Shown: positions 1-64,000 of the stretch, one piece after another | How the letters are laid out: each line of letters starts with the position of its first letter | How positions within the stretch are numbered: position 1 is the stretch's first letter | Assembly (NCBI RefSeq): GCF_002868735.1 | Contig: NZ_CP025612.1 | Span: 620,001 to 684,000, forward strand | From: Niveispirillum cyanobacteriorum | GTDB taxonomy: Bacteria; Pseudomonadota; Alphaproteobacteria; Azospirillales; Azospirillaceae | Reading direction: 5' to 3' | DNA length: 64,000 bases | Made by a program: the position numbers and the translations under genes | Notes under the pieces: generated by a model | Database searches by the model: none | Told to the model about the DNA's origin: nothing | What the model saw: the letters and a program-made list of their open reading frames with translations, nothing else

Positions 1-738
1 GCCCGCACCATCCCCGGCCTGACGGTCGCGGTGCTGGTGCCCAACCTGAAGGGAGCCGAGGCCGCCGTGGCCGCTGGCGCCCACAAGATCACCATTCCGC
101 TCTCGGTCAGCGAGACGCACAGCCTGCGCAATGTCCGCCGCACCCATGCGCAGATGCTGGAAGAAACAGCCGCCATCGCCGCCCTTATCAAGGCGCAGCC
201 AGAGGGCAGCCGGCCCAAGTTCGAAGGCGGCCTCTCCACCGCCTTCGGCTGCACCCTGGAGGGTGTGGTACCCGAAGCCAAGGTGCTGGAGATCGCCGAG
301 GCACTGATGAAGGCCGGCTGTGATGAGGTCGGTCTTTCCGATACTACCGGTTACGCCAATCCGGCCCAGGTGAAGCGCCTGATACGCGCCGTTCGCGGTG
401 TGGTGGGCGACCATGCCTGTTCCGGTGTTCATCTGCACAACACCCGCGGCCTGGGCCTTGCCAACGCCCTGGCGGCACTGGATGAAGGCATCACCACCCT
501 GGATGCATCGCTGGGGGGGATCGGCGGCTGCCCCTTCGCTCCTGGTGCGTCCGGCAATGTCGTGACCGAGGATCTGGCCTTCATGCTGGCCGCCATGGGC
601 TATGAGACCGGCGTGGACCTGGAGAAGTTGCTGGCGGTACGGGATATCGTGAAGGCTGCCTTGCCGGGCACGGAGATGTATGGCTTCACTCCGGATGCGG
701 GATTGCCAAAAGGGTTCCAAGGGGCGTGGGGGGTCTGA
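1..738 (+). CDS. mvaB: Hydroxymethylglutaryl-CoA lyase, 5' end outside window
   Basis: Cleaves 3-hydroxy-3-methylglutaryl-CoA to acetoacetate and acetyl-CoA in the cytoplasm, the last step of leucine and some isoprenoid-acid catabolism. The reading frame is open from base 1, so the N-terminus is missing; about 245 residues of a roughly 300-residue TIM-barrel enzyme are visible. The C-terminal signature GGCPFAPGASGNVVTED carries the catalytic Cys of the family, and HLHNTRG supplies metal-binding His residues. The SDR gene follows after about 100 bases that hold an operator-like palindrome. Homocitrate or isopropylmalate synthases share the fold but lack this Cys signature. Confidence in the family is high. 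Confidence 0.93.
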   Translation, partial: ARTIPGLTVAVLVPNLKGAEAAVAAGAHKITIPLSVSETHSLRNVRRTHAQMLEETAAIAALIKAQPEGSRPKFEGGLSTAFGCTLEGVVPEAKVLEIAEALMKAGCDEVGLSDTTGYANPAQVKRLIRAVRGVVGDHACSGVHLHNTRGLGLANALAALDEGITTLDASLGGIGGCPFAPGASGNVVTEDLAFMLAAMGYETGVDLEKLLAVRDIVKAALPGTEMYGFTPDAGLPKGFQGAWGV

Positions 739-744
739 CCCCCA
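727..744 (+). terminator. Possible hairpin at the end of the HMG-CoA lyase gene
   Basis: GGGGGTC (729-735) and GACCCCC (737-743) form a tight dyad over the stop codon. There is no T tract and the loop is a single base unless the stem opens, so it is a weak terminator candidate at best. Confidence 0.25.
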
Positions 745-772
745 TAGCCTCACCTTCATCACCCTTCATGAT

Positions 773-794
773 ATTCACTAGCTTGTGAGTGAAA
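773..794. promoter_or_regulatory. TetR-type operator before the SDR gene
   Basis: Inverted repeat ATTCACT (773-779) and AGTGAAA (788-794) with an 8-base spacer, about 50 bases before the SDR start. It matches 18 of 22 positions with the palindrome at 9235-9256 before the TonB receptor, with identical spacing. The regulator at 1759-2298, encoded between the two targets, is the likely binder. The match is seen directly; binding is inferred. Confidence 0.7.
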
Positions 795-843
795 ATAAGA
801 TCGACTATATAGTGGCATCTCAAGAACAGGGAGGTGCCACGAA

Positions 844-1737
844 ATGGCGTTGAAGGACCGTATCGCGATTGTCACGGGTGCTGGTGGCGGATTGGGCCGT
901 CAGCATGCGCTGTTCCTGGCCCGACAGGGCGCCAAGGTCGTTGTCAATGATCTGAGCCAGGAAGCAGCCGATGCTGTGGCTTCGGAGATAGTGGTGGCGG
1001 GTGGCGATGCCCTGGCCGTTGCTGGATCGGTGACGGACGAGGCGGCGGTGGCGACGCTTGTGTCCCGCACGATGGCGCAATGGGGCCGGATCGACATCCT
1101 GGTCAATAATGCCGGCATCCTGCGTGATAAGAGCTTTGCCAAGATGGGGCTGGATGATTTCCGTGTCGTCCTGGATGTGCATCTGATGGGTGCCGTCATC
1201 TGCACCAAGGCGGTGTGGGAGATCATGCGGACCCAGCGGCATGGCCGCGTCGTCATGACCACATCCTCCTCCGGCCTGTATGGCAATTTCGGGCAGGCCA
1301 ATTATGGTGCCGCCAAAATGGCGCTGGTCGGCCTGATGCAGACGCTGGCCATCGAGGGCGAGAAATACAATATCCGCGTCAATTGTCTGGCCCCGACCGC
1401 CGCCACCCAGATGACCGATGGCGTGCTGTCAGATGACAGTCTGGAACGGTTGCACCCGTCACTGGTCAGTCCGGCCCTGCTGCCGCTGGTGTGCGATGAC
1501 GCGCCGACGCGGACCATCCTGTGCGCTGGCGGCGGCAATTTCGCTGCGGCCAACATTACAATGACCCAAGGCTGCTATATCGGCAGCGGACCACAAGCCG
1601 GGGCCCAGGTCTTGACGCGTCTGGACGAGGTCACGGACCGCACCGGGGAGATCGTGCCCGGATACGGCTTCATGCAGGCAGAACGTGAACTGGCGGCCAG
1701 TGGCTGGAGTCAGCCGGTCATGGCCGTGGCGCGGTAA
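844..1737 (+). CDS. SDR-family (3R)-hydroxyacyl-CoA dehydrogenase-like protein
   Basis: A 297-residue short-chain dehydrogenase/reductase, presumably oxidising a hydroxyacyl-CoA with NAD(P)+ in the cytoplasm. The N-terminus has the Rossmann motif TGAGGGLG (residues 11-18), followed by the NNAG motif near residue 90, a catalytic Ser in the TTSSSG stretch and YGAAK (Tyr and Lys near 155-159). It resembles the dehydrogenase domain of peroxisomal multifunctional enzyme type 2 and is longer than a minimal SDR of about 250 residues. GGGAGG lies 8 bases before the ATG. It is convergent with the TetR gene and probably co-regulated with the TonB operon. The true substrate cannot be read from sequence. 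Confidence 0.85.
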   Translation: MALKDRIAIVTGAGGGLGRQHALFLARQGAKVVVNDLSQEAADAVASEIVVAGGDALAVAGSVTDEAAVATLVSRTMAQWGRIDILVNNAGILRDKSFAKMGLDDFRVVLDVHLMGAVICTKAVWEIMRTQRHGRVVMTTSSSGLYGNFGQANYGAAKMALVGLMQTLAIEGEKYNIRVNCLAPTAATQMTDGVLSDDSLERLHPSLVSPALLPLVCDDAPTRTILCAGGGNFAAANITMTQGCYIGSGPQAGAQVLTRLDEVTDRTGEIVPGYGFMQAERELAASGWSQPVMAVAR

Positions 1738-1748
1738 CCTGCGATAGG

Positions 1749-1769
1749 GGGAGGGGCATCACCCCTCCC
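1749..1769. terminator. Hairpin between convergent SDR and TetR genes
   Basis: GGGAGGGG (1749-1756) and CCCCTCCC (1762-1769) form an 8-bp perfect stem with a 5-base loop between two convergent stop codons. It overlaps the last codons of the TetR gene. There is no T tract, so termination efficiency is uncertain. Confidence 0.45.
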
Positions 1770-2298
1770 GCACCTTGCAGACCTCTTTGAAGCCAGCGGC
1801 CATGAAGGCGGCCATACGGGCTTTCACGGCGGCGAAATCATCGGACTTGCAGAGACCGCCCGACAGCTTGTCCATCAGTTCGGCCCCCCATTCCGGGGTA
1901 TTGGCAACCTGTGCGCCCAGGGCGGCGTAGTTTTTCCAGCCCTCCCCGCCCTCGATATAGAGGTCAAGGTCAGTGTCCAGGAAGGCGTGTAGCGCTCCTT
2001 CTACCGTAGGCTTGCCGGCAGTGGCCTTTTCATATTCATCTAGCACGGTCATCCGCCGCTCGCTGGTAACCGCGGCGCGGCGCGCGAAGACGGCGTCGAA
2101 CAGCTTCTTCTTGTCCTCGAAATAGTAATTCAGCAGCGTGTGGTGAACACCCACGCGCTGCGCTACATCCTTTAGCGTGACGCCATAGAGACCGTGCTTG
2201 GAGAAAAGGTACTCGGCCTCGTCGAGGATCTGTTCCATCATCTCCGCGCGCTGCTCCGCCTTGGTGGAGCGCCGGCGGGATTTCACCTGTTCAGACAC
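1759..2298 (-). CDS. TetR-family transcriptional regulator
   Basis: A 179-residue repressor with the N-terminal TetR helix-turn-helix (about residues 17-63), including VTLKDVAQRVGVHHTLLNYY, followed by a short divergent ligand-binding domain. The start is a GTG. It is the last gene of the minus-strand TonB-MFS-esterase-ligase unit, 62 bases after the acyl-CoA synthetase, and faces the SDR gene. Two near-identical palindromes, before the SDR gene and before the TonB receptor, fit it as a local repressor. The inducer is probably a pathway acid or CoA thioester, which is inference. Confidence 0.88.
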   Translation of the reverse strand: MSEQVKSRRRSTKAEQRAEMMEQILDEAEYLFSKHGLYGVTLKDVAQRVGVHHTLLNYYFEDKKKLFDAVFARRAAVTSERRMTVLDEYEKATAGKPTVEGALHAFLDTDLDLYIEGGEGWKNYAALGAQVANTPEWGAELMDKLSGGLCKSDDFAAVKARMAAFMAAGFKEVCKVREG

Positions 2299-2360
2299 CG
2301 GTTCGTCTTTCCGTCATTGCCAGTACAGTGGCGGAAGACGCGTGGGGCGCCTCCGCCAAT

Positions 2361-3932
2361 TCAACCGCCACCATATTGAACCCGCAGGCGGATTTTGTCG
2401 ATCTTGCCGGTTCCCGCCAGCGGCATGGCATCCAACCGGATTACGGCATCGGGCAGCCACCAGGGGGCGACCTTGCCATGCAACGGGGCCAGCAGCCCCT
2501 CATCATCGATGCTGTCCCGTGTTTCCACCAGCAGGATGGGCCGTTCGCCCCATTTGGGGTGGGACCGCCCGATGACGGCGACCAGCGACACTTCCGGCAA
2601 TGCACCGACCAGCGCCTCGATCTCTGCCGGATTGATCCATTCGCCGCCAGATTTGATCAGATCCTTGGCCCGGCCCGTGATCATCAGGTTGCCGCGCCCG
2701 TCAATACGGGCCAGATCGCCGGTGGGGAACCAGCCTTCTGCATCGGTGGCCGGTACCTCCTGCCCGAAATAGCGGTCGATGACGGCGACGCCGCGTACCC
2801 GAAGATGCCCCTCCACCCCCCGCTGCTGGGGCAGCGGTTTGCCATCCGCGTCGGTCAACAGCAGATCCACGCCCACCGATGGCCGGCCAGACAGGGCCGC
2901 GTCACGCGCCCCATCGGTGGCGGGGGCGACTGTGCCGGATGGTGACAGTTCGGTCATGCCCCAGCTGGTTTGCACGATGACGCCCAGTCGCCGTTCGATC
3001 CGTTCCATCAGGGCCGGGGGCAGGGGGGAACCGCCGACGATGATCCGTTCCAGACTGGGCAGTTCCCCACCCGTGGCATCCAGATGTTCGACCAGCCCCA
3101 GCCAGACGGTGGGCACGCCCACGCCGACCGTGACGCCCTCGGATGCGATCAGCCGGGCCAGGCTGGCCCCGTCCGTGTGCCGGCCCGGCAGCACCAGCCG
3201 CCCGCCCACAGCCGGTACCGCAAAGGGCAGGCCCCAGGCATTGGCGTGGAACATGGGGACTGCAACCAGCACGCTGTCACGCCCGGACAGGGCCATGACA
3301 TCGGTCTGCAGCAGTTTTAACGTGTGCAGGAAACTGGATCGGTGGGTGTAGGTCACGCCCTTTGGTGCACCCGTTGTGCCCGATGTGAAGCAGAGGCCCG
3401 ATGGCGCCGTCTCCGCAAACCCGCCCCAGGCAGCGCCACGGGTGGCAGTGCCAATCTGCGGTTCCAGTTCGGTGGCCAACGGCCAGTCATCAGGGGCGGT
3501 CCCATCGATCACCAGCACCTGGACGATGCCGGGCGCCTGTGCCGTCACCTGCCGGGCAAGGGGCACAAGGTCGGCGCTGACCACCAAGATGCGCGCCTGC
3601 GACTGGCCCAGCATCGTCGCCAGCTGTGGGGCCGTCAGGCGGGGGTTGAGGGTGTGGCAGACGGCACCCGCGCCCATGATGGCGTACCAGACCTCCACAT
3701 GCGCCTGGCTGTTCCAGGCCATTGTTGCCACCCGGTCGCCCCGCCGCATGCCATGACCGGCCAGGATGGCGGTGACGCCCAGGGCACGGTCCATCAGGTC
3801 GGCATAAGAAATGCGGGTCGGCTCTCCCCCTTCGCGTGCCGTCACCAGCACCGCATCGGGGTGCCATTTGGCGGCATGGCGCAGGAACTGGTCCAGCGTC
3901 AGGGGGAAATCCTGCATGGTTCCGTCCAGCAT
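2361..3932 (-). CDS. AMP-forming acyl-CoA synthetase (ANL superfamily)
   Basis: Activates a carboxylic acid with ATP and CoA via an acyl-adenylate. The 523-residue protein carries the P-loop TSGTTGAPKG near residue 195, the WGMTE motif near 335, the GDLARID motif near 417 and the C-terminal catalytic Lys in the segment GTGKIDK. The ATG overlaps the stop of the upstream carboxylesterase as TGATG, so translation is probably coupled. The esterase would release the acid that this enzyme activates. It resembles medium/long-chain fatty-acyl-CoA ligases, but these are poor guides to substrate. With an HMG-CoA lyase nearby, a branched dicarboxylic or isoprenoid acid is a reasonable guess. Confidence 0.9.
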   Translation of the reverse strand: MLDGTMQDFPLTLDQFLRHAAKWHPDAVLVTAREGGEPTRISYADLMDRALGVTAILAGHGMRRGDRVATMAWNSQAHVEVWYAIMGAGAVCHTLNPRLTAPQLATMLGQSQARILVVSADLVPLARQVTAQAPGIVQVLVIDGTAPDDWPLATELEPQIGTATRGAAWGGFAETAPSGLCFTSGTTGAPKGVTYTHRSSFLHTLKLLQTDVMALSGRDSVLVAVPMFHANAWGLPFAVPAVGGRLVLPGRHTDGASLARLIASEGVTVGVGVPTVWLGLVEHLDATGGELPSLERIIVGGSPLPPALMERIERRLGVIVQTSWGMTELSPSGTVAPATDGARDAALSGRPSVGVDLLLTDADGKPLPQQRGVEGHLRVRGVAVIDRYFGQEVPATDAEGWFPTGDLARIDGRGNLMITGRAKDLIKSGGEWINPAEIEALVGALPEVSLVAVIGRSHPKWGERPILLVETRDSIDDEGLLAPLHGKVAPWWLPDAVIRLDAMPLAGTGKIDKIRLRVQYGGG

Positions 3933-5566
3933 CAGCAGACATTCCCCTTGGGCGGCAACACGGGTGAGGCGACGCCAGTATTCCAGTTCCAGGCCAGGGT
4001 GCCGGCGGCCCGGCGGCGGCAGACGGCGGTTTCATGCAGGGCGAACATGCCCGGCCGCAGGCGCACCCCCGGCTTCGGCGTGCCGGCAAAGGCCATATAG
4101 CCCTCATCCTTGCCGAAGGCGGGCCATGCCGGCTGTCCATCGGCCACGGGCTTACCGGTGCGGGCAAAGCTGGCCCAATAGCGGGTCATCGCCGCCGACA
4201 GCCGGCGTTCGGCGGCATTATCAGGCACCTTGGGCCACAGCGGCGGGGTGCGGTCGGCGGTGCCGAAGACATAAGGGATTTCGGCGGCATGGAAGGCGTG
4301 CAGCCCATGTTCGTCCGCCGCCGGATAGCCATGGTCGAAGATGTAGAGATACGCACTCTGCCCCAGGGCCGTCTGGTTGCGGGCCAGCCGTTCCGAGGTC
4401 CAGCCATACAGCGCGTCGCGGGTGGTCGCCAGCATGCTTTCCTCGACATTGCTGGCCGGATAAAGCCGCAGGAACAGGTCGGCCAGATCGCTATAACGTT
4501 CGCGGATCATCGCCTCATAGGCGGCTTCATCCGCAGGTTTCGGCGGCAGCAGGAAACGCAGGGAGCGGATTTCCCCGCTGTTGAACCCGGTCAGGATGGG
4601 CACCGGCGCCTGCTGCCCCTTGTCGAATATCTCGACCAACTGTGCCGGCAGCACCTTCCCATCGACCGTGCCGAAGGGGATGTAGCCGGCCTTCACCGCT
4701 TCCGCCGTCAGGGTCTCTGGGTCCATGGCACGCAATGCGGCGATGTCGGTGGCCCCGACCTTGCCGGCGACATAGGCACCGATGGCTTCCGCCGCGAATT
4801 CGCCGTTGCGGGGCTGTTTCAGCTCCGGCGTGGAGATCATATAGGCGCTTTGCGCGATGGCCTTGCCGAACAGGCCCTTGGCCTGGGGCGCGGCCATCAG
4901 ATACATGACCGACAGGGCGCCGGCGGACTCCCCCGCCACCGTGACATTGCCGGCATCACCGCCAAAGGCAGCGATATTGTCGCGCACCCAGCGGAGGGAC
5001 GCGATCTGGTCCAGCAGGCCGTAATTGCCGGAAATCCCGTCCGGGTTCTCCGCACTCAACCCCGGATGCGCCAGATAGCCCAGGATGCCCAGCCGGTAAT
5101 TGATGGAGACGACGATCACCCCCTGCTTGGCCAGGGCTGAGCCGTCATACATGTCCTCATGCCCATAGCCGCCGGTCAGCGATCCGCCATGGATCCAGAC
5201 CAGCACGGGGGCGTTCTTTGCCCCCTCCGGTGCCCATATATTCAGGAACAGGCAATCCTCTCCCATCTCCTTGGGCGGGTTGGCGTAAATGCTGGCCAGA
5301 CGCGGGCGCGGCTGCACGCAAGCACGGCCAGCCTCCCCCGCATCGCGCACGCCGGTCCAGGCGGGGAAGGGCTCTGGTCTCTTCCATCGCCGTTCGCCCA
5401 TAGGTGGCTGGGCGTAGGGAATGCCCTTGAAGATGGTAACTCCATCCTTGGCGCGGCCCAGCAGGGTGCCCGCCGGGGCAGTGACGGTGGGATGGTCCTG
5501 CGCCATGGCGGCAAAGGACAGGAGGGCCGCCGCTGTGCAGGCGCCCAGGCGAAGGGAAAGGCGCAT
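3932..5566 (-). CDS. Secreted carboxylesterase type B
   Basis: A 544-residue alpha/beta-hydrolase of the carboxylesterase/cholinesterase family. The start at 5566 gives a signal peptide (MRLSLRLGACTAAALLSFAA, cleavage after AMA), so it acts in the periplasm. The nucleophile is Ser214 in GESAG, the oxyanion loop is HGG near 126-128, the acid Glu lies in FNSGEIRSL, and the His in LHAFHAAE. Both ends overlap neighbours as TGATG: its ATG with the MFS stop and its stop with the ligase ATG. The frame stays open upstream inside the MFS gene, but the signal peptide and coupling decide the start. It probably hydrolyses an ester brought in by the TonB receptor. Confidence 0.9.
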   Translation of the reverse strand: MRLSLRLGACTAAALLSFAAMAQDHPTVTAPAGTLLGRAKDGVTIFKGIPYAQPPMGERRWKRPEPFPAWTGVRDAGEAGRACVQPRPRLASIYANPPKEMGEDCLFLNIWAPEGAKNAPVLVWIHGGSLTGGYGHEDMYDGSALAKQGVIVVSINYRLGILGYLAHPGLSAENPDGISGNYGLLDQIASLRWVRDNIAAFGGDAGNVTVAGESAGALSVMYLMAAPQAKGLFGKAIAQSAYMISTPELKQPRNGEFAAEAIGAYVAGKVGATDIAALRAMDPETLTAEAVKAGYIPFGTVDGKVLPAQLVEIFDKGQQAPVPILTGFNSGEIRSLRFLLPPKPADEAAYEAMIRERYSDLADLFLRLYPASNVEESMLATTRDALYGWTSERLARNQTALGQSAYLYIFDHGYPAADEHGLHAFHAAEIPYVFGTADRTPPLWPKVPDNAAERRLSAAMTRYWASFARTGKPVADGQPAWPAFGKDEGYMAFAGTPKPGVRLRPGMFALHETAVCRRRAAGTLAWNWNTGVASPVLPPKGNVC

Positions 5567-6885
5567 CAGTGGCCTCCGTTCCGGTGTGCCATGCCCTTCA
5601 AAACCCGCGCCAGCATCAAAAACATGCCGATGGCCAGGAAGTAGAAGGGGATCAGGGTGTAAAAGGCGATTTGCAGGGAATTGTCGGGGTTGGTGGCCCG
5701 GAAATAGTCGCTGGCCGCCCCCAGATATGTCGGACCCAGCCCCAGCCCGATCAGGTTCATGACCAGCAGCAGCAGCGCCCCCGACATTACCCGCTGGTTG
5801 GGTCGCACCGCCTCCTGCACCAGGGCCACGGCGGGCGACAGGTAGAAATAGTTGAAGAAGGTCGGCCCGATTAGGAACAGCAGCGCCAGTTCCCATCTCG
5901 GCGCCCAAACGAAGCCCGTGAAGAACGGCACCGCGCCCAGCAGACCCACGGCCGGGATCAGGGCATAGGCCTGCCGGTAGCGCACAGAGTACCGGTCGAT
6001 CAGGCGGCCCGACGCATACATGCCCAGGCTGATGCCCACCCCGATCAGCAGCGCGTAATAAAGCGCCACCTCCTGCAGGCTCATCCCCTTTTCCCGCATC
6101 AGGAAAAGGACGGTGAAATTCATCACCGCATAGGTGACGAACTGTGTGGCCCCACAGGCAAGCGACAGCAACACCAGATCCTTGCGGCCAAAGAACATGG
6201 AGACGGTTTCCATGAACCCGGCCTTTTCCATCGGGGCCGGCGCCACACCCGCCGCCGGCTGGTCCAGCCCGCCGCGTTTGGGTTCCCGGATGGTGGCCCA
6301 GACCACGATCGCCGCCACAATGCCCACCACTCCCAGCACGACAAAGGCGCTGCGCCAGCTATAGGCAGCGGCGATAGAGGCCCCAAACGCTACGCCCATG
6401 GCCTGCCCCAGCGGCGGACCCAGATTGAACAGGCCCAAAGCCGTGCCCCGCCGGCCTGGCGCAAAATAGTCGGTGATGATGGCATAGGAGGGGGGAACAC
6501 CCCCGGCCTCGCCCACCCCCACCGCCATGCGGGCGGCCACCAACTGCGGATATGTGGCGGACAGACCGCAGGCGACCGTCGCCGCACTCCACAGGGCGCA
6601 CGCAATGGACAGCACTTTCACCCGGTTCGCCCGGTCGGCTAGCCAGGCCACGGGGATGGAGATGGTGCAGTAGAAAAGCGCGAAATAAAGCCCGCTGATC
6701 AGGCCCAGCTGCCCGTCGGTAACCCCCAGATCATCCTGGATGGGCTTGGCCAGGATCGACAGCAGCTGCCGGTCCAGGAAGTTCAGCACATAGACGAAGC
6801 ACAGCGCACCCAGCACATACCAGGCGCGGGCGTCCGGCGGCGGATGAGCCGCCGGCGCTTGCAGGGGGGAAGGGGCCGCCTTCAT
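5566..6885 (-). CDS. MFS transporter
   Basis: A 439-residue inner-membrane major-facilitator protein with about 12 hydrophobic segments. It has the loop 2-3 motif around WLADRANRVKVL and a typical N-terminal LNFLDRQLLSILAKPI segment found in spinster-like and aromatic/organic-acid MFS carriers. It lies just after the TonB receptor (3-base gap) and before the esterase (TGATG overlap). This order suggests that it moves the ester or the released acid across the inner membrane. The substrate is unknown. Confidence 0.88.
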   Translation of the reverse strand: MKAAPSPLQAPAAHPPPDARAWYVLGALCFVYVLNFLDRQLLSILAKPIQDDLGVTDGQLGLISGLYFALFYCTISIPVAWLADRANRVKVLSIACALWSAATVACGLSATYPQLVAARMAVGVGEAGGVPPSYAIITDYFAPGRRGTALGLFNLGPPLGQAMGVAFGASIAAAYSWRSAFVVLGVVGIVAAIVVWATIREPKRGGLDQPAAGVAPAPMEKAGFMETVSMFFGRKDLVLLSLACGATQFVTYAVMNFTVLFLMREKGMSLQEVALYYALLIGVGISLGMYASGRLIDRYSVRYRQAYALIPAVGLLGAVPFFTGFVWAPRWELALLFLIGPTFFNYFYLSPAVALVQEAVRPNQRVMSGALLLLVMNLIGLGLGPTYLGAASDYFRATNPDNSLQIAFYTLIPFYFLAIGMFLMLARVLKGMAHRNGGH

Positions 6886-6888
6886 GGC

Positions 6889-9150
6889 TTAATACTCATA
6901 GCCGATGCGGATGCCCACGGTGCGCGGCCGCATCGTGCCGAAGCGGCTGGCCAGGAAGGCCTCCGGGTGGATGTAGGTGATCGAGTGATCGTCGAACAGG
7001 TTCTCCACATAAGCGGTCGCTGTCCAGTTCCCCTTGGTGACCCCGAAGCTGGCATTGACGTTGCTGTAGCTGTCGGTCTTGCCATAGGTCGGGCTGACCC
7101 GGTTCGGGGCACCCGGCACATTGGGGAAGGAGGAGGGGAAGGATCCGACATGCTGCCAGTTGGCGGTGGTGAAGCCATCCAGTTCCGGTGCCAGATTGAA
7201 CCAGTACTGGGCGAAGACCGATCCTTGGAAGCGTGGCGATGACAGGCGGGCGCCCTTCACCGCCCCGTAAATGGCTGCCTCCGCCGCCGACAGTTTCGTC
7301 ACCTTGGCATCGTTCACCGATCCGTTCAGCCCGATGGTCAGGCCCGTGGCCGGCACGGCGGCGATTTCGAACTCAATGCCCTTGCTGCGCGCCGCCCCGA
7401 TATTGGTGGCGAACTGCACGCTGTCGGAGGTGCGGTTGGCCTGTACCTGGATGTTCTTCCAGTCGATGTAATAGGCCGCCAGATGCGCCGTCAGCTTGCC
7501 GTTCAGCCAGCGCCCTTTCAGCCCCAGCTCATAGTTGGTCAAATCGTCCGAACTGGCGCCATAGGGGATAATCAGGTCGTTGGCGTTCACTACGCTGGGC
7601 CGCCCGGCATAGGCATTGACCACAGGTGCGCGAAAGCCGGTGGAAACGCTGGCATAGGTGGTGATGGGGTCATTGACCCGATATGACGCGCTGACCTTGT
7701 AGGAGGGCTTGGACCCCTTGGCCTTGACGCCAGTCGCCGCGGGAATGGGCACCATGGCCAGCGGCCCGGACTGGCCCGTCAGGGCATAGGTCAAATAGGC
7801 GGAGTTATAGCCGCCCTCCGTAAAGCCTTGTGCGTCTAGCTTTCCATAGCGCAGACCACCAGTGAGCCAGAATTTCTCATTCACATGATAGGTCAGCTCA
7901 CCGAACCCGGCTAGTTCGTGCGAGATCGTATGGACATACTGGCGCTGGTAATATTCGTCCGGCAAGCCGGTGATGCGGCGCACGGCCAGGAAGGCCGGCG
8001 ACGAACGGTAGAAATAATCCACGTCGTGCCGACGATCCAGGAAGAAGCCGCCGATGGTCCAGTCCCAATCCCCACCGGGATCAGACGCCAGCCGCACCTC
8101 CTCCACGAACGTATCCTGGTAGCCATTGGCATCCAGGCCGAACGCGATAGCCTGATTGAAGGTGCCCGCCAGATCGACCCAGAACTTCTGATCGAAGGTG
8201 GAATATGTCGTTGAACTGGTCAGCTTGGCGCCATCGAACTGATAATCGATGGTGGCGTTATAGCTGGTCAGCACGCCGGAATAGAGATCGGGCCGGTCGG
8301 AGATGCGCTTCTCCCGGCCCAGCGACGGGCTGGTCAGCGAACTGTCGCGCGGGTTGCTGTCCTCCCGTGAGGCCAGCAGCCGCACCGACATCCGGTCCGA
8401 CGGCTTCCATTGCAGGATGGCCCGTCCGCCCCAGCTTTCCAGGGTGTTGGAATTGTGGATGCCGGTGCCGACATTATCCAGATAGCCTTCCTCATGCCGG
8501 TAGAAGCCGACGACGCGCAGCGCCAGTTCATCCTCCACCAGTGGCGTGTTCAGCATCAGGTTATAGCGCTGACGCAGGCTGTCCGACCCGGTCAGGCCGA
8601 AATCTACCTGACCCGCTGCATCAAACTTCCGCAGATCGGGGCTCTTGGTCAGGACGCGCATAGCACCCGACAGAGAGCCAGAACCGAACAGTGTCCCCTG
8701 CGGTCCGCGCAGGAACTCAACCCGCTCTACATCGAACAGGGTCGGGTCAAGAACGGTTGTGTTGCCGATGGTGGAAATGGGCAGTTCGTCGATATAGACG
8801 GCCACCGTGCTTTGCAGGTTAGCCCCATAGCCGTTGGTGGCGATGCCGCGTGCCGTGAAGTTATTGAAGTTGGCGCTGGGCCGGTTCAGCACCACACCCG
8901 GCGTCTCCCGGGCCAGTCCCTCATACCCGACCACGCCCTTGATGTTCAGGTCTTCCTGCGAGAAGGCGGTGATGGACAGCGGCACTTCGCTGATATTCTG
9001 GGCGCGGCGGGTGGCGGTGACGATGATTTCCTGCAACGCATCTTCCTGCGTCGCGGCCTTGCGGGCGGGCGCGGTGTCCTGCGCCAGGGCATGGGTCGAA
9101 ATCGTAGTCAGCGCGACCGCGCAGGCGGACGCGAGCAGCTTGGCCCTCAT
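6889..9150 (-). CDS. TonB-dependent outer-membrane receptor
   Basis: A 753-residue receptor that imports a ligand across the outer membrane using TonB energy. The start at 9150 gives the signal peptide MRAKLLASACAVALTTIST with ALAQ cleavage. A TonB-box-like IIVTATRR segment follows, then the plug (residues about 45-160, with VEFLRGPQGTLFGSGSLSGA) and a beta-barrel ending in the aromatic residue of GYEY. The frame is open upstream, but without a signal sequence. It heads the minus-strand operon and is preceded by an operator-like palindrome at 9235-9256. It belongs to the family often annotated as FecA/CirA-like, but the neighbours argue for an organic substrate rather than iron. Confidence 0.92.
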   Translation of the reverse strand: MRAKLLASACAVALTTISTHALAQDTAPARKAATQEDALQEIIVTATRRAQNISEVPLSITAFSQEDLNIKGVVGYEGLARETPGVVLNRPSANFNNFTARGIATNGYGANLQSTVAVYIDELPISTIGNTTVLDPTLFDVERVEFLRGPQGTLFGSGSLSGAMRVLTKSPDLRKFDAAGQVDFGLTGSDSLRQRYNLMLNTPLVEDELALRVVGFYRHEEGYLDNVGTGIHNSNTLESWGGRAILQWKPSDRMSVRLLASREDSNPRDSSLTSPSLGREKRISDRPDLYSGVLTSYNATIDYQFDGAKLTSSTTYSTFDQKFWVDLAGTFNQAIAFGLDANGYQDTFVEEVRLASDPGGDWDWTIGGFFLDRRHDVDYFYRSSPAFLAVRRITGLPDEYYQRQYVHTISHELAGFGELTYHVNEKFWLTGGLRYGKLDAQGFTEGGYNSAYLTYALTGQSGPLAMVPIPAATGVKAKGSKPSYKVSASYRVNDPITTYASVSTGFRAPVVNAYAGRPSVVNANDLIIPYGASSDDLTNYELGLKGRWLNGKLTAHLAAYYIDWKNIQVQANRTSDSVQFATNIGAARSKGIEFEIAAVPATGLTIGLNGSVNDAKVTKLSAAEAAIYGAVKGARLSSPRFQGSVFAQYWFNLAPELDGFTTANWQHVGSFPSSFPNVPGAPNRVSPTYGKTDSYSNVNASFGVTKGNWTATAYVENLFDDHSITYIHPEAFLASRFGTMRPRTVGIRIGYEY

Positions 9151-9234
9151 GTGAAGCGTTCTCCCTATTGGCCGCCGGTCGTTTCGCCAGCGTGCTTGAA
9201 GGGAAGAATGGGGCAAGCACTTGCCTCTGTCAAC

Positions 9235-9256
9235 ATTCACTATCGTGTGTGTGAAT
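9235..9256. promoter_or_regulatory. TetR-type operator before the TonB operon
   Basis: ATTCACT (9235-9241) and TGTGAAT (9250-9256) with an 8-base spacer, about 85 bases before the TonB receptor start. It is the sister of the site at 773-794. The surrounding stretch 9151-9424 holds no gene. Confidence 0.7.
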
Positions 9257-9424
9257 ATTAATGATTTGATTAGCACCACCATGCCCGCTCGCTCCTCAGG
9301 AGCATGACATGCGGGCGATTTATGAAGAAAACGGTGGCATGAAATGGCACCGGCGGAACGATCAAAATCGTCCCGCCGGACCCTGTCAGAATGTTGAACG
9401 TGGCACCCAGCCCCGGTCGGAGGC

Positions 9425-10333
9425 CTAGTAGGACCCGTCCCTAACCGCCTTGATGTCGTTATCGGACAGGGGGCGCAGGACGATATTGCGGAAGCTGATT
9501 TCCGCAGCCTCGATCTCCAAGGCGATGCGGCCACCAGTGAGGGAACGCCATTCGGCGGGGTTATCCTCGCGCCGTGTGCGCATCGCGAACAGGGTCGTGA
9601 CGATCCGGCCATTCACCAGATGTGCGGCCTGGTCCCCGAATGCGATCAAATCAAGCTGGTTCCAGCTGTCCAGCCGCTCGAAATCGCCCGTCTTGCGGAA
9701 CCATTGGCGTTCGATCGGGCCGGCTTTGATGGGCGGCACATATTCACGCGGAAAACTGGGCGGATAGCTGGGCCACAGGGCTGTGCCGCCCAGGTTCGGA
9801 CCTTCCAGGGCCTGGGTGTTGATCATGATGGCGTCGCCGACATCCGTTTCCTCTACCTGGAATTCCACAGAATCAGGGTAGAGAACGCCGCGTGTGGCCT
9901 TCATATGGTAGAGGATGCCGCTGTTGCGCTTGGCCAGACGGCGCGGAGCGAACCGTCGTTCGCCCCATTTGAATTCCAGGCGCAGATGGTAGTTGCCATA
10001 TTCCTGCGCGGTGGCCAGATGGCCGAAACCGACCTTGCCATCCCCCTGAAATGTCGGCCCGAGCACATGCAGGGTCCCATCCTGGATATCCAGCACTCCA
10101 CCAGTATCGGTGTCGCCCACCCCGTCTTGAAAGAAGGTCCAGCCGGACAGGTCCTTGCCATTGAACAGCGGTATCCAGCCGGCCTCCGGGCCAGCTTGCG
10201 CCTGACGCATCGCGATGGGGGACAGGGCAGTGGCCAACGCGCCCCCCAATCCCATCCCCATCAGATGGCGGCGGGATATCGGTTGCGGCATGGCTGGCTT
10301 CCCTGGCAAGGCATGGGCGAGATTTGCCGACAT
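9425..10333 (-). CDS. Exported DUF1080 protein, 3-keto-glycoside hydrolase/lyase
   Basis: A concanavalin-like DUF1080 (3-keto-disaccharide hydrolase) protein of about 290-302 residues. This family cleaves glycosides whose sugar has been oxidised at C3. A twin-arginine signal is visible (SRRHLMGMGLGGALATA), so it is folded before export to the periplasm. The family opening GWIPLFNGKDLSGW follows, with the characteristic NSGILYH and VEFQVEE strands in mid-protein. Two starts are possible: 10333 or 10291 (MPQPISRR). It is the last gene of the operon that begins with the TonB receptor at 17040 and lies downstream of the SnoaL-like and GMC dehydrogenase genes, which fits oxidation followed by cleavage. 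Confidence 0.87.
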   Translation of the reverse strand: MSANLAHALPGKPAMPQPISRRHLMGMGLGGALATALSPIAMRQAQAGPEAGWIPLFNGKDLSGWTFFQDGVGDTDTGGVLDIQDGTLHVLGPTFQGDGKVGFGHLATAQEYGNYHLRLEFKWGERRFAPRRLAKRNSGILYHMKATRGVLYPDSVEFQVEETDVGDAIMINTQALEGPNLGGTALWPSYPPSFPREYVPPIKAGPIERQWFRKTGDFERLDSWNQLDLIAFGDQAAHLVNGRIVTTLFAMRTRREDNPAEWRSLTGGRIALEIEAAEISFRNIVLRPLSDNDIKAVRDGSY

Positions 10334-10339
10334 GCGCGA

Positions 10340-10783
10340 TTACGGACGAAGGCGATCGAAATAGGTGGCGGCCTGATCGGCTGTCAGTTCTTGTTTCAAA
10401 TCCCAATGTTCCCGGATCAGGCCATCCTGCCAGCGGAAGATATCCATCACCGCCGCGCGTATCCCGGTTCCGACACGCACATCCAGCATCACGATGGACA
10501 AGGCACCCTGATTGATGGTGCTGACAGGATGGATCAGGAAGTCCGGGCGCGCAAACATCGGTTCCAGCACCTTGATGGCGGCCTCGCGGCCCTGTGCCAT
10601 GCCGTTGCTATGCTGGATGTAATCGTCAGCGACATACTGTTCGAAGGCTTTGCGCACCTGCTTCTGCCGATAGAACAGGGTGCAGAACATGTCGAGTGCC
10701 GGCGGGGCCGTGGCCTGCGCCCCGCCCGCCGCCATCAGGGGCAGGATACCGGCCAGGGACAGGAACTGCTTTCGGTCCAGCAT
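10340..10783 (-). CDS. Exported SnoaL/NTF2-like protein
   Basis: A 147-residue protein with a signal peptide (LSLAGILPLMAAGGAQA) and a SnoaL-like alpha+beta barrel. The pattern YVADDYIQHSNGMAQGREAA and the FRWQDGLIREHWD strand are typical of the family. SnoaL relatives include cyclases, ketosteroid isomerases and hydratases. Here it lies 4 bases after the GMC dehydrogenase and 6 before the DUF1080 gene, so a role on the 3-keto sugar or on the released 2-hydroxyglucal-type product in the periplasm is plausible. The function is inferred from context only. Confidence 0.75.
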   Translation of the reverse strand: MLDRKQFLSLAGILPLMAAGGAQATAPPALDMFCTLFYRQKQVRKAFEQYVADDYIQHSNGMAQGREAAIKVLEPMFARPDFLIHPVSTINQGALSIVMLDVRVGTGIRAAVMDIFRWQDGLIREHWDLKQELTADQAATYFDRLRP

Positions 10784-10787
10784 GGCG

Positions 10788-12473
10788 TCAGATCCGCCCT
10801 TCCTTCAGCATCGTCACCGCCGTGTCACAGGCCCTGGCCGTCATGGCCATATAGGTCAGCGACGGGTTCTGACAGGCGGACGACGCCATGGCGGCACCAT
10901 CGGTCACAAACACGTTGGGCACGTCATGCAACTGGTTCCAGCGGTTGGTGACCGATGTGCGCGGATCATATCCCATCATGGCCCCGCCCATCTCATGGAT
11001 GGCACTGCCGCCCACGCCCGGACGGTTTAGCGACATGATCACCTTGCCGCCAGCGGCGGTCAGCATGGCGCTGGCCTCTTTCCCGGCGTCGGTCAGGGCC
11101 TTGTGCTCATTCTCGCCATGGGTGAAATCCACCTGCAGCAACGGCGCACCGAACTGATCCACCTTCACCGGGTCAAGGCGCAGACGGTTGGTTTCCCGCG
11201 GCAGGCTTTCGGCGAAGGTGACCAGCACCATGCGCCAGGGGCCGACATTGCGCAGGTTCTCCTTGAAGCCGGTACCAATGCCGGGTTCCCGCTTGCCGCG
11301 CGTCCAGGCACTGCGCAGTGCGCCGCCCTGGAAACTGTAGCCACGGACAAAATCCCCCTCGGCCTGGTCGCCCAGATTGCGGAAGCGGGGAATGATAATG
11401 CCCGTGGGTCGGTTGCCGAAGGTGGTGCGGTCCAGGAAACTGTCGAACAGGGCGATGGCCCCCACCGTGCTCGCATGGTCCATGATATGGGTGCCCAGCC
11501 GACCGCTGCTGTTTCCCAACCCGTTGGCAAACGCTGCGGAGCGGGAGCGCAGCAGGACATGGTTGGTGTTGAAGGCCCCGGCATTCATGAAAATGATGCG
11601 GGCGGTGTAGCGGCGACGCTCTCCCGTCTTCACATTCAATACCGACACACCGCTGGCACGCTTGGTCTTGGCGTCATAATCGACGGTTTCCACTACCGTG
11701 TCGGTGATCAGGGTCAGGTTGCCGGTGGCCTGCGCCGCCGGCAGGGTGGAACTCTGCGTGCTGAAATAGGCGCCATAGGAACAGCCGCGCTGACAGATCA
11801 TCCGGTTCTGGCAGGCACTGCGACCTTCCTTTTCTTGCGTCAGATTGGCTGTACGCCCGATGGTCAGGCGGCGGTCGGGCCATTTCTCCTCAATCGCGGC
11901 CTTGGCATGCTTTTCCAGCACGTTCAGCGCCATCGGCGGCTGATAGATGCCGTCGGGCAGGGATGACAAGCCTTCATTCTGCCCCGACACGCCGATGAAC
12001 CTTTCGACATGATCGTACCAGGGCTTCAGATCGGCATAGCGGATGGGCCAGTCGACGCCGTGCCCATCTTTCTTGTTGGCCCCGAAATCATGGTCGCTCA
12101 TCCGGTAGGATTGGCGACCCCAGGTCAGTGAGCGTCCCCCCAGTTGATAGCTGCGCCACCAGTTGAATTCCGTGCCTTCAGCTACCGAGTAGGGGTTTTC
12201 ACGGTCATTGACGAAATGATTCTGCGTATATTCGGTGAAATGCCGGTTCTTGGATTGAACGGCAAAGTCGGTCGCATAAAGCTGTGGATCACCCACGCCC
12301 CGAAACGGCATCTCCCAAGGGGATTTCATCTCGGTGACATAGTCGGTGCCATGTTCGATATGGCGGCCCCGTTCGACCATCAGAACCTTCAGGCCCTTTT
12401 CGGTCAGTTCCTTTGCCGCCCAGCCGCCGGTGATGCCGGAGCCAACGACGATGGCGTCGAAATCTTTGCTCAT
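10788..12473 (-). CDS. GMC-family FAD dehydrogenase, glucoside 3-dehydrogenase large subunit type
   Basis: A 561-residue FAD enzyme predicted to oxidise the C3 hydroxyl of a glycoside. It has the dinucleotide motif VVGSGITGG (residues 9-17) and the ERG of the FAD ribose site near 35-37. The C-terminal GMC domain carries the catalytic pair His493 (HEMGG) and Asn536 (QNPS). It has no signal peptide. The upstream gene, which overlaps it by four bases, encodes a Tat-targeted small subunit that probably carries it to the periplasm, as in gluconate 2-dehydrogenase and glucoside 3-dehydrogenase complexes. A cytochrome subunit is not encoded nearby. A cysteine-rich segment (ACQNRMICQRGCSYGAY) is also typical of this subgroup. 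Confidence 0.88.
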   Translation of the reverse strand: MSKDFDAIVVGSGITGGWAAKELTEKGLKVLMVERGRHIEHGTDYVTEMKSPWEMPFRGVGDPQLYATDFAVQSKNRHFTEYTQNHFVNDRENPYSVAEGTEFNWWRSYQLGGRSLTWGRQSYRMSDHDFGANKKDGHGVDWPIRYADLKPWYDHVERFIGVSGQNEGLSSLPDGIYQPPMALNVLEKHAKAAIEEKWPDRRLTIGRTANLTQEKEGRSACQNRMICQRGCSYGAYFSTQSSTLPAAQATGNLTLITDTVVETVDYDAKTKRASGVSVLNVKTGERRRYTARIIFMNAGAFNTNHVLLRSRSAAFANGLGNSSGRLGTHIMDHASTVGAIALFDSFLDRTTFGNRPTGIIIPRFRNLGDQAEGDFVRGYSFQGGALRSAWTRGKREPGIGTGFKENLRNVGPWRMVLVTFAESLPRETNRLRLDPVKVDQFGAPLLQVDFTHGENEHKALTDAGKEASAMLTAAGGKVIMSLNRPGVGGSAIHEMGGAMMGYDPRTSVTNRWNQLHDVPNVFVTDGAAMASSACQNPSLTYMAMTARACDTAVTMLKEGRI

Positions 12474-13078
12474 CCGAATTCCACCGCAGTCCAGTCGTTT
12501 GACCAGGCCCGATCCTTGGGGCCGACGGGGATGTCCGGGTCGAAGCGGCCCGGCACCAGTTCAAAACGCAACTCCTGGCTGGCGCCGATTTCCGACGTAT
12601 AATAGCCAGTGACGATCAGGCCCTTCAGCGTGCGCCAGGGCGATTTCTCGTTACCCCGCGTATAGGCCTGGGAATCCAGGTCGGTCAGCACCCTGACCTG
12701 CATGTCCGGGGTGGCCGACAGGAACGCCCGGCCCGCCTTGAGGTCCAGTTCAAATGACAGCCAATCCAGTAGACCGGCATCCGCCGGAGCCTTGCCGCCG
12801 GTGAAAAGTGCCGCTGCGACCGGCGCATTTGATCCCGATATTCCGTGCCCGATGGCAAGCGCCAGGAAGGCGGGAACGCCGGCCTTCACCGCACCCGGCG
12901 TGTCCGTATCGGGAAAAACCAGATCGCAGACACGGGCGACCAGGGTGCGGTGGCGGTCGGGCAGGGGGGCACCCGCTGCCACCTGTGCCCAAACATCCGC
13001 CGGGGTCAGGGCCAGCGCCATGCCCGACAGCAGCAGGCCACGGCGGCCAATACCGGCGCGCGATATCTCTTCCTGCAT
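12470..13078 (-). CDS. Tat-exported gluconate 2-dehydrogenase subunit 3-like protein
   Basis: Small subunit of about 202 residues that partners the GMC dehydrogenase. The start at 13078 follows a strong AGGAGA and gives a twin-arginine signal (IGRRGLLLSGMALALTP). The body matches the gluconate 2-dehydrogenase subunit 3 family: LVARVCDLVFPDTDTPGA followed by a helical region and a conserved C-terminal YYTSEIGASQEL segment. It overlaps the GMC gene by ATGA. Its role is to mature and export the catalytic subunit. The frame is open 22 codons further upstream, inside the esterase gene end, which is unlikely to be used. Confidence 0.88.
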   Translation of the reverse strand: MQEEISRAGIGRRGLLLSGMALALTPADVWAQVAAGAPLPDRHRTLVARVCDLVFPDTDTPGAVKAGVPAFLALAIGHGISGSNAPVAAALFTGGKAPADAGLLDWLSFELDLKAGRAFLSATPDMQVRVLTDLDSQAYTRGNEKSPWRTLKGLIVTGYYTSEIGASQELRFELVPGRFDPDIPVGPKDRAWSNDWTAVEFG

Positions 13079-13103
13079 CAAAACTCTCCTTCTCCGCCGA
13101 AGG

Positions 13104-14666
13104 TCAGAACAGGCCCAGTTTCCCGCCATTGGCCACGAAGGCACTGTAGACTTGGCGCTTGGCCGGGGACAAAGGTTCGATCACCCCGGTCCTGTCGCCA
13201 AGGCCCATTACGCGGCCATTCGCCAGGGCCGGCCATTCGGGCAGCCCGGCACCGTTCGGGTTGCCGCTCTTCACGAAATTGGCCCAGTACTGGCCCAGCG
13301 TCGCGGCGATGTCATGGTCCGCCTTGATGAAGGGGCGGGTGGATTTGTCCAGCGTGGCGAAAACATAGGGCAGTTCGGCGGAATGAAACGTGCCGAACCG
13401 GGCCGGATCGCTGCCGGGCTGCGGGTGCTGGAACAGATAGGCATAGACCGGGGCGGCACCGGGCTGCCGCGTCTGTGCCCAGATCAGCATGGAGGCGGTG
13501 GCCTGTTCGCGCAACAGGGCCCTGGCCGCCTCCCCTGCCGCCTTACCGTCACTCCCCTGATAGAAGGGGCGGAAGGACGGCGCCTGTGTGCCGAAGCGCC
13601 GGTCGATCAGGTCGTTCAGCTTGACCGACGTAGTCAGGTGCCAGTCATGCCCATTGCTGCTTTCATCCGTCGTCAGGCCGGTCAGGACGGGGATGTCCTG
13701 CCGCTGCCGCTCCGGGTCGGGCAGGACGGTGGGCTCAGTGATGGGAAAGAAGCGCAGGCCCGGCGGCCCGACGGACGGGTCCTTGGCTGCCTTGGCCAAC
13801 TGCTCGGGCGACAGGGCACGCAGGGCAGCGATACCGGTCACGCCGGCTGCGTTCATCACCTTCTGCCCCCGCGCCTCGGCATCAGACAGCGGCAGGCTGG
13901 GAATACCCATGCCGGACCCGCTTTGCGCGATGGCGCGGATGAACAGCCCGTCAGCCTTGGGCGACGACAGCAGCGCATGGACGGACGCAGCGCCTGCTGA
14001 CTGTCCGGCGATGGTCACCCGTTTGGGATCACCGCCGAAATTCGCGATATTCTTCTGGACCCAGCGCAGCGCCGCGACCTGATCCATCAAGCCATAATTG
14101 CCAGAAGACCCGGCTTCTGCGGTCAACGCTGGATGGGCCAGGAAGCCATATATGCCAACACGATAATTGATCGTGACGACGATGATGCCGCGCGCGGCCA
14201 GCTTCTCCCCATCATACAAGGGGACAGAACCAGAACCGCCCGCGAAACCGCCACCATGAATCCAGACCATCACAGAATGGCCGGCACCGCTGGCCCCCGA
14301 CGGGCGCCAGACGTTAACAGACAGGCAGTCCTCACTCATGGGGCGGGTTGGGAAATATTCCGCCGACCAGGGAGAACCGCCGGGCGGTGTATAAGGCGGG
14401 TCCTGCTGACAATCGGCACTGAACTGCGTCGCGTCGCGCACGCCGGACCATGCCGCAACAGGCTGCGGCGGGCGCCAGCGGTTGGCACCGCCGGTGTCAC
14501 CGGCATAGGGAATGCCCAGGAAACGATCGATACCGTTCTGGGTGGCCCCGGCCACACGCCCTGTCTCCGTCTCGGCCTCAGGGGCTACAGCCCCCGCCAT
14601 TGACGGCATGGAACACAGGGCCAGCAATGATGCACCAACCCGCAGAATGGAAAAACTCCACCGCAC
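13104..14666 (-). CDS. Secreted carboxylesterase type B (second)
   Basis: A 520-residue carboxylesterase-family hydrolase. The preferred start is a GTG at 14666, seven bases after GGGAGG, which gives the signal sequence RWSFSILRVGASLLALCSM with a SMAGA cleavage region. The nucleophile lies in GQSAGAAS, the oxyanion HGGG precedes it, and the later Glu (TTDESSNG) and His (TFHSAELPYVF) complete the triad. It is only distantly similar to the esterase at 3932. Position between the TonB receptor and the dehydrogenase subunits suggests removal of acyl groups from acylated glycosides before C3 oxidation. Confidence 0.87.
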   Translation of the reverse strand: MRWSFSILRVGASLLALCSMPSMAGAVAPEAETETGRVAGATQNGIDRFLGIPYAGDTGGANRWRPPQPVAAWSGVRDATQFSADCQQDPPYTPPGGSPWSAEYFPTRPMSEDCLSVNVWRPSGASGAGHSVMVWIHGGGFAGGSGSVPLYDGEKLAARGIIVVTINYRVGIYGFLAHPALTAEAGSSGNYGLMDQVAALRWVQKNIANFGGDPKRVTIAGQSAGAASVHALLSSPKADGLFIRAIAQSGSGMGIPSLPLSDAEARGQKVMNAAGVTGIAALRALSPEQLAKAAKDPSVGPPGLRFFPITEPTVLPDPERQRQDIPVLTGLTTDESSNGHDWHLTTSVKLNDLIDRRFGTQAPSFRPFYQGSDGKAAGEAARALLREQATASMLIWAQTRQPGAAPVYAYLFQHPQPGSDPARFGTFHSAELPYVFATLDKSTRPFIKADHDIAATLGQYWANFVKSGNPNGAGLPEWPALANGRVMGLGDRTGVIEPLSPAKRQVYSAFVANGGKLGLF

Positions 14667-14705
14667 CTGACACCTCCCGACACCGATGACTGCTTCAAGC
14701 CGAAT

Positions 14706-14738
14706 ATGGATACCGGGGGACGAACCCCCGGTATCCAT
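14706..14738 (-). terminator. Perfect 14-bp hairpin between TonB receptor and esterase genes
   Basis: Arms ATGGATACCGGGGG (14706-14719) and CCCCCGGTATCCAT (14725-14738) with a 5-base loop, 19 bases after the TonB receptor stop. There is no T tract in either direction. Because the operator lies upstream of the receptor and the downstream genes have no obvious promoter, it may trim expression or protect the receptor mRNA rather than end transcription. Confidence 0.5.
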
Positions 14739-14757
14739 GATCACAGCCAACAGCGGA

Positions 14758-17040
14758 TCAGAAGCGGTAGGTGCCCTGCACGCCAAACGTACGCGGCGGG
14801 CCATAGATGGAGTTATAAATCAGCGAACCGGCGGCAGCGTTGAAGTTTGCAAAGGCCAGCGGCTGCTTGTCCTCCAGATTGCGGACATAGGCCTGGACTG
14901 TATAGTTGCCGTCTGCGGAGTTATATTCGACCGACAGGTCGGTCATCATATAGCCCTTCTGGCGCATACCGGCCCAGTTTACGACCGACAGGTAATGGGC
15001 AGCCTTGTAACGGCTGAAGGCCGAGGCGACCACGTTCGATCCGTCGCCCAGGTCGAACGTGTGGCTGTAACCGGCGGACAGGGTCCATTTCGGGGCCTGC
15101 GGCGGACGATTGCCCTTCAGGTTGAACTGCTGGATGCCGGGGGTGACTGGATCGGCATCGTTGATCGGGGTGCCATTCACACCAATCAGCGAGGTCGCGA
15201 AATTCAGAACCTTGGCATCCAGATAATTGACGGTGAAGGACAGTTCGTCATTCTCCGTCAACAGGACGCTGGTGTCGGTCTCGACACCCCAGACACGCGA
15301 CTTACCAGCGTTCAGTGTGCGGGCGCCGACGTTGTTGTCCACGAATACCTGGATCTGCTGATCCTTGTAGTCATAGTAGAAGGCAGAGGCATTGAACTGC
15401 AGGCGGCCACCATTGAACCGGTTCTTGGTACCCACTTCGTAGGCAATCAGTTCTTCCGGCTCATAGGCACCGACGCTGTCGAAACCGCCGCTTTTATACC
15501 CGGTGCTGAGCTTGCCATAGACCAGGCTGTCGTCTGCGGGCTTCCAATCGATGCCGATATTGCCCGTTACCTGATCAGAGGAAGAACGCGGGCGCAGTAT
15601 GGTGGCGCCAGCAGAACCAAACGCCGGCGGGGTCGTGCCCTCGCCACGGCCAAAACGCGGGCCGTAATTGTAGAAGGTGGCGCTCTTGGCGTCGTCGGTA
15701 TAGCGCAAGCCGCCGGTCACCGTCAGCTCCGGACCGGCCACCGGGACCGTGACCTGACCAAAGGCGGCCTTGGACTTGGAAACGATATCCGGACGGTAGA
15801 AATAATTCAGGAAGGCGCGCGGCAGTTCCAGATACAGGCCGCGCGACAGATCGACCTTCTCATGGAAGTAGAAGCCGCCAAGCTGATAGAACAGGCCGTT
15901 ATCCAGCGTATTCGACAGGCGCAGCTCGTGGCTCTGTGTCTCTGAATTCAGCTTATTGTTGCGGAAGGTGAAGGTCGCGGGCAGATAGCCGTTCAGCGGC
16001 AGGGCGCTGTTGGTTTCATTATCGCGATAGCCCCCCAAATAGGCCAGCGTGCCCAGGTCAAAATCAACCTCGATCCGACCGCGCAGAGCAAACTGCTCGC
16101 TGTTGAAATTGCCCAAATCACCCAGCGGGAAATTACGGGTATTGATGCCGCTGAAGGTCAGGTTGGCGGGAATGCCGTTATTTTCAAACGCGGTGGTCGA
16201 CGGAATGGCGTCGATTACTCCGGCGGAATAGGCGGCATTGGTCAGAACACCGTTCTGGGCCACCAGGATGCCGAACTGCGACGGCGGCAGCTGATCGACA
16301 TTCACATACTCGCCGGCCAAATAAGTGCGGATATTCTCGGTGGGTTCCCAGGCGATGGCGAGGCGGGCTGCATCGACATTCTGGTCCTCGCCACGGCCGA
16401 CGGCGCCATGCTTGCGATAGCCCTTGTGGTCGGTATGCATGCCGGCGACGCGGACGGCAACCGTATCCCCCAGCGGCACATTGACGGCACCTTCGGCCCG
16501 CTTGGCATCGAAATTACCATAGCCGACGGTCAGGAAGCCGGCGGTCTTGCCCAGCTGCGGCTTAGCCGCGATGATGTTGATGGCGCCGGCGGTCGCGTTG
16601 CGACCATAGAGGGTGCCCTGTGGACCGCGCAGAACCTCGATCCGCTCCAGATCGAAGAAGCTGGCATTCAGCGCGACGGGGCGGTTCACATATTCACCAT
16701 CAATGCCGATGGTCAGGGCGGGGTCGGATGCTTCAGAAACATCCTGGCTGGACACGCCGCGCACCGAAATCTTCGTGAAGATCGTGTCATTGGTCACGTT
16801 AAGATCGGGCGCAATGCGCGCCAGACCATTCACGTCCGACACGCCGGACTTGACCAGATCATCGCCTGTGAAAGCACGGATCGCGATGGGCGTATCCTGC
16901 AGATTGGTCGCGCGCTTGGTCGCGGTCACCACAATCTCTTCCAGGACCAAAGCATTATTGCTGTCGGCCTGGGCCATGGCGGAAGCGGCATGAAGGGTAG
17001 TCGCCCCTGCTGCAAGCAGGAGCATCGAACGGATGCGCAT
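14758..17040 (-). CDS. TonB-dependent outer-membrane receptor of the glycoside regulon
   Basis: A 760-residue receptor, first gene of the minus-strand unit that continues to 9425. The start at 17040 gives the signal peptide MRIRSMLLLAAGATTLHAAS with AMAQ cleavage, then VLEEIVVTATKRATNLQDTP, the TonB-box and plug entry. IEVLRGPQGTLYGRNATAGA marks the plug, and the barrel ends in TYRF with a C-terminal Phe. A TetR gene is divergent and a palindrome lies 63-80 bases before the start. It probably brings (acylated) glycosides into the periplasm for the esterase, GMC dehydrogenase and DUF1080 enzymes. Confidence 0.93.
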   Translation of the reverse strand: MRIRSMLLLAAGATTLHAASAMAQADSNNALVLEEIVVTATKRATNLQDTPIAIRAFTGDDLVKSGVSDVNGLARIAPDLNVTNDTIFTKISVRGVSSQDVSEASDPALTIGIDGEYVNRPVALNASFFDLERIEVLRGPQGTLYGRNATAGAINIIAAKPQLGKTAGFLTVGYGNFDAKRAEGAVNVPLGDTVAVRVAGMHTDHKGYRKHGAVGRGEDQNVDAARLAIAWEPTENIRTYLAGEYVNVDQLPPSQFGILVAQNGVLTNAAYSAGVIDAIPSTTAFENNGIPANLTFSGINTRNFPLGDLGNFNSEQFALRGRIEVDFDLGTLAYLGGYRDNETNSALPLNGYLPATFTFRNNKLNSETQSHELRLSNTLDNGLFYQLGGFYFHEKVDLSRGLYLELPRAFLNYFYRPDIVSKSKAAFGQVTVPVAGPELTVTGGLRYTDDAKSATFYNYGPRFGRGEGTTPPAFGSAGATILRPRSSSDQVTGNIGIDWKPADDSLVYGKLSTGYKSGGFDSVGAYEPEELIAYEVGTKNRFNGGRLQFNASAFYYDYKDQQIQVFVDNNVGARTLNAGKSRVWGVETDTSVLLTENDELSFTVNYLDAKVLNFATSLIGVNGTPINDADPVTPGIQQFNLKGNRPPQAPKWTLSAGYSHTFDLGDGSNVVASAFSRYKAAHYLSVVNWAGMRQKGYMMTDLSVEYNSADGNYTVQAYVRNLEDKQPLAFANFNAAAGSLIYNSIYGPPRTFGVQGTYRF

Positions 17041-17102
17041 TTTGGTTCCTCCCGATGTGGCCGGCACTGTTGACCGGCCAGGCTCTGGGTTCTTTTCTAA
17101 AA

Positions 17103-17120
17103 CTAGAACCCTAATTCTGA
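17103..17120. promoter_or_regulatory. Operator site A of the AGAA-N6-TTCT regulon
   Basis: CTAGAACCCTAATTCTGA, core AGAA-N6-TTCT, upstream of the TonB receptor and in the divergent interval with the TetR gene. A second dyad, GGGTTCT (17087-17093) with AGAACCC (17105-17111), overlaps it. It belongs to a five-member set with the sites at 18038, 21928, 27062 and 27213. Confidence 0.65.
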
Positions 17121-17325
17121 AAACCATGTAAACGCAGGATCGTTCGGACGTCAAGCCATTCCGTGACAGATTCAGCGACGAATGTATTTGCAACGGTGAA
17201 CAGGGGAATGGCAGGGGTTTTTCCACTGGCGTCACGTGGGGGCGCCGCCTATGATAAACCATATAGAATCAGTACTTTGTTTTCAGATCGCGGCGTTAAC
17301 CGGCGGTCACATGGAATGATGGGGC

Positions 17326-18006
17326 GTGAAAGTGTCGATGGTGGATGAGGATCAGGAAGTCGAACCGTTGCTGAACCCAACGGGCCGTGAACCCAAGCAG
17401 GGACGCAGCCGCGCCTCGTTTGAACGGATGCTGGCTGCCGCCACGGATTTGCTGATCGAACGCGGCAATGACGACTTCGCTCTGACCGATGTGGCCAAGC
17501 GCGGCAAGGTCTCCATCGGCTCCATTTATTGCCGATTCGACAGCAAGGACGACCTGATCCAGGCGGTGCAGCGCCGCGTCATGGAGAGAATGGCCGATGA
17601 AGAGGCGGAGATGATTGGCCGCCTCACCGACAAATCCACCAGCCTGGATGTGCTTGTGCGCAACTTCGTGGAGGAACTGGCTGAGTTCCTGAAACGCAAT
17701 GCGCCGGTGCTGCGGCCCATGATGCTGCGCGCATCATCCGACCCCGTGGTGCGCGCCATGGGGCGCAAAGGCTATGATTCGTTGGTTGAAAAGGTCATGT
17801 CCACGCTGTTGTCGCGGCGGGATGAGATTGGCCATGAATTGCCGGAACTGGCCTGTGAAATGACTTTGCGGATCGCCTACTCGGCCTTCGCCCGTTATCT
17901 GGGCTTCGGCACGGTGGGCGATACGGGCACCAAGGCAGACTGGAAGAACCTTAAAACGGAGGTGGGTGTGATGTGCTCCACCTATCTGCGCAACGGCAAC
18001 CGATGA
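17326..18006 (+). CDS. TetR-family regulator, probable master repressor of the glycoside regulon
   Basis: A TetR protein of about 226 residues. The helix-turn-helix lies around residues 30-75 (FALTDVAKRGKVSIGSIYCRF), after a basic, flexible N-terminus, and the C-terminal domain is all-helical. GTG 17326 or ATG 17338 may be the start; neither has a strong ribosome site. It is divergent from the TonB receptor and followed by an MFS-Gfo-TIM operon. Five AGAA-N6-TTCT palindromes before the five transcription units of the 9.4-31.4 kb region fit it as the common repressor. The likely effector is a glycoside, a keto-glycoside or the aglycone. Confidence 0.88.
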   Translation: MKVSMVDEDQEVEPLLNPTGREPKQGRSRASFERMLAAATDLLIERGNDDFALTDVAKRGKVSIGSIYCRFDSKDDLIQAVQRRVMERMADEEAEMIGRLTDKSTSLDVLVRNFVEELAEFLKRNAPVLRPMMLRASSDPVVRAMGRKGYDSLVEKVMSTLLSRRDEIGHELPELACEMTLRIAYSAFARYLGFGTVGDTGTKADWKNLKTEVGVMCSTYLRNGNR

Positions 18007-18037
18007 CCCGTTGACGGATGGGGCGTTCCGTTTATAA

Positions 18038-18055
18038 ACAGAATTACGATTCTGT
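18038..18055. promoter_or_regulatory. Operator site B of the AGAA-N6-TTCT regulon
   Basis: ACAGAATTACGATTCTGT is a perfect 7+7 inverted repeat with a 4-base spacer, 42 bases before the MFS start and just after the TetR stop. It is the most symmetrical member of the set together with 21928-21945, and suggests a separate promoter for the MFS-Gfo-TIM operon. Confidence 0.75.
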
Positions 18056-18096
18056 TCTGATCCGCTGTGATCAGACCCAATGGAAAGGCACATCCC

Positions 18097-19563
18097 ATGG
18101 CATCCGCCGCCAGCCCGGGGGGCAAGCGGGGGCCGGCCCTATCCGCCATTGACCAAGCTGCCGCCTTGACGCCGAAACGGCGTCAGATGGCCCTGGTGGT
18201 GGTGGCCGGCGCCTTCATGATGGACCTGATCGACCTGACCATCGTTAATGTGGCCCTGCCGTCGATCCAACGCGATCTGTCTGCCGATACCGCCCAGATG
18301 CAATGGATGGTCGCCGGCTATGCCGTGGCCTTTGCCATCCTGCTGATTACCGGTGGGCGGCTGGGCGACACCCATGGCTACCGCCGGCTGTTCATGATCG
18401 GCATGGCCGGCTTCACTCTGACCTCCCTGCTTTGCGGCTTGTCGGTCAGCGGGCCGATGCTGGTGGTGGCGCGGCTGGCGCAGGGGGCGACGGCGGCGCT
18501 GATGCTGCCGCAGGTCATGTCCCTGATCCAGGTCATGTATCCGCCCGCCGAACGGATTGCCGCTTTGTCGGTGTTCGGGGTGCTGGGCGGTGTCGCTGCC
18601 GTTCTAGGGCCGGTGATCGGCGGGCTGCTGATTGAGGCTGATCTGTTCGGTCTGGGCTGGCGGCCCATCTTCCTGATCAACGGGCCGTTGGGTCTGATCG
18701 GCCTATATGCAGCCTGGCGTTTGCTGCCGTCGGGCCGGTCGCCGCATGGCGGCGGTGTCGATCTGCCCGGAACCGCCCTGATCGCGGCCACCCTTTTGGC
18801 GCTGATGCTGCCGCTGCTGCAGGGGCGAGAGGCGGGATGGCCGCTCTGGTGCCTGATTCTGCTGGCCTGCGCCCCGCTGCTGGCGTTGCTATTCATCCGC
18901 CATATCAGGATGCGCGCGGGGGCGGGGACCGGGCTGGTCGATCCCGTTCTGTTCGCCAATCGCGGCTTTTCCATCGGGCTGGGCATGTCGCTCTGTTTCC
19001 AGGCGACGACGGCGGGTTTGTTGTTCATCCTGACCCTGACGCTGCAATATGGGTTGGACTGCACACCGTTGGAAACAGCACTGGTCCATGTCCCCTACGC
19101 GCTGGGCGCGTCGGTCGCCATTGGTGGTGTGGCCCGGCGGGCCCTACCGCGCATGGGGCTGCGCCTGCCGCTGCTGGGCGTGGCGGTGATGCTGTCGGGC
19201 ATGCTGGCGTTGGCGGCACTGATCTGGGGACAGGGGGGGCTGGTTCCGTTGGGCATTGCACTGCTGATTACCGGCACCGGCATGGGGCTTGTTGGTGGGC
19301 CGACGGGGCCGATCACCCTGTCGGATGTGGAACTGATCCATGCAGGATCAGCGTCCGGGACACTGAAGGCGGTGCAGCAGTTGGGGGCGGCATCGGGTGC
19401 GGCCCTGATCGGCGGCACCTATTTCACCCTGGCCCAGGGTTTGACGGCAGAGGCGGCGCGCAACGCCTTCCTCACCACCATGCCGCTGCTGGTCCTGTTG
19501 CTGCTGATGGTTGGTTTTCTGATCACGCGATTGCCGCGTGATCTGCGGCTTTTCAAGAAATAA
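18097..19563 (+). CDS. DHA2-type MFS transporter (14 TM segments)
   Basis: An inner-membrane transporter of 488 residues with roughly 14 hydrophobic segments, as in EmrB/QacA drug-proton antiporters. The motif FMMDLIDLTIVNVALPSI in the first helix and GGRLGDTHGYRR between helices 2 and 3 are typical of DHA2. The start at 18097 follows GGAAAGG. It is first in an operon with the Gfo oxidoreductase (12-base gap) and a TIM-barrel enzyme. Export of a toxic aglycone such as a flavonoid is the simplest role; uptake cannot be excluded. Confidence 0.87.
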   Translation: MASAASPGGKRGPALSAIDQAAALTPKRRQMALVVVAGAFMMDLIDLTIVNVALPSIQRDLSADTAQMQWMVAGYAVAFAILLITGGRLGDTHGYRRLFMIGMAGFTLTSLLCGLSVSGPMLVVARLAQGATAALMLPQVMSLIQVMYPPAERIAALSVFGVLGGVAAVLGPVIGGLLIEADLFGLGWRPIFLINGPLGLIGLYAAWRLLPSGRSPHGGGVDLPGTALIAATLLALMLPLLQGREAGWPLWCLILLACAPLLALLFIRHIRMRAGAGTGLVDPVLFANRGFSIGLGMSLCFQATTAGLLFILTLTLQYGLDCTPLETALVHVPYALGASVAIGGVARRALPRMGLRLPLLGVAVMLSGMLALAALIWGQGGLVPLGIALLITGTGMGLVGGPTGPITLSDVELIHAGSASGTLKAVQQLGAASGAALIGGTYFTLAQGLTAEAARNAFLTTMPLLVLLLLMVGFLITRLPRDLRLFKK

Positions 19564-19575
19564 CGGGAGGATGAG

Positions 19576-20727
19576 ATGAGTGAGCCTGTTCTGCGCCTGG
19601 GCATGATCGGCGGTGGTCCTGGCAGCTTCATCGGCCCGGTTCACCGCATGGCGGCAGAACTGGACGGGAAGATCAGGCTGGTCGCTGGCGCCTTCAGCAG
19701 CGATGCTGAACGGTCGCGACAGGCCGGCGCCGGTTACGGTGTTGATCCCGCCCGCGCTTATGCCAGCCATCAGGCCATGATCGCTGCGGAAGGCGCGCGG
19801 CCCGATGGTATCGACCTTGTCGCCATCGTCACCCCCAACCACCTGCATGTGCCGGCCAGCATCGACGCGCTCAAGGCCGGTCTACATGTGATGTGCGACA
19901 AGCCCGCGGCCCTGTCGCTGGCGGAACTGAAGCAACTGGCCACCGCGACATCCGGGTCCAAGGGGCTTTATGCCCTGACCCACACCTATACTGGTTACCC
20001 GCTGGTGCGGGAGGCGCGGGCGCTGGTGGCCTCGGGCCGGATCGGGCGGCTGCGCAAGGTCGTGGTGGAATATAGCCAGGGCTGGCTTTCCACCCCGCTT
20101 GAGGATACGGGCAGCAAGCAGGCTGGCTGGCGCACAGACCCCGCCAAGTCCGGGGCCGGCGGCTGTATCGGTGATATCGGCGTCCACGCCTTCAATCTGG
20201 CCGAATATGTCAGCGGCTCACCCGTGCGGGAACTGTGCGCGGACCTGTCGATCATGGTGCCCGGCCGCCGGCTGGATGATGATTGCAACATCCTGCTGCG
20301 GTTTGAGGATGGCAGCGAACGCGGCGTGCCGGGTGTGCTGCACGCTTCACAGATCGCGGCGGGTGACCGCAACGGCCTGCGCCTGCGCGTCTATGGGACC
20401 GACGCCGGCCTGGACTGGTCACAGGAGACGCCCAACACTCTGACCATCCATGGCCTTGATGGGCGGACGGAAGTGCTGCATGCCGGCGCTGGCAATCTGG
20501 GTCCGGCAGCGCGCGGCGCCACACGCCTGCCGACCGGCCATCCCGAGGGCTATATCGAGGCCTTCGCCAATCTCTACCGCGATTTCGCCGCCGCCATCCG
20601 TGCGGGTGCCATGCCGGCGGACGGGAGTCTGCCGGGGCTGGAGGCGGGCTTACGCGGCATGGCCTTCATCGAAACGGCGGTCGCCAACTCTGCCGCCCGC
20701 GCCGGGTGGGTCCGGCTGGATATCTGA
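19576..20727 (+). CDS. Gfo/Idh/MocA-family oxidoreductase, possible glycoside 3-dehydrogenase
   Basis: A 383-residue NAD(P)-dependent cytoplasmic dehydrogenase. The N-terminal Rossmann domain has GMIGGGPGSF (residues 9-18), the family EKP motif appears as CDKPA near 113-117, and the catalytic segment GGCIGDIGVHAFN follows near residue 195. In known C-glycoside pathways a Gfo enzyme oxidises the C3 hydroxyl of the sugar before the deglycosidase acts, or reduces the released 3-keto sugar. The adjacent TIM-barrel gene and the deglycosidase pair 1.4 kb downstream support either role. Which direction it works in cannot be told from sequence. Confidence 0.87.
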   Translation: MSEPVLRLGMIGGGPGSFIGPVHRMAAELDGKIRLVAGAFSSDAERSRQAGAGYGVDPARAYASHQAMIAAEGARPDGIDLVAIVTPNHLHVPASIDALKAGLHVMCDKPAALSLAELKQLATATSGSKGLYALTHTYTGYPLVREARALVASGRIGRLRKVVVEYSQGWLSTPLEDTGSKQAGWRTDPAKSGAGGCIGDIGVHAFNLAEYVSGSPVRELCADLSIMVPGRRLDDDCNILLRFEDGSERGVPGVLHASQIAAGDRNGLRLRVYGTDAGLDWSQETPNTLTIHGLDGRTEVLHAGAGNLGPAARGATRLPTGHPEGYIEAFANLYRDFAAAIRAGAMPADGSLPGLEAGLRGMAFIETAVANSAARAGWVRLDI

Positions 20728-20744
20728 TGAACAAGGGAGGAAAA

Positions 20745-21797
20745 ATGCGCACGATCAAGGGGCCGGGTATCTTCCTGGCACAGTTCGCGGGCGATGCCGC
20801 CCCGTTCAACAGCCTGGACAGCATCGCCGACTGGGCCGCAGGCTTAGGCTACAAGGGTATCCAGATCCCGTCCTGGGATGGGCGCTTGTTCGACCTGCGT
20901 CTGGCGGCGGAAAGCAAGACCTACGCACAGGAAGTGACGGGGAAACTGGCGGCCAAGGGTCTGGCCGTGACGGAACTGTCCACGCATTTGCAGGGGCAGT
21001 TGGTGGCGGTCCATCCGGCCTATGATGCACAGTTTGACGCCTTCGCCGACCCGGCGGTACGCGGCAATCCTGCCGCACGTCAGGCCTGGGCCGTGGAACA
21101 GATGCGGCTGGCGGCACAGGCCAGCGCCAATTTGGGCCTGACGGCGCATGCCAGCTTCTCCGGCGCGCTGGCCTGGCCTTATGTCTATCCCTGGCCCCAG
21201 CGCCCCGCCGGTCTGATTGAGGAGGCGTTCGCAGAGTTGGGCCGCCGCTGGCGTCCCATCCTGGACGCGTTCGAGGATGCCGGCGTTGATGTCTGCTTCG
21301 AACTGCATCCCGGCGAAGACCTGCATGACGGCGTCACGTTCGAACGGTTCCTGGGCGCGGTGGATGACCATCCGCGCGCCAACATCCTGTTCGACCCCAG
21401 CCATTTCGTGCTGCAGCAGCTGGATTATCTGGCCTTCATCGACCATTACCACACGCGAATCCGCGCCTTCCATGTGAAGGATGCGGAGTTCCGTCCCAAC
21501 GGTAAATCGGGCGTCTATGGCGGCTATCAGGGCTGGGTGGATCGTCCCGGTCGTTTCCGGTCATTGGGGGACGGACAGGTGGATTTCAAGGCGATCTTCT
21601 CCAAACTCACGGCCTATGACTATGCCGGCTGGGCCGTTCTGGAATGGGAATGTGCCTTGAAGCATCCGGAAGACGGAGCGCGGGAGGGGGCTACCTTCAT
21701 CCGCGATCATATCATCCGTGTCACCCAACATGCCTTCGATGATTTCGCGGCCAGCGGTGTTGATGACGATCTGAACCGCCGCCTGCTGGGCCTCTGA
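20745..21797 (+). CDS. Xylose-isomerase-like TIM-barrel enzyme (sugar epimerase/hydratase type)
   Basis: A 350-residue AP-endonuclease-2/xylose isomerase-like TIM barrel. The start at 20745 has GGGAGG nine bases ahead. Metal-ligand candidates are the Glu in CFELHPGED, the Asp in NILFDPSHF, the His in FHVKDAEF and the Glu in VLEWECALK. Proteins of this subgroup occur beside Gfo dehydrogenases in keto-sugar pathways, where isomerase, epimerase or hydratase activities are known or proposed. It is the last gene of the MFS-Gfo-TIM operon and is closed by a strong terminator at 21810. It is not the deglycosidase alpha subunit, which lies downstream and is only distantly similar. Confidence 0.82.
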   Translation: MRTIKGPGIFLAQFAGDAAPFNSLDSIADWAAGLGYKGIQIPSWDGRLFDLRLAAESKTYAQEVTGKLAAKGLAVTELSTHLQGQLVAVHPAYDAQFDAFADPAVRGNPAARQAWAVEQMRLAAQASANLGLTAHASFSGALAWPYVYPWPQRPAGLIEEAFAELGRRWRPILDAFEDAGVDVCFELHPGEDLHDGVTFERFLGAVDDHPRANILFDPSHFVLQQLDYLAFIDHYHTRIRAFHVKDAEFRPNGKSGVYGGYQGWVDRPGRFRSLGDGQVDFKAIFSKLTAYDYAGWAVLEWECALKHPEDGAREGATFIRDHIIRVTQHAFDDFAASGVDDDLNRRLLGL

Positions 21798-21809
21798 TCC
21801 CTACTTCCA

Positions 21810-21860
21810 AAGCCGCTCTCTGACCCTGCAGAGAGGGTCAGAGAGCGGCTTCGTATTTTG
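21810..21860 (+). terminator. Strong intrinsic terminator after the MFS-Gfo-TIM operon
   Basis: Perfect 18-bp stem (21810-21827 with 21834-21851), 6-base loop GCAGAG, followed by CGTATTTTG. It separates this operon from the deglycosidase genes, which therefore need their own promoter. Confidence 0.85.
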
Positions 21861-21927
21861 TATCAATTAGTTATATAAAATCACGACAATTGCTGATCTT
21901 GATCGGTCGGCGATTGATTTGCCAAAA

Positions 21928-21945
21928 AAAGAATGATAATTCTTA
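21928..21945. promoter_or_regulatory. Operator site C of the AGAA-N6-TTCT regulon
   Basis: AAAGAATGATAATTCTTA contains the perfect inverted repeat AAGAAT-GATA-ATTCTT. It lies in an AT-rich interval 142 bases before the deglycosidase alpha start, just after the terminator, which marks it as promoter-operator region for the deglycosidase pair. The leader between it and the ATG is long for this window; nothing else was recognised in it. Confidence 0.72.
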
Positions 21946-22086
21946 TATTGATATTGGGCATCGTCGACCCCCTCTCCTGATGATTTTTCCAGGGCGGGCC
22001 GGCTGCGCTCTTCCCCCATCGGGCTTTGCCTGAGACCGCCGCCATCCTTGGCCCCCGGCGGGGCCGCACCTGACAGGACCGGTTCC

Positions 22087-23091
22087 ATGTCGAACTATGA
22101 CATCAAAAGGGGCGTAAGCCTTTACAGTTATCAGGAGGAGTATTTCCTGGGCACCAAGTCGCTGGAGGACTTGATCAAGGTCTCCGCCGAGATGGGCGCC
22201 AATGGGATTGAGCTGATCAGTGAGCAGACCTTCCCCAATTATCCCAACCCGCTTGACCAGTCCGTTTACGATAACTGGCACGCCCTGATGGCGAAATATG
22301 GCACGACCCCGGTCTGCCATGATTTCATGCTGGATTATAAGAAGTACAAGAATCGGCCCATGCCGTTCGAGGAGCAGGTGGCAAGCTGCAAGGTCGACAT
22401 TGATCATGCCGCCCGCCTGGGCTGCCCCTATACCCGCGCGCTGGTGTCGATCGATCCGGACGTGCTGGTGGCCTGCGCCGATTATGCGGAAAGCAAGAAT
22501 GTCCGCATTCTGATTGAGGTGCATGCACCGCTGCATTTCGACCATCCCTGGATCATCCGTCATGCCGAGGCGTTTGAGAAGTCGGGATCGAAATATCTGG
22601 GCTTCCTGCCCGACATGGGCATGTTCCTGTTCAAGTTCCCGCCCGTCTGGAAAGAGAAATTCATCCGTGACGGCGTGCCGCAGCATATCGCCGACTATAT
22701 CTGCAAGGCGTACGAGGACCGCACGCTCAGCGAATATGTGATCCTGGAAGTGGAGAAGATGGGCGGCGTCGGCCCGGCCATCGGCATGGCCACCACGCTG
22801 CGCCACAATGCGGCGTTTGAGCCCAAGCGCATGCTGGACCATATGGACCGCATCTGGAACATCCATGCCAAGTTCTACCAGATGGATGAGGATCTGGTGG
22901 AGCCCTGCATCCCCTATGATGAGATCATCCGGGTGCTGAAGAAGGGCGGCTACAAGGGCTATATCTGCTCAGAGTACGAGGGCAACCGCTGGATTCAGGA
23001 TGCGTTCCCCGTGGACAGCATCGAACAGGTCCGTCGTCAGCAGGAAATGTTCAAGAAGCTGATCGGCGAACCCGCCGCCACCGCTGCTTGA
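22087..23091 (+). CDS. C-glycoside deglycosidase alpha subunit
   Basis: A 334-residue xylose-isomerase-like TIM barrel that, with the small beta subunit, cleaves the C-C or C-O bond of 3-keto-glycosides. The start at 22087 (MSNYDIKRGVSLYSYQEEYF) follows AGGA. Candidate metal ligands are Glu144 (LIEVH), Asp176 (FLPD), His260 (NIH) and Glu296 (SEYE), with His146 a candidate base. The opening SLYSYQEEYFLG and the pairing with a DUF6379 gene 12 bases downstream identify the deglycosidase family known from gut and soil isoflavone/flavone C-glucoside degraders. It is cytoplasmic: no signal is present. It has its own operator at 21928. Confidence 0.88.
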   Translation: MSNYDIKRGVSLYSYQEEYFLGTKSLEDLIKVSAEMGANGIELISEQTFPNYPNPLDQSVYDNWHALMAKYGTTPVCHDFMLDYKKYKNRPMPFEEQVASCKVDIDHAARLGCPYTRALVSIDPDVLVACADYAESKNVRILIEVHAPLHFDHPWIIRHAEAFEKSGSKYLGFLPDMGMFLFKFPPVWKEKFIRDGVPQHIADYICKAYEDRTLSEYVILEVEKMGGVGPAIGMATTLRHNAAFEPKRMLDHMDRIWNIHAKFYQMDEDLVEPCIPYDEIIRVLKKGGYKGYICSEYEGNRWIQDAFPVDSIEQVRRQQEMFKKLIGEPAATAA

Positions 23092-23103
23092 GGAGCTTTA
23101 CCC

Positions 23104-23496
23104 ATGTTCGATAAATACATGATCTGTGAAGATGGTTACGGCAATGTCCAGCAGGATGGCCGTACCGTCGGTTTCGCCTTCCAGGCCCGTCTGCCCTATT
23201 ATCGGGGCATCGGTCTGTCGATGGTGGAGGATATCGGCGTCATCATCGATGGTGAACCGGTCGCCCGCCAGGATATCCGCTTCTCCGTCCGTGGCCGTAC
23301 CTGGACCCTGGATGAAATGGAAACGGAATATACCGACCGCTGGAATTTCGCGGAAAAGGCGCTGGTGACGGTGCTGCGCGATGGCGGTCTGACGCCGGGC
23401 CCGCACAAGATCCAGCTTTCTGAACGCGTCCGCGTCTCCTATCTGCCCTTCGTACCCACAACGCGTGACACGAAGGAGCTGGTGATCCCGGCCTGA
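23104..23496 (+). CDS. C-glycoside deglycosidase beta subunit (DUF6379)
   Basis: A 130-residue all-beta protein of the C-glycoside deglycosidase beta family. It begins MFDKYMICEDGYGNVQQDG and holds the family strand pattern GFAFQARLPYYRGIGLSMVED and GPHKIQLSERVRVSYLPF. In characterised enzymes the beta subunit packs on the TIM-barrel alpha subunit and helps form the active site; neither works alone. The gene follows the alpha gene by 12 bases with AGGAGC ahead of the ATG and is closed by a terminator at 23532. The pair is the diagnostic feature of this locus. Confidence 0.88.
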   Translation: MFDKYMICEDGYGNVQQDGRTVGFAFQARLPYYRGIGLSMVEDIGVIIDGEPVARQDIRFSVRGRTWTLDEMETEYTDRWNFAEKALVTVLRDGGLTPGPHKIQLSERVRVSYLPFVPTTRDTKELVIPA

Positions 23497-23531
23497 TCTC
23501 CCCTTCATATCCCTCAGGTTCGGTAAACTGC

Positions 23532-23563
23532 GGGGCACGGCGATCATCGCCGTGCCCCTTTTT
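23532..23563 (+). terminator. Intrinsic terminator after the deglycosidase genes
   Basis: GGGGCACGGCGAT (23532-23544) and ATCGCCGTGCCCC (23546-23558) followed by TTTTT. It lies between convergent genes; the T tract serves the plus strand. Confidence 0.85.
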
Positions 23564-23571
23564 CATTGAGA

Positions 23572-24891
23572 TTATGCCTGCCGTTCCGGCCAGAAGCCGA
23601 TGCAGACGATCTGGGCCGCGATGGCCAGCATGGCGGGCGCGTAATACAGCACATGCACCATCCGCTTCGCCTCGTCGCTGACCGCCGCCGGGTCATAGCC
23701 GGCCTGGGCCAGACCGAAGGCAACAATGGCACCGCCCACCGCCATGCCGACCTTGATCGACAGATTGACGCCGGCAGCCAGCAGCCCTTCATTGCGGGTG
23801 CCGAACTGCGCCTCGTGATAATCCACGACCTCCGCCCCCATAGCGAAGATGGCGGTCATGGAAATGCTGATCAGGATTGAGGACAGGATGTAGACGGTCA
23901 GGAACAGGGCGGGCACCGTCTCTGTGAAGGGTAGGGCGGCATAAAGCACCAGGGCCGCCGCCAACGCCACCCGGTTGCCCGTGCGCATGCCCAACCGCTT
24001 CAGGAAGGGCGGTGCGATGGCAGATCCAATTAGCAAGGTGCCCGACACAGCCGGCAGCAGGATGGAGATCATCCAGGGTTGTTTCAGGATATTGATGGCG
24101 AAATAGGCCGTGACCGACAGCACTGCACCGAACCGGATGAAGTTCAGGCAGGCAAAACCAAACACGACCAGCCATGCACGGTTACGCAGCATGTCGCGGA
24201 TGGAAGACAGGCTGGTTTCCTGCTGACCCGTTGGTGGCGGCACCACCTCCCGGCAACTGGCAAAAAGGTTCAGGGTCAGAAGCACCGTCACCGCCGCCAT
24301 CAGGATCGCGACCCACAGGAACCCCTTGGCCTGATCACCGTCGCCCAGTGCCTGGACCAGCGGCATTGTGGCTGCCGTGGCCACAATCACCGACAGGGCG
24401 GTGCCGGCGGCCCGCAGGCTGCCCAACTGCACCCGTTCATCCTGCCGCACCGTCATCATCGGCATCAGTGCGCCATACGGGATGTTCACGATGGAATAGA
24501 GCAGGCCCAGAATGACGAAGCTGACGCACGCCCACAGTAATTTGCCCGTCCCATCCAGCGGCGGAACATAGAAGCTGGCGACACAGAACAGGCCGAAGGG
24601 GATCGCACCGAACAGGAAATAAGGCCGCACGCGGCCCCAGCGGCTGCGCGTCCGGTCTACCGCCAGACCCACAACAGGGTCAAACGCCGCATCCAGCAGG
24701 CGAGACAGCAGGAACAGCGTCCCCACCACGCCTACCGGCAGCAGCGCCACATCGGTGTAGAAATACAGCAGAAACGCCCCAACCATGTTCCAGGTCAGGC
24801 CGAAACCGAAATCCCCCGCGCCATAGCTGATCTTGGCCCGCCAGGACAGCGGCGGGGCGGCGATGCCGCCCCCCTCTTGGTTGATCGACAT
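23572..24891 (-). CDS. GPH-family glycoside/sugar:cation symporter
   Basis: A 439-residue inner-membrane carrier of the glycoside-pentoside-hexuronide family, with about 12 hydrophobic segments. The N-terminal KISYGAGDFGFGLTWNMVGA and the loop segment FDPVVGLAVDRTRSRWGRVRPY are hallmarks of the family. It is the last gene of a minus-strand unit of MFS, TIM barrel and GPH carriers. It may bring intact glycosides to the cytoplasm for the deglycosidase. Confidence 0.88.
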   Translation of the reverse strand: MSINQEGGGIAAPPLSWRAKISYGAGDFGFGLTWNMVGAFLLYFYTDVALLPVGVVGTLFLLSRLLDAAFDPVVGLAVDRTRSRWGRVRPYFLFGAIPFGLFCVASFYVPPLDGTGKLLWACVSFVILGLLYSIVNIPYGALMPMMTVRQDERVQLGSLRAAGTALSVIVATAATMPLVQALGDGDQAKGFLWVAILMAAVTVLLTLNLFASCREVVPPPTGQQETSLSSIRDMLRNRAWLVVFGFACLNFIRFGAVLSVTAYFAINILKQPWMISILLPAVSGTLLIGSAIAPPFLKRLGMRTGNRVALAAALVLYAALPFTETVPALFLTVYILSSILISISMTAIFAMGAEVVDYHEAQFGTRNEGLLAAGVNLSIKVGMAVGGAIVAFGLAQAGYDPAAVSDEAKRMVHVLYYAPAMLAIAAQIVCIGFWPERQA

Positions 24892-24911
24892 CGCCGTTTC
24901 CTCCGCGTTTC

Positions 24912-25679
24912 TTACAGGCCCAGCGTCTTGCGCGCTTGGGTCAGGCCTTCCAGCGTCGGGCCGGTCGGCTTGTATTCCAGGCCGATGGCCCCCTGGTAGC
25001 CCAGGTCGCGCAGAATGCCGATGTAACGCGGCCAGTCGATGGTGCCGCTGCCCGGCTGATGCCGGCCCGGCACGTCGGCCACCTGCACATGCCCGACCAG
25101 ATGGAACCGTCCCGCCAGAACCTGGGCCGGGTCCTCTCCCATCACGGTGGAATGGTACATGTCGTAGAGCAGGCGCAGGTTGGGGCTGTTCACGGTTTCC
25201 ACCATGTCCAGCCCTTCAGTCGTGCTGACCAGATACATGCCGGGATGTTCGACCCGGTCATTCAGCGGTTCCAGCAGCAGCAGGATGCCCGCTTCCTCTG
25301 CCAGGGTCGCTGCCTGACGCAGAGCCGTGACTGCGGCATCGAAATGATCCTGTCGCGGCACATCGGGCCGGGTGAAACCAGATGCGACGACCAGGGCCGG
25401 CGCACCCGCTTCCTTTGCAGCGATCAGGCTGTCGCGAACGGCAGCCAGGAATTCCCCATGCTGGGCCGGATCAACGATGCTGCGGCGCGGTTCGACCACG
25501 AAACTGGCCAGCTTCACCCCGGTCTCTTCCAGGGTCTGGCGGATTTCCGACAGCGGCTTGTCACGCCACAGGTGGAATTCCACCGCGTCAAGGCCGGCTG
25601 CCTTGGCTGCGCGGATACGGTCGGTGAAAGTGGGATTTTCGGCGGCGAACAGCCACTCTATACAGGCGGCGAGGTACAT
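24912..25679 (-). CDS. Hydroxypyruvate-isomerase-like TIM-barrel enzyme
   Basis: A 255-residue xylose-isomerase-like TIM barrel, closest in length and layout to hydroxypyruvate isomerase (Hyi) and related sugar epimerases. The start at 25679 (MYLAACIEWLF) is six bases after GGAGG; an ATG at 25700 is less well placed. Metal-ligand candidates are the Glu in LLLEPLNDR, the Asp in LLYDMYHS, the His in HVQVADVPGRHQ and the Glu in GLEYKP. It lies between two sugar-type transporters under operator 27062. A role in isomerising a keto sugar or a C3 product is inferred; the exact reaction is unknown. Confidence 0.83.
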   Translation of the reverse strand: MYLAACIEWLFAAENPTFTDRIRAAKAAGLDAVEFHLWRDKPLSEIRQTLEETGVKLASFVVEPRRSIVDPAQHGEFLAAVRDSLIAAKEAGAPALVVASGFTRPDVPRQDHFDAAVTALRQAATLAEEAGILLLLEPLNDRVEHPGMYLVSTTEGLDMVETVNSPNLRLLYDMYHSTVMGEDPAQVLAGRFHLVGHVQVADVPGRHQPGSGTIDWPRYIGILRDLGYQGAIGLEYKPTGPTLEGLTQARKTLGL

Positions 25680-25797
25680 GATGTCCTCCAGACGGGACAT
25701 GTTTGACCGGCGACCACCCGGGGCGGTCACCGGCGGCCCGCGCATGCGAACCTGGCGCCGAAGCGCTAAAACAGCAATGTCCGAAGGCCGGGGCCGA

Positions 25798-27027
25798 TCA
25801 GTATTTCGGCCCCGTATCCTGCGTACCTTTCAGCAGCGCCAGTAGGGCGACAGCCGCACCGACCAGGGCGATGATACCCATGACCAGGAATGCAGCCTGA
25901 ACCGTTCCGTTTGTCATCGACTTGGCCCCGGCGACAAAGAACGGGCTGGTGAACTGCCCCAGGAAGAAGCAGGAGGCCCATACACCCATGCCACGCCCGC
26001 GATGGGCAAAGGGCAGCTTGCTCTGCGCCCAGGAAATCAGGGTGGGGACGGTGACGCCCGCAGCGGCCTGCTGAATGACGAGGAACGCCATCATCCATTT
26101 ATAGTCCGGCGCCATGCCGATACCGGCCAGACCGATCCCCAGCATTCCGAAGACGCACAGCAGCTGCAAAGACGTGTTGCGCATGCCCATCCAGCCGAAG
26201 ATCAGCGCGCCGACCGGCACCGCCAGACTGGCCATGGAGATCAGGGCACCGGTGCGGGCCGGCGTGTCGATGCCAACCTCGCGGAAGGCCAGACCACCCT
26301 GAATAATGAAGACGTAATAGAGGGAGGAGGCGAACAGTGTCACAGCGCCGTACACCATTACAGCGCGCACGGGGAACGCCGTCGCTTCGGCTGTTTCCGC
26401 ATCCGTCCTGGCCGTTGCCGGTGCCTTGACGGGTTCAAAGATCATGAAATACATGCCGACAAAAATCGGCAGGGCGATCAGGTAGATCAGAAACACACCG
26501 TTCCAGCTGATCCCCGTCAGCACGCCCGACAACGCGATAACGCCCGACGCCATGGCGGGTCCGGCCAGCCCCTGGAACATCAGTACCCGCCGACGCCCCT
26601 TGGCATCGTAATAGTCGGCGATCAGGGTGTTGACGATGGTCAGGATCGCCGCCTCCGTCACGCCCAGCAGCAGGCGGGACGCGATGACCGCATGCAGGCT
26701 GTCCAGGAAATAGGGCAGGGAACCGGCAATCGCATAGAAGAAGGTCGCCCAGACTAGCAGAGGCCGCCGGCCGAACCTGTCCACCAGCATGCCGGCGAAT
26801 GGCGCCAGGATTGCGATGGCGAGACCCGGAGCCGAAACCAACACCGGCACCAGCAGGGAGGCATTCGCCACATCCTTGAAATGATCAAGAATGGTGGGCA
26901 CCGCCGGCGTCAACGACACAATGGCCAGAATCGGCAGGAAGCCGCTGATCACCAGAATGATGGCTTGGGCAATGCCCGCTTTGCGCACGTCGCCGGATAC
27001 CGGCGCCGTGATGGCCTGATCAGCCAT
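25798..27027 (-). CDS. MFS transporter
   Basis: A 409-residue major-facilitator protein with about 12 membrane segments and the loop motif GMLVDRFGRRPLL. The start at 27027 follows GGGAGG; the open frame further upstream crosses the operator and is unlikely to be translated. It is first in the minus-strand unit with the Hyi-like enzyme and the GPH carrier. The substrate may be a glycoside or an aglycone breakdown product. Confidence 0.87.
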   Translation of the reverse strand: MADQAITAPVSGDVRKAGIAQAIILVISGFLPILAIVSLTPAVPTILDHFKDVANASLLVPVLVSAPGLAIAILAPFAGMLVDRFGRRPLLVWATFFYAIAGSLPYFLDSLHAVIASRLLLGVTEAAILTIVNTLIADYYDAKGRRRVLMFQGLAGPAMASGVIALSGVLTGISWNGVFLIYLIALPIFVGMYFMIFEPVKAPATARTDAETAEATAFPVRAVMVYGAVTLFASSLYYVFIIQGGLAFREVGIDTPARTGALISMASLAVPVGALIFGWMGMRNTSLQLLCVFGMLGIGLAGIGMAPDYKWMMAFLVIQQAAAGVTVPTLISWAQSKLPFAHRGRGMGVWASCFFLGQFTSPFFVAGAKSMTNGTVQAAFLVMGIIALVGAAVALLALLKGTQDTGPKY

Positions 27028-27061
27028 GGATTTCCTCCCAGATGGCGCAACGAGCGCCATA

Positions 27062-27079
27062 ACAGAATTATGATTCCAA
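27062..27079. promoter_or_regulatory. Operator site D of the AGAA-N6-TTCT regulon
   Basis: ACAGAATTATGATTCCAA agrees with site B in 14 of 18 positions (the first nine are identical), with one half-site degenerate. It is 35 bases before the MFS start and belongs to the minus-strand promoter of this divergent interval. Confidence 0.68.
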
Positions 27080-27212
27080 TAATGATGCTGGCGGCGGAAC
27101 TGTTTTGTCAATGCGGTAATTGCAGCATCGACGGTGCCATAAGGACCGGAAAAAAATGCAACCATCCGCCGCTGGTTTCGGTTGACACCAAGCTGTTTGC
27201 TCCGTTAGCTAT

Positions 27213-27230
27213 TCAGAATAGCAATTCTAA
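27213..27230. promoter_or_regulatory. Operator site E of the AGAA-N6-TTCT regulon
   Basis: TCAGAATAGCAATTCTAA has the repeat AGAAT-AGCA-ATTCT, 81 bases before the monooxygenase start. It faces site D across the same interval, so both divergent units are probably repressed together. Confidence 0.68.
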
Positions 27231-27310
27231 TTCGAAAGCCATGGACGCCGTGACCGTACCCCTGAACGGGGCGCTGCCGGAACGCACCGATGGCCGCACA
27301 GGAGGAAACC

Positions 27311-28417
27311 ATGCGTTTTTCGACCTTTCTGAATGCCCGCTGCATGGGTGAGGAACAGGACCGCGACTTGTTGCTGGATCTGGTGGAGCATGTGGAGCGT
27401 GCGGAGGCAGCGGGATTCGACGCTGTTTTCCTGCCCGATCATCATTTCACCGGTTATATGCCCATGGCGTCCGATCCGATGATGTTTGCCGCCTATCTGG
27501 CCGCGCGGGTCAAGCGCATGCATTTCGGCTTCTCCGTGACCACGGTTCCGCTGCACCATCCCGTCCGGTTTGTTGAGCGCGTGAACATCCTGGATCAACT
27601 GACGGAGGGCCGTCTGCTCGTCGGTGTCGGCAGCGGCACGACACCGGAGGAGATGATCGGCTTCGGCGTTAACTACAAGGAAGCGTCGCGTCTGGCGGAA
27701 GAAAACCTGGCCATTGCCGAGCAGCTTTGGGCCAAGAAGGCTGAAGAAGCGCCCGTGACTTTCGACAATGGCCATTACAAGGGTGAGGTGGTGCAACGCA
27801 TCGCCCCTGTCGCCTACACGCCCGGCCATGCCCGGCTGATGCCGGTGGCGATGAAGGAAAGCAGCGCACGGCGCGCCGCACAGTTCGGTTGGCCCGCCTT
27901 CATCCCGGCCTTCACCCCGCCGCAGATCGGCGGGACCGAGCCGTTCAAGCATGTGCAGAAATTCTTCACGATCTATCGTGATCTGCTGCTGGCTGCCGGG
28001 CATTCCGCTGAACGCGTTGCCGATGCCCTGTCCTGGACCACGCACACCTATCAGTGTGTTCATATTGCAGAGACGGATGAACAGGCCCGCGCCGAGCTGG
28101 AGGAAATCCTCACGGACTATCAGGCCGCGGTGGAGCGTGAGGCTGCTTTTAATGCCAAGGCAGAGGCGACGGAAGCCAACAAGAAGACCGACCGCACGCC
28201 CAATGCCCTGACCGACGACTGGATCGGCACCTGGTGCCTCTATGGCAGCCCGGAGACGGTGATTGAGCATCTGAAGCCCTATCAGGAACTGGGCATCGGC
28301 AATGTGCTCTGCGGCCTGCTGACCGGTCCGCTGACCGCCAAACGCAAGGCGTACGCGAACCAGACCATGGATTATCTGTCGCGCGTCGTCATGCCCGCTT
28401 TGAAGGGGGGTGCGTGA
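27311..28417 (+). CDS. Luciferase-like (LLM class) flavin-dependent monooxygenase
   Basis: A 368-residue TIM-barrel flavoprotein of the bacterial luciferase class, using reduced FMN and oxygen. The start at 27311 is preceded by AGGAGGAAACC. The N-terminus MRFSTFLNARCMGEEQDRD and the segments VFLPDHHFTGYMP and LLVGVGSGTTPEEM are typical of the alkanesulfonate/limonene-type LLM group. The next gene, overlapping as TGATG, encodes a flavin reductase that would supply FMNH2. In this regulon the likely substrate is the aglycone or a fragment of it; this is inference. Confidence 0.87.
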   Translation: MRFSTFLNARCMGEEQDRDLLLDLVEHVERAEAAGFDAVFLPDHHFTGYMPMASDPMMFAAYLAARVKRMHFGFSVTTVPLHHPVRFVERVNILDQLTEGRLLVGVGSGTTPEEMIGFGVNYKEASRLAEENLAIAEQLWAKKAEEAPVTFDNGHYKGEVVQRIAPVAYTPGHARLMPVAMKESSARRAAQFGWPAFIPAFTPPQIGGTEPFKHVQKFFTIYRDLLLAAGHSAERVADALSWTTHTYQCVHIAETDEQARAELEEILTDYQAAVEREAAFNAKAEATEANKKTDRTPNALTDDWIGTWCLYGSPETVIEHLKPYQELGIGNVLCGLLTGPLTAKRKAYANQTMDYLSRVVMPALKGGA

Positions 28418-28977
28418 TGGCAAAACCGCTGATCGTCGGGTTCGGGGGTACCACCCGACCCGGCTCGTCCGGGGAGCGGATGGTGGCTGCCGTTCTGGCG
28501 GCAACCGAGCAGCTGGGTGCTGAAACCCGCCTGTTCGGTGGCGCCGCATTGGCCGCCATGCCGCATTTCGCCCCGGAGAATCCGGGCCGCACGGTGGAGC
28601 AGATCGAGTTTGTGGAGGCGGTGCGCGCCGCCGACGGCATCGTCATCGGGAGCCCCGGCTACCATGGCGGCGTGTCAGGTCTGGTGAAGAATGCCATCGA
28701 CCTGCTGGAGGATCTGCGTACCGACGCCCGCGTCTATTTCGACGGGCGCGCTGTGGGCCTGATCGTGACGGCGGCGGGGTGGCAGGCAGGCGGGGTAACC
28801 CTGTCCGCCCTGCGCAGCATCACCCACGCCATGCGCGGCTGGCCCACGCCGCTGGGCATCGCCATCAACACAATCGCGCAAAAGCCGTTTGATGCCGATG
28901 GCCGTCTGGTCGATGCCGATATCATCGCGCAGGTGAATGCCCAGGCTGCACAGGTCATGGCGCTGGCGCGGCGCTAA
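28417..28977 (+). CDS. NADPH-dependent FMN reductase
   Basis: A 186-residue flavodoxin-like reductase. The FMN-phosphate loop is GGTTRPGSSGERM (residues 9-21), and the IGSPGYHGGVSGLVKNAID segment near residue 75 is the hallmark of the SsuE/NADPH-dependent FMN reductase family. The ATG shares bases with the monooxygenase stop (TGATG), so the two are probably made in step as a two-component monooxygenase. A GTG one codon upstream is an alternative. Confidence 0.88.
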   Translation: MAKPLIVGFGGTTRPGSSGERMVAAVLAATEQLGAETRLFGGAALAAMPHFAPENPGRTVEQIEFVEAVRAADGIVIGSPGYHGGVSGLVKNAIDLLEDLRTDARVYFDGRAVGLIVTAAGWQAGGVTLSALRSITHAMRGWPTPLGIAINTIAQKPFDADGRLVDADIIAQVNAQAAQVMALARR

Positions 28978-29008
28978 ACAACGATAAGCTCCTATCGGGG
29001 AAGAACCC

Positions 29009-31372
29009 ATGTCCACCCATCCGCTTGATCTCGCGGCGCTGACCAGTGGCCGCGACATGTGGTCCACGGCCGCACTGCCCGGCATCCGTTCCATCATGAT
29101 GGCCGATGGGCCCATGGGTATCGCGTCGGGACGCGTCGATGAACGCGATGTTGCGGTGCTGACGCCCTGTGGCACGGCGCTGGGCGCCAGTTTTGATGCC
29201 GATCTGGTGGCGCGGGTAGGGGCGATTGTGGGTATGGAGGCGCGACGCCTGGGCGTCGATGCCGTTCTGGCCCCCAATCTGAACCTGCAGCGCAGCCCGC
29301 TTTGCGGTCGGGCGTTTGAGCTTTATGGCGAAGACCCGTTTCTGGCGGGGCATTTGGGTGCCGCTTGGATCAGCGGTTTGCAGGGCCAGGGTGTCGGTTC
29401 CGTCGCCAAGCATCTGGTCTGCAATGACAGCGAGACCGACCGCGACAGCATGAATGCGGTCGCCAGCGACCGCGCCCTGCATGAATGCTACTTGCTGCCA
29501 TTCGAAATGGCGGCGGCGGCGGGATGTGTGGGCATGCTGGCTGCCTATAACCGCCTGAATGGCGATTATTGCGTGGAGCATAAGGAACTTCTAACCGACA
29601 TCGTGAAGGGCGAATGGGGCTTCACCGGCTTCATCGTGTCTGATTGGTTCGGTGGACGCGATACCTTGCGGTCGGCCCATGCCGGGCTGGATCTCGACAT
29701 GCCGGGGCCGGACCGGGTGCTTGGCACCAAGTTCGCAGCGGCGGTACGCGACGGACAGGTGCCGTTGGAACGGCTGGCCGATGCCACGGGCCGCGTGGCC
29801 AACGCCGTTGCCCGTATCGACGCCCTGCCGCGTCAGGCGCCGATCGTTGATCCCGATGCCACATTGGTGGAGGCTGCGGCGGCTGGCTTCGTCCTTCTGA
29901 AGAATGATGGCGACGTTCTTCCGGTTTTCCCCAAACGGGTCCGCCGCATCGCCATCATCGGCCCCAATGCTGCCAGCCCCTGTTTGCAGGGCGGCACCTT
30001 CGCCAAGATCGCCGTTCGTCCCGATTTCGTCACTCCCTTGCAGGCCGTCCGTGACCGGTTCGGTGACAAGTGCGAAGTGCTGTATGAACAGGGTGTGGAG
30101 CCGGAATACCGCCTGCCGCCGATTAGCGCCACGCCCGCCCGCGATCTGGGCGACGGGGCCACGCGCGGCCTGACGGTTGAATGGCTTCCGGCGGACGGCG
30201 ACACGCCTGTCCACGCCGAAACCCGTGACACCAATTCCCTGACCTGGTTCGTGGGGCTTCCGGGCACCGACGCCCTGAAACTGCCTGGGCGCATCCGCGC
30301 TACCGGATGGATCACCCCGGAACGCAGTGGCCCGCATCGCCTGCATGTTGGCGGTACCGGTCCGGTCACGCTGTCGGTTGATGGCGAACAGGTCTTTGCC
30401 GGCGGTGGCCCGGTCTCCCCATCGGACCTGATGGGCATTCTGAAGGGTGGCGACAGCCAGTCGGTGGTTGTGGACCTGAAGGCGGGGCAGCCCGTGCTCC
30501 TGCGTTTCGAATTGACCTACACCCCCGCTCGCGCGCAAGGCTTGTGGTACGGCGTGCGTGGTCCGGACCTGCCTGAAGCGATGCTGGCGCGCGCCGTTGC
30601 CGCCGCCGCCAAGGCCGATCTGGTCCTGCTGATGCTTGGTGAGACAGCGGATGCCGGTGTGGAAAGCAAGGACCGTGCGGGCACTGCCCTACCGGCAGCG
30701 CAGATCGATCTGATCGATCGTATCCGGCATGTGAATACCAACATTGTCGCCATCTGCAACGTCGCCCACGCCTTCGACCTCTCCTGGCAGGACAAGGTGC
30801 GCGGCCTGATGATCACTTGGTATCCGGGTGAGCAATATGGCCCGGCCCTGGCCCAGGTCTTGGCCGGCGATCGTGAACCAGGCGGGCGCCTACCCATCAG
30901 CATCGCCGCCCGCGACGCCGATTACCCCGCCTTCGACCTGAAGCCGCAAGCCGGTGGTGCCGTGCCGTACCGGGAAGGCCATTTGATCGGCTACAAGGGC
31001 ATGCAGGCGGCGGGAAACGATCCGCTGCATGCCTTCGGCACCGGTTTCGGCTATGCGCACTTCGACCTGCTGGAAGCGGCGGTGGCGGGGGAAACGGCGC
31101 AGGGTGTTGTGGTTTCCGTGCAGATACGCAATCTGTCGGACCGGCCCGGTAAGGCCGTGCCCCAGGCCTATGTCGCGGGGGCGGACGGTGTGCGTCATCT
31201 GTGGGCCTTTGCCGCTGTCACGGTGCCGGCGGGCGAAACGGTGGATGTCAGCCTGATCTTGCCACCGCGCGCCTTTCAGCATTGGGACGGCGGTTGGAAG
31301 ACAACGGGACCGCATCAGGTCCTTATCGGCTGGAACAGCCGCGATCTGCCATTCTCCTTCCAGATCGGGTAA
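29009..31372 (+). CDS. Cytoplasmic GH3 beta-glycosidase with inserted PA14-like domain
   Basis: A 787-residue glycoside hydrolase family 3 enzyme. The N-terminal barrel carries KH (134-135) and the nucleophile Asp212 in FIVSDW; the second domain begins near residue 285 (GFVLLKNDGDVLP). A PA14-like beta module (about 370-520) interrupts the second domain, and a fibronectin-III-like domain closes the protein. There is no signal peptide, so it acts in the cytoplasm on imported glycosides. It is third in the operon with the monooxygenase pair, under operator 27213. It probably removes O-linked glucose from the same plant compounds. Confidence 0.9.
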   Translation: MSTHPLDLAALTSGRDMWSTAALPGIRSIMMADGPMGIASGRVDERDVAVLTPCGTALGASFDADLVARVGAIVGMEARRLGVDAVLAPNLNLQRSPLCGRAFELYGEDPFLAGHLGAAWISGLQGQGVGSVAKHLVCNDSETDRDSMNAVASDRALHECYLLPFEMAAAAGCVGMLAAYNRLNGDYCVEHKELLTDIVKGEWGFTGFIVSDWFGGRDTLRSAHAGLDLDMPGPDRVLGTKFAAAVRDGQVPLERLADATGRVANAVARIDALPRQAPIVDPDATLVEAAAAGFVLLKNDGDVLPVFPKRVRRIAIIGPNAASPCLQGGTFAKIAVRPDFVTPLQAVRDRFGDKCEVLYEQGVEPEYRLPPISATPARDLGDGATRGLTVEWLPADGDTPVHAETRDTNSLTWFVGLPGTDALKLPGRIRATGWITPERSGPHRLHVGGTGPVTLSVDGEQVFAGGGPVSPSDLMGILKGGDSQSVVVDLKAGQPVLLRFELTYTPARAQGLWYGVRGPDLPEAMLARAVAAAAKADLVLLMLGETADAGVESKDRAGTALPAAQIDLIDRIRHVNTNIVAICNVAHAFDLSWQDKVRGLMITWYPGEQYGPALAQVLAGDREPGGRLPISIAARDADYPAFDLKPQAGGAVPYREGHLIGYKGMQAAGNDPLHAFGTGFGYAHFDLLEAAVAGETAQGVVVSVQIRNLSDRPGKAVPQAYVAGADGVRHLWAFAAVTVPAGETVDVSLILPPRAFQHWDGGWKTTGPHQVLIGWNSRDLPFSFQIG

Positions 31373-31392
31373 TTGCATCGCCCAAATTTTGT

Positions 31393-31417
31393 GGAACCAC
31401 AAGGTTTCCAAATCGTT
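31393..31417 (+). promoter_or_regulatory. EcfG-type stress promoter before the CBS protein gene
   Basis: GGAAC (31393-31397), 16-base spacer, CGTT (31414-31417): the exact consensus of the alphaproteobacterial general-stress sigma factor. The CBS gene starts 74 bases downstream. An 8-bp inverted repeat (CCACAAGG at 31397, CCTTGTGG at 31419) overlaps it and might serve as a hairpin for the preceding GH3 gene. Confidence 0.72.
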
Positions 31418-31490
31418 TCCTTGTGGCAAGGAGATGGTTTGGCGACCTTGTGGGTCGCCGCCATCCCTCCGCTGGCAGATGGAGGCCGAC

Positions 31491-31922
31491 ATGAAGGTAA
31501 GCGAGGCAATGTCACGCGATGTGCGCGTGGCCAACCCGACCGAAAGCATCGAGGACGTGGCGCGGATGATGGCGGACCAGGATGTGGGTTCGCTGCCGGT
31601 GGGCGAGGGCGACCGTCTGGTCGGTATGGTGACTGACCGCGACATCGTGGTCCGTGCCGTTGCCGCCGGTCGTGGCCCCGGCACCAAGGTCCGCGACGTC
31701 ATGAGTGGCAATGTGAAATATTGCTTCGATGATGAAGAGATCGAAGCCGTATCGCGCAACATGGGCAATATCCAGGTCCGGCGCTTGGCCGTGCTTAACC
31801 GTGAGAAGCGGCTCGTCGGCATTCTGTCGCTGGGTGATGTGGCGGTGAATGCACCACAGGTCGCCGGTCATGCCCTGGGCGGGGTTTCCCGCCCGGCGGG
31901 CGATCATAATCAACGCGCCTGA
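31491..31922 (+). CDS. Tandem CBS-domain protein
   Basis: A 143-residue cytoplasmic protein made of two CBS domains (about residues 5-60 and 72-128), a pair that forms a Bateman module binding adenine nucleotides. The start MKVSEAMSRDV follows GGAGG. Stand-alone CBS proteins of this kind are common in alphaproteobacterial stress regulons, and an EcfG-type promoter lies upstream. The DUF6496 gene follows closely and is probably in the same operon. The binding partner is unknown. Confidence 0.88.
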   Translation: MKVSEAMSRDVRVANPTESIEDVARMMADQDVGSLPVGEGDRLVGMVTDRDIVVRAVAAGRGPGTKVRDVMSGNVKYCFDDEEIEAVSRNMGNIQVRRLAVLNREKRLVGILSLGDVAVNAPQVAGHALGGVSRPAGDHNQRA

Positions 31923-31940
31923 CGCTGGGGGAGGATGCCG

Positions 31941-32252
31941 ATGCCCCGCCAGAGCGATGAGCAGAAGAATATCGTCCGCAGCGTCATGCATGATTTCAAG
32001 CACGGGGAACTGGAGAGTTCTTCAGGCGACACGGTGAAAAGCCGTAAACAGGCGATTGCCATCGCCCTGCATGAGGCCGGCGCATCGAACCAGGAAAGTC
32101 CGGCTGCCAACAGCCGCAATCTGCTTAGGACCCGCCAGGCCGGCGACCGGCAGCCCACACGCGCACAGCTTTATGAAGAAGCAAAGCGCAAGGGCATCAA
32201 CGGTCGGTCCCGCATGTCGAAGACGGAACTGTCGCGTGCCTTGTCGCGTTGA
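31941..32252 (+). CDS. DUF6496 small basic protein
   Basis: A protein of about 103 residues, rich in Lys, Arg and Ser. It opens with MPRQSDEQKNIVRSVMHDFK and has the family segment KSRKQAIAIALHEAG, seen in small proteins called DUF6496, whose role is unknown. The C-terminus (QLYEEAKRKGINGRSRMSK) resembles a SAP/Rho-N-like helix-turn nucleic-acid element. GGGGGAGG precedes two close ATGs at 31935 and 31941; spacing favours 31941. It is probably co-expressed with the CBS gene. Confidence 0.75.
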   Translation: MPRQSDEQKNIVRSVMHDFKHGELESSSGDTVKSRKQAIAIALHEAGASNQESPAANSRNLLRTRQAGDRQPTRAQLYEEAKRKGINGRSRMSKTELSRALSR

Positions 32253-32327
32253 TTGTCCGTTCTTATCCCCGATCTCCCTGACCTGGGCGGCGGACCATAT
32301 GGCCCGCCGCCCGCCCTTTTTAAGGAT

Positions 32328-33452
32328 CTATGGGATGAAGACATGCTTGGGTACATGCGTGATCCGGCAGGCAAGGTCGGCTTCGCCCGATGCGACGATG
32401 TAATGATCGCCTGCATCGACGATGCCCGTCGTGAAAACCACGTCACGGACATAAAGCTGATGCTCGATAGGTTTGGTCAGTTCCGCTGATGGCTCCAGCA
32501 CCGGCTCGGCCGGGCTATGAAGGACACAGGCGGGATCGTCGCGGTCCAGAAGAGACCAGTAGGTACGATAGATACCCACGATTTCCTTCGGTTCCACCCC
32601 GTGCCACAGGCTGAGCCAGCCATGATCGGTCAGGATCGGGGGGGCGCCCCCGCCCATGCGCGCCGTAGCCACGGTGCCCGACCGTGGCCGTAGGCCCGGC
32701 CGCCGGCAAGGTTTCCAATGCCTGCCATCCGGCGAGGTGGCGAGATTGATTGATGGGCCCGCCCGCCAGGGGCTTCCCGGTGGATAGGCGAAGTAGAGAT
32801 CGCCCAGGGGGCGGGTCTGTGCCCAGTATCGCCCATCGATACGTCCTTCGAAGATCAGCATATCCTTGTTCTGATGATCCAGGACGATATCGTCGAAACC
32901 CCAGTTCAGACCGTCGCCGGAACAATACAGCGTGGTGGAATGCCGCTCCGGGCTGACCGAACAGGTGGTCATCATATACAGGTCGTCGACTTTGGAAATC
33001 CGCGCATCCTCAACGCCATAGCACTGGAAGGAGGCGCTTGGTGCGATGGCCCGGTCATAGTGGATGGCGATCCGGTCCAGCCCGTCGGGGCTGAGTTCCA
33101 CTGGCAGCAGCCAGGACAGCGAGGTCAGTGCCATAATGCGCCAGCCGCCGCCATGGATTAGGAACTTTCGTGGATCGGCAGTATCGACCAGTTCCAAAGG
33201 CCAAGCATCCAGCAGGAAACGCCCGCTGTCATCGTCCCAGCGGATAGCATGCACATGCTTGTCACGGATGGGATCGCACAGCGCCTCTGCCACCCTGACC
33301 ATTAGCAACAGGTTTCCGTTCGGCAGCCTGGTCAGGCCGGGATTGAAGGCCCCCAGGATGAAGGTATCCGCGCCCAATTGCCCCGCCAGCGGGGACAATG
33401 ACAGGTCAATATCGTCGGGTGATAGGATCAGCTTGTCGATGGCGAAACGCAT
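32328..33452 (-). CDS. GH130-family glycoside phosphorylase/hydrolase (first copy)
   Basis: A 374-residue five-bladed beta-propeller of family GH130, whose members phosphorolyse or hydrolyse beta-mannosides. The signature GVEDARI near residue 145 contains the Asp proposed as general acid. The N-terminal FNPGLTRLPNGNLLLMVRV segment is also typical. The start at 33452 (MRFAIDKL) is chosen because the longer frame would overlap the MscS gene. It is the third gene of a unit with a small membrane protein and MscS. The family is clear; the substrate is not. Confidence 0.83.
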   Translation of the reverse strand: MRFAIDKLILSPDDIDLSLSPLAGQLGADTFILGAFNPGLTRLPNGNLLLMVRVAEALCDPIRDKHVHAIRWDDDSGRFLLDAWPLELVDTADPRKFLIHGGGWRIMALTSLSWLLPVELSPDGLDRIAIHYDRAIAPSASFQCYGVEDARISKVDDLYMMTTCSVSPERHSTTLYCSGDGLNWGFDDIVLDHQNKDMLIFEGRIDGRYWAQTRPLGDLYFAYPPGSPWRAGPSINLATSPDGRHWKPCRRPGLRPRSGTVATARMGGGAPPILTDHGWLSLWHGVEPKEIVGIYRTYWSLLDRDDPACVLHSPAEPVLEPSAELTKPIEHQLYVRDVVFTTGIVDAGDHYIVASGEADLACRITHVPKHVFIP

Positions 33453-33474
33453 AGATTTTCTTGCTCCCTGGCTG

Positions 33475-34266
33475 TCAGGCCGGCGTGATGTCGCGGCGCA
33501 GATCACGCAGGTGGCGGATCATGTCCTCCCGGGCCCGCACCACATCCTGGGTCCGGGTCCAGGCCTGAACGGTCAGTTCGACATCTTGCGCGCTTAACGC
33601 CGTGACGGTGACCGTGGGGGGCGGGCTGGTCAGCAGCAGGCGGTCATCCGCCATCTCTCCCCGCAGATGGGCTGCTGTCGCCTCTGGGTCCCGGTCCATG
33701 GGGATGGTGACTGTCATACTGATCCGCCGCGTGGGATAGGCGGACAGGTTTGCAATGGCCGCGGTGCCCCAGACCTGTCCGTTCGGCAGCAGGACCTTCA
33801 CATTGTCCCCGGCGGCAATCTCCGTCATGAAGACATTGAGGCTGACCACGATCCCACTCTTGCCCGCCACCTCAATCATGTCGCCGATGCGGAAGGGCCG
33901 GAATATCAGCAGCATGATCCCGGCAGCCAGATTGGAAAGGGTACCCTGAAGGGCCAACCCGATTGCCAGCGACGCCGTGCCTAGAATGGCCACAAGGCTG
34001 GTTGCCTGCACGCCCGCCACCTGCAGGATCAGCACGAAGGTGACGGCTAAAATCCCGTAATAGGTGAGGCTGGACAAGAACGCTGTGACCGTCTCGTCCA
34101 TGTGGGTGGCGGCGCCTATACCGCGTTTGACCATATTCATGGCGATGGATGCCGTCCACCGGCCTAGCAGCAGGATGATGATGGCCGCGATCATGCGCAG
34201 GCCATAGACGATCAGGATATTCTCCACCTGCGCCAGTTCCGGAACATCGCCGAACATCGTCTTCAA
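33475..34266 (-). CDS. Small mechanosensitive channel (MscS family)
   Basis: A 263-residue inner-membrane channel. Three hydrophobic segments occupy about residues 15-120. The third carries the pore-lining Gly/Ala pattern ASLAIGLALQGTLSNLAAGI, followed by the beta domain LIFRPFRIGDMIEV. The length is close to E. coli MscS (286). It releases solutes on hypo-osmotic shock. The gene overlaps the small membrane protein gene by 4 bases and shares its EcfG-type promoter. Confidence 0.92.
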   Translation of the reverse strand: MKTMFGDVPELAQVENILIVYGLRMIAAIIILLLGRWTASIAMNMVKRGIGAATHMDETVTAFLSSLTYYGILAVTFVLILQVAGVQATSLVAILGTASLAIGLALQGTLSNLAAGIMLLIFRPFRIGDMIEVAGKSGIVVSLNVFMTEIAAGDNVKVLLPNGQVWGTAAIANLSAYPTRRISMTVTIPMDRDPEATAAHLRGEMADDRLLLTSPPPTVTVTALSAQDVELTVQAWTRTQDVVRAREDMIRHLRDLRRDITPA

Positions 34267-34490
34267 AACCCCCGGTGACCGCCCGTCAGGAGAAAGGCCA
34301 GAACCATCGCCAGGATGGCCAGCGCGATCCCGACGCCCAGCACATAGCGCATGGGCTTCACATCAACGGCCTGCCGCTCGGGCGGCGATGAATGCATGAC
34401 GGGACCGTCCCGGCTCATATGCAGGTGTTGTTCGGATACTTGCGGTTCCTGTTGGTCCGGGTCGCGGCCTGGGTCCGGCGGATGCGCCAT
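34263..34490 (-). CDS. Small single-pass membrane protein
   Basis: A 75-residue protein with a Pro/Asp/Gln-rich N-terminal region and one C-terminal transmembrane helix (YVLGVGIALAILAMVLAFLL). The start at 34490 is preceded by AAGGAGA. It is not a recognised family. It is first in the operon with MscS, immediately behind the EcfG-type promoter. A role as an accessory to the channel or in envelope stress is a guess from position. Confidence 0.7.
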   Translation of the reverse strand: MAHPPDPGRDPDQQEPQVSEQHLHMSRDGPVMHSSPPERQAVDVKPMRYVLGVGIALAILAMVLAFLLTGGHRGF

Positions 34491-34521
34491 GGTAGTCTCC
34501 TTGCGTGGCGTCTTCCCTGAC

Positions 34522-34546
34522 AACGGTCCGGGGCACTTTGTGTTCC
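34522..34546 (-). promoter_or_regulatory. EcfG-type stress promoter before the small membrane protein/MscS/GH130 unit
   Basis: On the minus strand GGAAC (34546-34542), 16-base spacer, CGTT (34525-34522): a perfect EcfG consensus. The first start codon lies 32 bases downstream. Confidence 0.72.
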
Positions 34547-34675
34547 ATTTGGAAACTTTTGCAGCAGTCGAGAGCATCGGGTGTACTGCCGATGCAAGTT
34601 CGCTATTCACGCGCAGGTGAGTTAAAAATTTCCAATATCAGCCGAATAAAGCATCTGAAAGCGGGGAGCATGTGC

Positions 34676-35443
34676 ATGAGCAGACGCGGTGTGGAGCCGC
34701 ATCTGGCGCGATTGCGTCGCCATGCACGGGCGATGGCGGGAAGCCAGTCATCAGGCGACGCCTATGTCACGGCCTTGCTAGACATCATCAATGCCGATGC
34801 CAGCATCCTGCATGACCCACGTTGTCCGCGCGTCGGTCTGTTCCGGCTATACAGTCAACTCGTGGCCACAACGTCCCGCGACACCGGGGAAAGCGGTCCC
34901 GCAGACCTGCGGCAGTTGCCGGCACCTGCCATGCTGCCGCACCAGATCCGTGAAGCATTGCTGCTGATGTCGGTTGAACGCTTTTCCATAGGTGAGGTTG
35001 CCGAGATCATGGGTGTTGCCCCGCCAGAGGTGCAGGCATTGGTGGATGCGGCGGGTGAAAGCCTGGCGGCGCTTGGCGGGGCAGAGGTGATGATCATCGA
35101 GAGTGAACCGCTGATCGCCATGAATATCAAACAGATCGTGGAGGATCTGGGCCTGCGGGTGAACAGCATGCCGCCGACACACGGCAGAGCGCTGCCAATG
35201 CTGCACCATCATACCCCGGACCTGATCATCGCTGATGGCGGCAGTCATCTTGCTGTCGTGGAGGACCTGTATACCGCCGGTAAACCGCCGGTGATCTTCA
35301 TCTCCGCCTATCCGGAAATGGTCCTGACCGGAAGCCGTCCGGAACCTGTTTTCGTCGCCGCCAAGCCCTTTGATCCAGCGGAAATTAAGGCTTTGATTTT
35401 CCAGGCCCTGTTCTTCGCCGACCTTGACTGGGACAAGGCCTGA
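34676..35443 (+). CDS. phyR: PhyR-type response regulator with a degenerate receiver
   Basis: PhyR proteins join a sigma-factor-like N-terminal domain to a C-terminal receiver and, when phosphorylated, titrate the anti-sigma factor NepR to release EcfG. The 255-residue product shows the sigma-like region (residues 5-130, GSQSSGDAYV and REALLLMSVERFSIGEVAEIMG) and the receiver (136-250). Phosphoacceptor candidate Asp187, Ser210 and Lys230 are present. However, the acidic pair is Glu-Ser (142-143) rather than Glu-Asp, and the loop after Asp187 is shortened. ATG 34676 follows GGGGAG; the longer open frame upstream crosses the divergent promoter. No nepR or ecfG is nearby. Confidence 0.83.
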   Translation: MSRRGVEPHLARLRRHARAMAGSQSSGDAYVTALLDIINADASILHDPRCPRVGLFRLYSQLVATTSRDTGESGPADLRQLPAPAMLPHQIREALLLMSVERFSIGEVAEIMGVAPPEVQALVDAAGESLAALGGAEVMIIESEPLIAMNIKQIVEDLGLRVNSMPPTHGRALPMLHHHTPDLIIADGGSHLAVVEDLYTAGKPPVIFISAYPEMVLTGSRPEPVFVAAKPFDPAEIKALIFQALFFADLDWDKA

Positions 35444-35478
35444 TCATGTCGAGTTTACGGCTTTCTCACGGCAATACG

Positions 35479-35503
35479 GGAACAACGGCGCCAGTCGACT
35501 GTT
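35479..35503 (+). promoter_or_regulatory. EcfG-type stress promoter before the DUF892 gene
   Basis: GGAAC (35479-35483), 16-base spacer, TGTT (35500-35503), one mismatch from the EcfG consensus. The start codon lies 85 bases downstream. Confidence 0.55.
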
Positions 35504-35587
35504 TCCTATATGGAACCGATTGGTCTGGCGCGCATCAGAGCCGCCACCCGGAACGGTCCCGACAGCCAACGCCACAGGAGAGCCACC

Positions 35588-36097
35588 ATGGGCTTGTTCA
35601 CCCGTGACATCCAGTCCCTGGATGATCTGTTCGTGCACGCGCTGCGCGATATCTATTATGCCGAAAACCAGATCATGAAGGCCCTGCCGAAAATGATCAG
35701 CAAGGCCAGCGCCTCGGCCCTGAAGCAGGGGTTTGAGGCCCATCTGCTGGAAACGCGTGGTCAGATCCAGCGGCTTGAGCAGGTTTTCAAACTGCATGGG
35801 GTGGAGGTGAAAGGCGTCGACTGCCCGGCTATCGACGGCATCATTAAGGAAAGCAACGAGATTGCCGGCGAAATCGCCGACAAGAACGTGCTTGATGCTG
35901 CCCTTGCGGCGGCGGCACAAGCGGTCGAGCATTATGAAATCACCCGCTATGGCACACTGGTCGCCTGGGCAAAGCGCCTGGGCCGGGCGGATTGTGCTGA
36001 ACTTTTGCAGCAGAACCTGGATGAAGAGGCGGAAACAGACCGCAAACTGACCATGCTGGCCGACAATATCCTCAATCCGCGGGCGTCCAGCGTATAG
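35588..36097 (+). CDS. DUF892/YciE-like ferritin-like protein
   Basis: A 169-residue all-helical protein of the YciF/YciE ferritin-like family. It begins with the typical DLFVHALRDIYYAENQIMKALPKM segment, whose Glu and later Glu/His residues (EAHLLETRGQ, EHYEITRY) form the probable di-metal site. Members are common in stress regulons. The start at 35588 follows AGGAGAG. It lies downstream of the PhyR gene but probably has its own promoter at 35479. Confidence 0.9.
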   Translation: MGLFTRDIQSLDDLFVHALRDIYYAENQIMKALPKMISKASASALKQGFEAHLLETRGQIQRLEQVFKLHGVEVKGVDCPAIDGIIKESNEIAGEIADKNVLDAALAAAAQAVEHYEITRYGTLVAWAKRLGRADCAELLQQNLDEEAETDRKLTMLADNILNPRASSV

Positions 36098-36217
36098 GGT
36101 TGGCCGGTCGATCATCCCACGCACCCACGGCGTGAAATCGGGGGAGGTGCCAGCACCATGGTGCTGATGCGCTCGCTGCTCCTCCTCCTTATTTCACCAT
36201 CAGCAACAGGCCGATCT

Positions 36218-37516
36218 TCAGCTTTCCATCGCTGCGATCAGGTCATCAATATCCAGGGTTACAAACCCCGTGATCGTGTCAGCGATACCGTAGGGGATGA
36301 CCAGCAGCTTGTTGTGCAGAAGACCGCCGCAGGTATAGACGACATTGGGAACATAGCCCGCCCTTTCCGATTGTTCGGGACGCAGAAGTGGCTCTGTCAG
36401 GCGGCCAATCACCCGGCTTGGATCGTCCTTGTGCAGCAGTACCGCGCCGATGGAATAGCGCCGGACGGCCCCCACCCCATGAGTCAGCAGCAGCCAGCCA
36501 TGCTCTGTCTCAATTGGCGGGCCGCAATTGCCGATCTGCACGAATTCCCACGGTTGGGTGGGTCGCAGGATCGGCTGCCCCTCATCCCATGTGTACAGAT
36601 CATCGGAATAGATCAGGTATAGGTTCTCATTATCCTGGCGGCCGATCATGGCATAGCGGCCATTGATGCGGCGGGGGAACAGGGCCATGCCCTTGTTGCG
36701 GACGGCCACCCCGCGTAGCGGGTACATGCGGAAATTATCGAAATTCCGCGTCTCCATCAGTTCAGTGCGGATGGAATGGCCGCTATAGGCGGTGTAGGTC
36801 GCGTAAAAGATCCGGTGAGCGCCATCCACAAATTCCACGAAACGCGCATCCTCAATCCCATTGGCCTGTGACGCGGTCACGGGGAAGATCACGCACTCGC
36901 TGATATCGTCCTCAGGCCGAAAGGCGATCTCCACCTCGTCCCCGTCGGGCCCCGTGCGGCGGTTGGCGATGCGCGGGATTGATGCCAATTGCGACTTCGG
37001 GTCCATCAGAATACGCCCGTCGGGACAGATCATCCCGGTCAGGAAGGTGAGGGAGGAGATATGTCCCTCACCCACCGCCCGCAGGCTCAGGATGAAACGC
37101 ACCCCCCCCTCGATCACGCCAGACTGATCAGGATGGCGTACGATGGAGGGGTTGAACAGGGCCGACGCCTCGAACGAATATTCGTGCAGGAAATAGGCAC
37201 CGACCAATTGCCGCTGTGTCGGCGTGAAGGGCTCATGACTGTCCAGCGCCTCTTCCATCTCGTCGGCCCGTGCCTCGAAGATTTCCAGGAGCTGCCGGTG
37301 ACGGCCCCGGAAATTCTCAAGCACATCGGTCAACTGCGTCGTTGCCGCCTCCGGGTCGAGCGATAGGACACGGTCCACAATCCGGTTGGCCCGTGTCCTT
37401 TCCCTAGAGTTAAGGTCCCTTGGCTCGGTTGCCGGTTTGAACGGGCGCACGACGACGCGCGCCGGGTCTGGCCGCAGCTGCTGGGCCAGCCGGGTCACAC
37501 AGGGAATAGAGGGCAC
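36218..37516 (-). CDS. GH130-family glycoside phosphorylase/hydrolase (second copy)
   Basis: A 432-residue GH130 enzyme with an N-terminal extension of about 100 residues. The signature GIEDARFVEF near residue 220 carries the general-acid Asp. Other conserved segments are the FNPSIV entry strand and GVAVRNKGMALFPRRING, which match the mannosyl-glycoside branch. It follows the GT4 fusion gene by 26 bases on the same strand. Its substrate could be the product of that glycosyltransferase. It is distinct from the copy at 32328. Confidence 0.85.
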   Translation of the reverse strand: MPSIPCVTRLAQQLRPDPARVVVRPFKPATEPRDLNSRERTRANRIVDRVLSLDPEAATTQLTDVLENFRGRHRQLLEIFEARADEMEEALDSHEPFTPTQRQLVGAYFLHEYSFEASALFNPSIVRHPDQSGVIEGGVRFILSLRAVGEGHISSLTFLTGMICPDGRILMDPKSQLASIPRIANRRTGPDGDEVEIAFRPEDDISECVIFPVTASQANGIEDARFVEFVDGAHRIFYATYTAYSGHSIRTELMETRNFDNFRMYPLRGVAVRNKGMALFPRRINGRYAMIGRQDNENLYLIYSDDLYTWDEGQPILRPTQPWEFVQIGNCGPPIETEHGWLLLTHGVGAVRRYSIGAVLLHKDDPSRVIGRLTEPLLRPEQSERAGYVPNVVYTCGGLLHNKLLVIPYGIADTITGFVTLDIDDLIAAMES

Positions 37517-37542
37517 GCTTTCCTCCTTTATGGATGATGGTG

Positions 37543-39807
37543 TCAGGCACGGATGGGGATGGGCTGATGCCGCTTGGCATCGGTCGCCACCATGCGGCGC
37601 AGATCGATCAGGGCCAGCAGATAGGAGAGGACGGATTCACCCCCCCGGTTCTGGTTCAGCCCGTCCGGACGCAACCCGTCGCGGCAGGCGCCATCCTCAT
37701 CCACCATCGACTGGCACTGATCATTATGGCCTTCGAACCAGGCGAAGGCCCGTGCGGCCTCCTCCAGCCAGAACGGATCATCATCGACCTGGGACGCCGC
37801 CTCGCACGCCGCCACCATGGCTGCGGCTTCCAGCGGCTGCTGATCGAAGATGCGGGGGCGGGTTCGGACATCGCCGAAGCTTTCCGATCCGACGGGGCGG
37901 AACATCCCCTCGGGCGAGGTCTGGACACCCGCCAGCCAGCGTAGTGAGCGCAGACCGGCGTCCCGCATGCAGGCACTGCCCGTGGCCCGCGCCGTCAAGA
38001 TCAGGGCCTGGCAGAGGCGCGGATTGTCATAGGACAGCCCATCCTCGAACCAGCACCAGTCCGGCGTGGCATTGCTCTTGAACAGGCCCAGCAGATTAGA
38101 GGCCATGCGGTCCCGCAGATGGGCGGTCTCCACATCCCCTTTCTCCACCTCGCAATAGGCATCAAGGCCCAGCAATGTGAAGACCTGCGCCCGCGTGGCC
38201 GGGAACTCTGCGGCGGTTGGCATTGCCATGCGGAACAGGTTGCGGGCCCATTGTCGGCGTGCCGGATGGGGATCGCTGCGTGCTGCTTCGCCCAGCGCCC
38301 AAAGGGTGCGGCCATGGCTGTCCTGCGACCCGCGCGGTTCAAGCCATTGCCGGCTGAACCCCATGAAATTGCGGAAATGCAGCGTATCCGGGTTCCAGGC
38401 ATGCTGGATGAAGGCGGCATAGCGCGAGACCATCAGATCCGGCAGTCGCTGACCGGCATGGTGCGACAAATGACAGGCCAGCAACAGGGCGCGGGCATTG
38501 TCATCGACGCAATAGCCATGGGCCCGGTCAGGCACGCAGCCGACCGCATGCTGATAAAGTCCCGTATCATCGCTCATTTGCTCTAGATAGGTCAGATTGG
38601 GTTCGGGCAGATCGCGCACGCGGCGTAGACGCTGGATTTGCGGAACGGGGCGCGGGCGCCAGTGACGCACCGCATCTTCGAACAGGTCCAGATAGCGTTC
38701 GGCCACCTGATCCCACGCCATGGCCCGTCCATGCTCATAGGCACGGCGGCGCAGGGCGTTTCGCGCCTGTTCGTCGGTCAGAAGATCGCCGATGACCTGA
38801 CCCACGGCCTCCGCATCGCTGAACGGCACCAGCACCCCGCGACCGTCGGACAGCAGTTCCGCCGCATGCCAGTATGGGGTGGAAACCACGGCCCGGCCCA
38901 TGCCGAAGCTTTGCGCCAGGGTGCCGGATGTCATCTGCGCCTCGTTCAGATAGGGCGTGACATAGATGTCCGACATGGCGATATGGTCCAGCAGGGTGGA
39001 CCGGTCTACGAAGTGGTTGGCGAAGACCACGGCATCCTGCACGCCCAATTGGCGGGCTCGCTCCATCAATTGCTCGCGATAGGTTTCACCGTCGCGTCGC
39101 AAAAGATGGGGGTGTGTGGCCCCCAGGATCACGTAAACGGCGTCGGGACGCCGCGCCAGGATGGACGGCAAGGCGTCGATCACCGTCTCCAGGCCCTTGT
39201 TGGGGGACAGAAGCCCGAAGGTCAGGATCACGGACCGGCCCGCGAAGCCAAGCTTGCGCTTGAACGCCTCCGGGTCCTCGAACCCGGAACGGAAAATGCC
39301 ATGCGGCACCACTGCGATCTTTTCCGCTGGCGCGCCGTAGATACGACACAGGAACTGCCGTCCCTTTTCGGCCATCACCACGATGCGGGACGATGCCTCA
39401 ATCACGGCGGAAAGCACGCGTTTCTGGTCCGCTGTCGGTTCGGCCAGGACCGTGTGCAAGGTGGTCACCACCGGTATCCGCAGGCGCCGCAACAGCCAGA
39501 GCAGGTGACTGCCCGCATCGCCACCAAAAATCCCGAACTCATGCTGGATGCAGACAATGTCGAACCCGCCGCTGTTAAGGGCATCGGCGGCGTGGATGTA
39601 ATCATCGATCACACCTTCGCGGATTTCCAATTGGACAATCTCGGGATAATCATAGGCCTGATCATCATCCGTGACCGCCACGATATCGGCGGCCAGACCG
39701 CGGTCAGCGGCCTTGATGGCGGCATGCAGGTCCGTTGTGAATGTGGCGATCCCGCACCGGCGGGGCAGGGCAGTACCGATAAAGGCAATGCGGCGCAGCA
39801 TCGTCAT
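37543..39807 (-). CDS. GT4 glycosyltransferase fused to a C-terminal helical domain
   Basis: About 754 residues. The N-terminal half (1 to about 400) is a GT-B glycosyltransferase of family GT4: FIGTALPRRCGIATFT at the start, HEFGIFGGDAG, a donor-binding region with LTFGLLSPNKGLE, and the E(x7)E-like NEAQMTSGTLAQSFGMG. The C-terminal half (about 420-750) is helical, with YCVDDNARALLLACHL and repeated WxxGL-type segments as in (alpha/alpha)6 glycosidase-like folds. AAGGA favours the ATG at 39807; ATG 39813 is an alternative. It may build and process a mannosyl glycan together with GH130. Confidence 0.83.
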   Translation of the reverse strand: MTMLRRIAFIGTALPRRCGIATFTTDLHAAIKAADRGLAADIVAVTDDDQAYDYPEIVQLEIREGVIDDYIHAADALNSGGFDIVCIQHEFGIFGGDAGSHLLWLLRRLRIPVVTTLHTVLAEPTADQKRVLSAVIEASSRIVVMAEKGRQFLCRIYGAPAEKIAVVPHGIFRSGFEDPEAFKRKLGFAGRSVILTFGLLSPNKGLETVIDALPSILARRPDAVYVILGATHPHLLRRDGETYREQLMERARQLGVQDAVVFANHFVDRSTLLDHIAMSDIYVTPYLNEAQMTSGTLAQSFGMGRAVVSTPYWHAAELLSDGRGVLVPFSDAEAVGQVIGDLLTDEQARNALRRRAYEHGRAMAWDQVAERYLDLFEDAVRHWRPRPVPQIQRLRRVRDLPEPNLTYLEQMSDDTGLYQHAVGCVPDRAHGYCVDDNARALLLACHLSHHAGQRLPDLMVSRYAAFIQHAWNPDTLHFRNFMGFSRQWLEPRGSQDSHGRTLWALGEAARSDPHPARRQWARNLFRMAMPTAAEFPATRAQVFTLLGLDAYCEVEKGDVETAHLRDRMASNLLGLFKSNATPDWCWFEDGLSYDNPRLCQALILTARATGSACMRDAGLRSLRWLAGVQTSPEGMFRPVGSESFGDVRTRPRIFDQQPLEAAAMVAACEAASQVDDDPFWLEEAARAFAWFEGHNDQCQSMVDEDGACRDGLRPDGLNQNRGGESVLSYLLALIDLRRMVATDAKRHQPIPIRA

Positions 39808-39838
39808 GTCCATTCCTTGAAAGGGGGTTTCCGATGGA

Positions 39839-39863
39839 AACACCTGGGCGGTGAAATGGTTCC
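39839..39863 (-). promoter_or_regulatory. EcfG-type stress promoter before the GT4-GH130 unit
   Basis: On the minus strand GGAAC (39863-39859), 16-base spacer, TGTT (39842-39839), one mismatch from consensus, 32 bases before the preferred start. Confidence 0.55.
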
Positions 39864-39953
39864 CCGGCACGGTCGCGCGATAAAGCCCGTTGTCGGTCGC
39901 TGCCCATCATGTATACTACCATACCAGTTTGGAGGGGCTGGTTCGTGGGCGAT

Positions 39954-39967
39954 TGATAGCGCTACCA
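39954..39967. promoter_or_regulatory. LacI-family operator before the xylan genes
   Basis: TGATAGCGCTACCA is a near-palindrome with the central CG-rich core typical of LacI/GalR operators. It lies about 80 bases before the GH115 start. No LacI regulator is encoded in the window, so the regulator would act in trans. Confidence 0.55.
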
Positions 39968-40043
39968 TCGCTTACGGGCTAACCCACCGTGAAACCGACG
40001 ACCGATGGGGAACATCGGCGGCCATTGTCGAGGAAACGTCTTG

Positions 40044-42662
40044 GTGGATACGAACAGCATTTCCCCGGTCCGTCCGGGTCCCTACCGGCACCTTCGCACC
40101 GTTGCGATCGCCGCTCTGCTGTCACTGGCCCCGGTCACGGCTGCATGGGGCTGCGACGCGCCGATCAGCACATGCACAAAGGCCAAGCCGGGCAGCCTGC
40201 CGCTGATACGCGGGGGTCAGGCCGTCCCAGTCTTCATCGATGTCGGCGCCGACCCGGCGGTGAAACACGCGGCGGATGATTTGCGCGCTGATTTTGGCCG
40301 TGTCGCGGGTCAGGCACCGGCGGCGCTGTCATCCCTCGCGGATGCCAAGGGACCTGTGATCATCATCGGCGTGCTGGGCAGTAGCCCGACTATTGATGGC
40401 TTGGTGCGCGATGGCAAATTGACCTTGGACGGGCTGGCCGGGCAGTGGGAGGGGTACCGGCAGGTGGTGGTGGACCGCCCGGCACCGGGCATTGCGAAGG
40501 CGTTGGTCATTGTCGGTTCCGACCGCCGGGGTGCTGTGTACGGCACCTATGACCTTTCGGAACGGATCGGCGTTTCACCCTGGGTCTGGTGGGCCGATGT
40601 GCCGGTGGTGCGCCAGCGCGACCTGTATCTGATGCCCGGCGCCCGCGGGGACCATCCGCGCGTCAAATATCGCGGATTCTTCATCAATGATGAAGACCCG
40701 GCCTTCAGCGGCTGGGCAAAGGCGAAGTTCGGCGGCATCAATGCCGATCTCTATGGTCATGTCTTTGAACTGCTGCTGCGCCTGAAGGGCAATTACCTGT
40801 GGCCCGCAATGTGGGCGCCCAAGGCATTCAACGATGATGACCCGCGCAATATGGTGCTGGCGGATGAGCTGGGGGTGGTCATGGGCACCTCCCATCATGA
40901 GCCGCTAACGCGGGCACAGCATGAATGGCACCGTAACAAGGACAAGGGGATTACCGGCGGTCGCTGGGACTATGCTACCAACGCCGACAATCTGCGTGCC
41001 TTCTGGCGCGGCGGCATCGAACGCATGATGTCGAAGGGTGATGGCAAGGGCTATGAAACCCTGCTGACCGTCGGCATGCGCGGCGACGGTGACGAGCCGA
41101 TGTCGGAGGAAACGGCCACCCAGATGCTGGAAACCATCGTGGCCGATCAGCGCAAGATCATTGCCGCCGTGACGGGCAAGCCGCCGGAACAGACACCGCA
41201 GCTCTGGGCGCTCTACAAAGAAGTGCAGGATTATTACGACCATGGCATGCGGGTGCCCGACGACATCACCCTGCTGTTTGCCGACGATAATTGGGGCCAG
41301 ATCCGCCGCCTGCCCGTGGCCGGGCGCGACCCGCTGAACCGGGCCGGCGGCTATGGTGTCTATTACCATTTCGACTATGTCGGCGCCCCCCGGAACTACA
41401 AGTGGCTGAATACCAATCAGATTTCCAAGACCTGGCAGCAGATGGACCTCGCCTATGAAAGCGGGGCGCGGAGCATCTGGATTGTGAATGTCGGCGATAT
41501 CAAGCCGGTAGAATATCCGCTCGATTTCTTCCTGGACATGGCCTGGAACCCGGAGGCGATGACCCTGGACGCCCTGTTCAAATGGCCCACGCGCTGGTCG
41601 GCGCAGATGTTCGGCGATGCGCTGGGGGCAGAGATCGCGCAGGTGATGGAAACCTACGCCGCCTACGCCTCACGCCGGAAGCCGGAACTGATCGACCAGG
41701 ATACATTCCCGCTGGGCGAAGGAATGGGGCCGGTCCTGGATGGCGGTCCTTTCGGGCAGATGGTGGAGGATTGGCGGATATTGGTCGCCAAGATGGAGGG
41801 CATCAAGGCCCGCCTGCGCCCCGATCAACTGGACGCCTATTTCCAGCTGGTCGAACATCCGGTCCTGGCCCTGTCCAACCTTTATGAGATGTATTACGCG
41901 GCGGCCTGGAATAAGCGGCTGATGATGCGCAACGACCCCCGCGCCGACTTTTTCGCAAACGAGGTGGAGCGCACCTTCAAGCGCGATGCCGATCTGACGG
42001 CGCAGTATCACAGCATCAATGGCGGCAAATGGGCCGGCATGATGAATCAAGTCCATATGAGCTATGTGATCTGGCAGACGCCCACCAAGCAGTCCATGCC
42101 CAGCATCAGCCGCGTTTCCGCCGACACCCCGCCCGACCGTCTGGCAGCCCAGATCAAGTTCACGACGGAGCGGAAAACCGATCCGGCGGTCATCACCCTG
42201 CCGGCCTCGAAGTTCGATCGTAGCGCGGCGGGCAAGGGCCTGTCCTGGCAGGTTGTGCCCCATCTGGGGCGCGGCGACGCCGTTGTCGCCCTGCCGCAGG
42301 GACGGGCCCCAACATCGCCGGCGGATGGGGTGCGCCTGGACTATGGCGTCACGCTGCCGGCGGATGGCCCGGCCATCGTCTCGCTGCGACTGGCCCCGAC
42401 CCTGGACACCACGGGCGGACAGGGCATCCGCATTGGTGTGTCCATTGATGATGGTCCGGTCCAGACCGTCACTTCTCACCTGATCCCCACGCCGGGTGCC
42501 GTCAACAGCCCCGAACAGGCCGCCTGGGTCGAAGCGGTGAAAAACCATGCCCACACTGTGCAGGCCCGGTTCGATGGCCTCAAGGCGGGCCGCCATACCG
42601 TGAAACTCTGGCGTATCGATGACAATGCCGTGATTGAAGCACTGACGATCAGCCAGCGCTGA
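40044..42662 (+). CDS. Secreted GH115 xylan alpha-1,2-glucuronidase
   Basis: Family GH115 enzyme of about 872 residues that removes (4-O-methyl)glucuronic acid side chains from glucuronoxylan. A signal peptide (VAIAALLSLAPVTAAWG) targets it to the periplasm. The family core is visible: RVKYRGFFINDEDPA, GNYLWPAMWAPKAF, and the FADDNWGQIRRLP segment, with a C-terminal domain and tail beta module. The start is probably GTG 40044, eight bases after AGGAAA; TTG 40041 and ATG 40005 are alternatives. Hexuronate MFS and GH43 genes follow in one operon. Confidence 0.92.
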   Translation: MDTNSISPVRPGPYRHLRTVAIAALLSLAPVTAAWGCDAPISTCTKAKPGSLPLIRGGQAVPVFIDVGADPAVKHAADDLRADFGRVAGQAPAALSSLADAKGPVIIIGVLGSSPTIDGLVRDGKLTLDGLAGQWEGYRQVVVDRPAPGIAKALVIVGSDRRGAVYGTYDLSERIGVSPWVWWADVPVVRQRDLYLMPGARGDHPRVKYRGFFINDEDPAFSGWAKAKFGGINADLYGHVFELLLRLKGNYLWPAMWAPKAFNDDDPRNMVLADELGVVMGTSHHEPLTRAQHEWHRNKDKGITGGRWDYATNADNLRAFWRGGIERMMSKGDGKGYETLLTVGMRGDGDEPMSEETATQMLETIVADQRKIIAAVTGKPPEQTPQLWALYKEVQDYYDHGMRVPDDITLLFADDNWGQIRRLPVAGRDPLNRAGGYGVYYHFDYVGAPRNYKWLNTNQISKTWQQMDLAYESGARSIWIVNVGDIKPVEYPLDFFLDMAWNPEAMTLDALFKWPTRWSAQMFGDALGAEIAQVMETYAAYASRRKPELIDQDTFPLGEGMGPVLDGGPFGQMVEDWRILVAKMEGIKARLRPDQLDAYFQLVEHPVLALSNLYEMYYAAAWNKRLMMRNDPRADFFANEVERTFKRDADLTAQYHSINGGKWAGMMNQVHMSYVIWQTPTKQSMPSISRVSADTPPDRLAAQIKFTTERKTDPAVITLPASKFDRSAAGKGLSWQVVPHLGRGDAVVALPQGRAPTSPADGVRLDYGVTLPADGPAIVSLRLAPTLDTTGGQGIRIGVSIDDGPVQTVTSHLIPTPGAVNSPEQAAWVEAVKNHAHTVQARFDGLKAGRHTVKLWRIDDNAVIEALTISQR

Positions 42663-42684
42663 CCGCGAACCGGGGGAGAGGCCG

Positions 42685-43929
42685 ATGGGAACGCGGACAA
42701 TAAAGGCGCTGCGCTGGTGGATGATCGGGCTGATCATGCTGGGCGCGGTCATCAATTACCTGACACGGGCGACGCTGGGGGTGGCCGCACCCACGGTTCT
42801 GACCGATCTGAACATCACGTCAGAGGAATATGGCTGGATCACCGCCGCCTTTCAGTTGGGCGTGATGATGCAGCCGCTCTGCGGTTATGTGCTGGATGTG
42901 ATCGGTCTGAAGATGGGTTTCGCCATCTTCGCCACTGCCTGGTCGCTGCTGACCATGGCGCATGGGCTGGCTCATAACTGGCCCATGCTGATGGGGTTGC
43001 GCGGGCTGCTGGGGTTGGCCGAAGGGTCGGCCAATCCCGCCGGCATGAAGGCGGTGGCCGAATGGTTCCCGGCGCGCGAACGGGGGCATGCGGGCGGCGT
43101 CTACAATATCGGCGCCTCGGTGGGGTCCATGCTGGCCCCACCGCTGGTGGCCTGGGCGATCCTGTTCTGGAACTGGCAGATGGCCTTCGTCCTGGCCGGT
43201 GCTTTGGGACTGGTCTGGGTGGCGGCTTGGCTGAAATTCTATCAGTCGCCGGCCACCCATCCGGCCCTGTCCGCCGAAGAACGCGCCTACATCGCGGCGG
43301 GGCAGGAAAGCCATCTGACGGGCCACGGCGGCAAGCCCGATTTCCGGCAGTTGTTGAAGCAGCGCAATTTCTGGGGCATCGCCCTGCCGCGTTTCCTGGC
43401 CGACCCAACCTGGGGCACCTTGGCCTTCTGGGTGCCGCTGTACCTGACAACCGTGCGCGGCTTCGACCTGACCGCGATTGCCATGTTCGCCTGGCTGCCC
43501 TTTGTCGCCGCCGACCTGGGTTGCATGTTCGGCCCGACCGTGGCTGCTTTCCTGCACCGGCGTGGCCTCAGCCTGCTCAACGCGCGCCGCGGGGCCTTTA
43601 CGGTGGGCGCGGTGATGATGGTTGGTATGGCCTTTGTGGGCCGGGTGGAAAGCCCGTATCTGGCCATCGCACTGCTGTGCCTGGGCGGTTTCGCCCACCA
43701 GACCCTGTCCGTCACTGTCATCACCATGGCGTCAGACCTGTTTCGCCGGAATGAAGTGGCGACAGTGGCGGGCATGGCAGGCACCATGGGCAATCTCGGG
43801 GTGTTGATCTTTTCCCTGCTGATCGGCGGTTTGGTCGCGACGGTCGGCTATGATCCGTTCTTCCTGGCGTTGGGCGTGCTGGACCTGCTGGGTGCTGCCC
43901 TGCTCTGGACCCTGGTACGGGAAAGGTAA
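42685..43929 (+). CDS. MFS hexuronate-type transporter
   Basis: A 414-residue inner-membrane MFS protein of the anion:cation symporter (ExuT/GudP) group: INYLTRATLGVAAPTV in helix 1, LRGLLGLAEGSANPAGMKAVAEWFPARERG in the loop between helices 4 and 5. It would import glucuronate or aldobiouronic acid released by the GH115 enzyme. GGGGGAG precedes the ATG and the gap to GH115 is 22 bases; GH43 follows after 3 bases. Confidence 0.9.
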   Translation: MGTRTIKALRWWMIGLIMLGAVINYLTRATLGVAAPTVLTDLNITSEEYGWITAAFQLGVMMQPLCGYVLDVIGLKMGFAIFATAWSLLTMAHGLAHNWPMLMGLRGLLGLAEGSANPAGMKAVAEWFPARERGHAGGVYNIGASVGSMLAPPLVAWAILFWNWQMAFVLAGALGLVWVAAWLKFYQSPATHPALSAEERAYIAAGQESHLTGHGGKPDFRQLLKQRNFWGIALPRFLADPTWGTLAFWVPLYLTTVRGFDLTAIAMFAWLPFVAADLGCMFGPTVAAFLHRRGLSLLNARRGAFTVGAVMMVGMAFVGRVESPYLAIALLCLGGFAHQTLSVTVITMASDLFRRNEVATVAGMAGTMGNLGVLIFSLLIGGLVATVGYDPFFLALGVLDLLGAALLWTLVRER

Positions 43930-43932
43930 GTC

Positions 43933-45558
43933 ATGATCCGCAATCCGATCCTGCCCGGCTTCAACCCGGACCCGTCCATCGTACGGGTGGGGGCCGATTA
44001 CTACATCGCCACCTCTACCTTCGAATGGTTTCCGGGGGTGCAGATCCATCATTCCCGCGACCTGGTGCATTGGCGTCTGCTGTCCCGGCCCCTGAACCGC
44101 CCAAGTCAGTTGAACATGCTGGGTGCGCCCGACAGTTGCGGCGTGTGGGCACCCTGCCTGACCCATGCCGACGGCCTGTTCTACCTGATCTACACGGATG
44201 TGAAGCGTTATGGTCGCACGACCGTTGGCGGGGCGTCGGGCGCGTCGCTGCGCGATTTCCACAATTATCTGGTCACCTGCGACCGGATTGATGGCGAATG
44301 GTCCGACCCAGTCCATCTGAACAGCAGTGGTTTCGACCCTTCGCTGTTCCATGACGATGACGGTCGCAAATATTTGCTGAACATGCTGTGGGACCACCGG
44401 CCCGGTCGCAACCGCTTCGCCGGCATCGTCGCGCAGGAATATTGCCCGAAGGTCCGCGCCCTGATTGGGGATCGGCAATTGATCTTCAAGGGCACGCCGC
44501 TGGGCCTGACGGAGGCGCCGCATCTCTATAAACGCGATGGCTGGTACTATCTGCTGACGGCAGAGGGGGGAACCGGCTGGAACCATGCTGTCACCATGGC
44601 GCGGTCGCGTAACATCGCGGGCCCCTATGAACTGCATCCCGAAACCTACATCCTCAGTTCCCGTACCCGCCCCGACGCCCCGTTGCAGCGGGCGGGCCAT
44701 GCCGATCTGGTGGAAACAGCGGACGGCGACACCTATGCCGTCTATCTCTGCGGACGCCCCTTGCCCAACCGGGGCCGTTGCATCCTGGGCCGGGAAACGG
44801 CGATCCAGCGCATGGTCTGGGGCGACGACGGCTGGCTGCGGACCGTGGACGGGCAGGGGTTGCCTAGCCTGACTACGCCGTCACCCGGCCTGCCATCGCA
44901 TCCGTTCCCGCCCGCTCCGGCACGTACGGATTTCGAGGGTCCTTCACTGCCCGTTGAGTTCCAATGGCTGCGCTCACCATATCCCGACGAACTGTTCAGC
45001 TTGACGGAGCGTTCAGGCTGGTTACGTCTTTTCGGTTGTGAAACGATCGGCAGTCAGTACCGGCAAGCCCTGGTGGCCCGACGGCTTCAATCTTTCTGCG
45101 CCAGCATCGCCACCCGTATGGATTTCGAACCCAGCCATTTCCAGCAGGCAGCAGGCCTCGTCTGTTACTATGGCGGAACGAAATTCCACTATCTCCATGT
45201 CAGCCATGAGGAAGGGGTGGGCAAGCATCTGCGTGTCATGTCGGCACTGCCGGACAGCACCCAGGCCGATGCCTTTACCGCCCCCATCGCGCTGCCGCCC
45301 GGTCCCGTCACATTGCGGGCGGAGATCGATTACGAACGGCTGCGTTTCGCCTACCGGCTGGATGGCAGCGAATGGGTCTGGCTGCCGCAGATATTCGACG
45401 CCAGCATACTGTCGGACGAAGCGACAAGCCCCGGCGCGCCGAATTTCACCGGGGCCTTCGTGGGCATGGCCTGTCAGGATATGGCCGGCACCGGCCATCC
45501 GGCGGATTTCGACTGGTTCGATTATATCGAGCGCGACTATCTGCTGGACCCGGCCTGA
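43933..45558 (+). CDS. GH43 beta-xylosidase
   Basis: A 541-residue cytoplasmic GH43 (subfamily 11-like) xylosidase. The five-bladed propeller carries the base Asp13 (NPDPS), the pKa modulator Asp135 (FDPSLFHDDDG) and the acid Glu194 (LTEAPHLYK). The C-terminal 200 residues form the beta-sandwich found in xylan 1,4-beta-xylosidases. It has no signal peptide, so it acts on imported xylo-oligosaccharides. It closes the GH115-MFS-GH43 operon and converges on the GPH gene with a 1-base gap. Confidence 0.93.
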   Translation: MIRNPILPGFNPDPSIVRVGADYYIATSTFEWFPGVQIHHSRDLVHWRLLSRPLNRPSQLNMLGAPDSCGVWAPCLTHADGLFYLIYTDVKRYGRTTVGGASGASLRDFHNYLVTCDRIDGEWSDPVHLNSSGFDPSLFHDDDGRKYLLNMLWDHRPGRNRFAGIVAQEYCPKVRALIGDRQLIFKGTPLGLTEAPHLYKRDGWYYLLTAEGGTGWNHAVTMARSRNIAGPYELHPETYILSSRTRPDAPLQRAGHADLVETADGDTYAVYLCGRPLPNRGRCILGRETAIQRMVWGDDGWLRTVDGQGLPSLTTPSPGLPSHPFPPAPARTDFEGPSLPVEFQWLRSPYPDELFSLTERSGWLRLFGCETIGSQYRQALVARRLQSFCASIATRMDFEPSHFQQAAGLVCYYGGTKFHYLHVSHEEGVGKHLRVMSALPDSTQADAFTAPIALPPGPVTLRAEIDYERLRFAYRLDGSEWVWLPQIFDASILSDEATSPGAPNFTGAFVGMACQDMAGTGHPADFDWFDYIERDYLLDPA

Positions 45559-45559
45559 T

Positions 45560-46873
45560 CTATCCGCCCAGCCCCGGACTGTGCCGGGTCAAGTGGCGCA
45601 GGGGCAGCAGGCTGAACAGCAGGATTGCGGCGGGCAGCAGCGCGAACAGCACGGGGATGACCGACACCGTGCCTGCCGCCTGTGCCCCGCCCCCCTCCAC
45701 GTATCCCACCACGCCCAGCATCATGGCTGCCAGCGCCCCGCCCAGCGCCATGCCCAGCTTTTCCCCCGCCACCCAGACGCCTGCGAACAGGCCGGCATGC
45801 CGCGCCCCGGCATCCCCCTCCGCCGCCTCCGTTGCGGCGGGCAGCAGGGTCAGCGGCAGCAGTTGCTGTCCCACCTGCCCAACCCCGGCTAGGAAGGTGG
45901 CGATGCAGGCCAGGACCACATCCTGCGCCGTGACGGCATACAACGTGGCGGTCCCGCTCGCACAGACCAGCGTGGCCAGAAGATAGGCGGGCAAGCTGCC
46001 CAATCGCGCCCGGATGCGGACCCAGAGCGGCATGGTCAGGATCGACCCCGCTGTCAGGGACACGAACAGCACGGCCACCATCTCGCCCGGCGCCTTCATG
46101 ACATGCTGTACGGCATAGGGCAGCAAGGCCGCCGTCACGGCAATGGCCACCATCTGCACCACATAGGTGATCCAAAGCCAGCGATAGGGACGGTTGGCCA
46201 TCAGATGGCGCAGCGGGTTTTCCGGTCCCCTGGCGACGGGTGGCCGGTGCTGCCGGAACCCGCGCGCGGCGAGGGCTGCCAGCAGCATGACCGCAGCGCA
46301 CAGCAAGGCCAGGACCACCCCCATTTGGGCAAACCCCGCCCGTCCGCCACCGCCCGCCTGAACCAGCGCCGGGGCCAATCCGCCTGCCGCGAGTACACCG
46401 ACACCGACAAACGCCATGCGCCATGCTACGACGCGCGTGCGCTGCGCATGATCGTCCGACACCTCACCCGGCAGGGTGACAAACGGAATGGCGAAGATCG
46501 AATAGGCGCTGGTGGACACCAGAAAGGCCAGCGTCACGAAGCCCAGCGTCAGGCGCCAATCTTCCAGCACCGGCGGTGCGAACAGCACCATGAAACTGGG
46601 GGGCAGCAGTAAGGCACCGGCCAGCAGCCAGGGCCAGCGCCGGCCCGACCGCCGCTTGGTACGGTCCGACAGCATGCCCACGGCGGGGTCAAACAGAAAT
46701 TCCCACACCTTGGGTACCAGCACCGCCAGCCCCGCCCAGGCCGGCGGCACTGAAAGCGTTTCCGTCAGAAAGAACAACAGCAGCAATTGCGGTGCGACCA
46801 CAAAACTGGCCGCCGCGATGGACCCGGTGCCATAGGCAAGGGCGCGGCCATGCGAGATGGGGGATGCGGACAT
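45560..46873 (-). CDS. GPH-family sugar:cation symporter
   Basis: A 437-residue carrier of the glycoside-pentoside-hexuronide family with about 12 membrane segments; FDPAVGMLSDRTKRRSGRRWPW in the loop between helices 2 and 3 is characteristic. The start at 46873 follows GGAGGACC. It is last in the minus-strand unit that contains the aldehyde dehydrogenase and TonB receptor, 22 bases after the dehydrogenase. Confidence 0.87.
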   Translation of the reverse strand: MSASPISHGRALAYGTGSIAAASFVVAPQLLLLFFLTETLSVPPAWAGLAVLVPKVWEFLFDPAVGMLSDRTKRRSGRRWPWLLAGALLLPPSFMVLFAPPVLEDWRLTLGFVTLAFLVSTSAYSIFAIPFVTLPGEVSDDHAQRTRVVAWRMAFVGVGVLAAGGLAPALVQAGGGGRAGFAQMGVVLALLCAAVMLLAALAARGFRQHRPPVARGPENPLRHLMANRPYRWLWITYVVQMVAIAVTAALLPYAVQHVMKAPGEMVAVLFVSLTAGSILTMPLWVRIRARLGSLPAYLLATLVCASGTATLYAVTAQDVVLACIATFLAGVGQVGQQLLPLTLLPAATEAAEGDAGARHAGLFAGVWVAGEKLGMALGGALAAMMLGVVGYVEGGGAQAAGTVSVIPVLFALLPAAILLFSLLPLRHLTRHSPGLGG

Positions 46874-46895
46874 CAAGGGTCCTCCAGGGCCGGTT

Positions 46896-48248
46896 CTATC
46901 CCACCAGCCAGCGCAACAGGCGGCGGTGGAGATCATTCAGCGGCGGTCGGATGATGCGGTCGGTGCGGGGCCAGCCCCGCTGGAACACGGGTTTCAGGTG
47001 GCTGAAATTGTCGAACCCGTCCTGGCCGTGATACCGGCCCATGCCGCTGGGCCCGACACCGCCAAACGGCAGGCTGTCCACCGCGACATGGATCAGCGTG
47101 TCATTGACCGTCACACCACCGGCCCAGCTCTGGTCCAACGCCCGGTCAATCAGGGCGCGGTCGCGCCCGAAAAGATACATGGCCAGCGGCCTTTCCCCTC
47201 GCCGAACCCGTTCCATCGCATCCTCCACCCGGTCATAGGGGATGATGGGCAGCAGCGGGGCGAAGACTTCCTCCCGCATGACCGCGAGATCGTCGGGCGG
47301 ATCGATCAGGGCATGGGCACTGGCAGCCAGACTTTCCACCCGCACGCCGCGTTCAACAGCCTCGCTCAGCAGCGCACCCGCCCGCTGCCGCCCGCGTTCG
47401 CCGAAGACATTGCTCATCTCCGCCGGGAAATAGGCCTGCACCCTGGCCTTCAGGGCGGCAACGAACGGTTCCATCTCCGTGCGCGGCAGCATCACATGGT
47501 CGGGTGCTACACAGGTCTGACCGGCATTGGTGAATTTGCCATAAGCAATGTCCGCCGCCGCACCATCCAGGTCGGCACCAGGCAGGATGATGGCCGGTGA
47601 TTTTCCGCCCAGTTCCAGGGTGACGGGCGTCAAATTCTCCGCCGCCGCCCGCATCACCATCCGCCCCACACGGGTGGAGCCGGTGAATAGCAGATGATTG
47701 AAGGGCAGGCGGCTGAACCGTTCCCCCATGTCCAGTCCGCCCGTAACGACGGTAACCACACCGGGCGGCAGCACTTCCGTCACCAGTGCGGCGATCAGTG
47801 CTGTGGTGCGGGGCGTCAGTTCGGATGGTTTCAGAAGAACCCGGTTGCCCGCCGCCAGGATGCAGGCCAGCGGACACAGGGCCAGTTGCAACGGATAGTT
47901 CCAGGGTGCGATAACCCCGACCACGCCCAGCGGCTGTGGCTGTACCCAGGCACGGCCCGGTTGCAGTGGCAGCGGCACCGATCGCGGCCGCCGCTTCATC
48001 CAGCCTTTCAGGCGCGATGCGCTGTGCCGCAGGGCCGAAACTGTGACGAACAGTTCGGCGAACAGCGTCTCATGCGCCAACCGTCCCCCGAAATCGGCAT
48101 CGATGGCCGCCACGAACTCCCCCTGCCGGCGGGCAAGCCCGTCGGCAAGGGCGTTAAGCCAACCCCGCCGTGTTGCCGCGTCGGGGTTTGGATCGGCCAT
48201 CACGGCGTCGCGAAGCCAAGCGAAGGCTTCATTCAGTTGATCATGCAT
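46896..48248 (-). CDS. Coniferyl-aldehyde-dehydrogenase-type aldehyde dehydrogenase
   Basis: A 450-residue NAD(P)-dependent aldehyde dehydrogenase that oxidises an aldehyde to the acid. It lacks the N-terminal extension of betaine-aldehyde types, as in coniferyl aldehyde and fatty aldehyde dehydrogenases. Motifs are IAPWNYPL, the FTGSTRVGR nucleotide strand, the general base Glu in LELGGKSP, and the nucleophile Cys in NAGQTCVAPD. ATG 48248 is best placed after AGGA; ATG 48257 is possible. It follows the TonB receptor by 17 bases. Confidence 0.88.
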   Translation of the reverse strand: MHDQLNEAFAWLRDAVMADPNPDAATRRGWLNALADGLARRQGEFVAAIDADFGGRLAHETLFAELFVTVSALRHSASRLKGWMKRRPRSVPLPLQPGRAWVQPQPLGVVGVIAPWNYPLQLALCPLACILAAGNRVLLKPSELTPRTTALIAALVTEVLPPGVVTVVTGGLDMGERFSRLPFNHLLFTGSTRVGRMVMRAAAENLTPVTLELGGKSPAIILPGADLDGAAADIAYGKFTNAGQTCVAPDHVMLPRTEMEPFVAALKARVQAYFPAEMSNVFGERGRQRAGALLSEAVERGVRVESLAASAHALIDPPDDLAVMREEVFAPLLPIIPYDRVEDAMERVRRGERPLAMYLFGRDRALIDRALDQSWAGGVTVNDTLIHVAVDSLPFGGVGPSGMGRYHGQDGFDNFSHLKPVFQRGWPRTDRIIRPPLNDLHRRLLRWLVG

Positions 48249-48265
48249 CGACATCATCCTGCCGG

Positions 48266-50503
48266 TCAGTATTGCCAGCGGAAATAGCCGCCAACGCGCC
48301 GGGGACGGCCATAATTGACAGCATCCAGGCCGAAGCTTTCCAGGTTGTTGATGTCCACGACATAATCCTTGTCGAACAGGTTGGCCACGGTGATACCCGC
48401 CCCGATGGCGCCATCATCGCTGGTCCAACCCAGGGTGACGTCGGCCAGCCAGTAACTGGACTGCGACAGGCGTTCCAGATTGCGGCTGTCGAAGTAAACC
48501 CTGGAGCGGTAGGAGAGATTGGCTGTCAGCCCGATTTCGCCGATCCCGTCCAGCCGCTGGCTGTGCGACACGGTACCCGTCAGCGACCAGCGCGGGGTGG
48601 AGGGCAGGCGGTTGCCGTTCAAATCCTCCCCGCGCGACACGAAATCCTTATATTCCGCATCGATCAGCGACCCCGACAGCCCCAGTTCCAGCCCCGCGAC
48701 CGGCAGAGCCGTCATCTCGAATTCCAGGCCCAGGATGCGGGCACTGGCCGCATTGTCGAAGGTCTGCACGGTCAGCCCGTCGCGCTCGACCAATTGGAAA
48801 ACCTGCAAATCCTGATAGTCGTAATAAAAGCCCGACAGGTTGAGACGCAGGCGGCGGTTCAGCCATTCGGTCTTGGTTCCCACCTCGAACGCGTCCACCG
48901 TCTCGTCATCATAGGCTTCCAGGTCCGCCGGATCACGGGTATAGCCGCCAAAGAAACCGCCGCTTTTGTAGCCGCGATTATAGCTGGCATAGGCCATGGC
49001 ATCGTCGGACAGGGTCAAAGCTGCGGCCAGCCGGCCCGACACGCTGTCAAAGGATTTGTCGGCGGACAGGTCGAACAGTTCCACCGCCTGCTCCACCGTG
49101 CTGGCATAGTGGAAATCCTTCTTATCCTTGGAATAGCGCAGGCCTGCCGTCAGGGTCAGGCGCTCGGTGGCGCTGAAATCCACCTGCCCGAAAGCGGCAT
49201 AGCCGTCCGTGGTCTGGCGATAGGGAAAGCCGACCATGGCGACGTTATTTTCAACTGACAGGCCGGTTGGATTGTCAGGCGTGGTGAACAGGGGGCGCAG
49301 GTCGCGCAGCACGTCATACTGACTGTCGGTATCCAGATAATCATGCAGGTAATAAAGGCCCGCAACGGCCTTTACCTTGTCGGTCGGGGCGGCTTCCAGG
49401 CGCAGCTCCTGGGAGAAATCGCGTTGTTTGGCCAGATAGGTGGTTTCGATCAGGCGGCCCGGACTGGCATCCGTATCCTCCACATCATTGCGCTTGGCAT
49501 GGTCCCAGGCGGTAATGGAATAGAGCGTGACGCCCGACAGGTCCCAGCGAAGGTTCAAGGTGGCGCCAATCAGGTCGACGCGGTCCTTGCCGGCCAGATT
49601 GTAATCGCCCTTATAGGGATCGCCATCCGTGTCGGTATAGCCCAGCGCGTCGGTACAGCCACCCGATGCATAAAGGCCGGCGGCGCAGAGCCCGTCCGGG
49701 CCGGCGGCAGCGGGAATGCCGGGCAGTAGGGGGCGCGACTGGGCGTGGATACTGTCTCCCCGGTTGCGCCCGCCATGCACCTGCAACAGCGCCTCGAACC
49801 CATCGGTCGGGGTCAGCAGCAGGCTGCCACGCCCGGCCCAGCGGTCGGTATCGTTGACATGGCCTCCTGTGACCCGGTTCAGCGTGCGGCCATCATCGCG
49901 TTCCCAGATGCCGGCGATGCGCATCGCCGCCTTGTCCTCCACCAAGGGCGCGTTGGTGGCAGCTTGGGCCGTGATCGCGTTGTAACGGCCATAATCGATG
50001 CGGCCCTCGCCACCGACGGTGAAATCCGGGCGCCGGGTGGTGACATTGATGGTGCCGCCCGTGGTGTTACGGCCATACAGCGTGCCCTGGGGTCCTTTCA
50101 GCACCTCCACCTGGGCCAGATCGAAGAATTGTCCCGTCTGCGCCAGGGGGGACGCGACATAGGCGCCATCGACATAGATGCCGACCGCCCCCGCCGCATT
50201 GGCGTTGAAGTCCGACAGGCCGACGCCCCGGATGAAGATTTTTGGATTGGCGGACGCATCCGTGCTTTGGATCATCAGGCCGGGGGCCAGTTTGCCCAGG
50301 TCCTGCACGTCGCGCACACCCTGGTCTTGCAGCGCCGCACCCGACAGGGCTGTGACGCTGACAGGCACATCTTGCATGTTCTGCTGCCGCTTCTGGGCGG
50401 TGACGACAATCTCCTCCAACACCACCTGCTCCTGCGCCGTGGCGGGCAGGGCGGCGATAACGACACCGGACAGCAGCAAGAGCTTCAACCCATTGTTCTT
50501 CAT
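48266..50503 (-). CDS. TonB-dependent outer-membrane receptor
   Basis: A 745-residue receptor with signal peptide MKNNGLKLLLLSGVVIAALP (ATAQ cleavage), TonB-box region LEEIVVTAQKRQQNMQDVP, plug segment VEVLKGPQGTLYGRNTTGGT and a barrel ending YFRWQY. The start follows AGGGGAA. It lies between the PLP-protein gene and the aldehyde dehydrogenase in a long minus-strand operon led by cytochrome c. Its ligand is probably the substrate of the FAD oxidoreductase. Confidence 0.92.
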   Translation of the reverse strand: MKNNGLKLLLLSGVVIAALPATAQEQVVLEEIVVTAQKRQQNMQDVPVSVTALSGAALQDQGVRDVQDLGKLAPGLMIQSTDASANPKIFIRGVGLSDFNANAAGAVGIYVDGAYVASPLAQTGQFFDLAQVEVLKGPQGTLYGRNTTGGTINVTTRRPDFTVGGEGRIDYGRYNAITAQAATNAPLVEDKAAMRIAGIWERDDGRTLNRVTGGHVNDTDRWAGRGSLLLTPTDGFEALLQVHGGRNRGDSIHAQSRPLLPGIPAAAGPDGLCAAGLYASGGCTDALGYTDTDGDPYKGDYNLAGKDRVDLIGATLNLRWDLSGVTLYSITAWDHAKRNDVEDTDASPGRLIETTYLAKQRDFSQELRLEAAPTDKVKAVAGLYYLHDYLDTDSQYDVLRDLRPLFTTPDNPTGLSVENNVAMVGFPYRQTTDGYAAFGQVDFSATERLTLTAGLRYSKDKKDFHYASTVEQAVELFDLSADKSFDSVSGRLAAALTLSDDAMAYASYNRGYKSGGFFGGYTRDPADLEAYDDETVDAFEVGTKTEWLNRRLRLNLSGFYYDYQDLQVFQLVERDGLTVQTFDNAASARILGLEFEMTALPVAGLELGLSGSLIDAEYKDFVSRGEDLNGNRLPSTPRWSLTGTVSHSQRLDGIGEIGLTANLSYRSRVYFDSRNLERLSQSSYWLADVTLGWTSDDGAIGAGITVANLFDKDYVVDINNLESFGLDAVNYGRPRRVGGYFRWQY

Positions 50504-50559
50504 GGCATTTCCCCTGTTCAGACAACCCTGTTTATCGCATGCGGCATTCGCCGCTTTGT

Positions 50560-51717
50560 TCAGGCCGAAGGCGGAAAGACCGGCCAGGCCTGTGTGATCT
50601 CCCCCCCGTCAAAGACGGTGAGGGAGCCGAACTGCAGGAAAAGCGCCTCCGACTGCCGGGGACGCAAAAACAGCCAGTCACCGGGCTGCCGGGCCGGGTC
50701 GTGGGACCCCAGCCAGCATTCCTGGTTGCTGGACGGTCCGAAGATGGCGCTGCGCCGCAGACCGGCGGGCCAGACGGGGTCTGCCAGCCAGTTGCCGCCA
50801 TGGATGAAATGCGCCTGTGCCTGCCCTGGAAACAGCCGGGCGGGCAGGCTGCCCAGGCCCGGTACGCGGGCGGGATGCGCGACCTTCAAAACGGGTGTGG
50901 CGATGAAACAGGCCGGCACATGGTGCGACAGCGTGCCGATGTCGAAATCCGACGGCTTCACGAACGCCGAACCGATGGCCAGATCGTTGGCAGGGCTGCC
51001 CGTGGCATGCAGGACATAGGTCGGGCTGCCCGCACTGTTCAGCAGCGGGTCCGCCACCCCGCGCGACCGCAGCAGAGCGGCCATCGCCGCATAATCCCGG
51101 CACATGCCGGCAAAGGCCCGTGACCGGATACCCATTGCCTGGGGCAGTTTTGCCAGATGCGGATCATAACCCATCAGGCCCGTGAGGCGGATTTCGGGCC
51201 CGGCCCGGTCCAGCAGGCCGGCCAGGGCTGCCGGCCCCGCCACCCCGCCGCGATGCAGGCCGACATCCACCTCCACCGCCGCATCGAGCCTGATGCCCAG
51301 GGTCCGCGCCAACGCGGCATACTGGTCCAGCCGTTCCACACTGTCGATCAGCCAGCGCGGACCTGGACCCTCAATCCCGGCTTCGTCGTAATAGGCACGG
51401 GCGGCGGCCACGGGCAGTGGCTTGCCCAGCAGGATATCCGACGTCGGATCAACGTCGCGCATCGACAGCAGCATGGCCCGGTTGAAGACCATGGCGCGGT
51501 TGCTGTTCAGCGACGCTGACAGGTGGCGCAGTAACGGCGCGCAGGGCAGTGACTTCACCACCAACCGCACCGCCGCAGCACCACGCGACATATCGGCCAC
51601 CGCCCTGATATTCGCATCCAGCCGTGACCGGTCCAGGATCAGAACTGGTTCGGCGATCCGGGCACGGTCCAATGCCGCGGACAGGGACGCGAAATAGGCG
51701 GCGGGCGTGTCAGGCAT
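50560..51717 (-). CDS. D-threonine-aldolase-like PLP fold-type III protein
   Basis: A 385-residue protein of the alanine-racemase-like fold, related to D-threonine aldolase and D-serine dehydratase. The Schiff-base Lys is probably Lys55 (LVVKSLP), and the phosphate-binding region includes SAGSPTY. Known D-threonine aldolases need a metal bound by a His-x-Cys pair near the C-terminus; the corresponding stretch here reads LFLRPRQSEALFLQFG, with neither residue. Activity may therefore differ. The start at 51717 overlaps the preceding FAD gene by 8 bases. Confidence 0.8.
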   Translation of the reverse strand: MPDTPAAYFASLSAALDRARIAEPVLILDRSRLDANIRAVADMSRGAAAVRLVVKSLPCAPLLRHLSASLNSNRAMVFNRAMLLSMRDVDPTSDILLGKPLPVAAARAYYDEAGIEGPGPRWLIDSVERLDQYAALARTLGIRLDAAVEVDVGLHRGGVAGPAALAGLLDRAGPEIRLTGLMGYDPHLAKLPQAMGIRSRAFAGMCRDYAAMAALLRSRGVADPLLNSAGSPTYVLHATGSPANDLAIGSAFVKPSDFDIGTLSHHVPACFIATPVLKVAHPARVPGLGSLPARLFPGQAQAHFIHGGNWLADPVWPAGLRRSAIFGPSSNQECWLGSHDPARQPGDWLFLRPRQSEALFLQFGSLTVFDGGEITQAWPVFPPSA

Positions 51718-53119
51718 CGGCGAACACCCCGCGCAGATAATCATTCAGGAACCGCCCTTCCGGGTCCATCTGCCGGCGCAGCTCTGCTGCATCGTTGAAC
51801 CTGGGGTAAAGGGCGGCGAAATCGGCCCGTTTCAGGCTGTTCAGCTTGCCCCAATGCGGTCGCCCGCCATGCCGGCGCATGATCGGCTCCACCAACTGAT
51901 ACAGGAAATCATACTGGTCCTTGTAATAGGCATGGACGGCGATGGACCCCGTCATCCGGCCCTGGAAGGGCGACAGCCAGGCATCGTCGGGCGCAACGAT
52001 CCGCGCCTCGATGGGGAAGAACACATCGTTGCGCTGCCCCTCAATGGCCGCAATCACCTCCTGCAACGCGCCGACCTGCGCCTCCAGCGGCAGATGGAAC
52101 TCCATCTCGTTGAAGCGCACGGGCCGTTCGTTGGACAGCAGCCGCCAGCTTTCATCCACCACCCGCTCCGGCTCCAGTCCAGACATGACCTGCCGTGCCA
52201 CGCGTCGGCGCAGGGCCGGCGACCAGCCCAACCAGTCGCGCAGCTTCTTTAGGTCCAGCAGGGCCTCATTATCCTGCGCGGGCGGGCGTACCGTGGCCGG
52301 CTCGTCCGTTTCGTCATGGGTGATGACGGCGGTCATATCGGTGAAAGGCAGGTAGTAGAATTCGATATTGCGGTGGGCCTGATGTAGGCGCGGCCAGTCG
52401 GCCAATGTCTGTTCCAGCGGTTGCAGCCAGACATTCCGTTCCACCCGCTTCAACGGGCTGTTCTGCAAGGTTACCTGCGTGACGATGCCGAAGGCACCCA
52501 GGCCCAGCCGGGCCGCCTGAAACAGCTCCGCGTTACGTGCGACATCGCAATCAAGAATGTCACCACGCCCGGTGACCAGACGCAGGGCCGTGATATTGCC
52601 GTGCAGGGCGGGCAGGGTGGCGCCGGTGCCGTGTGTACCCGTGGCGGTGGCGCCGGCCAGCGATTGCTTATTGATGTCAGGCAGGTTCGGCATTTCCTGC
52701 CCGATTCCGGCCAATGCAGCCCCCAGATCGGCCAGCCTTGTACCACCCCATGCCACCGCCGTGCTGGTTGCCTTGTCATGGCTGATCAGGCCCGTCATCC
52801 GGTCCAGCGTGACCAGGGTGCCGGGCGTGGGCACCAGGGGCATGAAGGAGTGGCCCGACCCCACCGCGCGCAGGGGACCCGGTGCCGTGCGTACCAGTGC
52901 TGCCAACTCGCCCTCGCTGCCGGGCGCCGCGCGCTGTGCCGGATAGGCGGTCTGAATGCCCGACCAGTTGCGCCACAGCAGCCGGCCCGCCTCATCCTGG
53001 CCCGGCGGTGCGGGTGGCTCTGGCTGCACACCCACCCGGCTGGCGGCCCACCCGCCGGCACCGGCCACCGCTGCCACACCAGCCATGCCAAGGAAAAGCG
53101 AACGCCGTGAAACCATCAT
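51710..53119 (-). CDS. FAD-dependent lactone-oxidase-type dehydrogenase (ALO family)
   Basis: A 469-residue VAO-fold flavoprotein of the D-arabinono-1,4-lactone/L-gulonolactone oxidase family. The FAD domain shows AVGSGHSFMPL, in which His90 is the residue usually bonded to FAD, and TGTHGTGA. The C-terminal domain ends with PHWGKLN. A twin-arginine signal (VSRRSLFLGMAGVAAVA) predicts periplasmic location. The cytochrome c gene 8 bases upstream would accept its electrons. AAAGGGGAA precedes the ATG at 53119. The substrate is a sugar, sugar acid or polyol by family, not known here. Confidence 0.86.
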   Translation of the reverse strand: MMVSRRSLFLGMAGVAAVAGAGGWAASRVGVQPEPPAPPGQDEAGRLLWRNWSGIQTAYPAQRAAPGSEGELAALVRTAPGPLRAVGSGHSFMPLVPTPGTLVTLDRMTGLISHDKATSTAVAWGGTRLADLGAALAGIGQEMPNLPDINKQSLAGATATGTHGTGATLPALHGNITALRLVTGRGDILDCDVARNAELFQAARLGLGAFGIVTQVTLQNSPLKRVERNVWLQPLEQTLADWPRLHQAHRNIEFYYLPFTDMTAVITHDETDEPATVRPPAQDNEALLDLKKLRDWLGWSPALRRRVARQVMSGLEPERVVDESWRLLSNERPVRFNEMEFHLPLEAQVGALQEVIAAIEGQRNDVFFPIEARIVAPDDAWLSPFQGRMTGSIAVHAYYKDQYDFLYQLVEPIMRRHGGRPHWGKLNSLKRADFAALYPRFNDAAELRRQMDPEGRFLNDYLRGVFADA

Positions 53120-53127
53120 TTCCCCTT

Positions 53128-53499
53128 TCAGCGCGGCGGCTGGCTCATGAACAGGATCAGGGCGGTGTAATCTTCCGGCGTGCAGGCAAAGCATTGCCCC
53201 CCCGCCGGCATACCGTTCACGCCCTCAACAACATTCTTAAGAAGTACTGACATCCCTTTGTTCAGGCGTGGTTTCCATTGCTCGCCGTCCCCCGTCAGCG
53301 GTGCCCCGCTGTCCGCCATCGTGTGGCAGGCAAGGCAGGATGCAGCGTAGATCTCCGCCAATCGGGGATCGGCGGGACGCAGGGCGGCAATGGTGGCGGC
53401 GTCCGGTGGCGGGGCTTCCTTCTGTCCGCAGGCCCCCAGGCCCAGGAACGCAAGGCAAAGAAATCCCCGTAGCGCCCGCACGCTCAACGGCGTCGTCAT
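53128..53499 (-). CDS. Lipoprotein class I cytochrome c (c5-like)
   Basis: A 123-residue monohaem cytochrome c. The haem site is CLACH (residues 55-59) and the axial Met is probably Met97 in GMPAGG. A further Cys pair (103, 106) is typical of cytochrome c5. The N-terminus has a lipobox (LGAC, Cys24), so it is tethered to the membrane. It lies 8 bases before the FAD dehydrogenase and likely takes its electrons to the respiratory chain. A palindrome upstream at 53529 probably controls the operon. Confidence 0.9.
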   Translation of the reverse strand: MTTPLSVRALRGFLCLAFLGLGACGQKEAPPPDAATIAALRPADPRLAEIYAASCLACHTMADSGAPLTGDGEQWKPRLNKGMSVLLKNVVEGVNGMPAGGQCFACTPEDYTALILFMSQPPR

Positions 53500-53528
53500 G
53501 GCACCCCTATCAATGATGATTTGTAGTG

Positions 53529-53553
53529 ATCGCTAACTGCTAAAGTTAGTGAT
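53529..53553. promoter_or_regulatory. TetR-type operator before the cytochrome c operon
   Basis: ATCGCTAAC (53529-53537) and GTTAGTGAT (53545-53553), 9-bp arms with one mismatch and a 7-base spacer, 30 bases before the cytochrome c start. The TetR gene directly upstream is the likely binder. Confidence 0.65.
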
Positions 53554-53641
53554 AACTAATGCCTACGCCCGACGCAAGCGGATAATGCGGGCCACCGCGG
53601 GTACCCGTTCAGAAATGACGATGATGGTGATGCAGGTGGGG

Positions 53642-54292
53642 TCAGGCCTGTTCCAGGCCGTTGCGCAGACCGCCCTGCCACATGGCGGTCAGGCCATGGC
53701 ACAGGGCTTCCGGCGACTGGTCCGGGTCTTCTAGGGCCAGTTCGATGATGCTGTAACCCGCCTCCACCGCGATGCGGGTGCGCAGGCGCAGTTCGGCGTG
53801 ATTGGCATTGGGCAGCAGCGACAAGATCACCTCCATGATCCGGTCGGTCACCAATTCGTGCGACTGGGTGCGTACACTGGACAGGGATGGCACCGCCCGC
53901 AGCGCCCGCATGATCCACACCGCCCCCGGCTGCGTGGCCGTGACCTCGATGGATGACAGCAGGAATTGATAGTGGGCCCGGATCAGGTCATCGAACCCTT
54001 TGTCGCCATGCCCCTCCAGCCAGGCGGCCAGCACCGTATTCTGGCGCAGCATCAGGTCCTCGCCCAGGGCCGCCAGCAAGTCGTACTTGTCCTTGAAGTG
54101 GCGATAGAAAACGGGCGGTGTGACGCCCGCCCGCGCGGCGACCAGATTGGTAGAAATACGCTCGATCCCGACCTCCCCCAGCAGTTCCGCCCCGGCCTGC
54201 ATCAGGCGCTGGCGCATGGCCAGCGCCCGTGGGGACAGGGCACCGCTTTCCGTTTCAGCGGCGGGAACGGGGGAGGGGGATGACGCGGACAT
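53642..54292 (-). CDS. TetR-family regulator
   Basis: A 216-residue repressor. Residues about 27-75 hold the helix-turn-helix (ISTNLVAARAGVTPPVFYRHF), after a Ser/Pro-rich lead-in. The start at 54292 follows AAGGC. It lies upstream of and parallel to the cytochrome c operon, with the palindrome 53529-53553 between them. It is not related closely to the TetR proteins at 1759 and 17326. Confidence 0.88.
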   Translation of the reverse strand: MSASSPSPVPAAETESGALSPRALAMRQRLMQAGAELLGEVGIERISTNLVAARAGVTPPVFYRHFKDKYDLLAALGEDLMLRQNTVLAAWLEGHGDKGFDDLIRAHYQFLLSSIEVTATQPGAVWIMRALRAVPSLSSVRTQSHELVTDRIMEVILSLLPNANHAELRLRTRIAVEAGYSIIELALEDPDQSPEALCHGLTAMWQGGLRNGLEQA

Positions 54293-54371
54293 GCTGCCTT
54301 TTATCTTTCTGTCGGCGGGGTCTGCCATGCCCCCTGCCGGCATCAGGACATAAGGTGGAACGGGCCGGAAT

Positions 54372-55787
54372 TCAACTGCCGGCCTGGGCCAGAAGGCTAC
54401 GTCGCCGTCCATAGGCCAGATAGACGCCGACGCCGATCAGATTCCAAATGGCAAAGCGCACCAGGGTGCCTGTCGGCAGGCTGATCATGAAGTAAAGACA
54501 GCCGATCACGGCCAGCGGGGCCACGATCCAGACTGCCGGGCAACGGAACAGGCGCGGCAGGTCGGGCCGCGTGCGGCGCAGGACCATGACGCAAACCGAT
54601 ACGGCGATGAAGGCCGTCAGGGTGCCGGCATTCGATAGTTCGGCGATCTGGTCCAACCGGAAGAAGCCGGCCACCAGCGCCACGAACCCGCCGACCAGAA
54701 AGGTCAGGCGAAGCGGCCCCCGCCGCTGCGCATCCAGTTGGCTGAGCGAACGTGGCAGCAAACCGTCGCGCGCCATGACGAAGAACACGCGCGTCTGCCC
54801 GAACATCATCACCAGGATCACCGACGGCAGGGCGATGATGGCCGCCGCCCCGATGCCGAAGGCGGCACCCGGATGCTCTAGTCCGCGCAGGATGAAGGCC
54901 AGCGGCTCCCCACTGGCCGCGAATTCCGCGAACGGCCAGGCGCCGACGGCACAGGCGGCGACAATCATATAGATCAGGGTGCAGACCACCATGGACCCGA
55001 TGATGCCGATGGTCAGGTCCCGCTCCGGGTTCTTGACCTCCTCTGCGGAGGTGGAGACGGCGTCGAACCCGAAGAAGGCGAAGAACACGATGGCCGCCGC
55101 CGCCATCACGCCGCGCACCTGCCCGTCCACACTGTGGGAGGCAAAGCCATAAGGCATGAAGGGCGTGAAATTCTCCGGCATAATGGCCGGTGCCGTCAGC
55201 CCGACAAACACGGCCAGCGCCAGGAGCTTGATGGCCACGAGCACAATGTTCAGGGTGGCACTTTCCTTGGCCCCGCGCGCCAGCATCGCCGTCACGGCCA
55301 GCGTGATCAGGACGGCGGGCAGGTTGATGATACCCCCGCCATGCGGGCCGGAGATCATCCAGGCCGGCAGATGCACGCCCAGGCTTTCCAGCAGACCGAC
55401 CATATAGCCGGACCAGCCGACAGCCACGGCAGAACATGTGACGGCATATTCCAGGATCAGGCTCCAACCCACCAGCCAGGCCAATCCCTCGCCCAGCACC
55501 GAATAGGTGTAGGTATAGGCGCTGCCCGCCGCCGGCATCAGGGTCGCCATCTCCGTATAGGTCAGGGCCGCGAAGACACAGAGGATGCCGCAGGCCGCGA
55601 AGGCCAGGATCACGGCGGGTCCCGCACGCTCTGCCCCGATACCGGTCAATGTATAGATGCCGGTGCCAATAATGGCCCCGATGCCCAGCGCCACCAGATG
55701 TGGCCAACTGAGTGTGCGTTTCAGTTGCCGTGATGGATCAACATGCGTCAGCGCGTCCAGCGCCTTGCGCCGCCCCCAGAAACTCAT
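54372..55787 (-). CDS. APC-superfamily amino-acid permease (CAT type)
   Basis: A 471-residue inner-membrane transporter with about 12 hydrophobic segments. LVALGIGAIIGTGIYTLTG (helix 1) and GFDAVSTSAEEVKNPERDLTIGI (helix 6 region) identify the cationic amino acid transporter group of APC. It probably imports an amino acid by proton symport. It stands alone between the TetR gene and the sodium symporter. Confidence 0.9.
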   Translation of the reverse strand: MSFWGRRKALDALTHVDPSRQLKRTLSWPHLVALGIGAIIGTGIYTLTGIGAERAGPAVILAFAACGILCVFAALTYTEMATLMPAAGSAYTYTYSVLGEGLAWLVGWSLILEYAVTCSAVAVGWSGYMVGLLESLGVHLPAWMISGPHGGGIINLPAVLITLAVTAMLARGAKESATLNIVLVAIKLLALAVFVGLTAPAIMPENFTPFMPYGFASHSVDGQVRGVMAAAAIVFFAFFGFDAVSTSAEEVKNPERDLTIGIIGSMVVCTLIYMIVAACAVGAWPFAEFAASGEPLAFILRGLEHPGAAFGIGAAAIIALPSVILVMMFGQTRVFFVMARDGLLPRSLSQLDAQRRGPLRLTFLVGGFVALVAGFFRLDQIAELSNAGTLTAFIAVSVCVMVLRRTRPDLPRLFRCPAVWIVAPLAVIGCLYFMISLPTGTLVRFAIWNLIGVGVYLAYGRRRSLLAQAGS

Positions 55788-55892
55788 GCCCCTGTTCTCC
55801 TGTCTGCGGATATGGCCGGCTTATGCCAGCTCTGTATGGATTGGTATTTTCCCTTTACCATGATGTGTCGGCGACAGCTTTGTCGAAAATGT

Positions 55893-55928
55893 AAAAAGGC
55901 GGCGGGCCCCACCGGACCCGCCGCCTTT
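55893..55928 (-). terminator. Intrinsic terminator after the SSS symporter gene
   Basis: Arms AAAGGCGGCGGG (55895-55906) and CCCGCCGCCTTT (55917-55928), 10-base loop. On the minus strand the stem is followed by TTTTTACATTTTC. It lies 25 bases after the symporter stop. Confidence 0.85.
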
Positions 55929-55952
55929 ACCGGACACCCGTGAAGGGTGCGG

Positions 55953-57533
55953 TTACCACCAGGTTGCGTACAGCGCCACCAGGGCCAGGACCACGCCCAC
56001 GGCACCGACATTGAAGCCGGTCCCCGTGCGATAGCTGACATTGACGGTATCGATCGTGTCGCTGCCGGCCCGCGACGGAATAGCCAGCGATGCCGCCGCC
56101 GCCAGCATCAGCGAGATGATGAAAACGATGCCCATCCGGTCGATAAAGGGCAGGTCGGCCCACCAGACCTTCATCGCCCAGGAAAGGGCGACCGACGCGA
56201 TGGCCGCCGTAATGGCACCCGCTTCGTTGGCGCGCTTCCAGAACAGGCCCAGCAGGAAGATCACGGTGATACCCGGTGTGAAGAAGCCCGTGAATTCCTG
56301 AATGAATTGAAACGCCTGCTCCGACTGACCCAGCAGCGGGCGGGCGGTCAGGATGGCCAGCAGGATGGAAACCGTGGCCGCGATACGGCCCACCATCACC
56401 AGCTTGCGTTCCTGTCCTGACCCGCCGTCGCGCACATGGCGGAACTTGGCGAACACGTCCAGGGTGAAGATGGTGGCGATGGAATTGATCTTCGACGCGG
56501 TGGAGGCGATGATCGCCGCGATCAGGGCCGCAAACACCAGACCCAGCAGACCGGTGGGCAACAGCCGCATCATCGAGGGATAGGCCTCATCCGGCTTGGC
56601 CAGATTGGGGGCCAGGATGACGGCGGCGATCCCCGGTAGCACGATGATAACCGGCATCAGCAGCTTCAGGAAGGCCGCGAACAGCACGCCCTTCTGCGCC
56701 TCGTCCAGGCTTTTGGCCGCCAGCGCGCGCTGAATGATGTACTGGTTGAAACCCCAATAGCTGAGATTGGCGATCCACATGCCGCCGATCAGCACCGACA
56801 GGCCCGGCAGGTCCATGTAGTGCGGGTCATCGGCCTTCAGGATCATGTGGAAATGACCCGGCAATTCCGTGGTCAAACGCTGCCATCCGGCCAGGATGCC
56901 GCCTTCGCCGCCGATCTCTCCCAACGTCAGACCGGCGATGATCAGGCCGCCCATGACCAGCAGCGACACCTGCACGATATCGGTCAGGGCGACCGCCTTC
57001 AGGCCGCCGCGCAACTGGTACAGAAGGGCAAAGGTGCCCAGGCCGATCAGGGCTAGGTTCTGATCCACGCCCGCCACCTTGGTGACGGCGATGGAACCCA
57101 GCCAGATGATGGAGGTAAGGTTCACGAAGATATAGAGAACCAGCCAGAAGATGGCCATCAGGGTCCGGATCGACGGACCATACCGCCGTTCCAGGAACTG
57201 CGGCATCGTGTAGATTTCATTCTTCAGGAAGATGGGCAGGAAGTACTTACCCACGATCAGCAGCGTCGCCGCCGCCATCCATTCATAGGACGCGATGGCA
57301 AGCCCGATGGCATAGCCAGACCCCGACATGCCCACGATCTGTTCGGCCGAAATGTTGGCCGCGATCAACGAGGCGCCGATGGCCCACCAGGGGAGGTTCT
57401 TGGACGCCAGGAAATAATCAGTCGTGTCCTTGGGCGCGGTGCCCGGCTTGTCGCGTGACACATATTGCGCCAGCCCAAAAATGGCGATGCCATAGAGCAC
57501 GACAATAACAATGTCCAATGTGGACAGTTCCAT
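55953..57533 (-). CDS. Sodium:solute symporter (SSS/SGLT-like)
   Basis: A 526-residue sodium symporter with about 13-14 membrane segments. The segments DTTDYFLASKNLPWWAIGASLIAANISAEQIVGMSGSGY and IAAIIASTASKINSIATIF (sodium-site helix) are those of SGLT-type sugar carriers. The start at 57533 follows GGGGAGG. It is divergent from a Crp-type regulator gene, which may control it in response to carbon state; this is inference from position. Confidence 0.9.
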   Translation of the reverse strand: MELSTLDIVIVVLYGIAIFGLAQYVSRDKPGTAPKDTTDYFLASKNLPWWAIGASLIAANISAEQIVGMSGSGYAIGLAIASYEWMAAATLLIVGKYFLPIFLKNEIYTMPQFLERRYGPSIRTLMAIFWLVLYIFVNLTSIIWLGSIAVTKVAGVDQNLALIGLGTFALLYQLRGGLKAVALTDIVQVSLLVMGGLIIAGLTLGEIGGEGGILAGWQRLTTELPGHFHMILKADDPHYMDLPGLSVLIGGMWIANLSYWGFNQYIIQRALAAKSLDEAQKGVLFAAFLKLLMPVIIVLPGIAAVILAPNLAKPDEAYPSMMRLLPTGLLGLVFAALIAAIIASTASKINSIATIFTLDVFAKFRHVRDGGSGQERKLVMVGRIAATVSILLAILTARPLLGQSEQAFQFIQEFTGFFTPGITVIFLLGLFWKRANEAGAITAAIASVALSWAMKVWWADLPFIDRMGIVFIISLMLAAAASLAIPSRAGSDTIDTVNVSYRTGTGFNVGAVGVVLALVALYATWW

Positions 57534-57774
57534 CGATATCCTCCCCGTTTCCCCTTGCCGCCCACCATGCCCGGTATCTGCCGACCATGGCGGGGGCCGC
57601 TTGACGGCCACCATACGCGCAGGCACGCCATATTTGAATTATTATATGCTTAATATGTCACATTGGCCTGCCATGACGGTATCCATGGTTTATTGACGCC
57701 AATGGGTCGGTTCCCGTACCAAGGGCCAGCATCTCGCGGATAACCCGAACCCGCCAATAAGCCGGAATCCGACT

Positions 57775-58485
57775 ATGAAGCCTGAAGACCTCCGTTTGGT
57801 ACACAGTCTTCCCATGTTCCGGCAGGTTGAAACAGAACAATTATCCTCCTTGGCCGCACGGGGATCATTGCAGCGCTATCCGCGCGGAACCCTGCTGTTC
57901 CAGGAGGGTGACCGCGCCGATTTCCTGATGGTTCTGCTGGAAGGTGGGGTGGAGCTGTTCGCAAGGGACCAGGCCGGCAGTGAAGCCGTGGTGGAAACCC
58001 TGTTTCCTGTCGACAGTTTCATCCTGGCCGCCGCCCTGACGGGGGCACCCTATCTGATGTCGGCGCGCACCTTGCTGCCGTCACGTGTGCTGCTGCTGGA
58101 TGCGGAGATTTTCCGCCATGCCGTTGCCGCCGATCCTGCCCTCTCTGCCCCCGTGATGGCGGAACTGGCTCAGCATTTCCGCCGTCTGGTCCGGCAGATC
58201 AAGGATTTGAAGCTGCGCACCGGGGTGCAGCGTCTGGGCTGCTACGTCCTCGGTCTGGCGGGGGAGGGTGACGAGGTTGTGTTGCCCGTCGATAAGCGCA
58301 TCCTGGCCTCGCGCCTTGGCATGACGGCGGAAAACCTGTCCCGCGCCTTTTCCACCCTGCGCGACCAAGGCCTGTCGATCCAGGGCAACCGGCTGCTGAT
58401 CCAGGACCGTGCGAAACTGGTGGCCTTTTCAAAGCCGGACCCGCTGATCGACGCAGCCGAGGGGCCGCTGTCGCTGACCGAATAA
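57775..58485 (+). CDS. Crp/Fnr-family transcriptional regulator
   Basis: A 236-residue regulator with an N-terminal cyclic-nucleotide-type beta barrel (about 13-125, including GTLLFQEGDRADFLMVLLEGGVELF), a long dimer helix (135-155) and a C-terminal winged helix (about 180-215, ASRLGMTAENLSRAFSTLRDQ). The N-terminus has no Cys cluster, so it is not an oxygen-sensing Fnr. The recognition helix and barrel resemble Dnr/NnrR-like proteins, but the ligand is unclear. It is divergent from the SSS symporter and followed at once by a repeat element. Confidence 0.88.
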   Translation: MKPEDLRLVHSLPMFRQVETEQLSSLAARGSLQRYPRGTLLFQEGDRADFLMVLLEGGVELFARDQAGSEAVVETLFPVDSFILAAALTGAPYLMSARTLLPSRVLLLDAEIFRHAVAADPALSAPVMAELAQHFRRLVRQIKDLKLRTGVQRLGCYVLGLAGEGDEVVLPVDKRILASRLGMTAENLSRAFSTLRDQGLSIQGNRLLIQDRAKLVAFSKPDPLIDAAEGPLSLTE

Positions 58486-58641
58486 TACCAATCCGCCGAA
58501 GGTGCGACTTTCGGTGGATTGGAGGCTGCCGACTGGCGGCCCGGCGCTCGTGCGCCGTAAGACAAGCGTGCGGATGCACGCGCCTGGCGTTTGAGGGCCG
58601 CCTTGATGTTGACTATCAGTCAACATCAAGGCGGGTTGGTA
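58485..58641. repeat. Palindromic intergenic repeat element
   Basis: A 157-base unit framed by ATACCAATCCGCC (58485-58497) and GGCGGGTTGGTA (58630-58641), which are inverted copies. Inside are two hairpins: an imperfect one at 58490-58520 and a perfect 17-bp stem at 58598-58614/58618-58634 with a 3-base loop. The left end overlaps the Crp stop codon. It looks like a mobile palindromic (REP/ERIC-like) element and may terminate transcription from both convergent genes. Confidence 0.65.
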
Positions 58642-58646
58642 CAAGG

Positions 58647-59552
58647 TTACCCCGCCGATATCTCCCGCGCCACATCGGCCACCAGACCCCGCAGCCAGCG
58701 ATGGGCCGGATCGTGGCGATAACGGACATGCCAGGCCATCTCCACCGGAAAGGTGCCCAGATCGGCAGGCGCCGGCATGACCTTAAGCCGCTTGTCGCGG
58801 GCCAGTTGCCGGCAGATCAGGCGGGGCAGGGTGGAGCAATAGTCGGTGACCGCCACCAGTTCCGGTACCGCCAGAAAATGCGTGACGGACACCGCCACCT
58901 CCCGCTTCAATGCCTGCTTTTCCAATGCTTGGAACAGGCCGGCGCGCAACCGTCCGGGCGGCAGCATGTTCACATGCTTCAACGCCTCATACTGTTCGCG
59001 CGAAAGGCTGTCTCCTATGGTGGGGTGGTCGGCGCGGACCACACAGGCCAGACCGTCATCCATAATGTGCTGAACCACCAGATTGTCGGGTGGGTCGGTG
59101 ATGCGACCGATCACCATGGCGGTACTGCCTGACACCACGCCGGTTTCGGCCAGATCGGTGCCGAACGGCGTCAGACGCAGCTTGATGCCCGGTGCCTGTT
59201 CGCGCAGCCGTGTCACGACCGCCGGCATCAGCACATATTCCACGTAACTGTTGGGCGCGATGGTGAACAGGCGGTTGGCCTGTGCCGGGTCGAAATCCTG
59301 CTGCCCCAGGACGATATCGTCCAGCGTCGCCAGGGCGGCGGCAATCACAGGGGCCAGTTCCTGCGCCTTCTCCGTCGGCTGCATGCCATAGCGTTCGCGG
59401 ATGAACAGGGGATCGCGCAGCATCACCCGCAGCCGGTTCAACGCATTGGACAGCGCCGGTTGCGTCATGCCCAGCCGTTCGGCGGCACGGGTCACGTTAC
59501 GCTCTTCCATCAGCGCGATGAAGGTGGGCAGCAGGTTCAGATCGTAACGCAT
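58647..59552 (-). CDS. LysR-family regulator
   Basis: A 301-residue LysR regulator: N-terminal winged helix (residues 1-60, VTRAAERLGMTQPALSNALNRL) and a C-terminal periplasmic-binding-like effector domain of the NodD/LinR-like type. It is divergent from a DJ-1/PfpI gene. A dyad ATGTCA-N10-TGACAT lies between them and is a plausible autoregulatory site. It probably activates the DJ-1/aldo-keto reductase pair. Confidence 0.92.
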   Translation of the reverse strand: MRYDLNLLPTFIALMEERNVTRAAERLGMTQPALSNALNRLRVMLRDPLFIRERYGMQPTEKAQELAPVIAAALATLDDIVLGQQDFDPAQANRLFTIAPNSYVEYVLMPAVVTRLREQAPGIKLRLTPFGTDLAETGVVSGSTAMVIGRITDPPDNLVVQHIMDDGLACVVRADHPTIGDSLSREQYEALKHVNMLPPGRLRAGLFQALEKQALKREVAVSVTHFLAVPELVAVTDYCSTLPRLICRQLARDKRLKVMPAPADLGTFPVEMAWHVRYRHDPAHRWLRGLVADVAREISAG

Positions 59553-59560
59553 GAGTTATA

Positions 59561-59582
59561 ATGTCATGTAAATATCTGACAT
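59561..59582. promoter_or_regulatory. LysR-type operator in the LysR/DJ-1 interval
   Basis: ATGTCA (59561-59566) and TGACAT (59577-59582), perfect 6-bp arms with a 10-base spacer, between divergent genes. The geometry fits a LysR binding box, though the T-N11-A core is not strict. Confidence 0.5.
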
Positions 59583-59654
59583 AGGAAGGATAAATTTCCA
59601 GAATATAACGGGCGAAGGCATGATCTGGACATCCCAAGCCACGGAGCTGACCCA

Positions 59655-60311
59655 ATGTCCAAGATCCTCTTCATCCTGACCAGCCATGACCGCATGCTGA
59701 ATGGCGAGCCGACGGGCGTCTGGCTGGAAGAACATGCCGTTCCCTATCTGGCCTTCACCCGCGCCGGTCATCAGGTCACCGTAACCTCCATCGCCGGCGG
59801 CAAGGTTCCGGTCGATCCGAAAAGCGCGCCGACCGTGGAACAGGTCAGTGCCTGGGGACAGGCCATCGCCACGCTGTCCGAAACGCCTTGCTTCGACACG
59901 CTGGATAGCGATGGCTTCGACGCCATCTATATGCCGGGCGGCCATGGCACCGTGTTCGACATGCCGTACAACAAGAAGCTGCATGATCTGTTGTTCCGCT
60001 TCGATGCCACGGGCCGGGTGATTGCCGCCCTGTGTCATGCCCCTGCCGTCTTTGCCGGCATGCGCCGCCCTGACGGCACGCCCTTCATCGCGGGCCGCAC
60101 CGTCGCCGCCTTCACCGATGCGGAGGAGCGGGCTGTTGATGGGGTGGAAAAGGTGCCATTCCTGCTGGAAACGCGCCTGAAGGAACTGGGCGCCATCCAT
60201 CACGGGGCCGCTGACTGGGCGTCCAATGCCATTCTCGACGGCAATCTGGTTACCGGTCAGAACCCGCAATCCTCTGCCGCTGCTGCCACGCTGTTGCTGG
60301 GCCTGCTGTAA
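59655..60311 (+). CDS. DJ-1/PfpI-family (Hsp31-like) protein
   Basis: A 218-residue class I glutamine-amidotransferase-like protein. The nucleophile Cys lies in IAALCHAP; PGGHGTVFD precedes it, and the Glu in WLEEHAVPY matches the Hsp31/glyoxalase III subgroup. Members detoxify methylglyoxal or repair glycated proteins. It is followed after 34 bases by an aldo/keto reductase, so aldehyde detoxification under the divergent LysR is a sensible reading. Confidence 0.88.
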   Translation: MSKILFILTSHDRMLNGEPTGVWLEEHAVPYLAFTRAGHQVTVTSIAGGKVPVDPKSAPTVEQVSAWGQAIATLSETPCFDTLDSDGFDAIYMPGGHGTVFDMPYNKKLHDLLFRFDATGRVIAALCHAPAVFAGMRRPDGTPFIAGRTVAAFTDAEERAVDGVEKVPFLLETRLKELGAIHHGAADWASNAILDGNLVTGQNPQSSAAAATLLLGLL

Positions 60312-60345
60312 GCGCCCCGACCTTCAGACCTGAAAGGAAAGTATC

Positions 60346-61359
60346 ATGAGTCTCAAGAATATCCTGACCAGCCGCCTTGGCTTCGGTGCCGCCCCGCTTG
60401 GCAACATGTTCCGCGCCATTCCGGAGGAGGAGGCGCTGGCCACTGTTGAGGCGGCCTGGAATGAGGGTATCCGCTTCTTCGACAATGCCCCCTTCTATGG
60501 AGCCGGCCTGGCGGAAATCCGCATGGGTCAGGCCCTGGCCGGCAAGCCGCGCGACGAATATGTCATCGCCACCAAGGTTGGCCGCCTGATCCTGGATGAG
60601 GTGGAGGATGTCTCCGCCCGCGACCTCGGCGAAAAGGGCGACGTTTTCAAGCACGGTCTACCCAACCGCATCGTCAATGACTATTCCGCCGACGCCACCC
60701 TGCGTTCTATCGAGGACAGCCTGAAGCGGCTGAAGACCGACCGGATCGACATTGTCTGGGTGCATGACGTCGCCCAGGATTTCTATGGCGATGAATGGCT
60801 GGATGTCTTTGAAACGGCCCGCAAGGGGGCGTTCAAGGCGCTGGACCGGCTGCGGGACGAGGGCGTGATCAAGGCCTGGGGCCTGGGTGTTAACCGGGTG
60901 GAACCCATCGAACTGCTGCTGGGCCTGGAAAGCAACCGACCCGACGGCTTCCTGCTGGCCGGCCGCTACACGCTGCTCGACCATGACAAGGCCTTGCAGC
61001 GGGTGATGCCGACGGTTGCCGAACGCGGCCTGGGCCTCATTGTCGGTGGTCCCTACAGCTCCGGCGCGCTGGTCGGTGGTCCGAACTTCGAATATGCCCC
61101 GGCCACGCCCGCCATCTTGGACAAGGTGACGCGCATCAAGGCCCTGGCCGACCGCCATGGCATCAGTGTGAAGGCAGCAGGTCTGCAGTTCGCGTTGGCC
61201 AATCCCGCCGTCGCCGCCGTCATTCCGGGCGCCAGCCGCCCCGACCGCATCGCTGAAGACAGCGCCGCCCTGGCGGAAGTTGTTCCCGCCGATTTCTGGC
61301 GCGATCTGCGCGCCACCGGTCTGGTCAACCCGGCTGCCCCGTTGCCCCTCGACGTGTAA
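60346..61359 (+). CDS. Aldo/keto reductase (D-threo-aldose dehydrogenase type)
   Basis: A 337-residue NAD(P)H-dependent TIM-barrel oxidoreductase. The catalytic tetrad is visible as Asp in FFDNAPFYG, Tyr in the same segment, Lys in IATKVGRL and His in VWVHDVAQD. The insertion after the second strand and the RLGFGAAPLGNMF opening match L-fucose/D-threo-aldose 1-dehydrogenase relatives. GGAAAG precedes the ATG. It probably acts with the DJ-1 protein on an aldehyde or aldose. Confidence 0.9.
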   Translation: MSLKNILTSRLGFGAAPLGNMFRAIPEEEALATVEAAWNEGIRFFDNAPFYGAGLAEIRMGQALAGKPRDEYVIATKVGRLILDEVEDVSARDLGEKGDVFKHGLPNRIVNDYSADATLRSIEDSLKRLKTDRIDIVWVHDVAQDFYGDEWLDVFETARKGAFKALDRLRDEGVIKAWGLGVNRVEPIELLLGLESNRPDGFLLAGRYTLLDHDKALQRVMPTVAERGLGLIVGGPYSSGALVGGPNFEYAPATPAILDKVTRIKALADRHGISVKAAGLQFALANPAVAAVIPGASRPDRIAEDSAALAEVVPADFWRDLRATGLVNPAAPLPLDV

Positions 61360-61365
61360 GGGCAG

Positions 61366-62037
61366 TCACACCTTTTCCGGCTTCTTCAGGCTGACGGTGG
61401 GTTCATTCACCATCAGCGCCCGGGCCAGGGCCGGTTCCGGGCTGGAACAGACGGAAAGGGTGCGGCACGGTCCGTCGGATGCTGCCAGATAGGCATGGCC
61501 CATGGTGCTGTCCAGATAGATGCTTTCCCCGGCCTTCACGATGGTGGGCGCATAGAATTCGGTATGAACTTCGATGGCGCCCTCCATCACATAAATGAAT
61601 TCCTCACCCGGATGACGGACCAGGGAACCGAATTCCTCCATGGTACGGGCGCGATGCTCCACCAGGATAGGGATCATCTTCTTGTGCGTGATGTCGGTGT
61701 TCAGATAGCGGTGGCGGTAATTCTTGGTGGGGACCTCCGCATCCTCCCCGCCACCCCGGTCCACGCTGCGCCGTGTCATCATCGCGACGGGTGAGGAGGA
61801 TTGCACTACCGGTTCCGCTGCCGGTGCTGGATCACCCGTGAACAGGGTGCCGATATCGACGCCCAGCCCCTCGCACAGGCTGACGATCTTGTCGAAGGTC
61901 AGGGACATGCGGTCATTCTCGACCTTTGACAGGGTGGACACGGCCAGACCCGTCCGTTCCGCCACATCGGCCAGGGTCCAGTCGTTCTGAAGACGCAGCC
62001 GGCGCAGGGCCTTGCCGATCGGTGCTCTCCGCGTCAT
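61366..62037 (-). CDS. XRE-family regulator with cupin domain
   Basis: A 223-residue regulator. The N-terminal helix-turn-helix (about residues 9-63, WTLADVAERTGLAVSTLSKVE) is followed by a linker and a C-terminal cupin sensor domain (about 130-210, HPGEEFIYVMEGAIEVHTEF, with His and Glu residues for metal or ligand). It converges on the aldo/keto reductase gene with a 6-base gap. Proteins of this type often sense amino acids, polyamines or sugars; the ligand here is unknown. Confidence 0.9.
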   Translation of the reverse strand: MTRRAPIGKALRRLRLQNDWTLADVAERTGLAVSTLSKVENDRMSLTFDKIVSLCEGLGVDIGTLFTGDPAPAAEPVVQSSSPVAMMTRRSVDRGGGEDAEVPTKNYRHRYLNTDITHKKMIPILVEHRARTMEEFGSLVRHPGEEFIYVMEGAIEVHTEFYAPTIVKAGESIYLDSTMGHAYLAASDGPCRTLSVCSSPEPALARALMVNEPTVSLKKPEKV

Positions 62038-62100
62038 CTGCTCACAACCCCCGGTTCACCCCGCATTTTCCGTTCCTGCGGGTTTGGTTAGCGCTTCGGA

Positions 62101-62153
62101 AAATAAAAAATGCCACAGGGGCGGGGGAGAATGAAACCCCTTTCCCTGTGGCA
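62101..62153 (-). terminator. Intrinsic terminator after the TonB receptor at the window end
   Basis: TGCCACAGGG (62111-62120) and CCCTGTGGCA (62144-62153), perfect 10-bp arms. On the minus strand the stem is followed by TTTTTTATTT. It lies about 40 bases after the receptor stop. Confidence 0.85.
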
Positions 62154-62193
62154 AGTCACAGCAGTCAAAGCGGGAGTGCTACAAACTCATCAA

Positions 62194-64000
62194 TCAGTAG
62201 GTGAAGTCGAGGCTCAACCCGATGGTACGCGGCTGCAAAACGGTGCGGTCGATCTGCACAGGGCTACCCAGCGCGCTGGTGATCAGGTCGGCGGTGGTCG
62301 TCGCATGGGAATTGGCGGCATTGCGGATATAGAAGCGGACAGCCACCACATCGTTATGCACACCGGCACTGATATCCAGCACGCCATAGGCCTTGGTCCG
62401 CACGAATTCGGGCGAGCTTTCGGGATCGCTGTGAACCGCCCCCGTCCAGCGATAGCCGGCACTGGCATTGGCATTCCAGTCGCCGGACAGGTTCCATTCA
62501 TAATCGGCGGTCAGGGCGAAGGAGTATTTGGGGATCAGCGGCAGACGGTCCCCATCCTGCGCGCCGACCTCCGGGATGTCGCCCTTGAAGCTGGCGTCGG
62601 TGTAGGCGCCATTGGCCCCCAGACGCCAGCCTTCGACCGGCACGAACACGGTCTCGAACTCCAGCCCCTTGCTCTGCGCTTTGCCACCATTTTGCAGAAA
62701 GGAAACCCCGCCGTTGGAGCCGGCGATCTGAATATCCTTCCAGTCGATGTAGAAAACCGACGCATTGGCTTGCAGCCGGCCGTCCAGCAGGGTGGATTTC
62801 ACGCCCGCCTCGTAACTCACCAATGTGTCGGCATCCACGCTGGGCGGCACATTGGGCAGGGCCACGTTGGGTCCGCCGGGGCGGTAGGAACTGGCGACCC
62901 GGCCATAAAGTGTTACATCCTCATCCAGGCGCAGGCGCGGGCTGGCCATAAAGGTCAGTACATTCTCCGAGGACTTGCCCGGCACCCGCTGCGCCCCGCC
63001 CAACAGAGCACCGTCGGAAATCTGGGCGAAGTCCTGGTTGTTGTGGGCCCAGCGCAGGCCGGCGGTGATGTCGAACCGGTCGGTCAGGGCGACGGTACCA
63101 TTGCCGAACACCGCCACTTCCTCATAGGTCGTGGGCAGGCTGGCGATGGCCAGCGGGTCCAGGCCGGGGATGGAGCTGCCGCTCATGGTCTGTGCGCTGG
63201 CAGCCTGAAGGTTGGTGCTGTCCTCCCAGGTATAGAACCCGCCCAGCATCCATTCGAACCCGCCGCCGCTGGGCGATGCCAGCCGCACCTCCTGCGTGAA
63301 TTTCTCATGATCCAGCAGCAGATCGAACCGCGACAGGCCCGCCGGGACAGCCCCGCCGGTCAGCGCCGGGAAGGCGACGCCATAGATGGAACTGGCATCC
63401 TGGGCGGTATCCACCTTGGCCGTGGAGTAGGAGGAGGCCGACGTCAGGCTGGCAAAGTCCAGGTCCCAGTCGATAGTGGCGGTATAGAGGTCCAGGTCCT
63501 TGCTGAAGGGCTGGTCCATGTAATATTGGCTATCCAGCTTGCCGGCGATGGGCTGGTCGGTGATCGTGTCATAAGCGACGACGGCATTATTGCGGCTGTC
63601 GACCTTCTGGAACAGGGCCTGCAGGCGAACCGTCACCGGTTCCGCCGGACGCCAAAGCAGGGCGACGCGGGCACCCTTCTGCGTGTTGTCATTGATATCT
63701 TTGGCACCGCTGCGCGAATTATCGATATAGCCCTGGTTCTTCTGCTTATAGACGCTGGCCTGCACCGCCAGCCGATCCTCGATCAGCGGCAGGTTCACCT
63801 GTCCGCGTATCCCCCAATTGGCCCCCCCGGCACCGCTGGTGCCCGACATGTCGCCACCCACCCGCATTTCGGTATCGTTCAGGTCGGGCTTGCGCGTCAC
63901 ATATTTCAACAGGCCGCCCATGGTGCTGGCACCATAGAGCGTGCCCTGCGGCCCGCGCAGCACTTCCACCTGCTGGATGTCATAGGGGAACAGGTCCAGC
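62194..64000 (-). CDS. TonB-dependent receptor, N-terminus outside window
   Basis: The frame is open to the window edge, so only the last 600 or so residues are present: the end of the plug (PYDIQQVEVLRGPQGTLYGA) and the whole barrel, ending SLDFTY with the C-terminal aromatic residue. It is an outer-membrane importer of the same broad group as the other four receptors here. The signal peptide and TonB box lie beyond the window. An XRE-cupin regulator gene lies downstream of it, but is unlikely to be in the same unit because a strong terminator intervenes. Confidence 0.92.
   Translation of the reverse strand, partial: LDLFPYDIQQVEVLRGPQGTLYGASTMGGLLKYVTRKPDLNDTEMRVGGDMSGTSGAGGANWGIRGQVNLPLIEDRLAVQASVYKQKNQGYIDNSRSGAKDINDNTQKGARVALLWRPAEPVTVRLQALFQKVDSRNNAVVAYDTITDQPIAGKLDSQYYMDQPFSKDLDLYTATIDWDLDFASLTSASSYSTAKVDTAQDASSIYGVAFPALTGGAVPAGLSRFDLLLDHEKFTQEVRLASPSGGGFEWMLGGFYTWEDSTNLQAASAQTMSGSSIPGLDPLAIASLPTTYEEVAVFGNGTVALTDRFDITAGLRWAHNNQDFAQISDGALLGGAQRVPGKSSENVLTFMASPRLRLDEDVTLYGRVASSYRPGGPNVALPNVPPSVDADTLVSYEAGVKSTLLDGRLQANASVFYIDWKDIQIAGSNGGVSFLQNGGKAQSKGLEFETVFVPVEGWRLGANGAYTDASFKGDIPEVGAQDGDRLPLIPKYSFALTADYEWNLSGDWNANASAGYRWTGAVHSDPESSPEFVRTKAYGVLDISAGVHNDVVAVRFYIRNAANSHATTTADLITSALGSPVQIDRTVLQPRTIGLSLDFTY

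Follow-up and report, generated by a model that had tools for sequence, protein, structure and literature searches.

A putative shared operator and candidate enzymes for non-hydrolytic C-glycoside breakdown in a gene island of Niveispirillum cyanobacteriorum

We analyzed a 64,000-nt stretch of the N. cyanobacteriorum genome (the window), in which positions 9425–31372 had been singled out as a C-glycoside and 3-keto-glycoside catabolic island. A Pfam scan of 20 selected ORFs (5566–31372) supported the genes named in this original prediction. Beyond that list, it revealed a second TonB-dependent receptor, a SnoaL-like protein, a TetR-family regulator, and a luciferase-like monooxygenase with an FMN reductase. 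Three ORFs encode AP_endonuc_2 barrels (20706–21797 and 22048–23091, plus strand; 24912–25745, minus strand), and first-start ORFs for transporters lie at 18067, 23572 (GPH type) and 25798. Several first-start ORFs are too long; judging ribosome-binding sites by eye, we place the starts at 17040 (TonB receptor), 13078 (small dehydrogenase subunit), 20745 (hydratase), 27027 (MFS transporter) and 27311 (monooxygenase). Two sets served for comparison: 79 loci of other organisms that carry a C-glycoside deglycosidase (CGD), with flanks of up to 10 kb and neighbors clustered using a codon-position filter on ORFs, and 82 genomes of the order, 11 with CGD and 71 without.

The CGD itself comprises an alpha subunit (22087–23091, plus strand), a Mn-dependent TIM barrel of the C–C β-eliminase type, and a beta subunit (23104–23496, plus strand; PF19906, 8.6e-42). 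In PDB searches, alpha matched 8qvc_A best (53.5% identity, E 1.7e-117), an entry that we take to derive from Deinococcus aerius; PuCGD (7bvr_A) followed at 9.6e-38. Each of the eight best matches (E ≤ 3.9e-31) belongs to an entry in which a partner chain, or the other half of a fusion, matches CGD beta as well, and the first other barrel appears at E 0.0016. Alpha thus does not align better with non-deglycosidase barrels, the outcome that would have spoken against the original prediction. In AgCGD2, the metal ligands are Glu147, Asp179, His269, Lys271 and Glu305, and the catalytic residues are His149 and Glu307 (PMC8563793, in part; PMC10628242). Subtracting 6 converts these to PuCGD numbers, an inferred register that agrees with PuCGE His143. 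On this basis, all seven metal and catalytic residues are identical in the island's alpha: E144, H146, D176, H260, K262, E296 and E298 correspond to PuCGD E141, H143, D173, H263, K265, E299 and E301. PuCGD alpha Tyr303 is replaced by N300. The beta subunit carries a YYRG motif, with Y33 at the place of PuCGE Tyr39beta (constant offset). As in a CGD, the barrel alpha adjoins a PF19906 beta, and a beta homologue occurs in 78 of the 79 CGD loci. By these sequence criteria the pair is a CGD, as originally proposed, with predicted C–C cleavage of 3-oxo C-glucosides.

Both of the further barrels in the original prediction are present, one of them being the hydratase of a known pathway. Its product (20745–21797, plus strand) is identical to 8ro4_A at 257 of 350 residues (73%) over the full length, and that entry is named 2-hydroxy-3-keto-glucal hydratase (HYD). 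Given this orthologue-level likeness to a solved enzyme, it is the predicted hydratase for the step after CGD. The Gfo/Idh/MocA oxidoreductase (19576–20727, plus strand; Pfam) matched 3v5n best in the PDB (1.9e-113). Its matches to DgpA chains (2.4e-10 to 5.7e-7) are weak by comparison, and we rejected its assignment as DgpA. Lying beside the hydratase, it fits the role of last-step reductase, acting on 3-keto-glucose. HYD and Gfo occur in 43 and 49 of the 79 loci, respectively; HYD is also found in 41 of the 71 genomes without CGD. With the hydratase beside CGD and a fitting Gfo reductase, the island fits a sequence of oxidation, elimination, hydration and reduction.

The other barrel (24912–25679, minus strand; first-start ORF 24912–25745) is hydroxypyruvate-isomerase-like (TIGR03234, 2.9e-49, below cut-off). 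Its structure model (pLDDT 93) gave 3ngf, 1k77 and YcjR as the best matches among the best 50 of 1891, which would place the fold nearest Hyi/OtnI-type entries and YcjR; no OGE-named entry was among those 50. This protein was also considered as an AtOGE-like eliminase, whose catalytic His would follow the first metal ligand by two residues. In all 31 sequences compared, that position (161) holds L, V or A, and the assignment was rejected.

A GMC dehydrogenase (10788–12473, minus strand; Pfam) is preceded by a small subunit of the Gluconate_2-dh3 family with a twin-arginine start (12470–13078, minus strand; first-start ORF 12470–13144; Pfam). Periplasmic glycoside 3-dehydrogenases of the LacABC type combine a large GMC subunit, a Tat-bearing small subunit and a cytochrome c subunit, and are regiospecific for C3. 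The first two of these features are present here; no cytochrome was seen among the 20 ORFs scanned at 5566–31372. Tat-like starts were counted in 33 of 37 small-subunit homologues and in 5 of 5 DUF1080 homologues, versus 0 of 38 for GMC, 0 of 24 for the esterase and 0 of 35 for GH3. These counts used a strict pattern, and a looser one, which could match upstream of the start, gave identical values (33/37 and 5/5). The nearest PDB relatives of GMC are fructose/glucose dehydrogenase large subunits (fructose dehydrogenase, 6e-35), although its likeness to sugar dehydrogenases there is distant. Matches to 8qve (2e-7) and 7qf8 (8e-7) are far weaker, so GMC is not closest to pyranose oxidases or PurA/CarA-type C-glycoside oxidases. 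We propose that GMC and its small subunit form an exported candidate glycoside 3-dehydrogenase.

Genes for outer-membrane uptake, also part of the original prediction, are supported. One TonB-dependent receptor lies at 14758–17040 (minus strand; first-start ORF 14758–17262; Pfam). A second (6889–9282, minus strand; first-start ORF 6889–9612; Pfam) runs in the same direction, and its membership in the unit is uncertain; it has matches in 20 of the 79 loci, at 22–27% identity. Inner-membrane carriers comprise a DHA2-type MFS transporter (18097–19563, plus strand), a GPH-type glycoside/cation symporter (23572–24891, minus strand; TIGR00792, above cut-off) and another MFS transporter (25798–27027, minus strand; Pfam). 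Accessory proteins include a probably exported carboxylesterase (13104–14666, minus strand; first-start ORF 13104–14804; PF00135, 3e-108; GTG start at 14666 judged by eye), a probably exported SnoaL-like protein (10340–10783, minus strand; Pfam), and a GH3 glycosidase (29009–31372, plus strand; Pfam) on which no signal peptide was seen. The DUF1080 protein (9425–10333, minus strand; PF06439, 5e-32), of the 3-keto-disaccharide hydrolase family (3keto-disac_hyd), has a Tat-like start. It was matched in just 4 of the 79 loci and therefore does not belong to the core; its structure model (pLDDT 48) was set aside.

The luciferase-like flavin monooxygenase (27311–28417, plus strand; first-start ORF 27290–28417; PF00296, 1.5e-44) is followed by its FMN reductase partner (28414–28977, plus strand; PF03358, 1.4e-23). 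At E 1e-50, the monooxygenase was found in 10 of the 82 genomes of the order, all with CGD (10 of 11, versus 0 of 71 others). The most likely role for the two proteins, tentatively, would be oxygenation of the freed aglycone. The island had been predicted to extend to aglycone breakdown, yet no ring-cleavage gene was identified among the genes at 9425–31372. A flavonoid-type module lies outside the window, 48 kb from CGD (L104:8648–14170), and encodes a FAD monooxygenase, a glyoxalase-type extradiol dioxygenase and an alpha/beta hydrolase. The fde/ifc systems for flavonoid A-ring cleavage (PMC11069340; PMC11303751, in part) likewise use a FAD monooxygenase, an extradiol dioxygenase and a hydrolase, a likeness in gene types. 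The module 48 kb away is a likely candidate for ring cleavage of the aglycone; in sister strains, such a module adjoins CGD.

Five units of the island have the palindrome TAGAATnnnnATTCTA upstream. The core is exact before the MFS–Gfo–hydratase genes (18039–18054), CGD alpha (21929–21944) and the monooxygenase/FMN reductase/GH3 genes (27214–27229), and the sites before the TonB receptor (17104–17119) and the MFS/isomerase-like/GPH unit (27063–27078) each show two mismatches to TAGAATnnnnATTCTA. At 18038, before MFS–Gfo–hydratase, it forms part of the perfect 18-bp palindrome ACAGAATnnnnATTCTGT. Five sites were observed in the window versus 0.36 in shuffles, and three of the four exact cores in the 6.05-Mb genome fall in the island. 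Of 78 related loci, 45 carry the palindrome upstream of CGD, against an expectation of 0.4, and the 79 loci hold 205 sites, compared with 7–29 for spacer-shifted or scrambled control palindromes. Across 11 genomes of the genus, there are 23 core sites versus 7 for the core read backward. In the six with CGD, 18 of 22 sites are on the CGD contig, no more than 30 kb away; a single site was counted across the five genomes lacking CGD. No site with two or fewer mismatches was found at the second CGD locus (L003) or near the ring-cleavage module. A perfect 14-bp hairpin (14706–14738) separates the TonB receptor from the esterase–GMC–DUF1080 genes, and control by the 17104 operator might therefore not extend to the latter here. 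We know of no such operator from the Dgp/Dfg clusters of gut Firmicutes.

The TetR-family regulator (17326–18006, plus strand; Pfam) is the proposed binder of this operator. A site precedes tetR in 18 of the 79 loci; in the window, the nearest one (17264) has three mismatches. Among 64 long loci, the link between tetR presence and operator presence was not significant (p 0.15). By sequence statistics the putative operator appears real, and TetR may be what binds it.

Several island genes travel with CGD. They recur around it in rearranged order in Azospirillaceae, sphingomonads, Burkholderiales and Pseudomonas/Pantoea, with GMC matched in 37 of the 79 loci. GMC at ≥67% identity was found in 11 of 11 CGD genomes of the order and in 0 of 71 others, and TetR homologues at E 1e-30 in exactly those 11 of 82, absences that are not absolute, because the number of candidates scored (17 or 35) was exceeded in some genomes. 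An operator site lies ≤600 bp before the small subunit in 13 of the 79 loci. Along with the Tat-like start, these data argue for the suggested link between an exported GMC dehydrogenase and a cytoplasmic CGD.

The island looks like a jointly regulated non-hydrolytic C-glycoside pathway in which each sugar step has a candidate enzyme. Glycosides would enter through one or both TonB receptors. In the periplasm, the exported GMC/small-subunit dehydrogenase would oxidize glucose at C3, and a GPH or MFS carrier would take the 3-keto glycoside across the inner membrane. In the cytoplasm, CGD is predicted to eliminate the aglycone from C1, leaving 2-hydroxy-3-keto-glucal, which the predicted hydratase would convert with water to 3-keto-glucose for reduction to glucose by Gfo. 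Hydration and reduction of the CGD-derived sugar to glucose have been described (PMC12101588, in part). DUF1080 and the esterase may remove O-linked and acyl groups, the monooxygenase and FMN reductase could oxygenate the released aglycone, and TetR acting on TAGAATnnnnATTCTA would switch the units together. We consider it fairly probable that this regulated pathway serves plant polyphenols carrying C-linked sugars and probably those with O-linked ones as well.

Other readings were weighed against this one. Oxidation might instead occur in the cytoplasm, as in PUE, with Gfo acting on the imported glycoside and being recycled on 3-keto-glucose, leaving O-glycosides alone to GMC. In the gut pathway, DgpA belongs to the Gfo enzymes (PMC8563793, in part), D3dgpA uses a 3-oxo-glucoside as acceptor when it oxidizes glycosides (PMC11239390, in part), and Gfo here lies upstream of both the hydratase and CGD, in the same orientation. 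Yet Gfo resembles 3v5n far more than DgpA, and the co-occurrence of GMC with CGD and the operator before its small subunit speak for GMC, making the cytoplasmic route unlikely. A rather unlikely reading is that the island serves mainly polyphenol O-glycosides, CGD being a broad 3-keto-glycoside eliminase with C-glycosides as a side activity. PuCGE acts on C- and O-glycosides alike, and the latter are the predominant form in plants (PMC10628242); GH3, DUF1080 and the esterase also suit O-linked and acylated substrates. On the other hand, an O-only eliminase without a beta subunit would suffice, whereas the beta subunit is kept, with the tyrosine that the PuCGE authors tie to C–C cleavage (PMC10628242), and sister strains pair CGD with the flavonoid-type module. 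Common catabolic families on both strands might be just a loose neighborhood of sugar genes; recurrence around CGD across groups, co-occurrence and the operator common to the units make this highly improbable, and support the original grouping.

The preferred reading, a non-hydrolytic C-glycoside pathway, has published parallels. The four-step logic is known from A. tumefaciens and predicted for the operon of gut strain PUE (PMC10628242); Kastner 2024, cited in PMC12101588 (in part), treats the A. tumefaciens O-glucoside pathway. GlycDH/OGE/HYD/Gfo of A. tumefaciens shares with the island this logic, a hydratase, a Gfo enzyme and a FAD oxidase candidate. However, the island's eliminase is a two-subunit CGD rather than a single-subunit OGE, its third barrel lacks the eliminase His, and it adds transporters, TonB receptors, a Tat subunit, the monooxygenase and the operator. 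The island thus fits a C-glycoside version of that pathway. The claim that no alphaproteobacterial locus of this kind had been described needs qualifying, given the A. tumefaciens operon; of the full set, we found no description in the literature searched. PurABC/CarABC of soil actinobacteria likewise pair a FAD enzyme with CGD for C-glycosides, and Pseudomonadota are counted among PurABC homologue carriers (PMC12724307). PurA uses oxygen, and pyranose oxidases occupy the same sequence space as C-glycoside oxidases (PMC10807413, in part); the island's GMC has fructose/glucose dehydrogenases as its nearest PDB relatives, and a Gluconate_2-dh3 partner. Dgp/Dfg of gut Firmicutes share CGD alpha/beta and its active site, but start with a Gfo enzyme and, unlike the island, have no exported GMC or outer-membrane uptake (PMC8563793, in part; PMC10628242).

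C-glycosides resist ordinary glycosidases. Characterized CGDs come from gut Firmicutes and soil actinobacteria (PMC8563793, in part; PMC10628242; PMC12724307), and in Proteobacteria, CGD homologues (PMC8563793, in part) and PurABC homologues (PMC12724307) have been noted. More tentatively, this could be a previously unrecognized C-glycoside regulon of Proteobacteria, in which a TetR-type operator governs a Tat-exported 3-dehydrogenase, CGD, hydratase, reductase and a monooxygenase, the last as a fixed CGD partner performing a new step in C-glycoside or aglycone degradation. For Gram-negative bacteria associated with plants and water, the locus would provide a full set of candidates, from uptake and a possible exported enzyme for the first step to the sugar conversions and regulation. 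The putative operator may serve as a handle for finding further pathway genes in other genomes, and the monooxygenase, an oxygenase that travels with CGD pathway genes in many bacteria, is a new lead from this locus.

All genes that the original prediction had named for the island at 9425-31372 are present (ORFs, Pfam). The product of 23104-23496 (+) matches PF19906, the C-glycoside deglycosidase (CGD) beta subunit, at 8.6e-42 (Pfam). For CGD alpha (22087-23091, +), comparison with PDB sequences gave nine matches at E up to 0.1. The top eight (1.7e-117 to 3.9e-31) belong to entries in which the partner chain or fused half matches CGD beta; a different barrel takes ninth place, at E 0.0016. This agrees with the predicted deglycosidase identity of the pair. 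Among the eight are PuCGD, EuCGD and AgCGD2 (7exz, 7exb and 7dnm, deposited with PMC8563793), and the best match, 8qvc_A, shares 175 of 327 residues. The metal ligands (E144, D176, H260, K262, E296) and catalytic residues (H146, E298) of CGD alpha are all identical to those named in PMC8563793. By constant offset, Y33 of CGD beta occupies the position of PuCGE Tyr39, and Tyr303 in the aglycone pocket of PuCGD alpha is N300 here. Copies 100% and 99% identical to CGD alpha lie on contigs labelled Niveispirillum sp. and Alpha proteobacterium AAP38.

The prediction of two more xylose-isomerase-like barrels was correct as to their presence, but it missed that the one at 20745-21797 (+) is hydratase-like: it shares 257 of 350 residues with 8ro4_A, which the PDB lists as 2-hydroxy-3-keto-glucal hydratase. 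For CGD and for the hydratase, the assignment to family is close to certain. Both the hydratase and a Gfo enzyme (19576-20727) lie directly before CGD, and hydration and reduction are steps of known routes. In the four-enzyme route of A. tumefaciens, GlycDH oxidises C3, OGE eliminates, a third enzyme hydrates and a Gfo enzyme reduces (Bitter et al. 2023, PMC10628242). According to PMC12101588, the sugar that C-glycoside deglycosidase yields is hydrated, then reduced to glucose. Since the authors of PMC10628242 liken the puerarin operon of PUE to the A. tumefaciens route, the logic of deglycosidase, hydration and reduction is not new in itself. Overall, the earlier interpretation gains partial support and becomes sharper. 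The third barrel (24912-25679) resembles hydroxypyruvate isomerase. Among 31 sequences, E159, D195, H198, Q221 and E257 are invariant, and the position two residues past E159 holds L, V or A and in no case His. Its model (pLDDT 93) is closest to the folds of 3ngf, 1k77 and YcjR, the last a 3-keto-glucoside 4-epimerase. Judging from the modelled fold, this protein may handle a keto sugar.

We scanned one genome per species (84,980 species) with a CGD alpha pattern. It found 81 relatives; the 80 retained fall in 79 loci of Azospirillaceae, sphingomonads, Burkholderiales, Pseudomonas, Pantoea, Pluralibacter and a few distant phyla. We looked for homologues of the island's genes in flanks of at most 10 kb either side of CGD. 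Matches were found for CGD beta in 78 loci, the hydroxypyruvate-isomerase-like barrel in 55, TetR (17326) in 54, GPH (23572) in 52, MFS (25798-27027) in 51, Gfo in 49, and the hydratase and TonB receptor (14758-17040) in 43 each. Lower counts were seen for the GMC gene (37), its small subunit (36), a luciferase-like monooxygenase (27311-28417, +; 35, in several orders), GH3 (29009-31372, +; 34), MFS (18097, also labelled 18067; 30), FMN reductase (28414-28977, +; 24), the second TonB receptor (6889-9282; 20), esterase (13104-14666; 19), SnoaL (10340-10783; 13) and DUF1080 (9425-10333; 4). The MFS gene at 5566 had a homologue in 0/79 loci within these flanks. Because 15 loci are no longer than 19 kb, the counts are lower bounds, and those for transporters, TetR and TonB receptors are less telling because these are large families. 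A ThuA-family gene lies near CGD in 22 of the 79 loci, namely at L030:7647-8627 and in 21 others; this representative has no match within the window. A second, divergent CGD alpha/beta pair lies near the first in 19 loci (L037, L042, L044, L047 and others). It never occurs with the monooxygenase (0/19 versus 35/60; Fisher 1.8e-6, kinship and flank length uncorrected).

The candidate for the first, oxidative step is the GMC dehydrogenase (10788-12473) with its Gluconate_2-dh3 subunit (12470-13078). A Tat-like start is seen in 33/37 homologues of the small subunit and 5/5 of DUF1080, versus 0/38 for GMC, 0/24 for the esterase and 0/35 for GH3. In the PDB, the GMC protein comes closest to large subunits of fructose and glucose dehydrogenases. 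The pair is unlike actinobacterial PurA/CarA and gut-bacterial DgpA (PMC12724307). The same source also counts PurABC homologues among Pseudomonadota; a PurA-type oxidase may therefore operate in other proteobacteria. Within the order, 11/82 genomes hold PF19906, and exactly these 11 have GMC at 67% identity or more; the relatives found in other genomes are weaker, at 50% or less apart from one fragment at 54%. In 10/11 the distance from GMC to CGD is at most 35 kb; in the eleventh, an 860-contig assembly, the two are on separate contigs. The association (Fisher 7e-14) persists within the two genera concerned (11/11 versus 0/7; 3e-5), kinship uncorrected. TetR at E 1e-30 also marks exactly the 11 CGD genomes, 5 to 29 kb from CGD; in the GMC and TetR searches only 17 or 35 candidates were scored in some genomes, which limits the meaning of 'absent'. 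The monooxygenase at E 1e-50 occurs in 10/82 genomes, all among the 11, 3.8 to 20.2 kb from CGD (Fisher 5e-12; within the two genera 2.5e-4; kinship uncorrected). Its solved relatives are distant, with no substrate named. The hydratase is found in 52/82 genomes including all 11 (Fisher 0.006, kinship uncorrected), and is therefore general. The compartments of the pathway steps, the operator's binder and the monooxygenase's job are points that we infer.

The putative operator is a palindrome, TAGAATnnnnATTCTA, derived from a search of the window's gaps, so that the pattern was found and then tested on the same data. At ≤2 mismatches it has five sites in the window (17104, 18039, 21929, 27063, 27214), versus 0.36 on average and at most 3 in window shuffles (n=200). 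Each precedes a unit (starts set by eye): TonB receptor 17040, MFS 18097, CGD 22087, MFS 27027 and monooxygenase 27311. The exact core, AGAATnnnnATTCT, is found four times in the five-contig, 6.05 Mb genome, three times in the island. Of the 22 core sites in six CGD genomes of the genus, 18 share the contig of CGD and lie no more than 30 kb away, and five CGD-free genomes hold one in total; the core read backward gave 7 in the 11 genus genomes. The 79 loci, which are related so that their sites are not independent, contain 205 palindrome sites; shuffled sequences gave 11.6, and six control palindromes 7-29. Sites lie ≤300 bp before CGD alpha in 45/78 related loci (0.4 expected), the monooxygenase in 20/35 (0.15 expected), TetR in 15/54, Gfo in 10/45 and MFS (18067) in 6/29. 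None was found at this distance from CGD beta (0/71), hydratase (0/43), GH3 (0/38), GMC (0/39), FMN reductase (0/23) or esterase (0/16). Within 600 bp the loci number 45 for CGD alpha, 25 for MFS (25798), 20 for the monooxygenase, 18 for TetR, 17 for the TonB receptor, 14 for a second CGD beta, 13 for the GMC small subunit and 10 for Gfo; 11 sites fall within the core of a gene, and no labelled gene is near another 14. The obvious candidate for binding the palindrome is the TetR protein, but among 64 long loci a nearby tetR and a site before CGD were not significantly linked (29, 6, 19, 10; p 0.15). Perfect long hairpins at 21813-21848 (hydratase/CGD), 23532-23558 (CGD beta/convergent symporter) and 14706-14738 (TonB receptor/esterase) look like terminators dividing units.

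The original prediction extended the island's pathway to aglycone breakdown, a part that found no support within these coordinates: no ring-cleavage gene was identified among the genes at 9425-31372. In the sister strains' loci L023 and L024, an FAD monooxygenase, glyoxalase-type dioxygenase, alpha/beta hydrolase, FAA hydrolase and cyclase adjoin CGD; of the 79 loci, 22 have a match to the FAD monooxygenase and 14 to the dioxygenase. In the window's genome, relatives of this gene set (79% identity for the FAD monooxygenase, 85% for the dioxygenase) lie together at C2:691.6-697.2 kb (L104:8648-14170), at a distance of 48 kb from CGD beta and 7.6 kb past the window. The module also encodes a small 2Fe-2S protein together with a PF04199 cyclase. 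Its dioxygenase resembles catechol 2,3-dioxygenases, and in gene content the module matches the fde/ifc flavonoid A-ring route as described in PMC11069340 and PMC11303751. It is probably a flavonoid A-ring meta-cleavage operon. The dioxygenase occurs in nine genus genomes, six with CGD and three without, and so is not exclusive to CGD. A palindrome search at ≤2 mismatches found no operator site in the module.

Among the open-access papers searched, no description of the island's full gene set was found. The same genome holds a second CGD pair at C2:547.2-548.6 kb (locus L003), closest to the fused CGD-type chain 8qrz (3e-111) and to EuCGD (3e-57). The metal His of its alpha subunit appears to be Gln, as in 8qrz. 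No operator site was found in this locus at ≤2 mismatches. Its neighbours (L003:2358-16400; C2:540.4-554.4 kb) include a GH106 rhamnosidase, GH1, an esterase, TonB receptors, TetR and a GMC protein. We speculate that the two kinds of CGD in this genome may act at different glycosyl positions.
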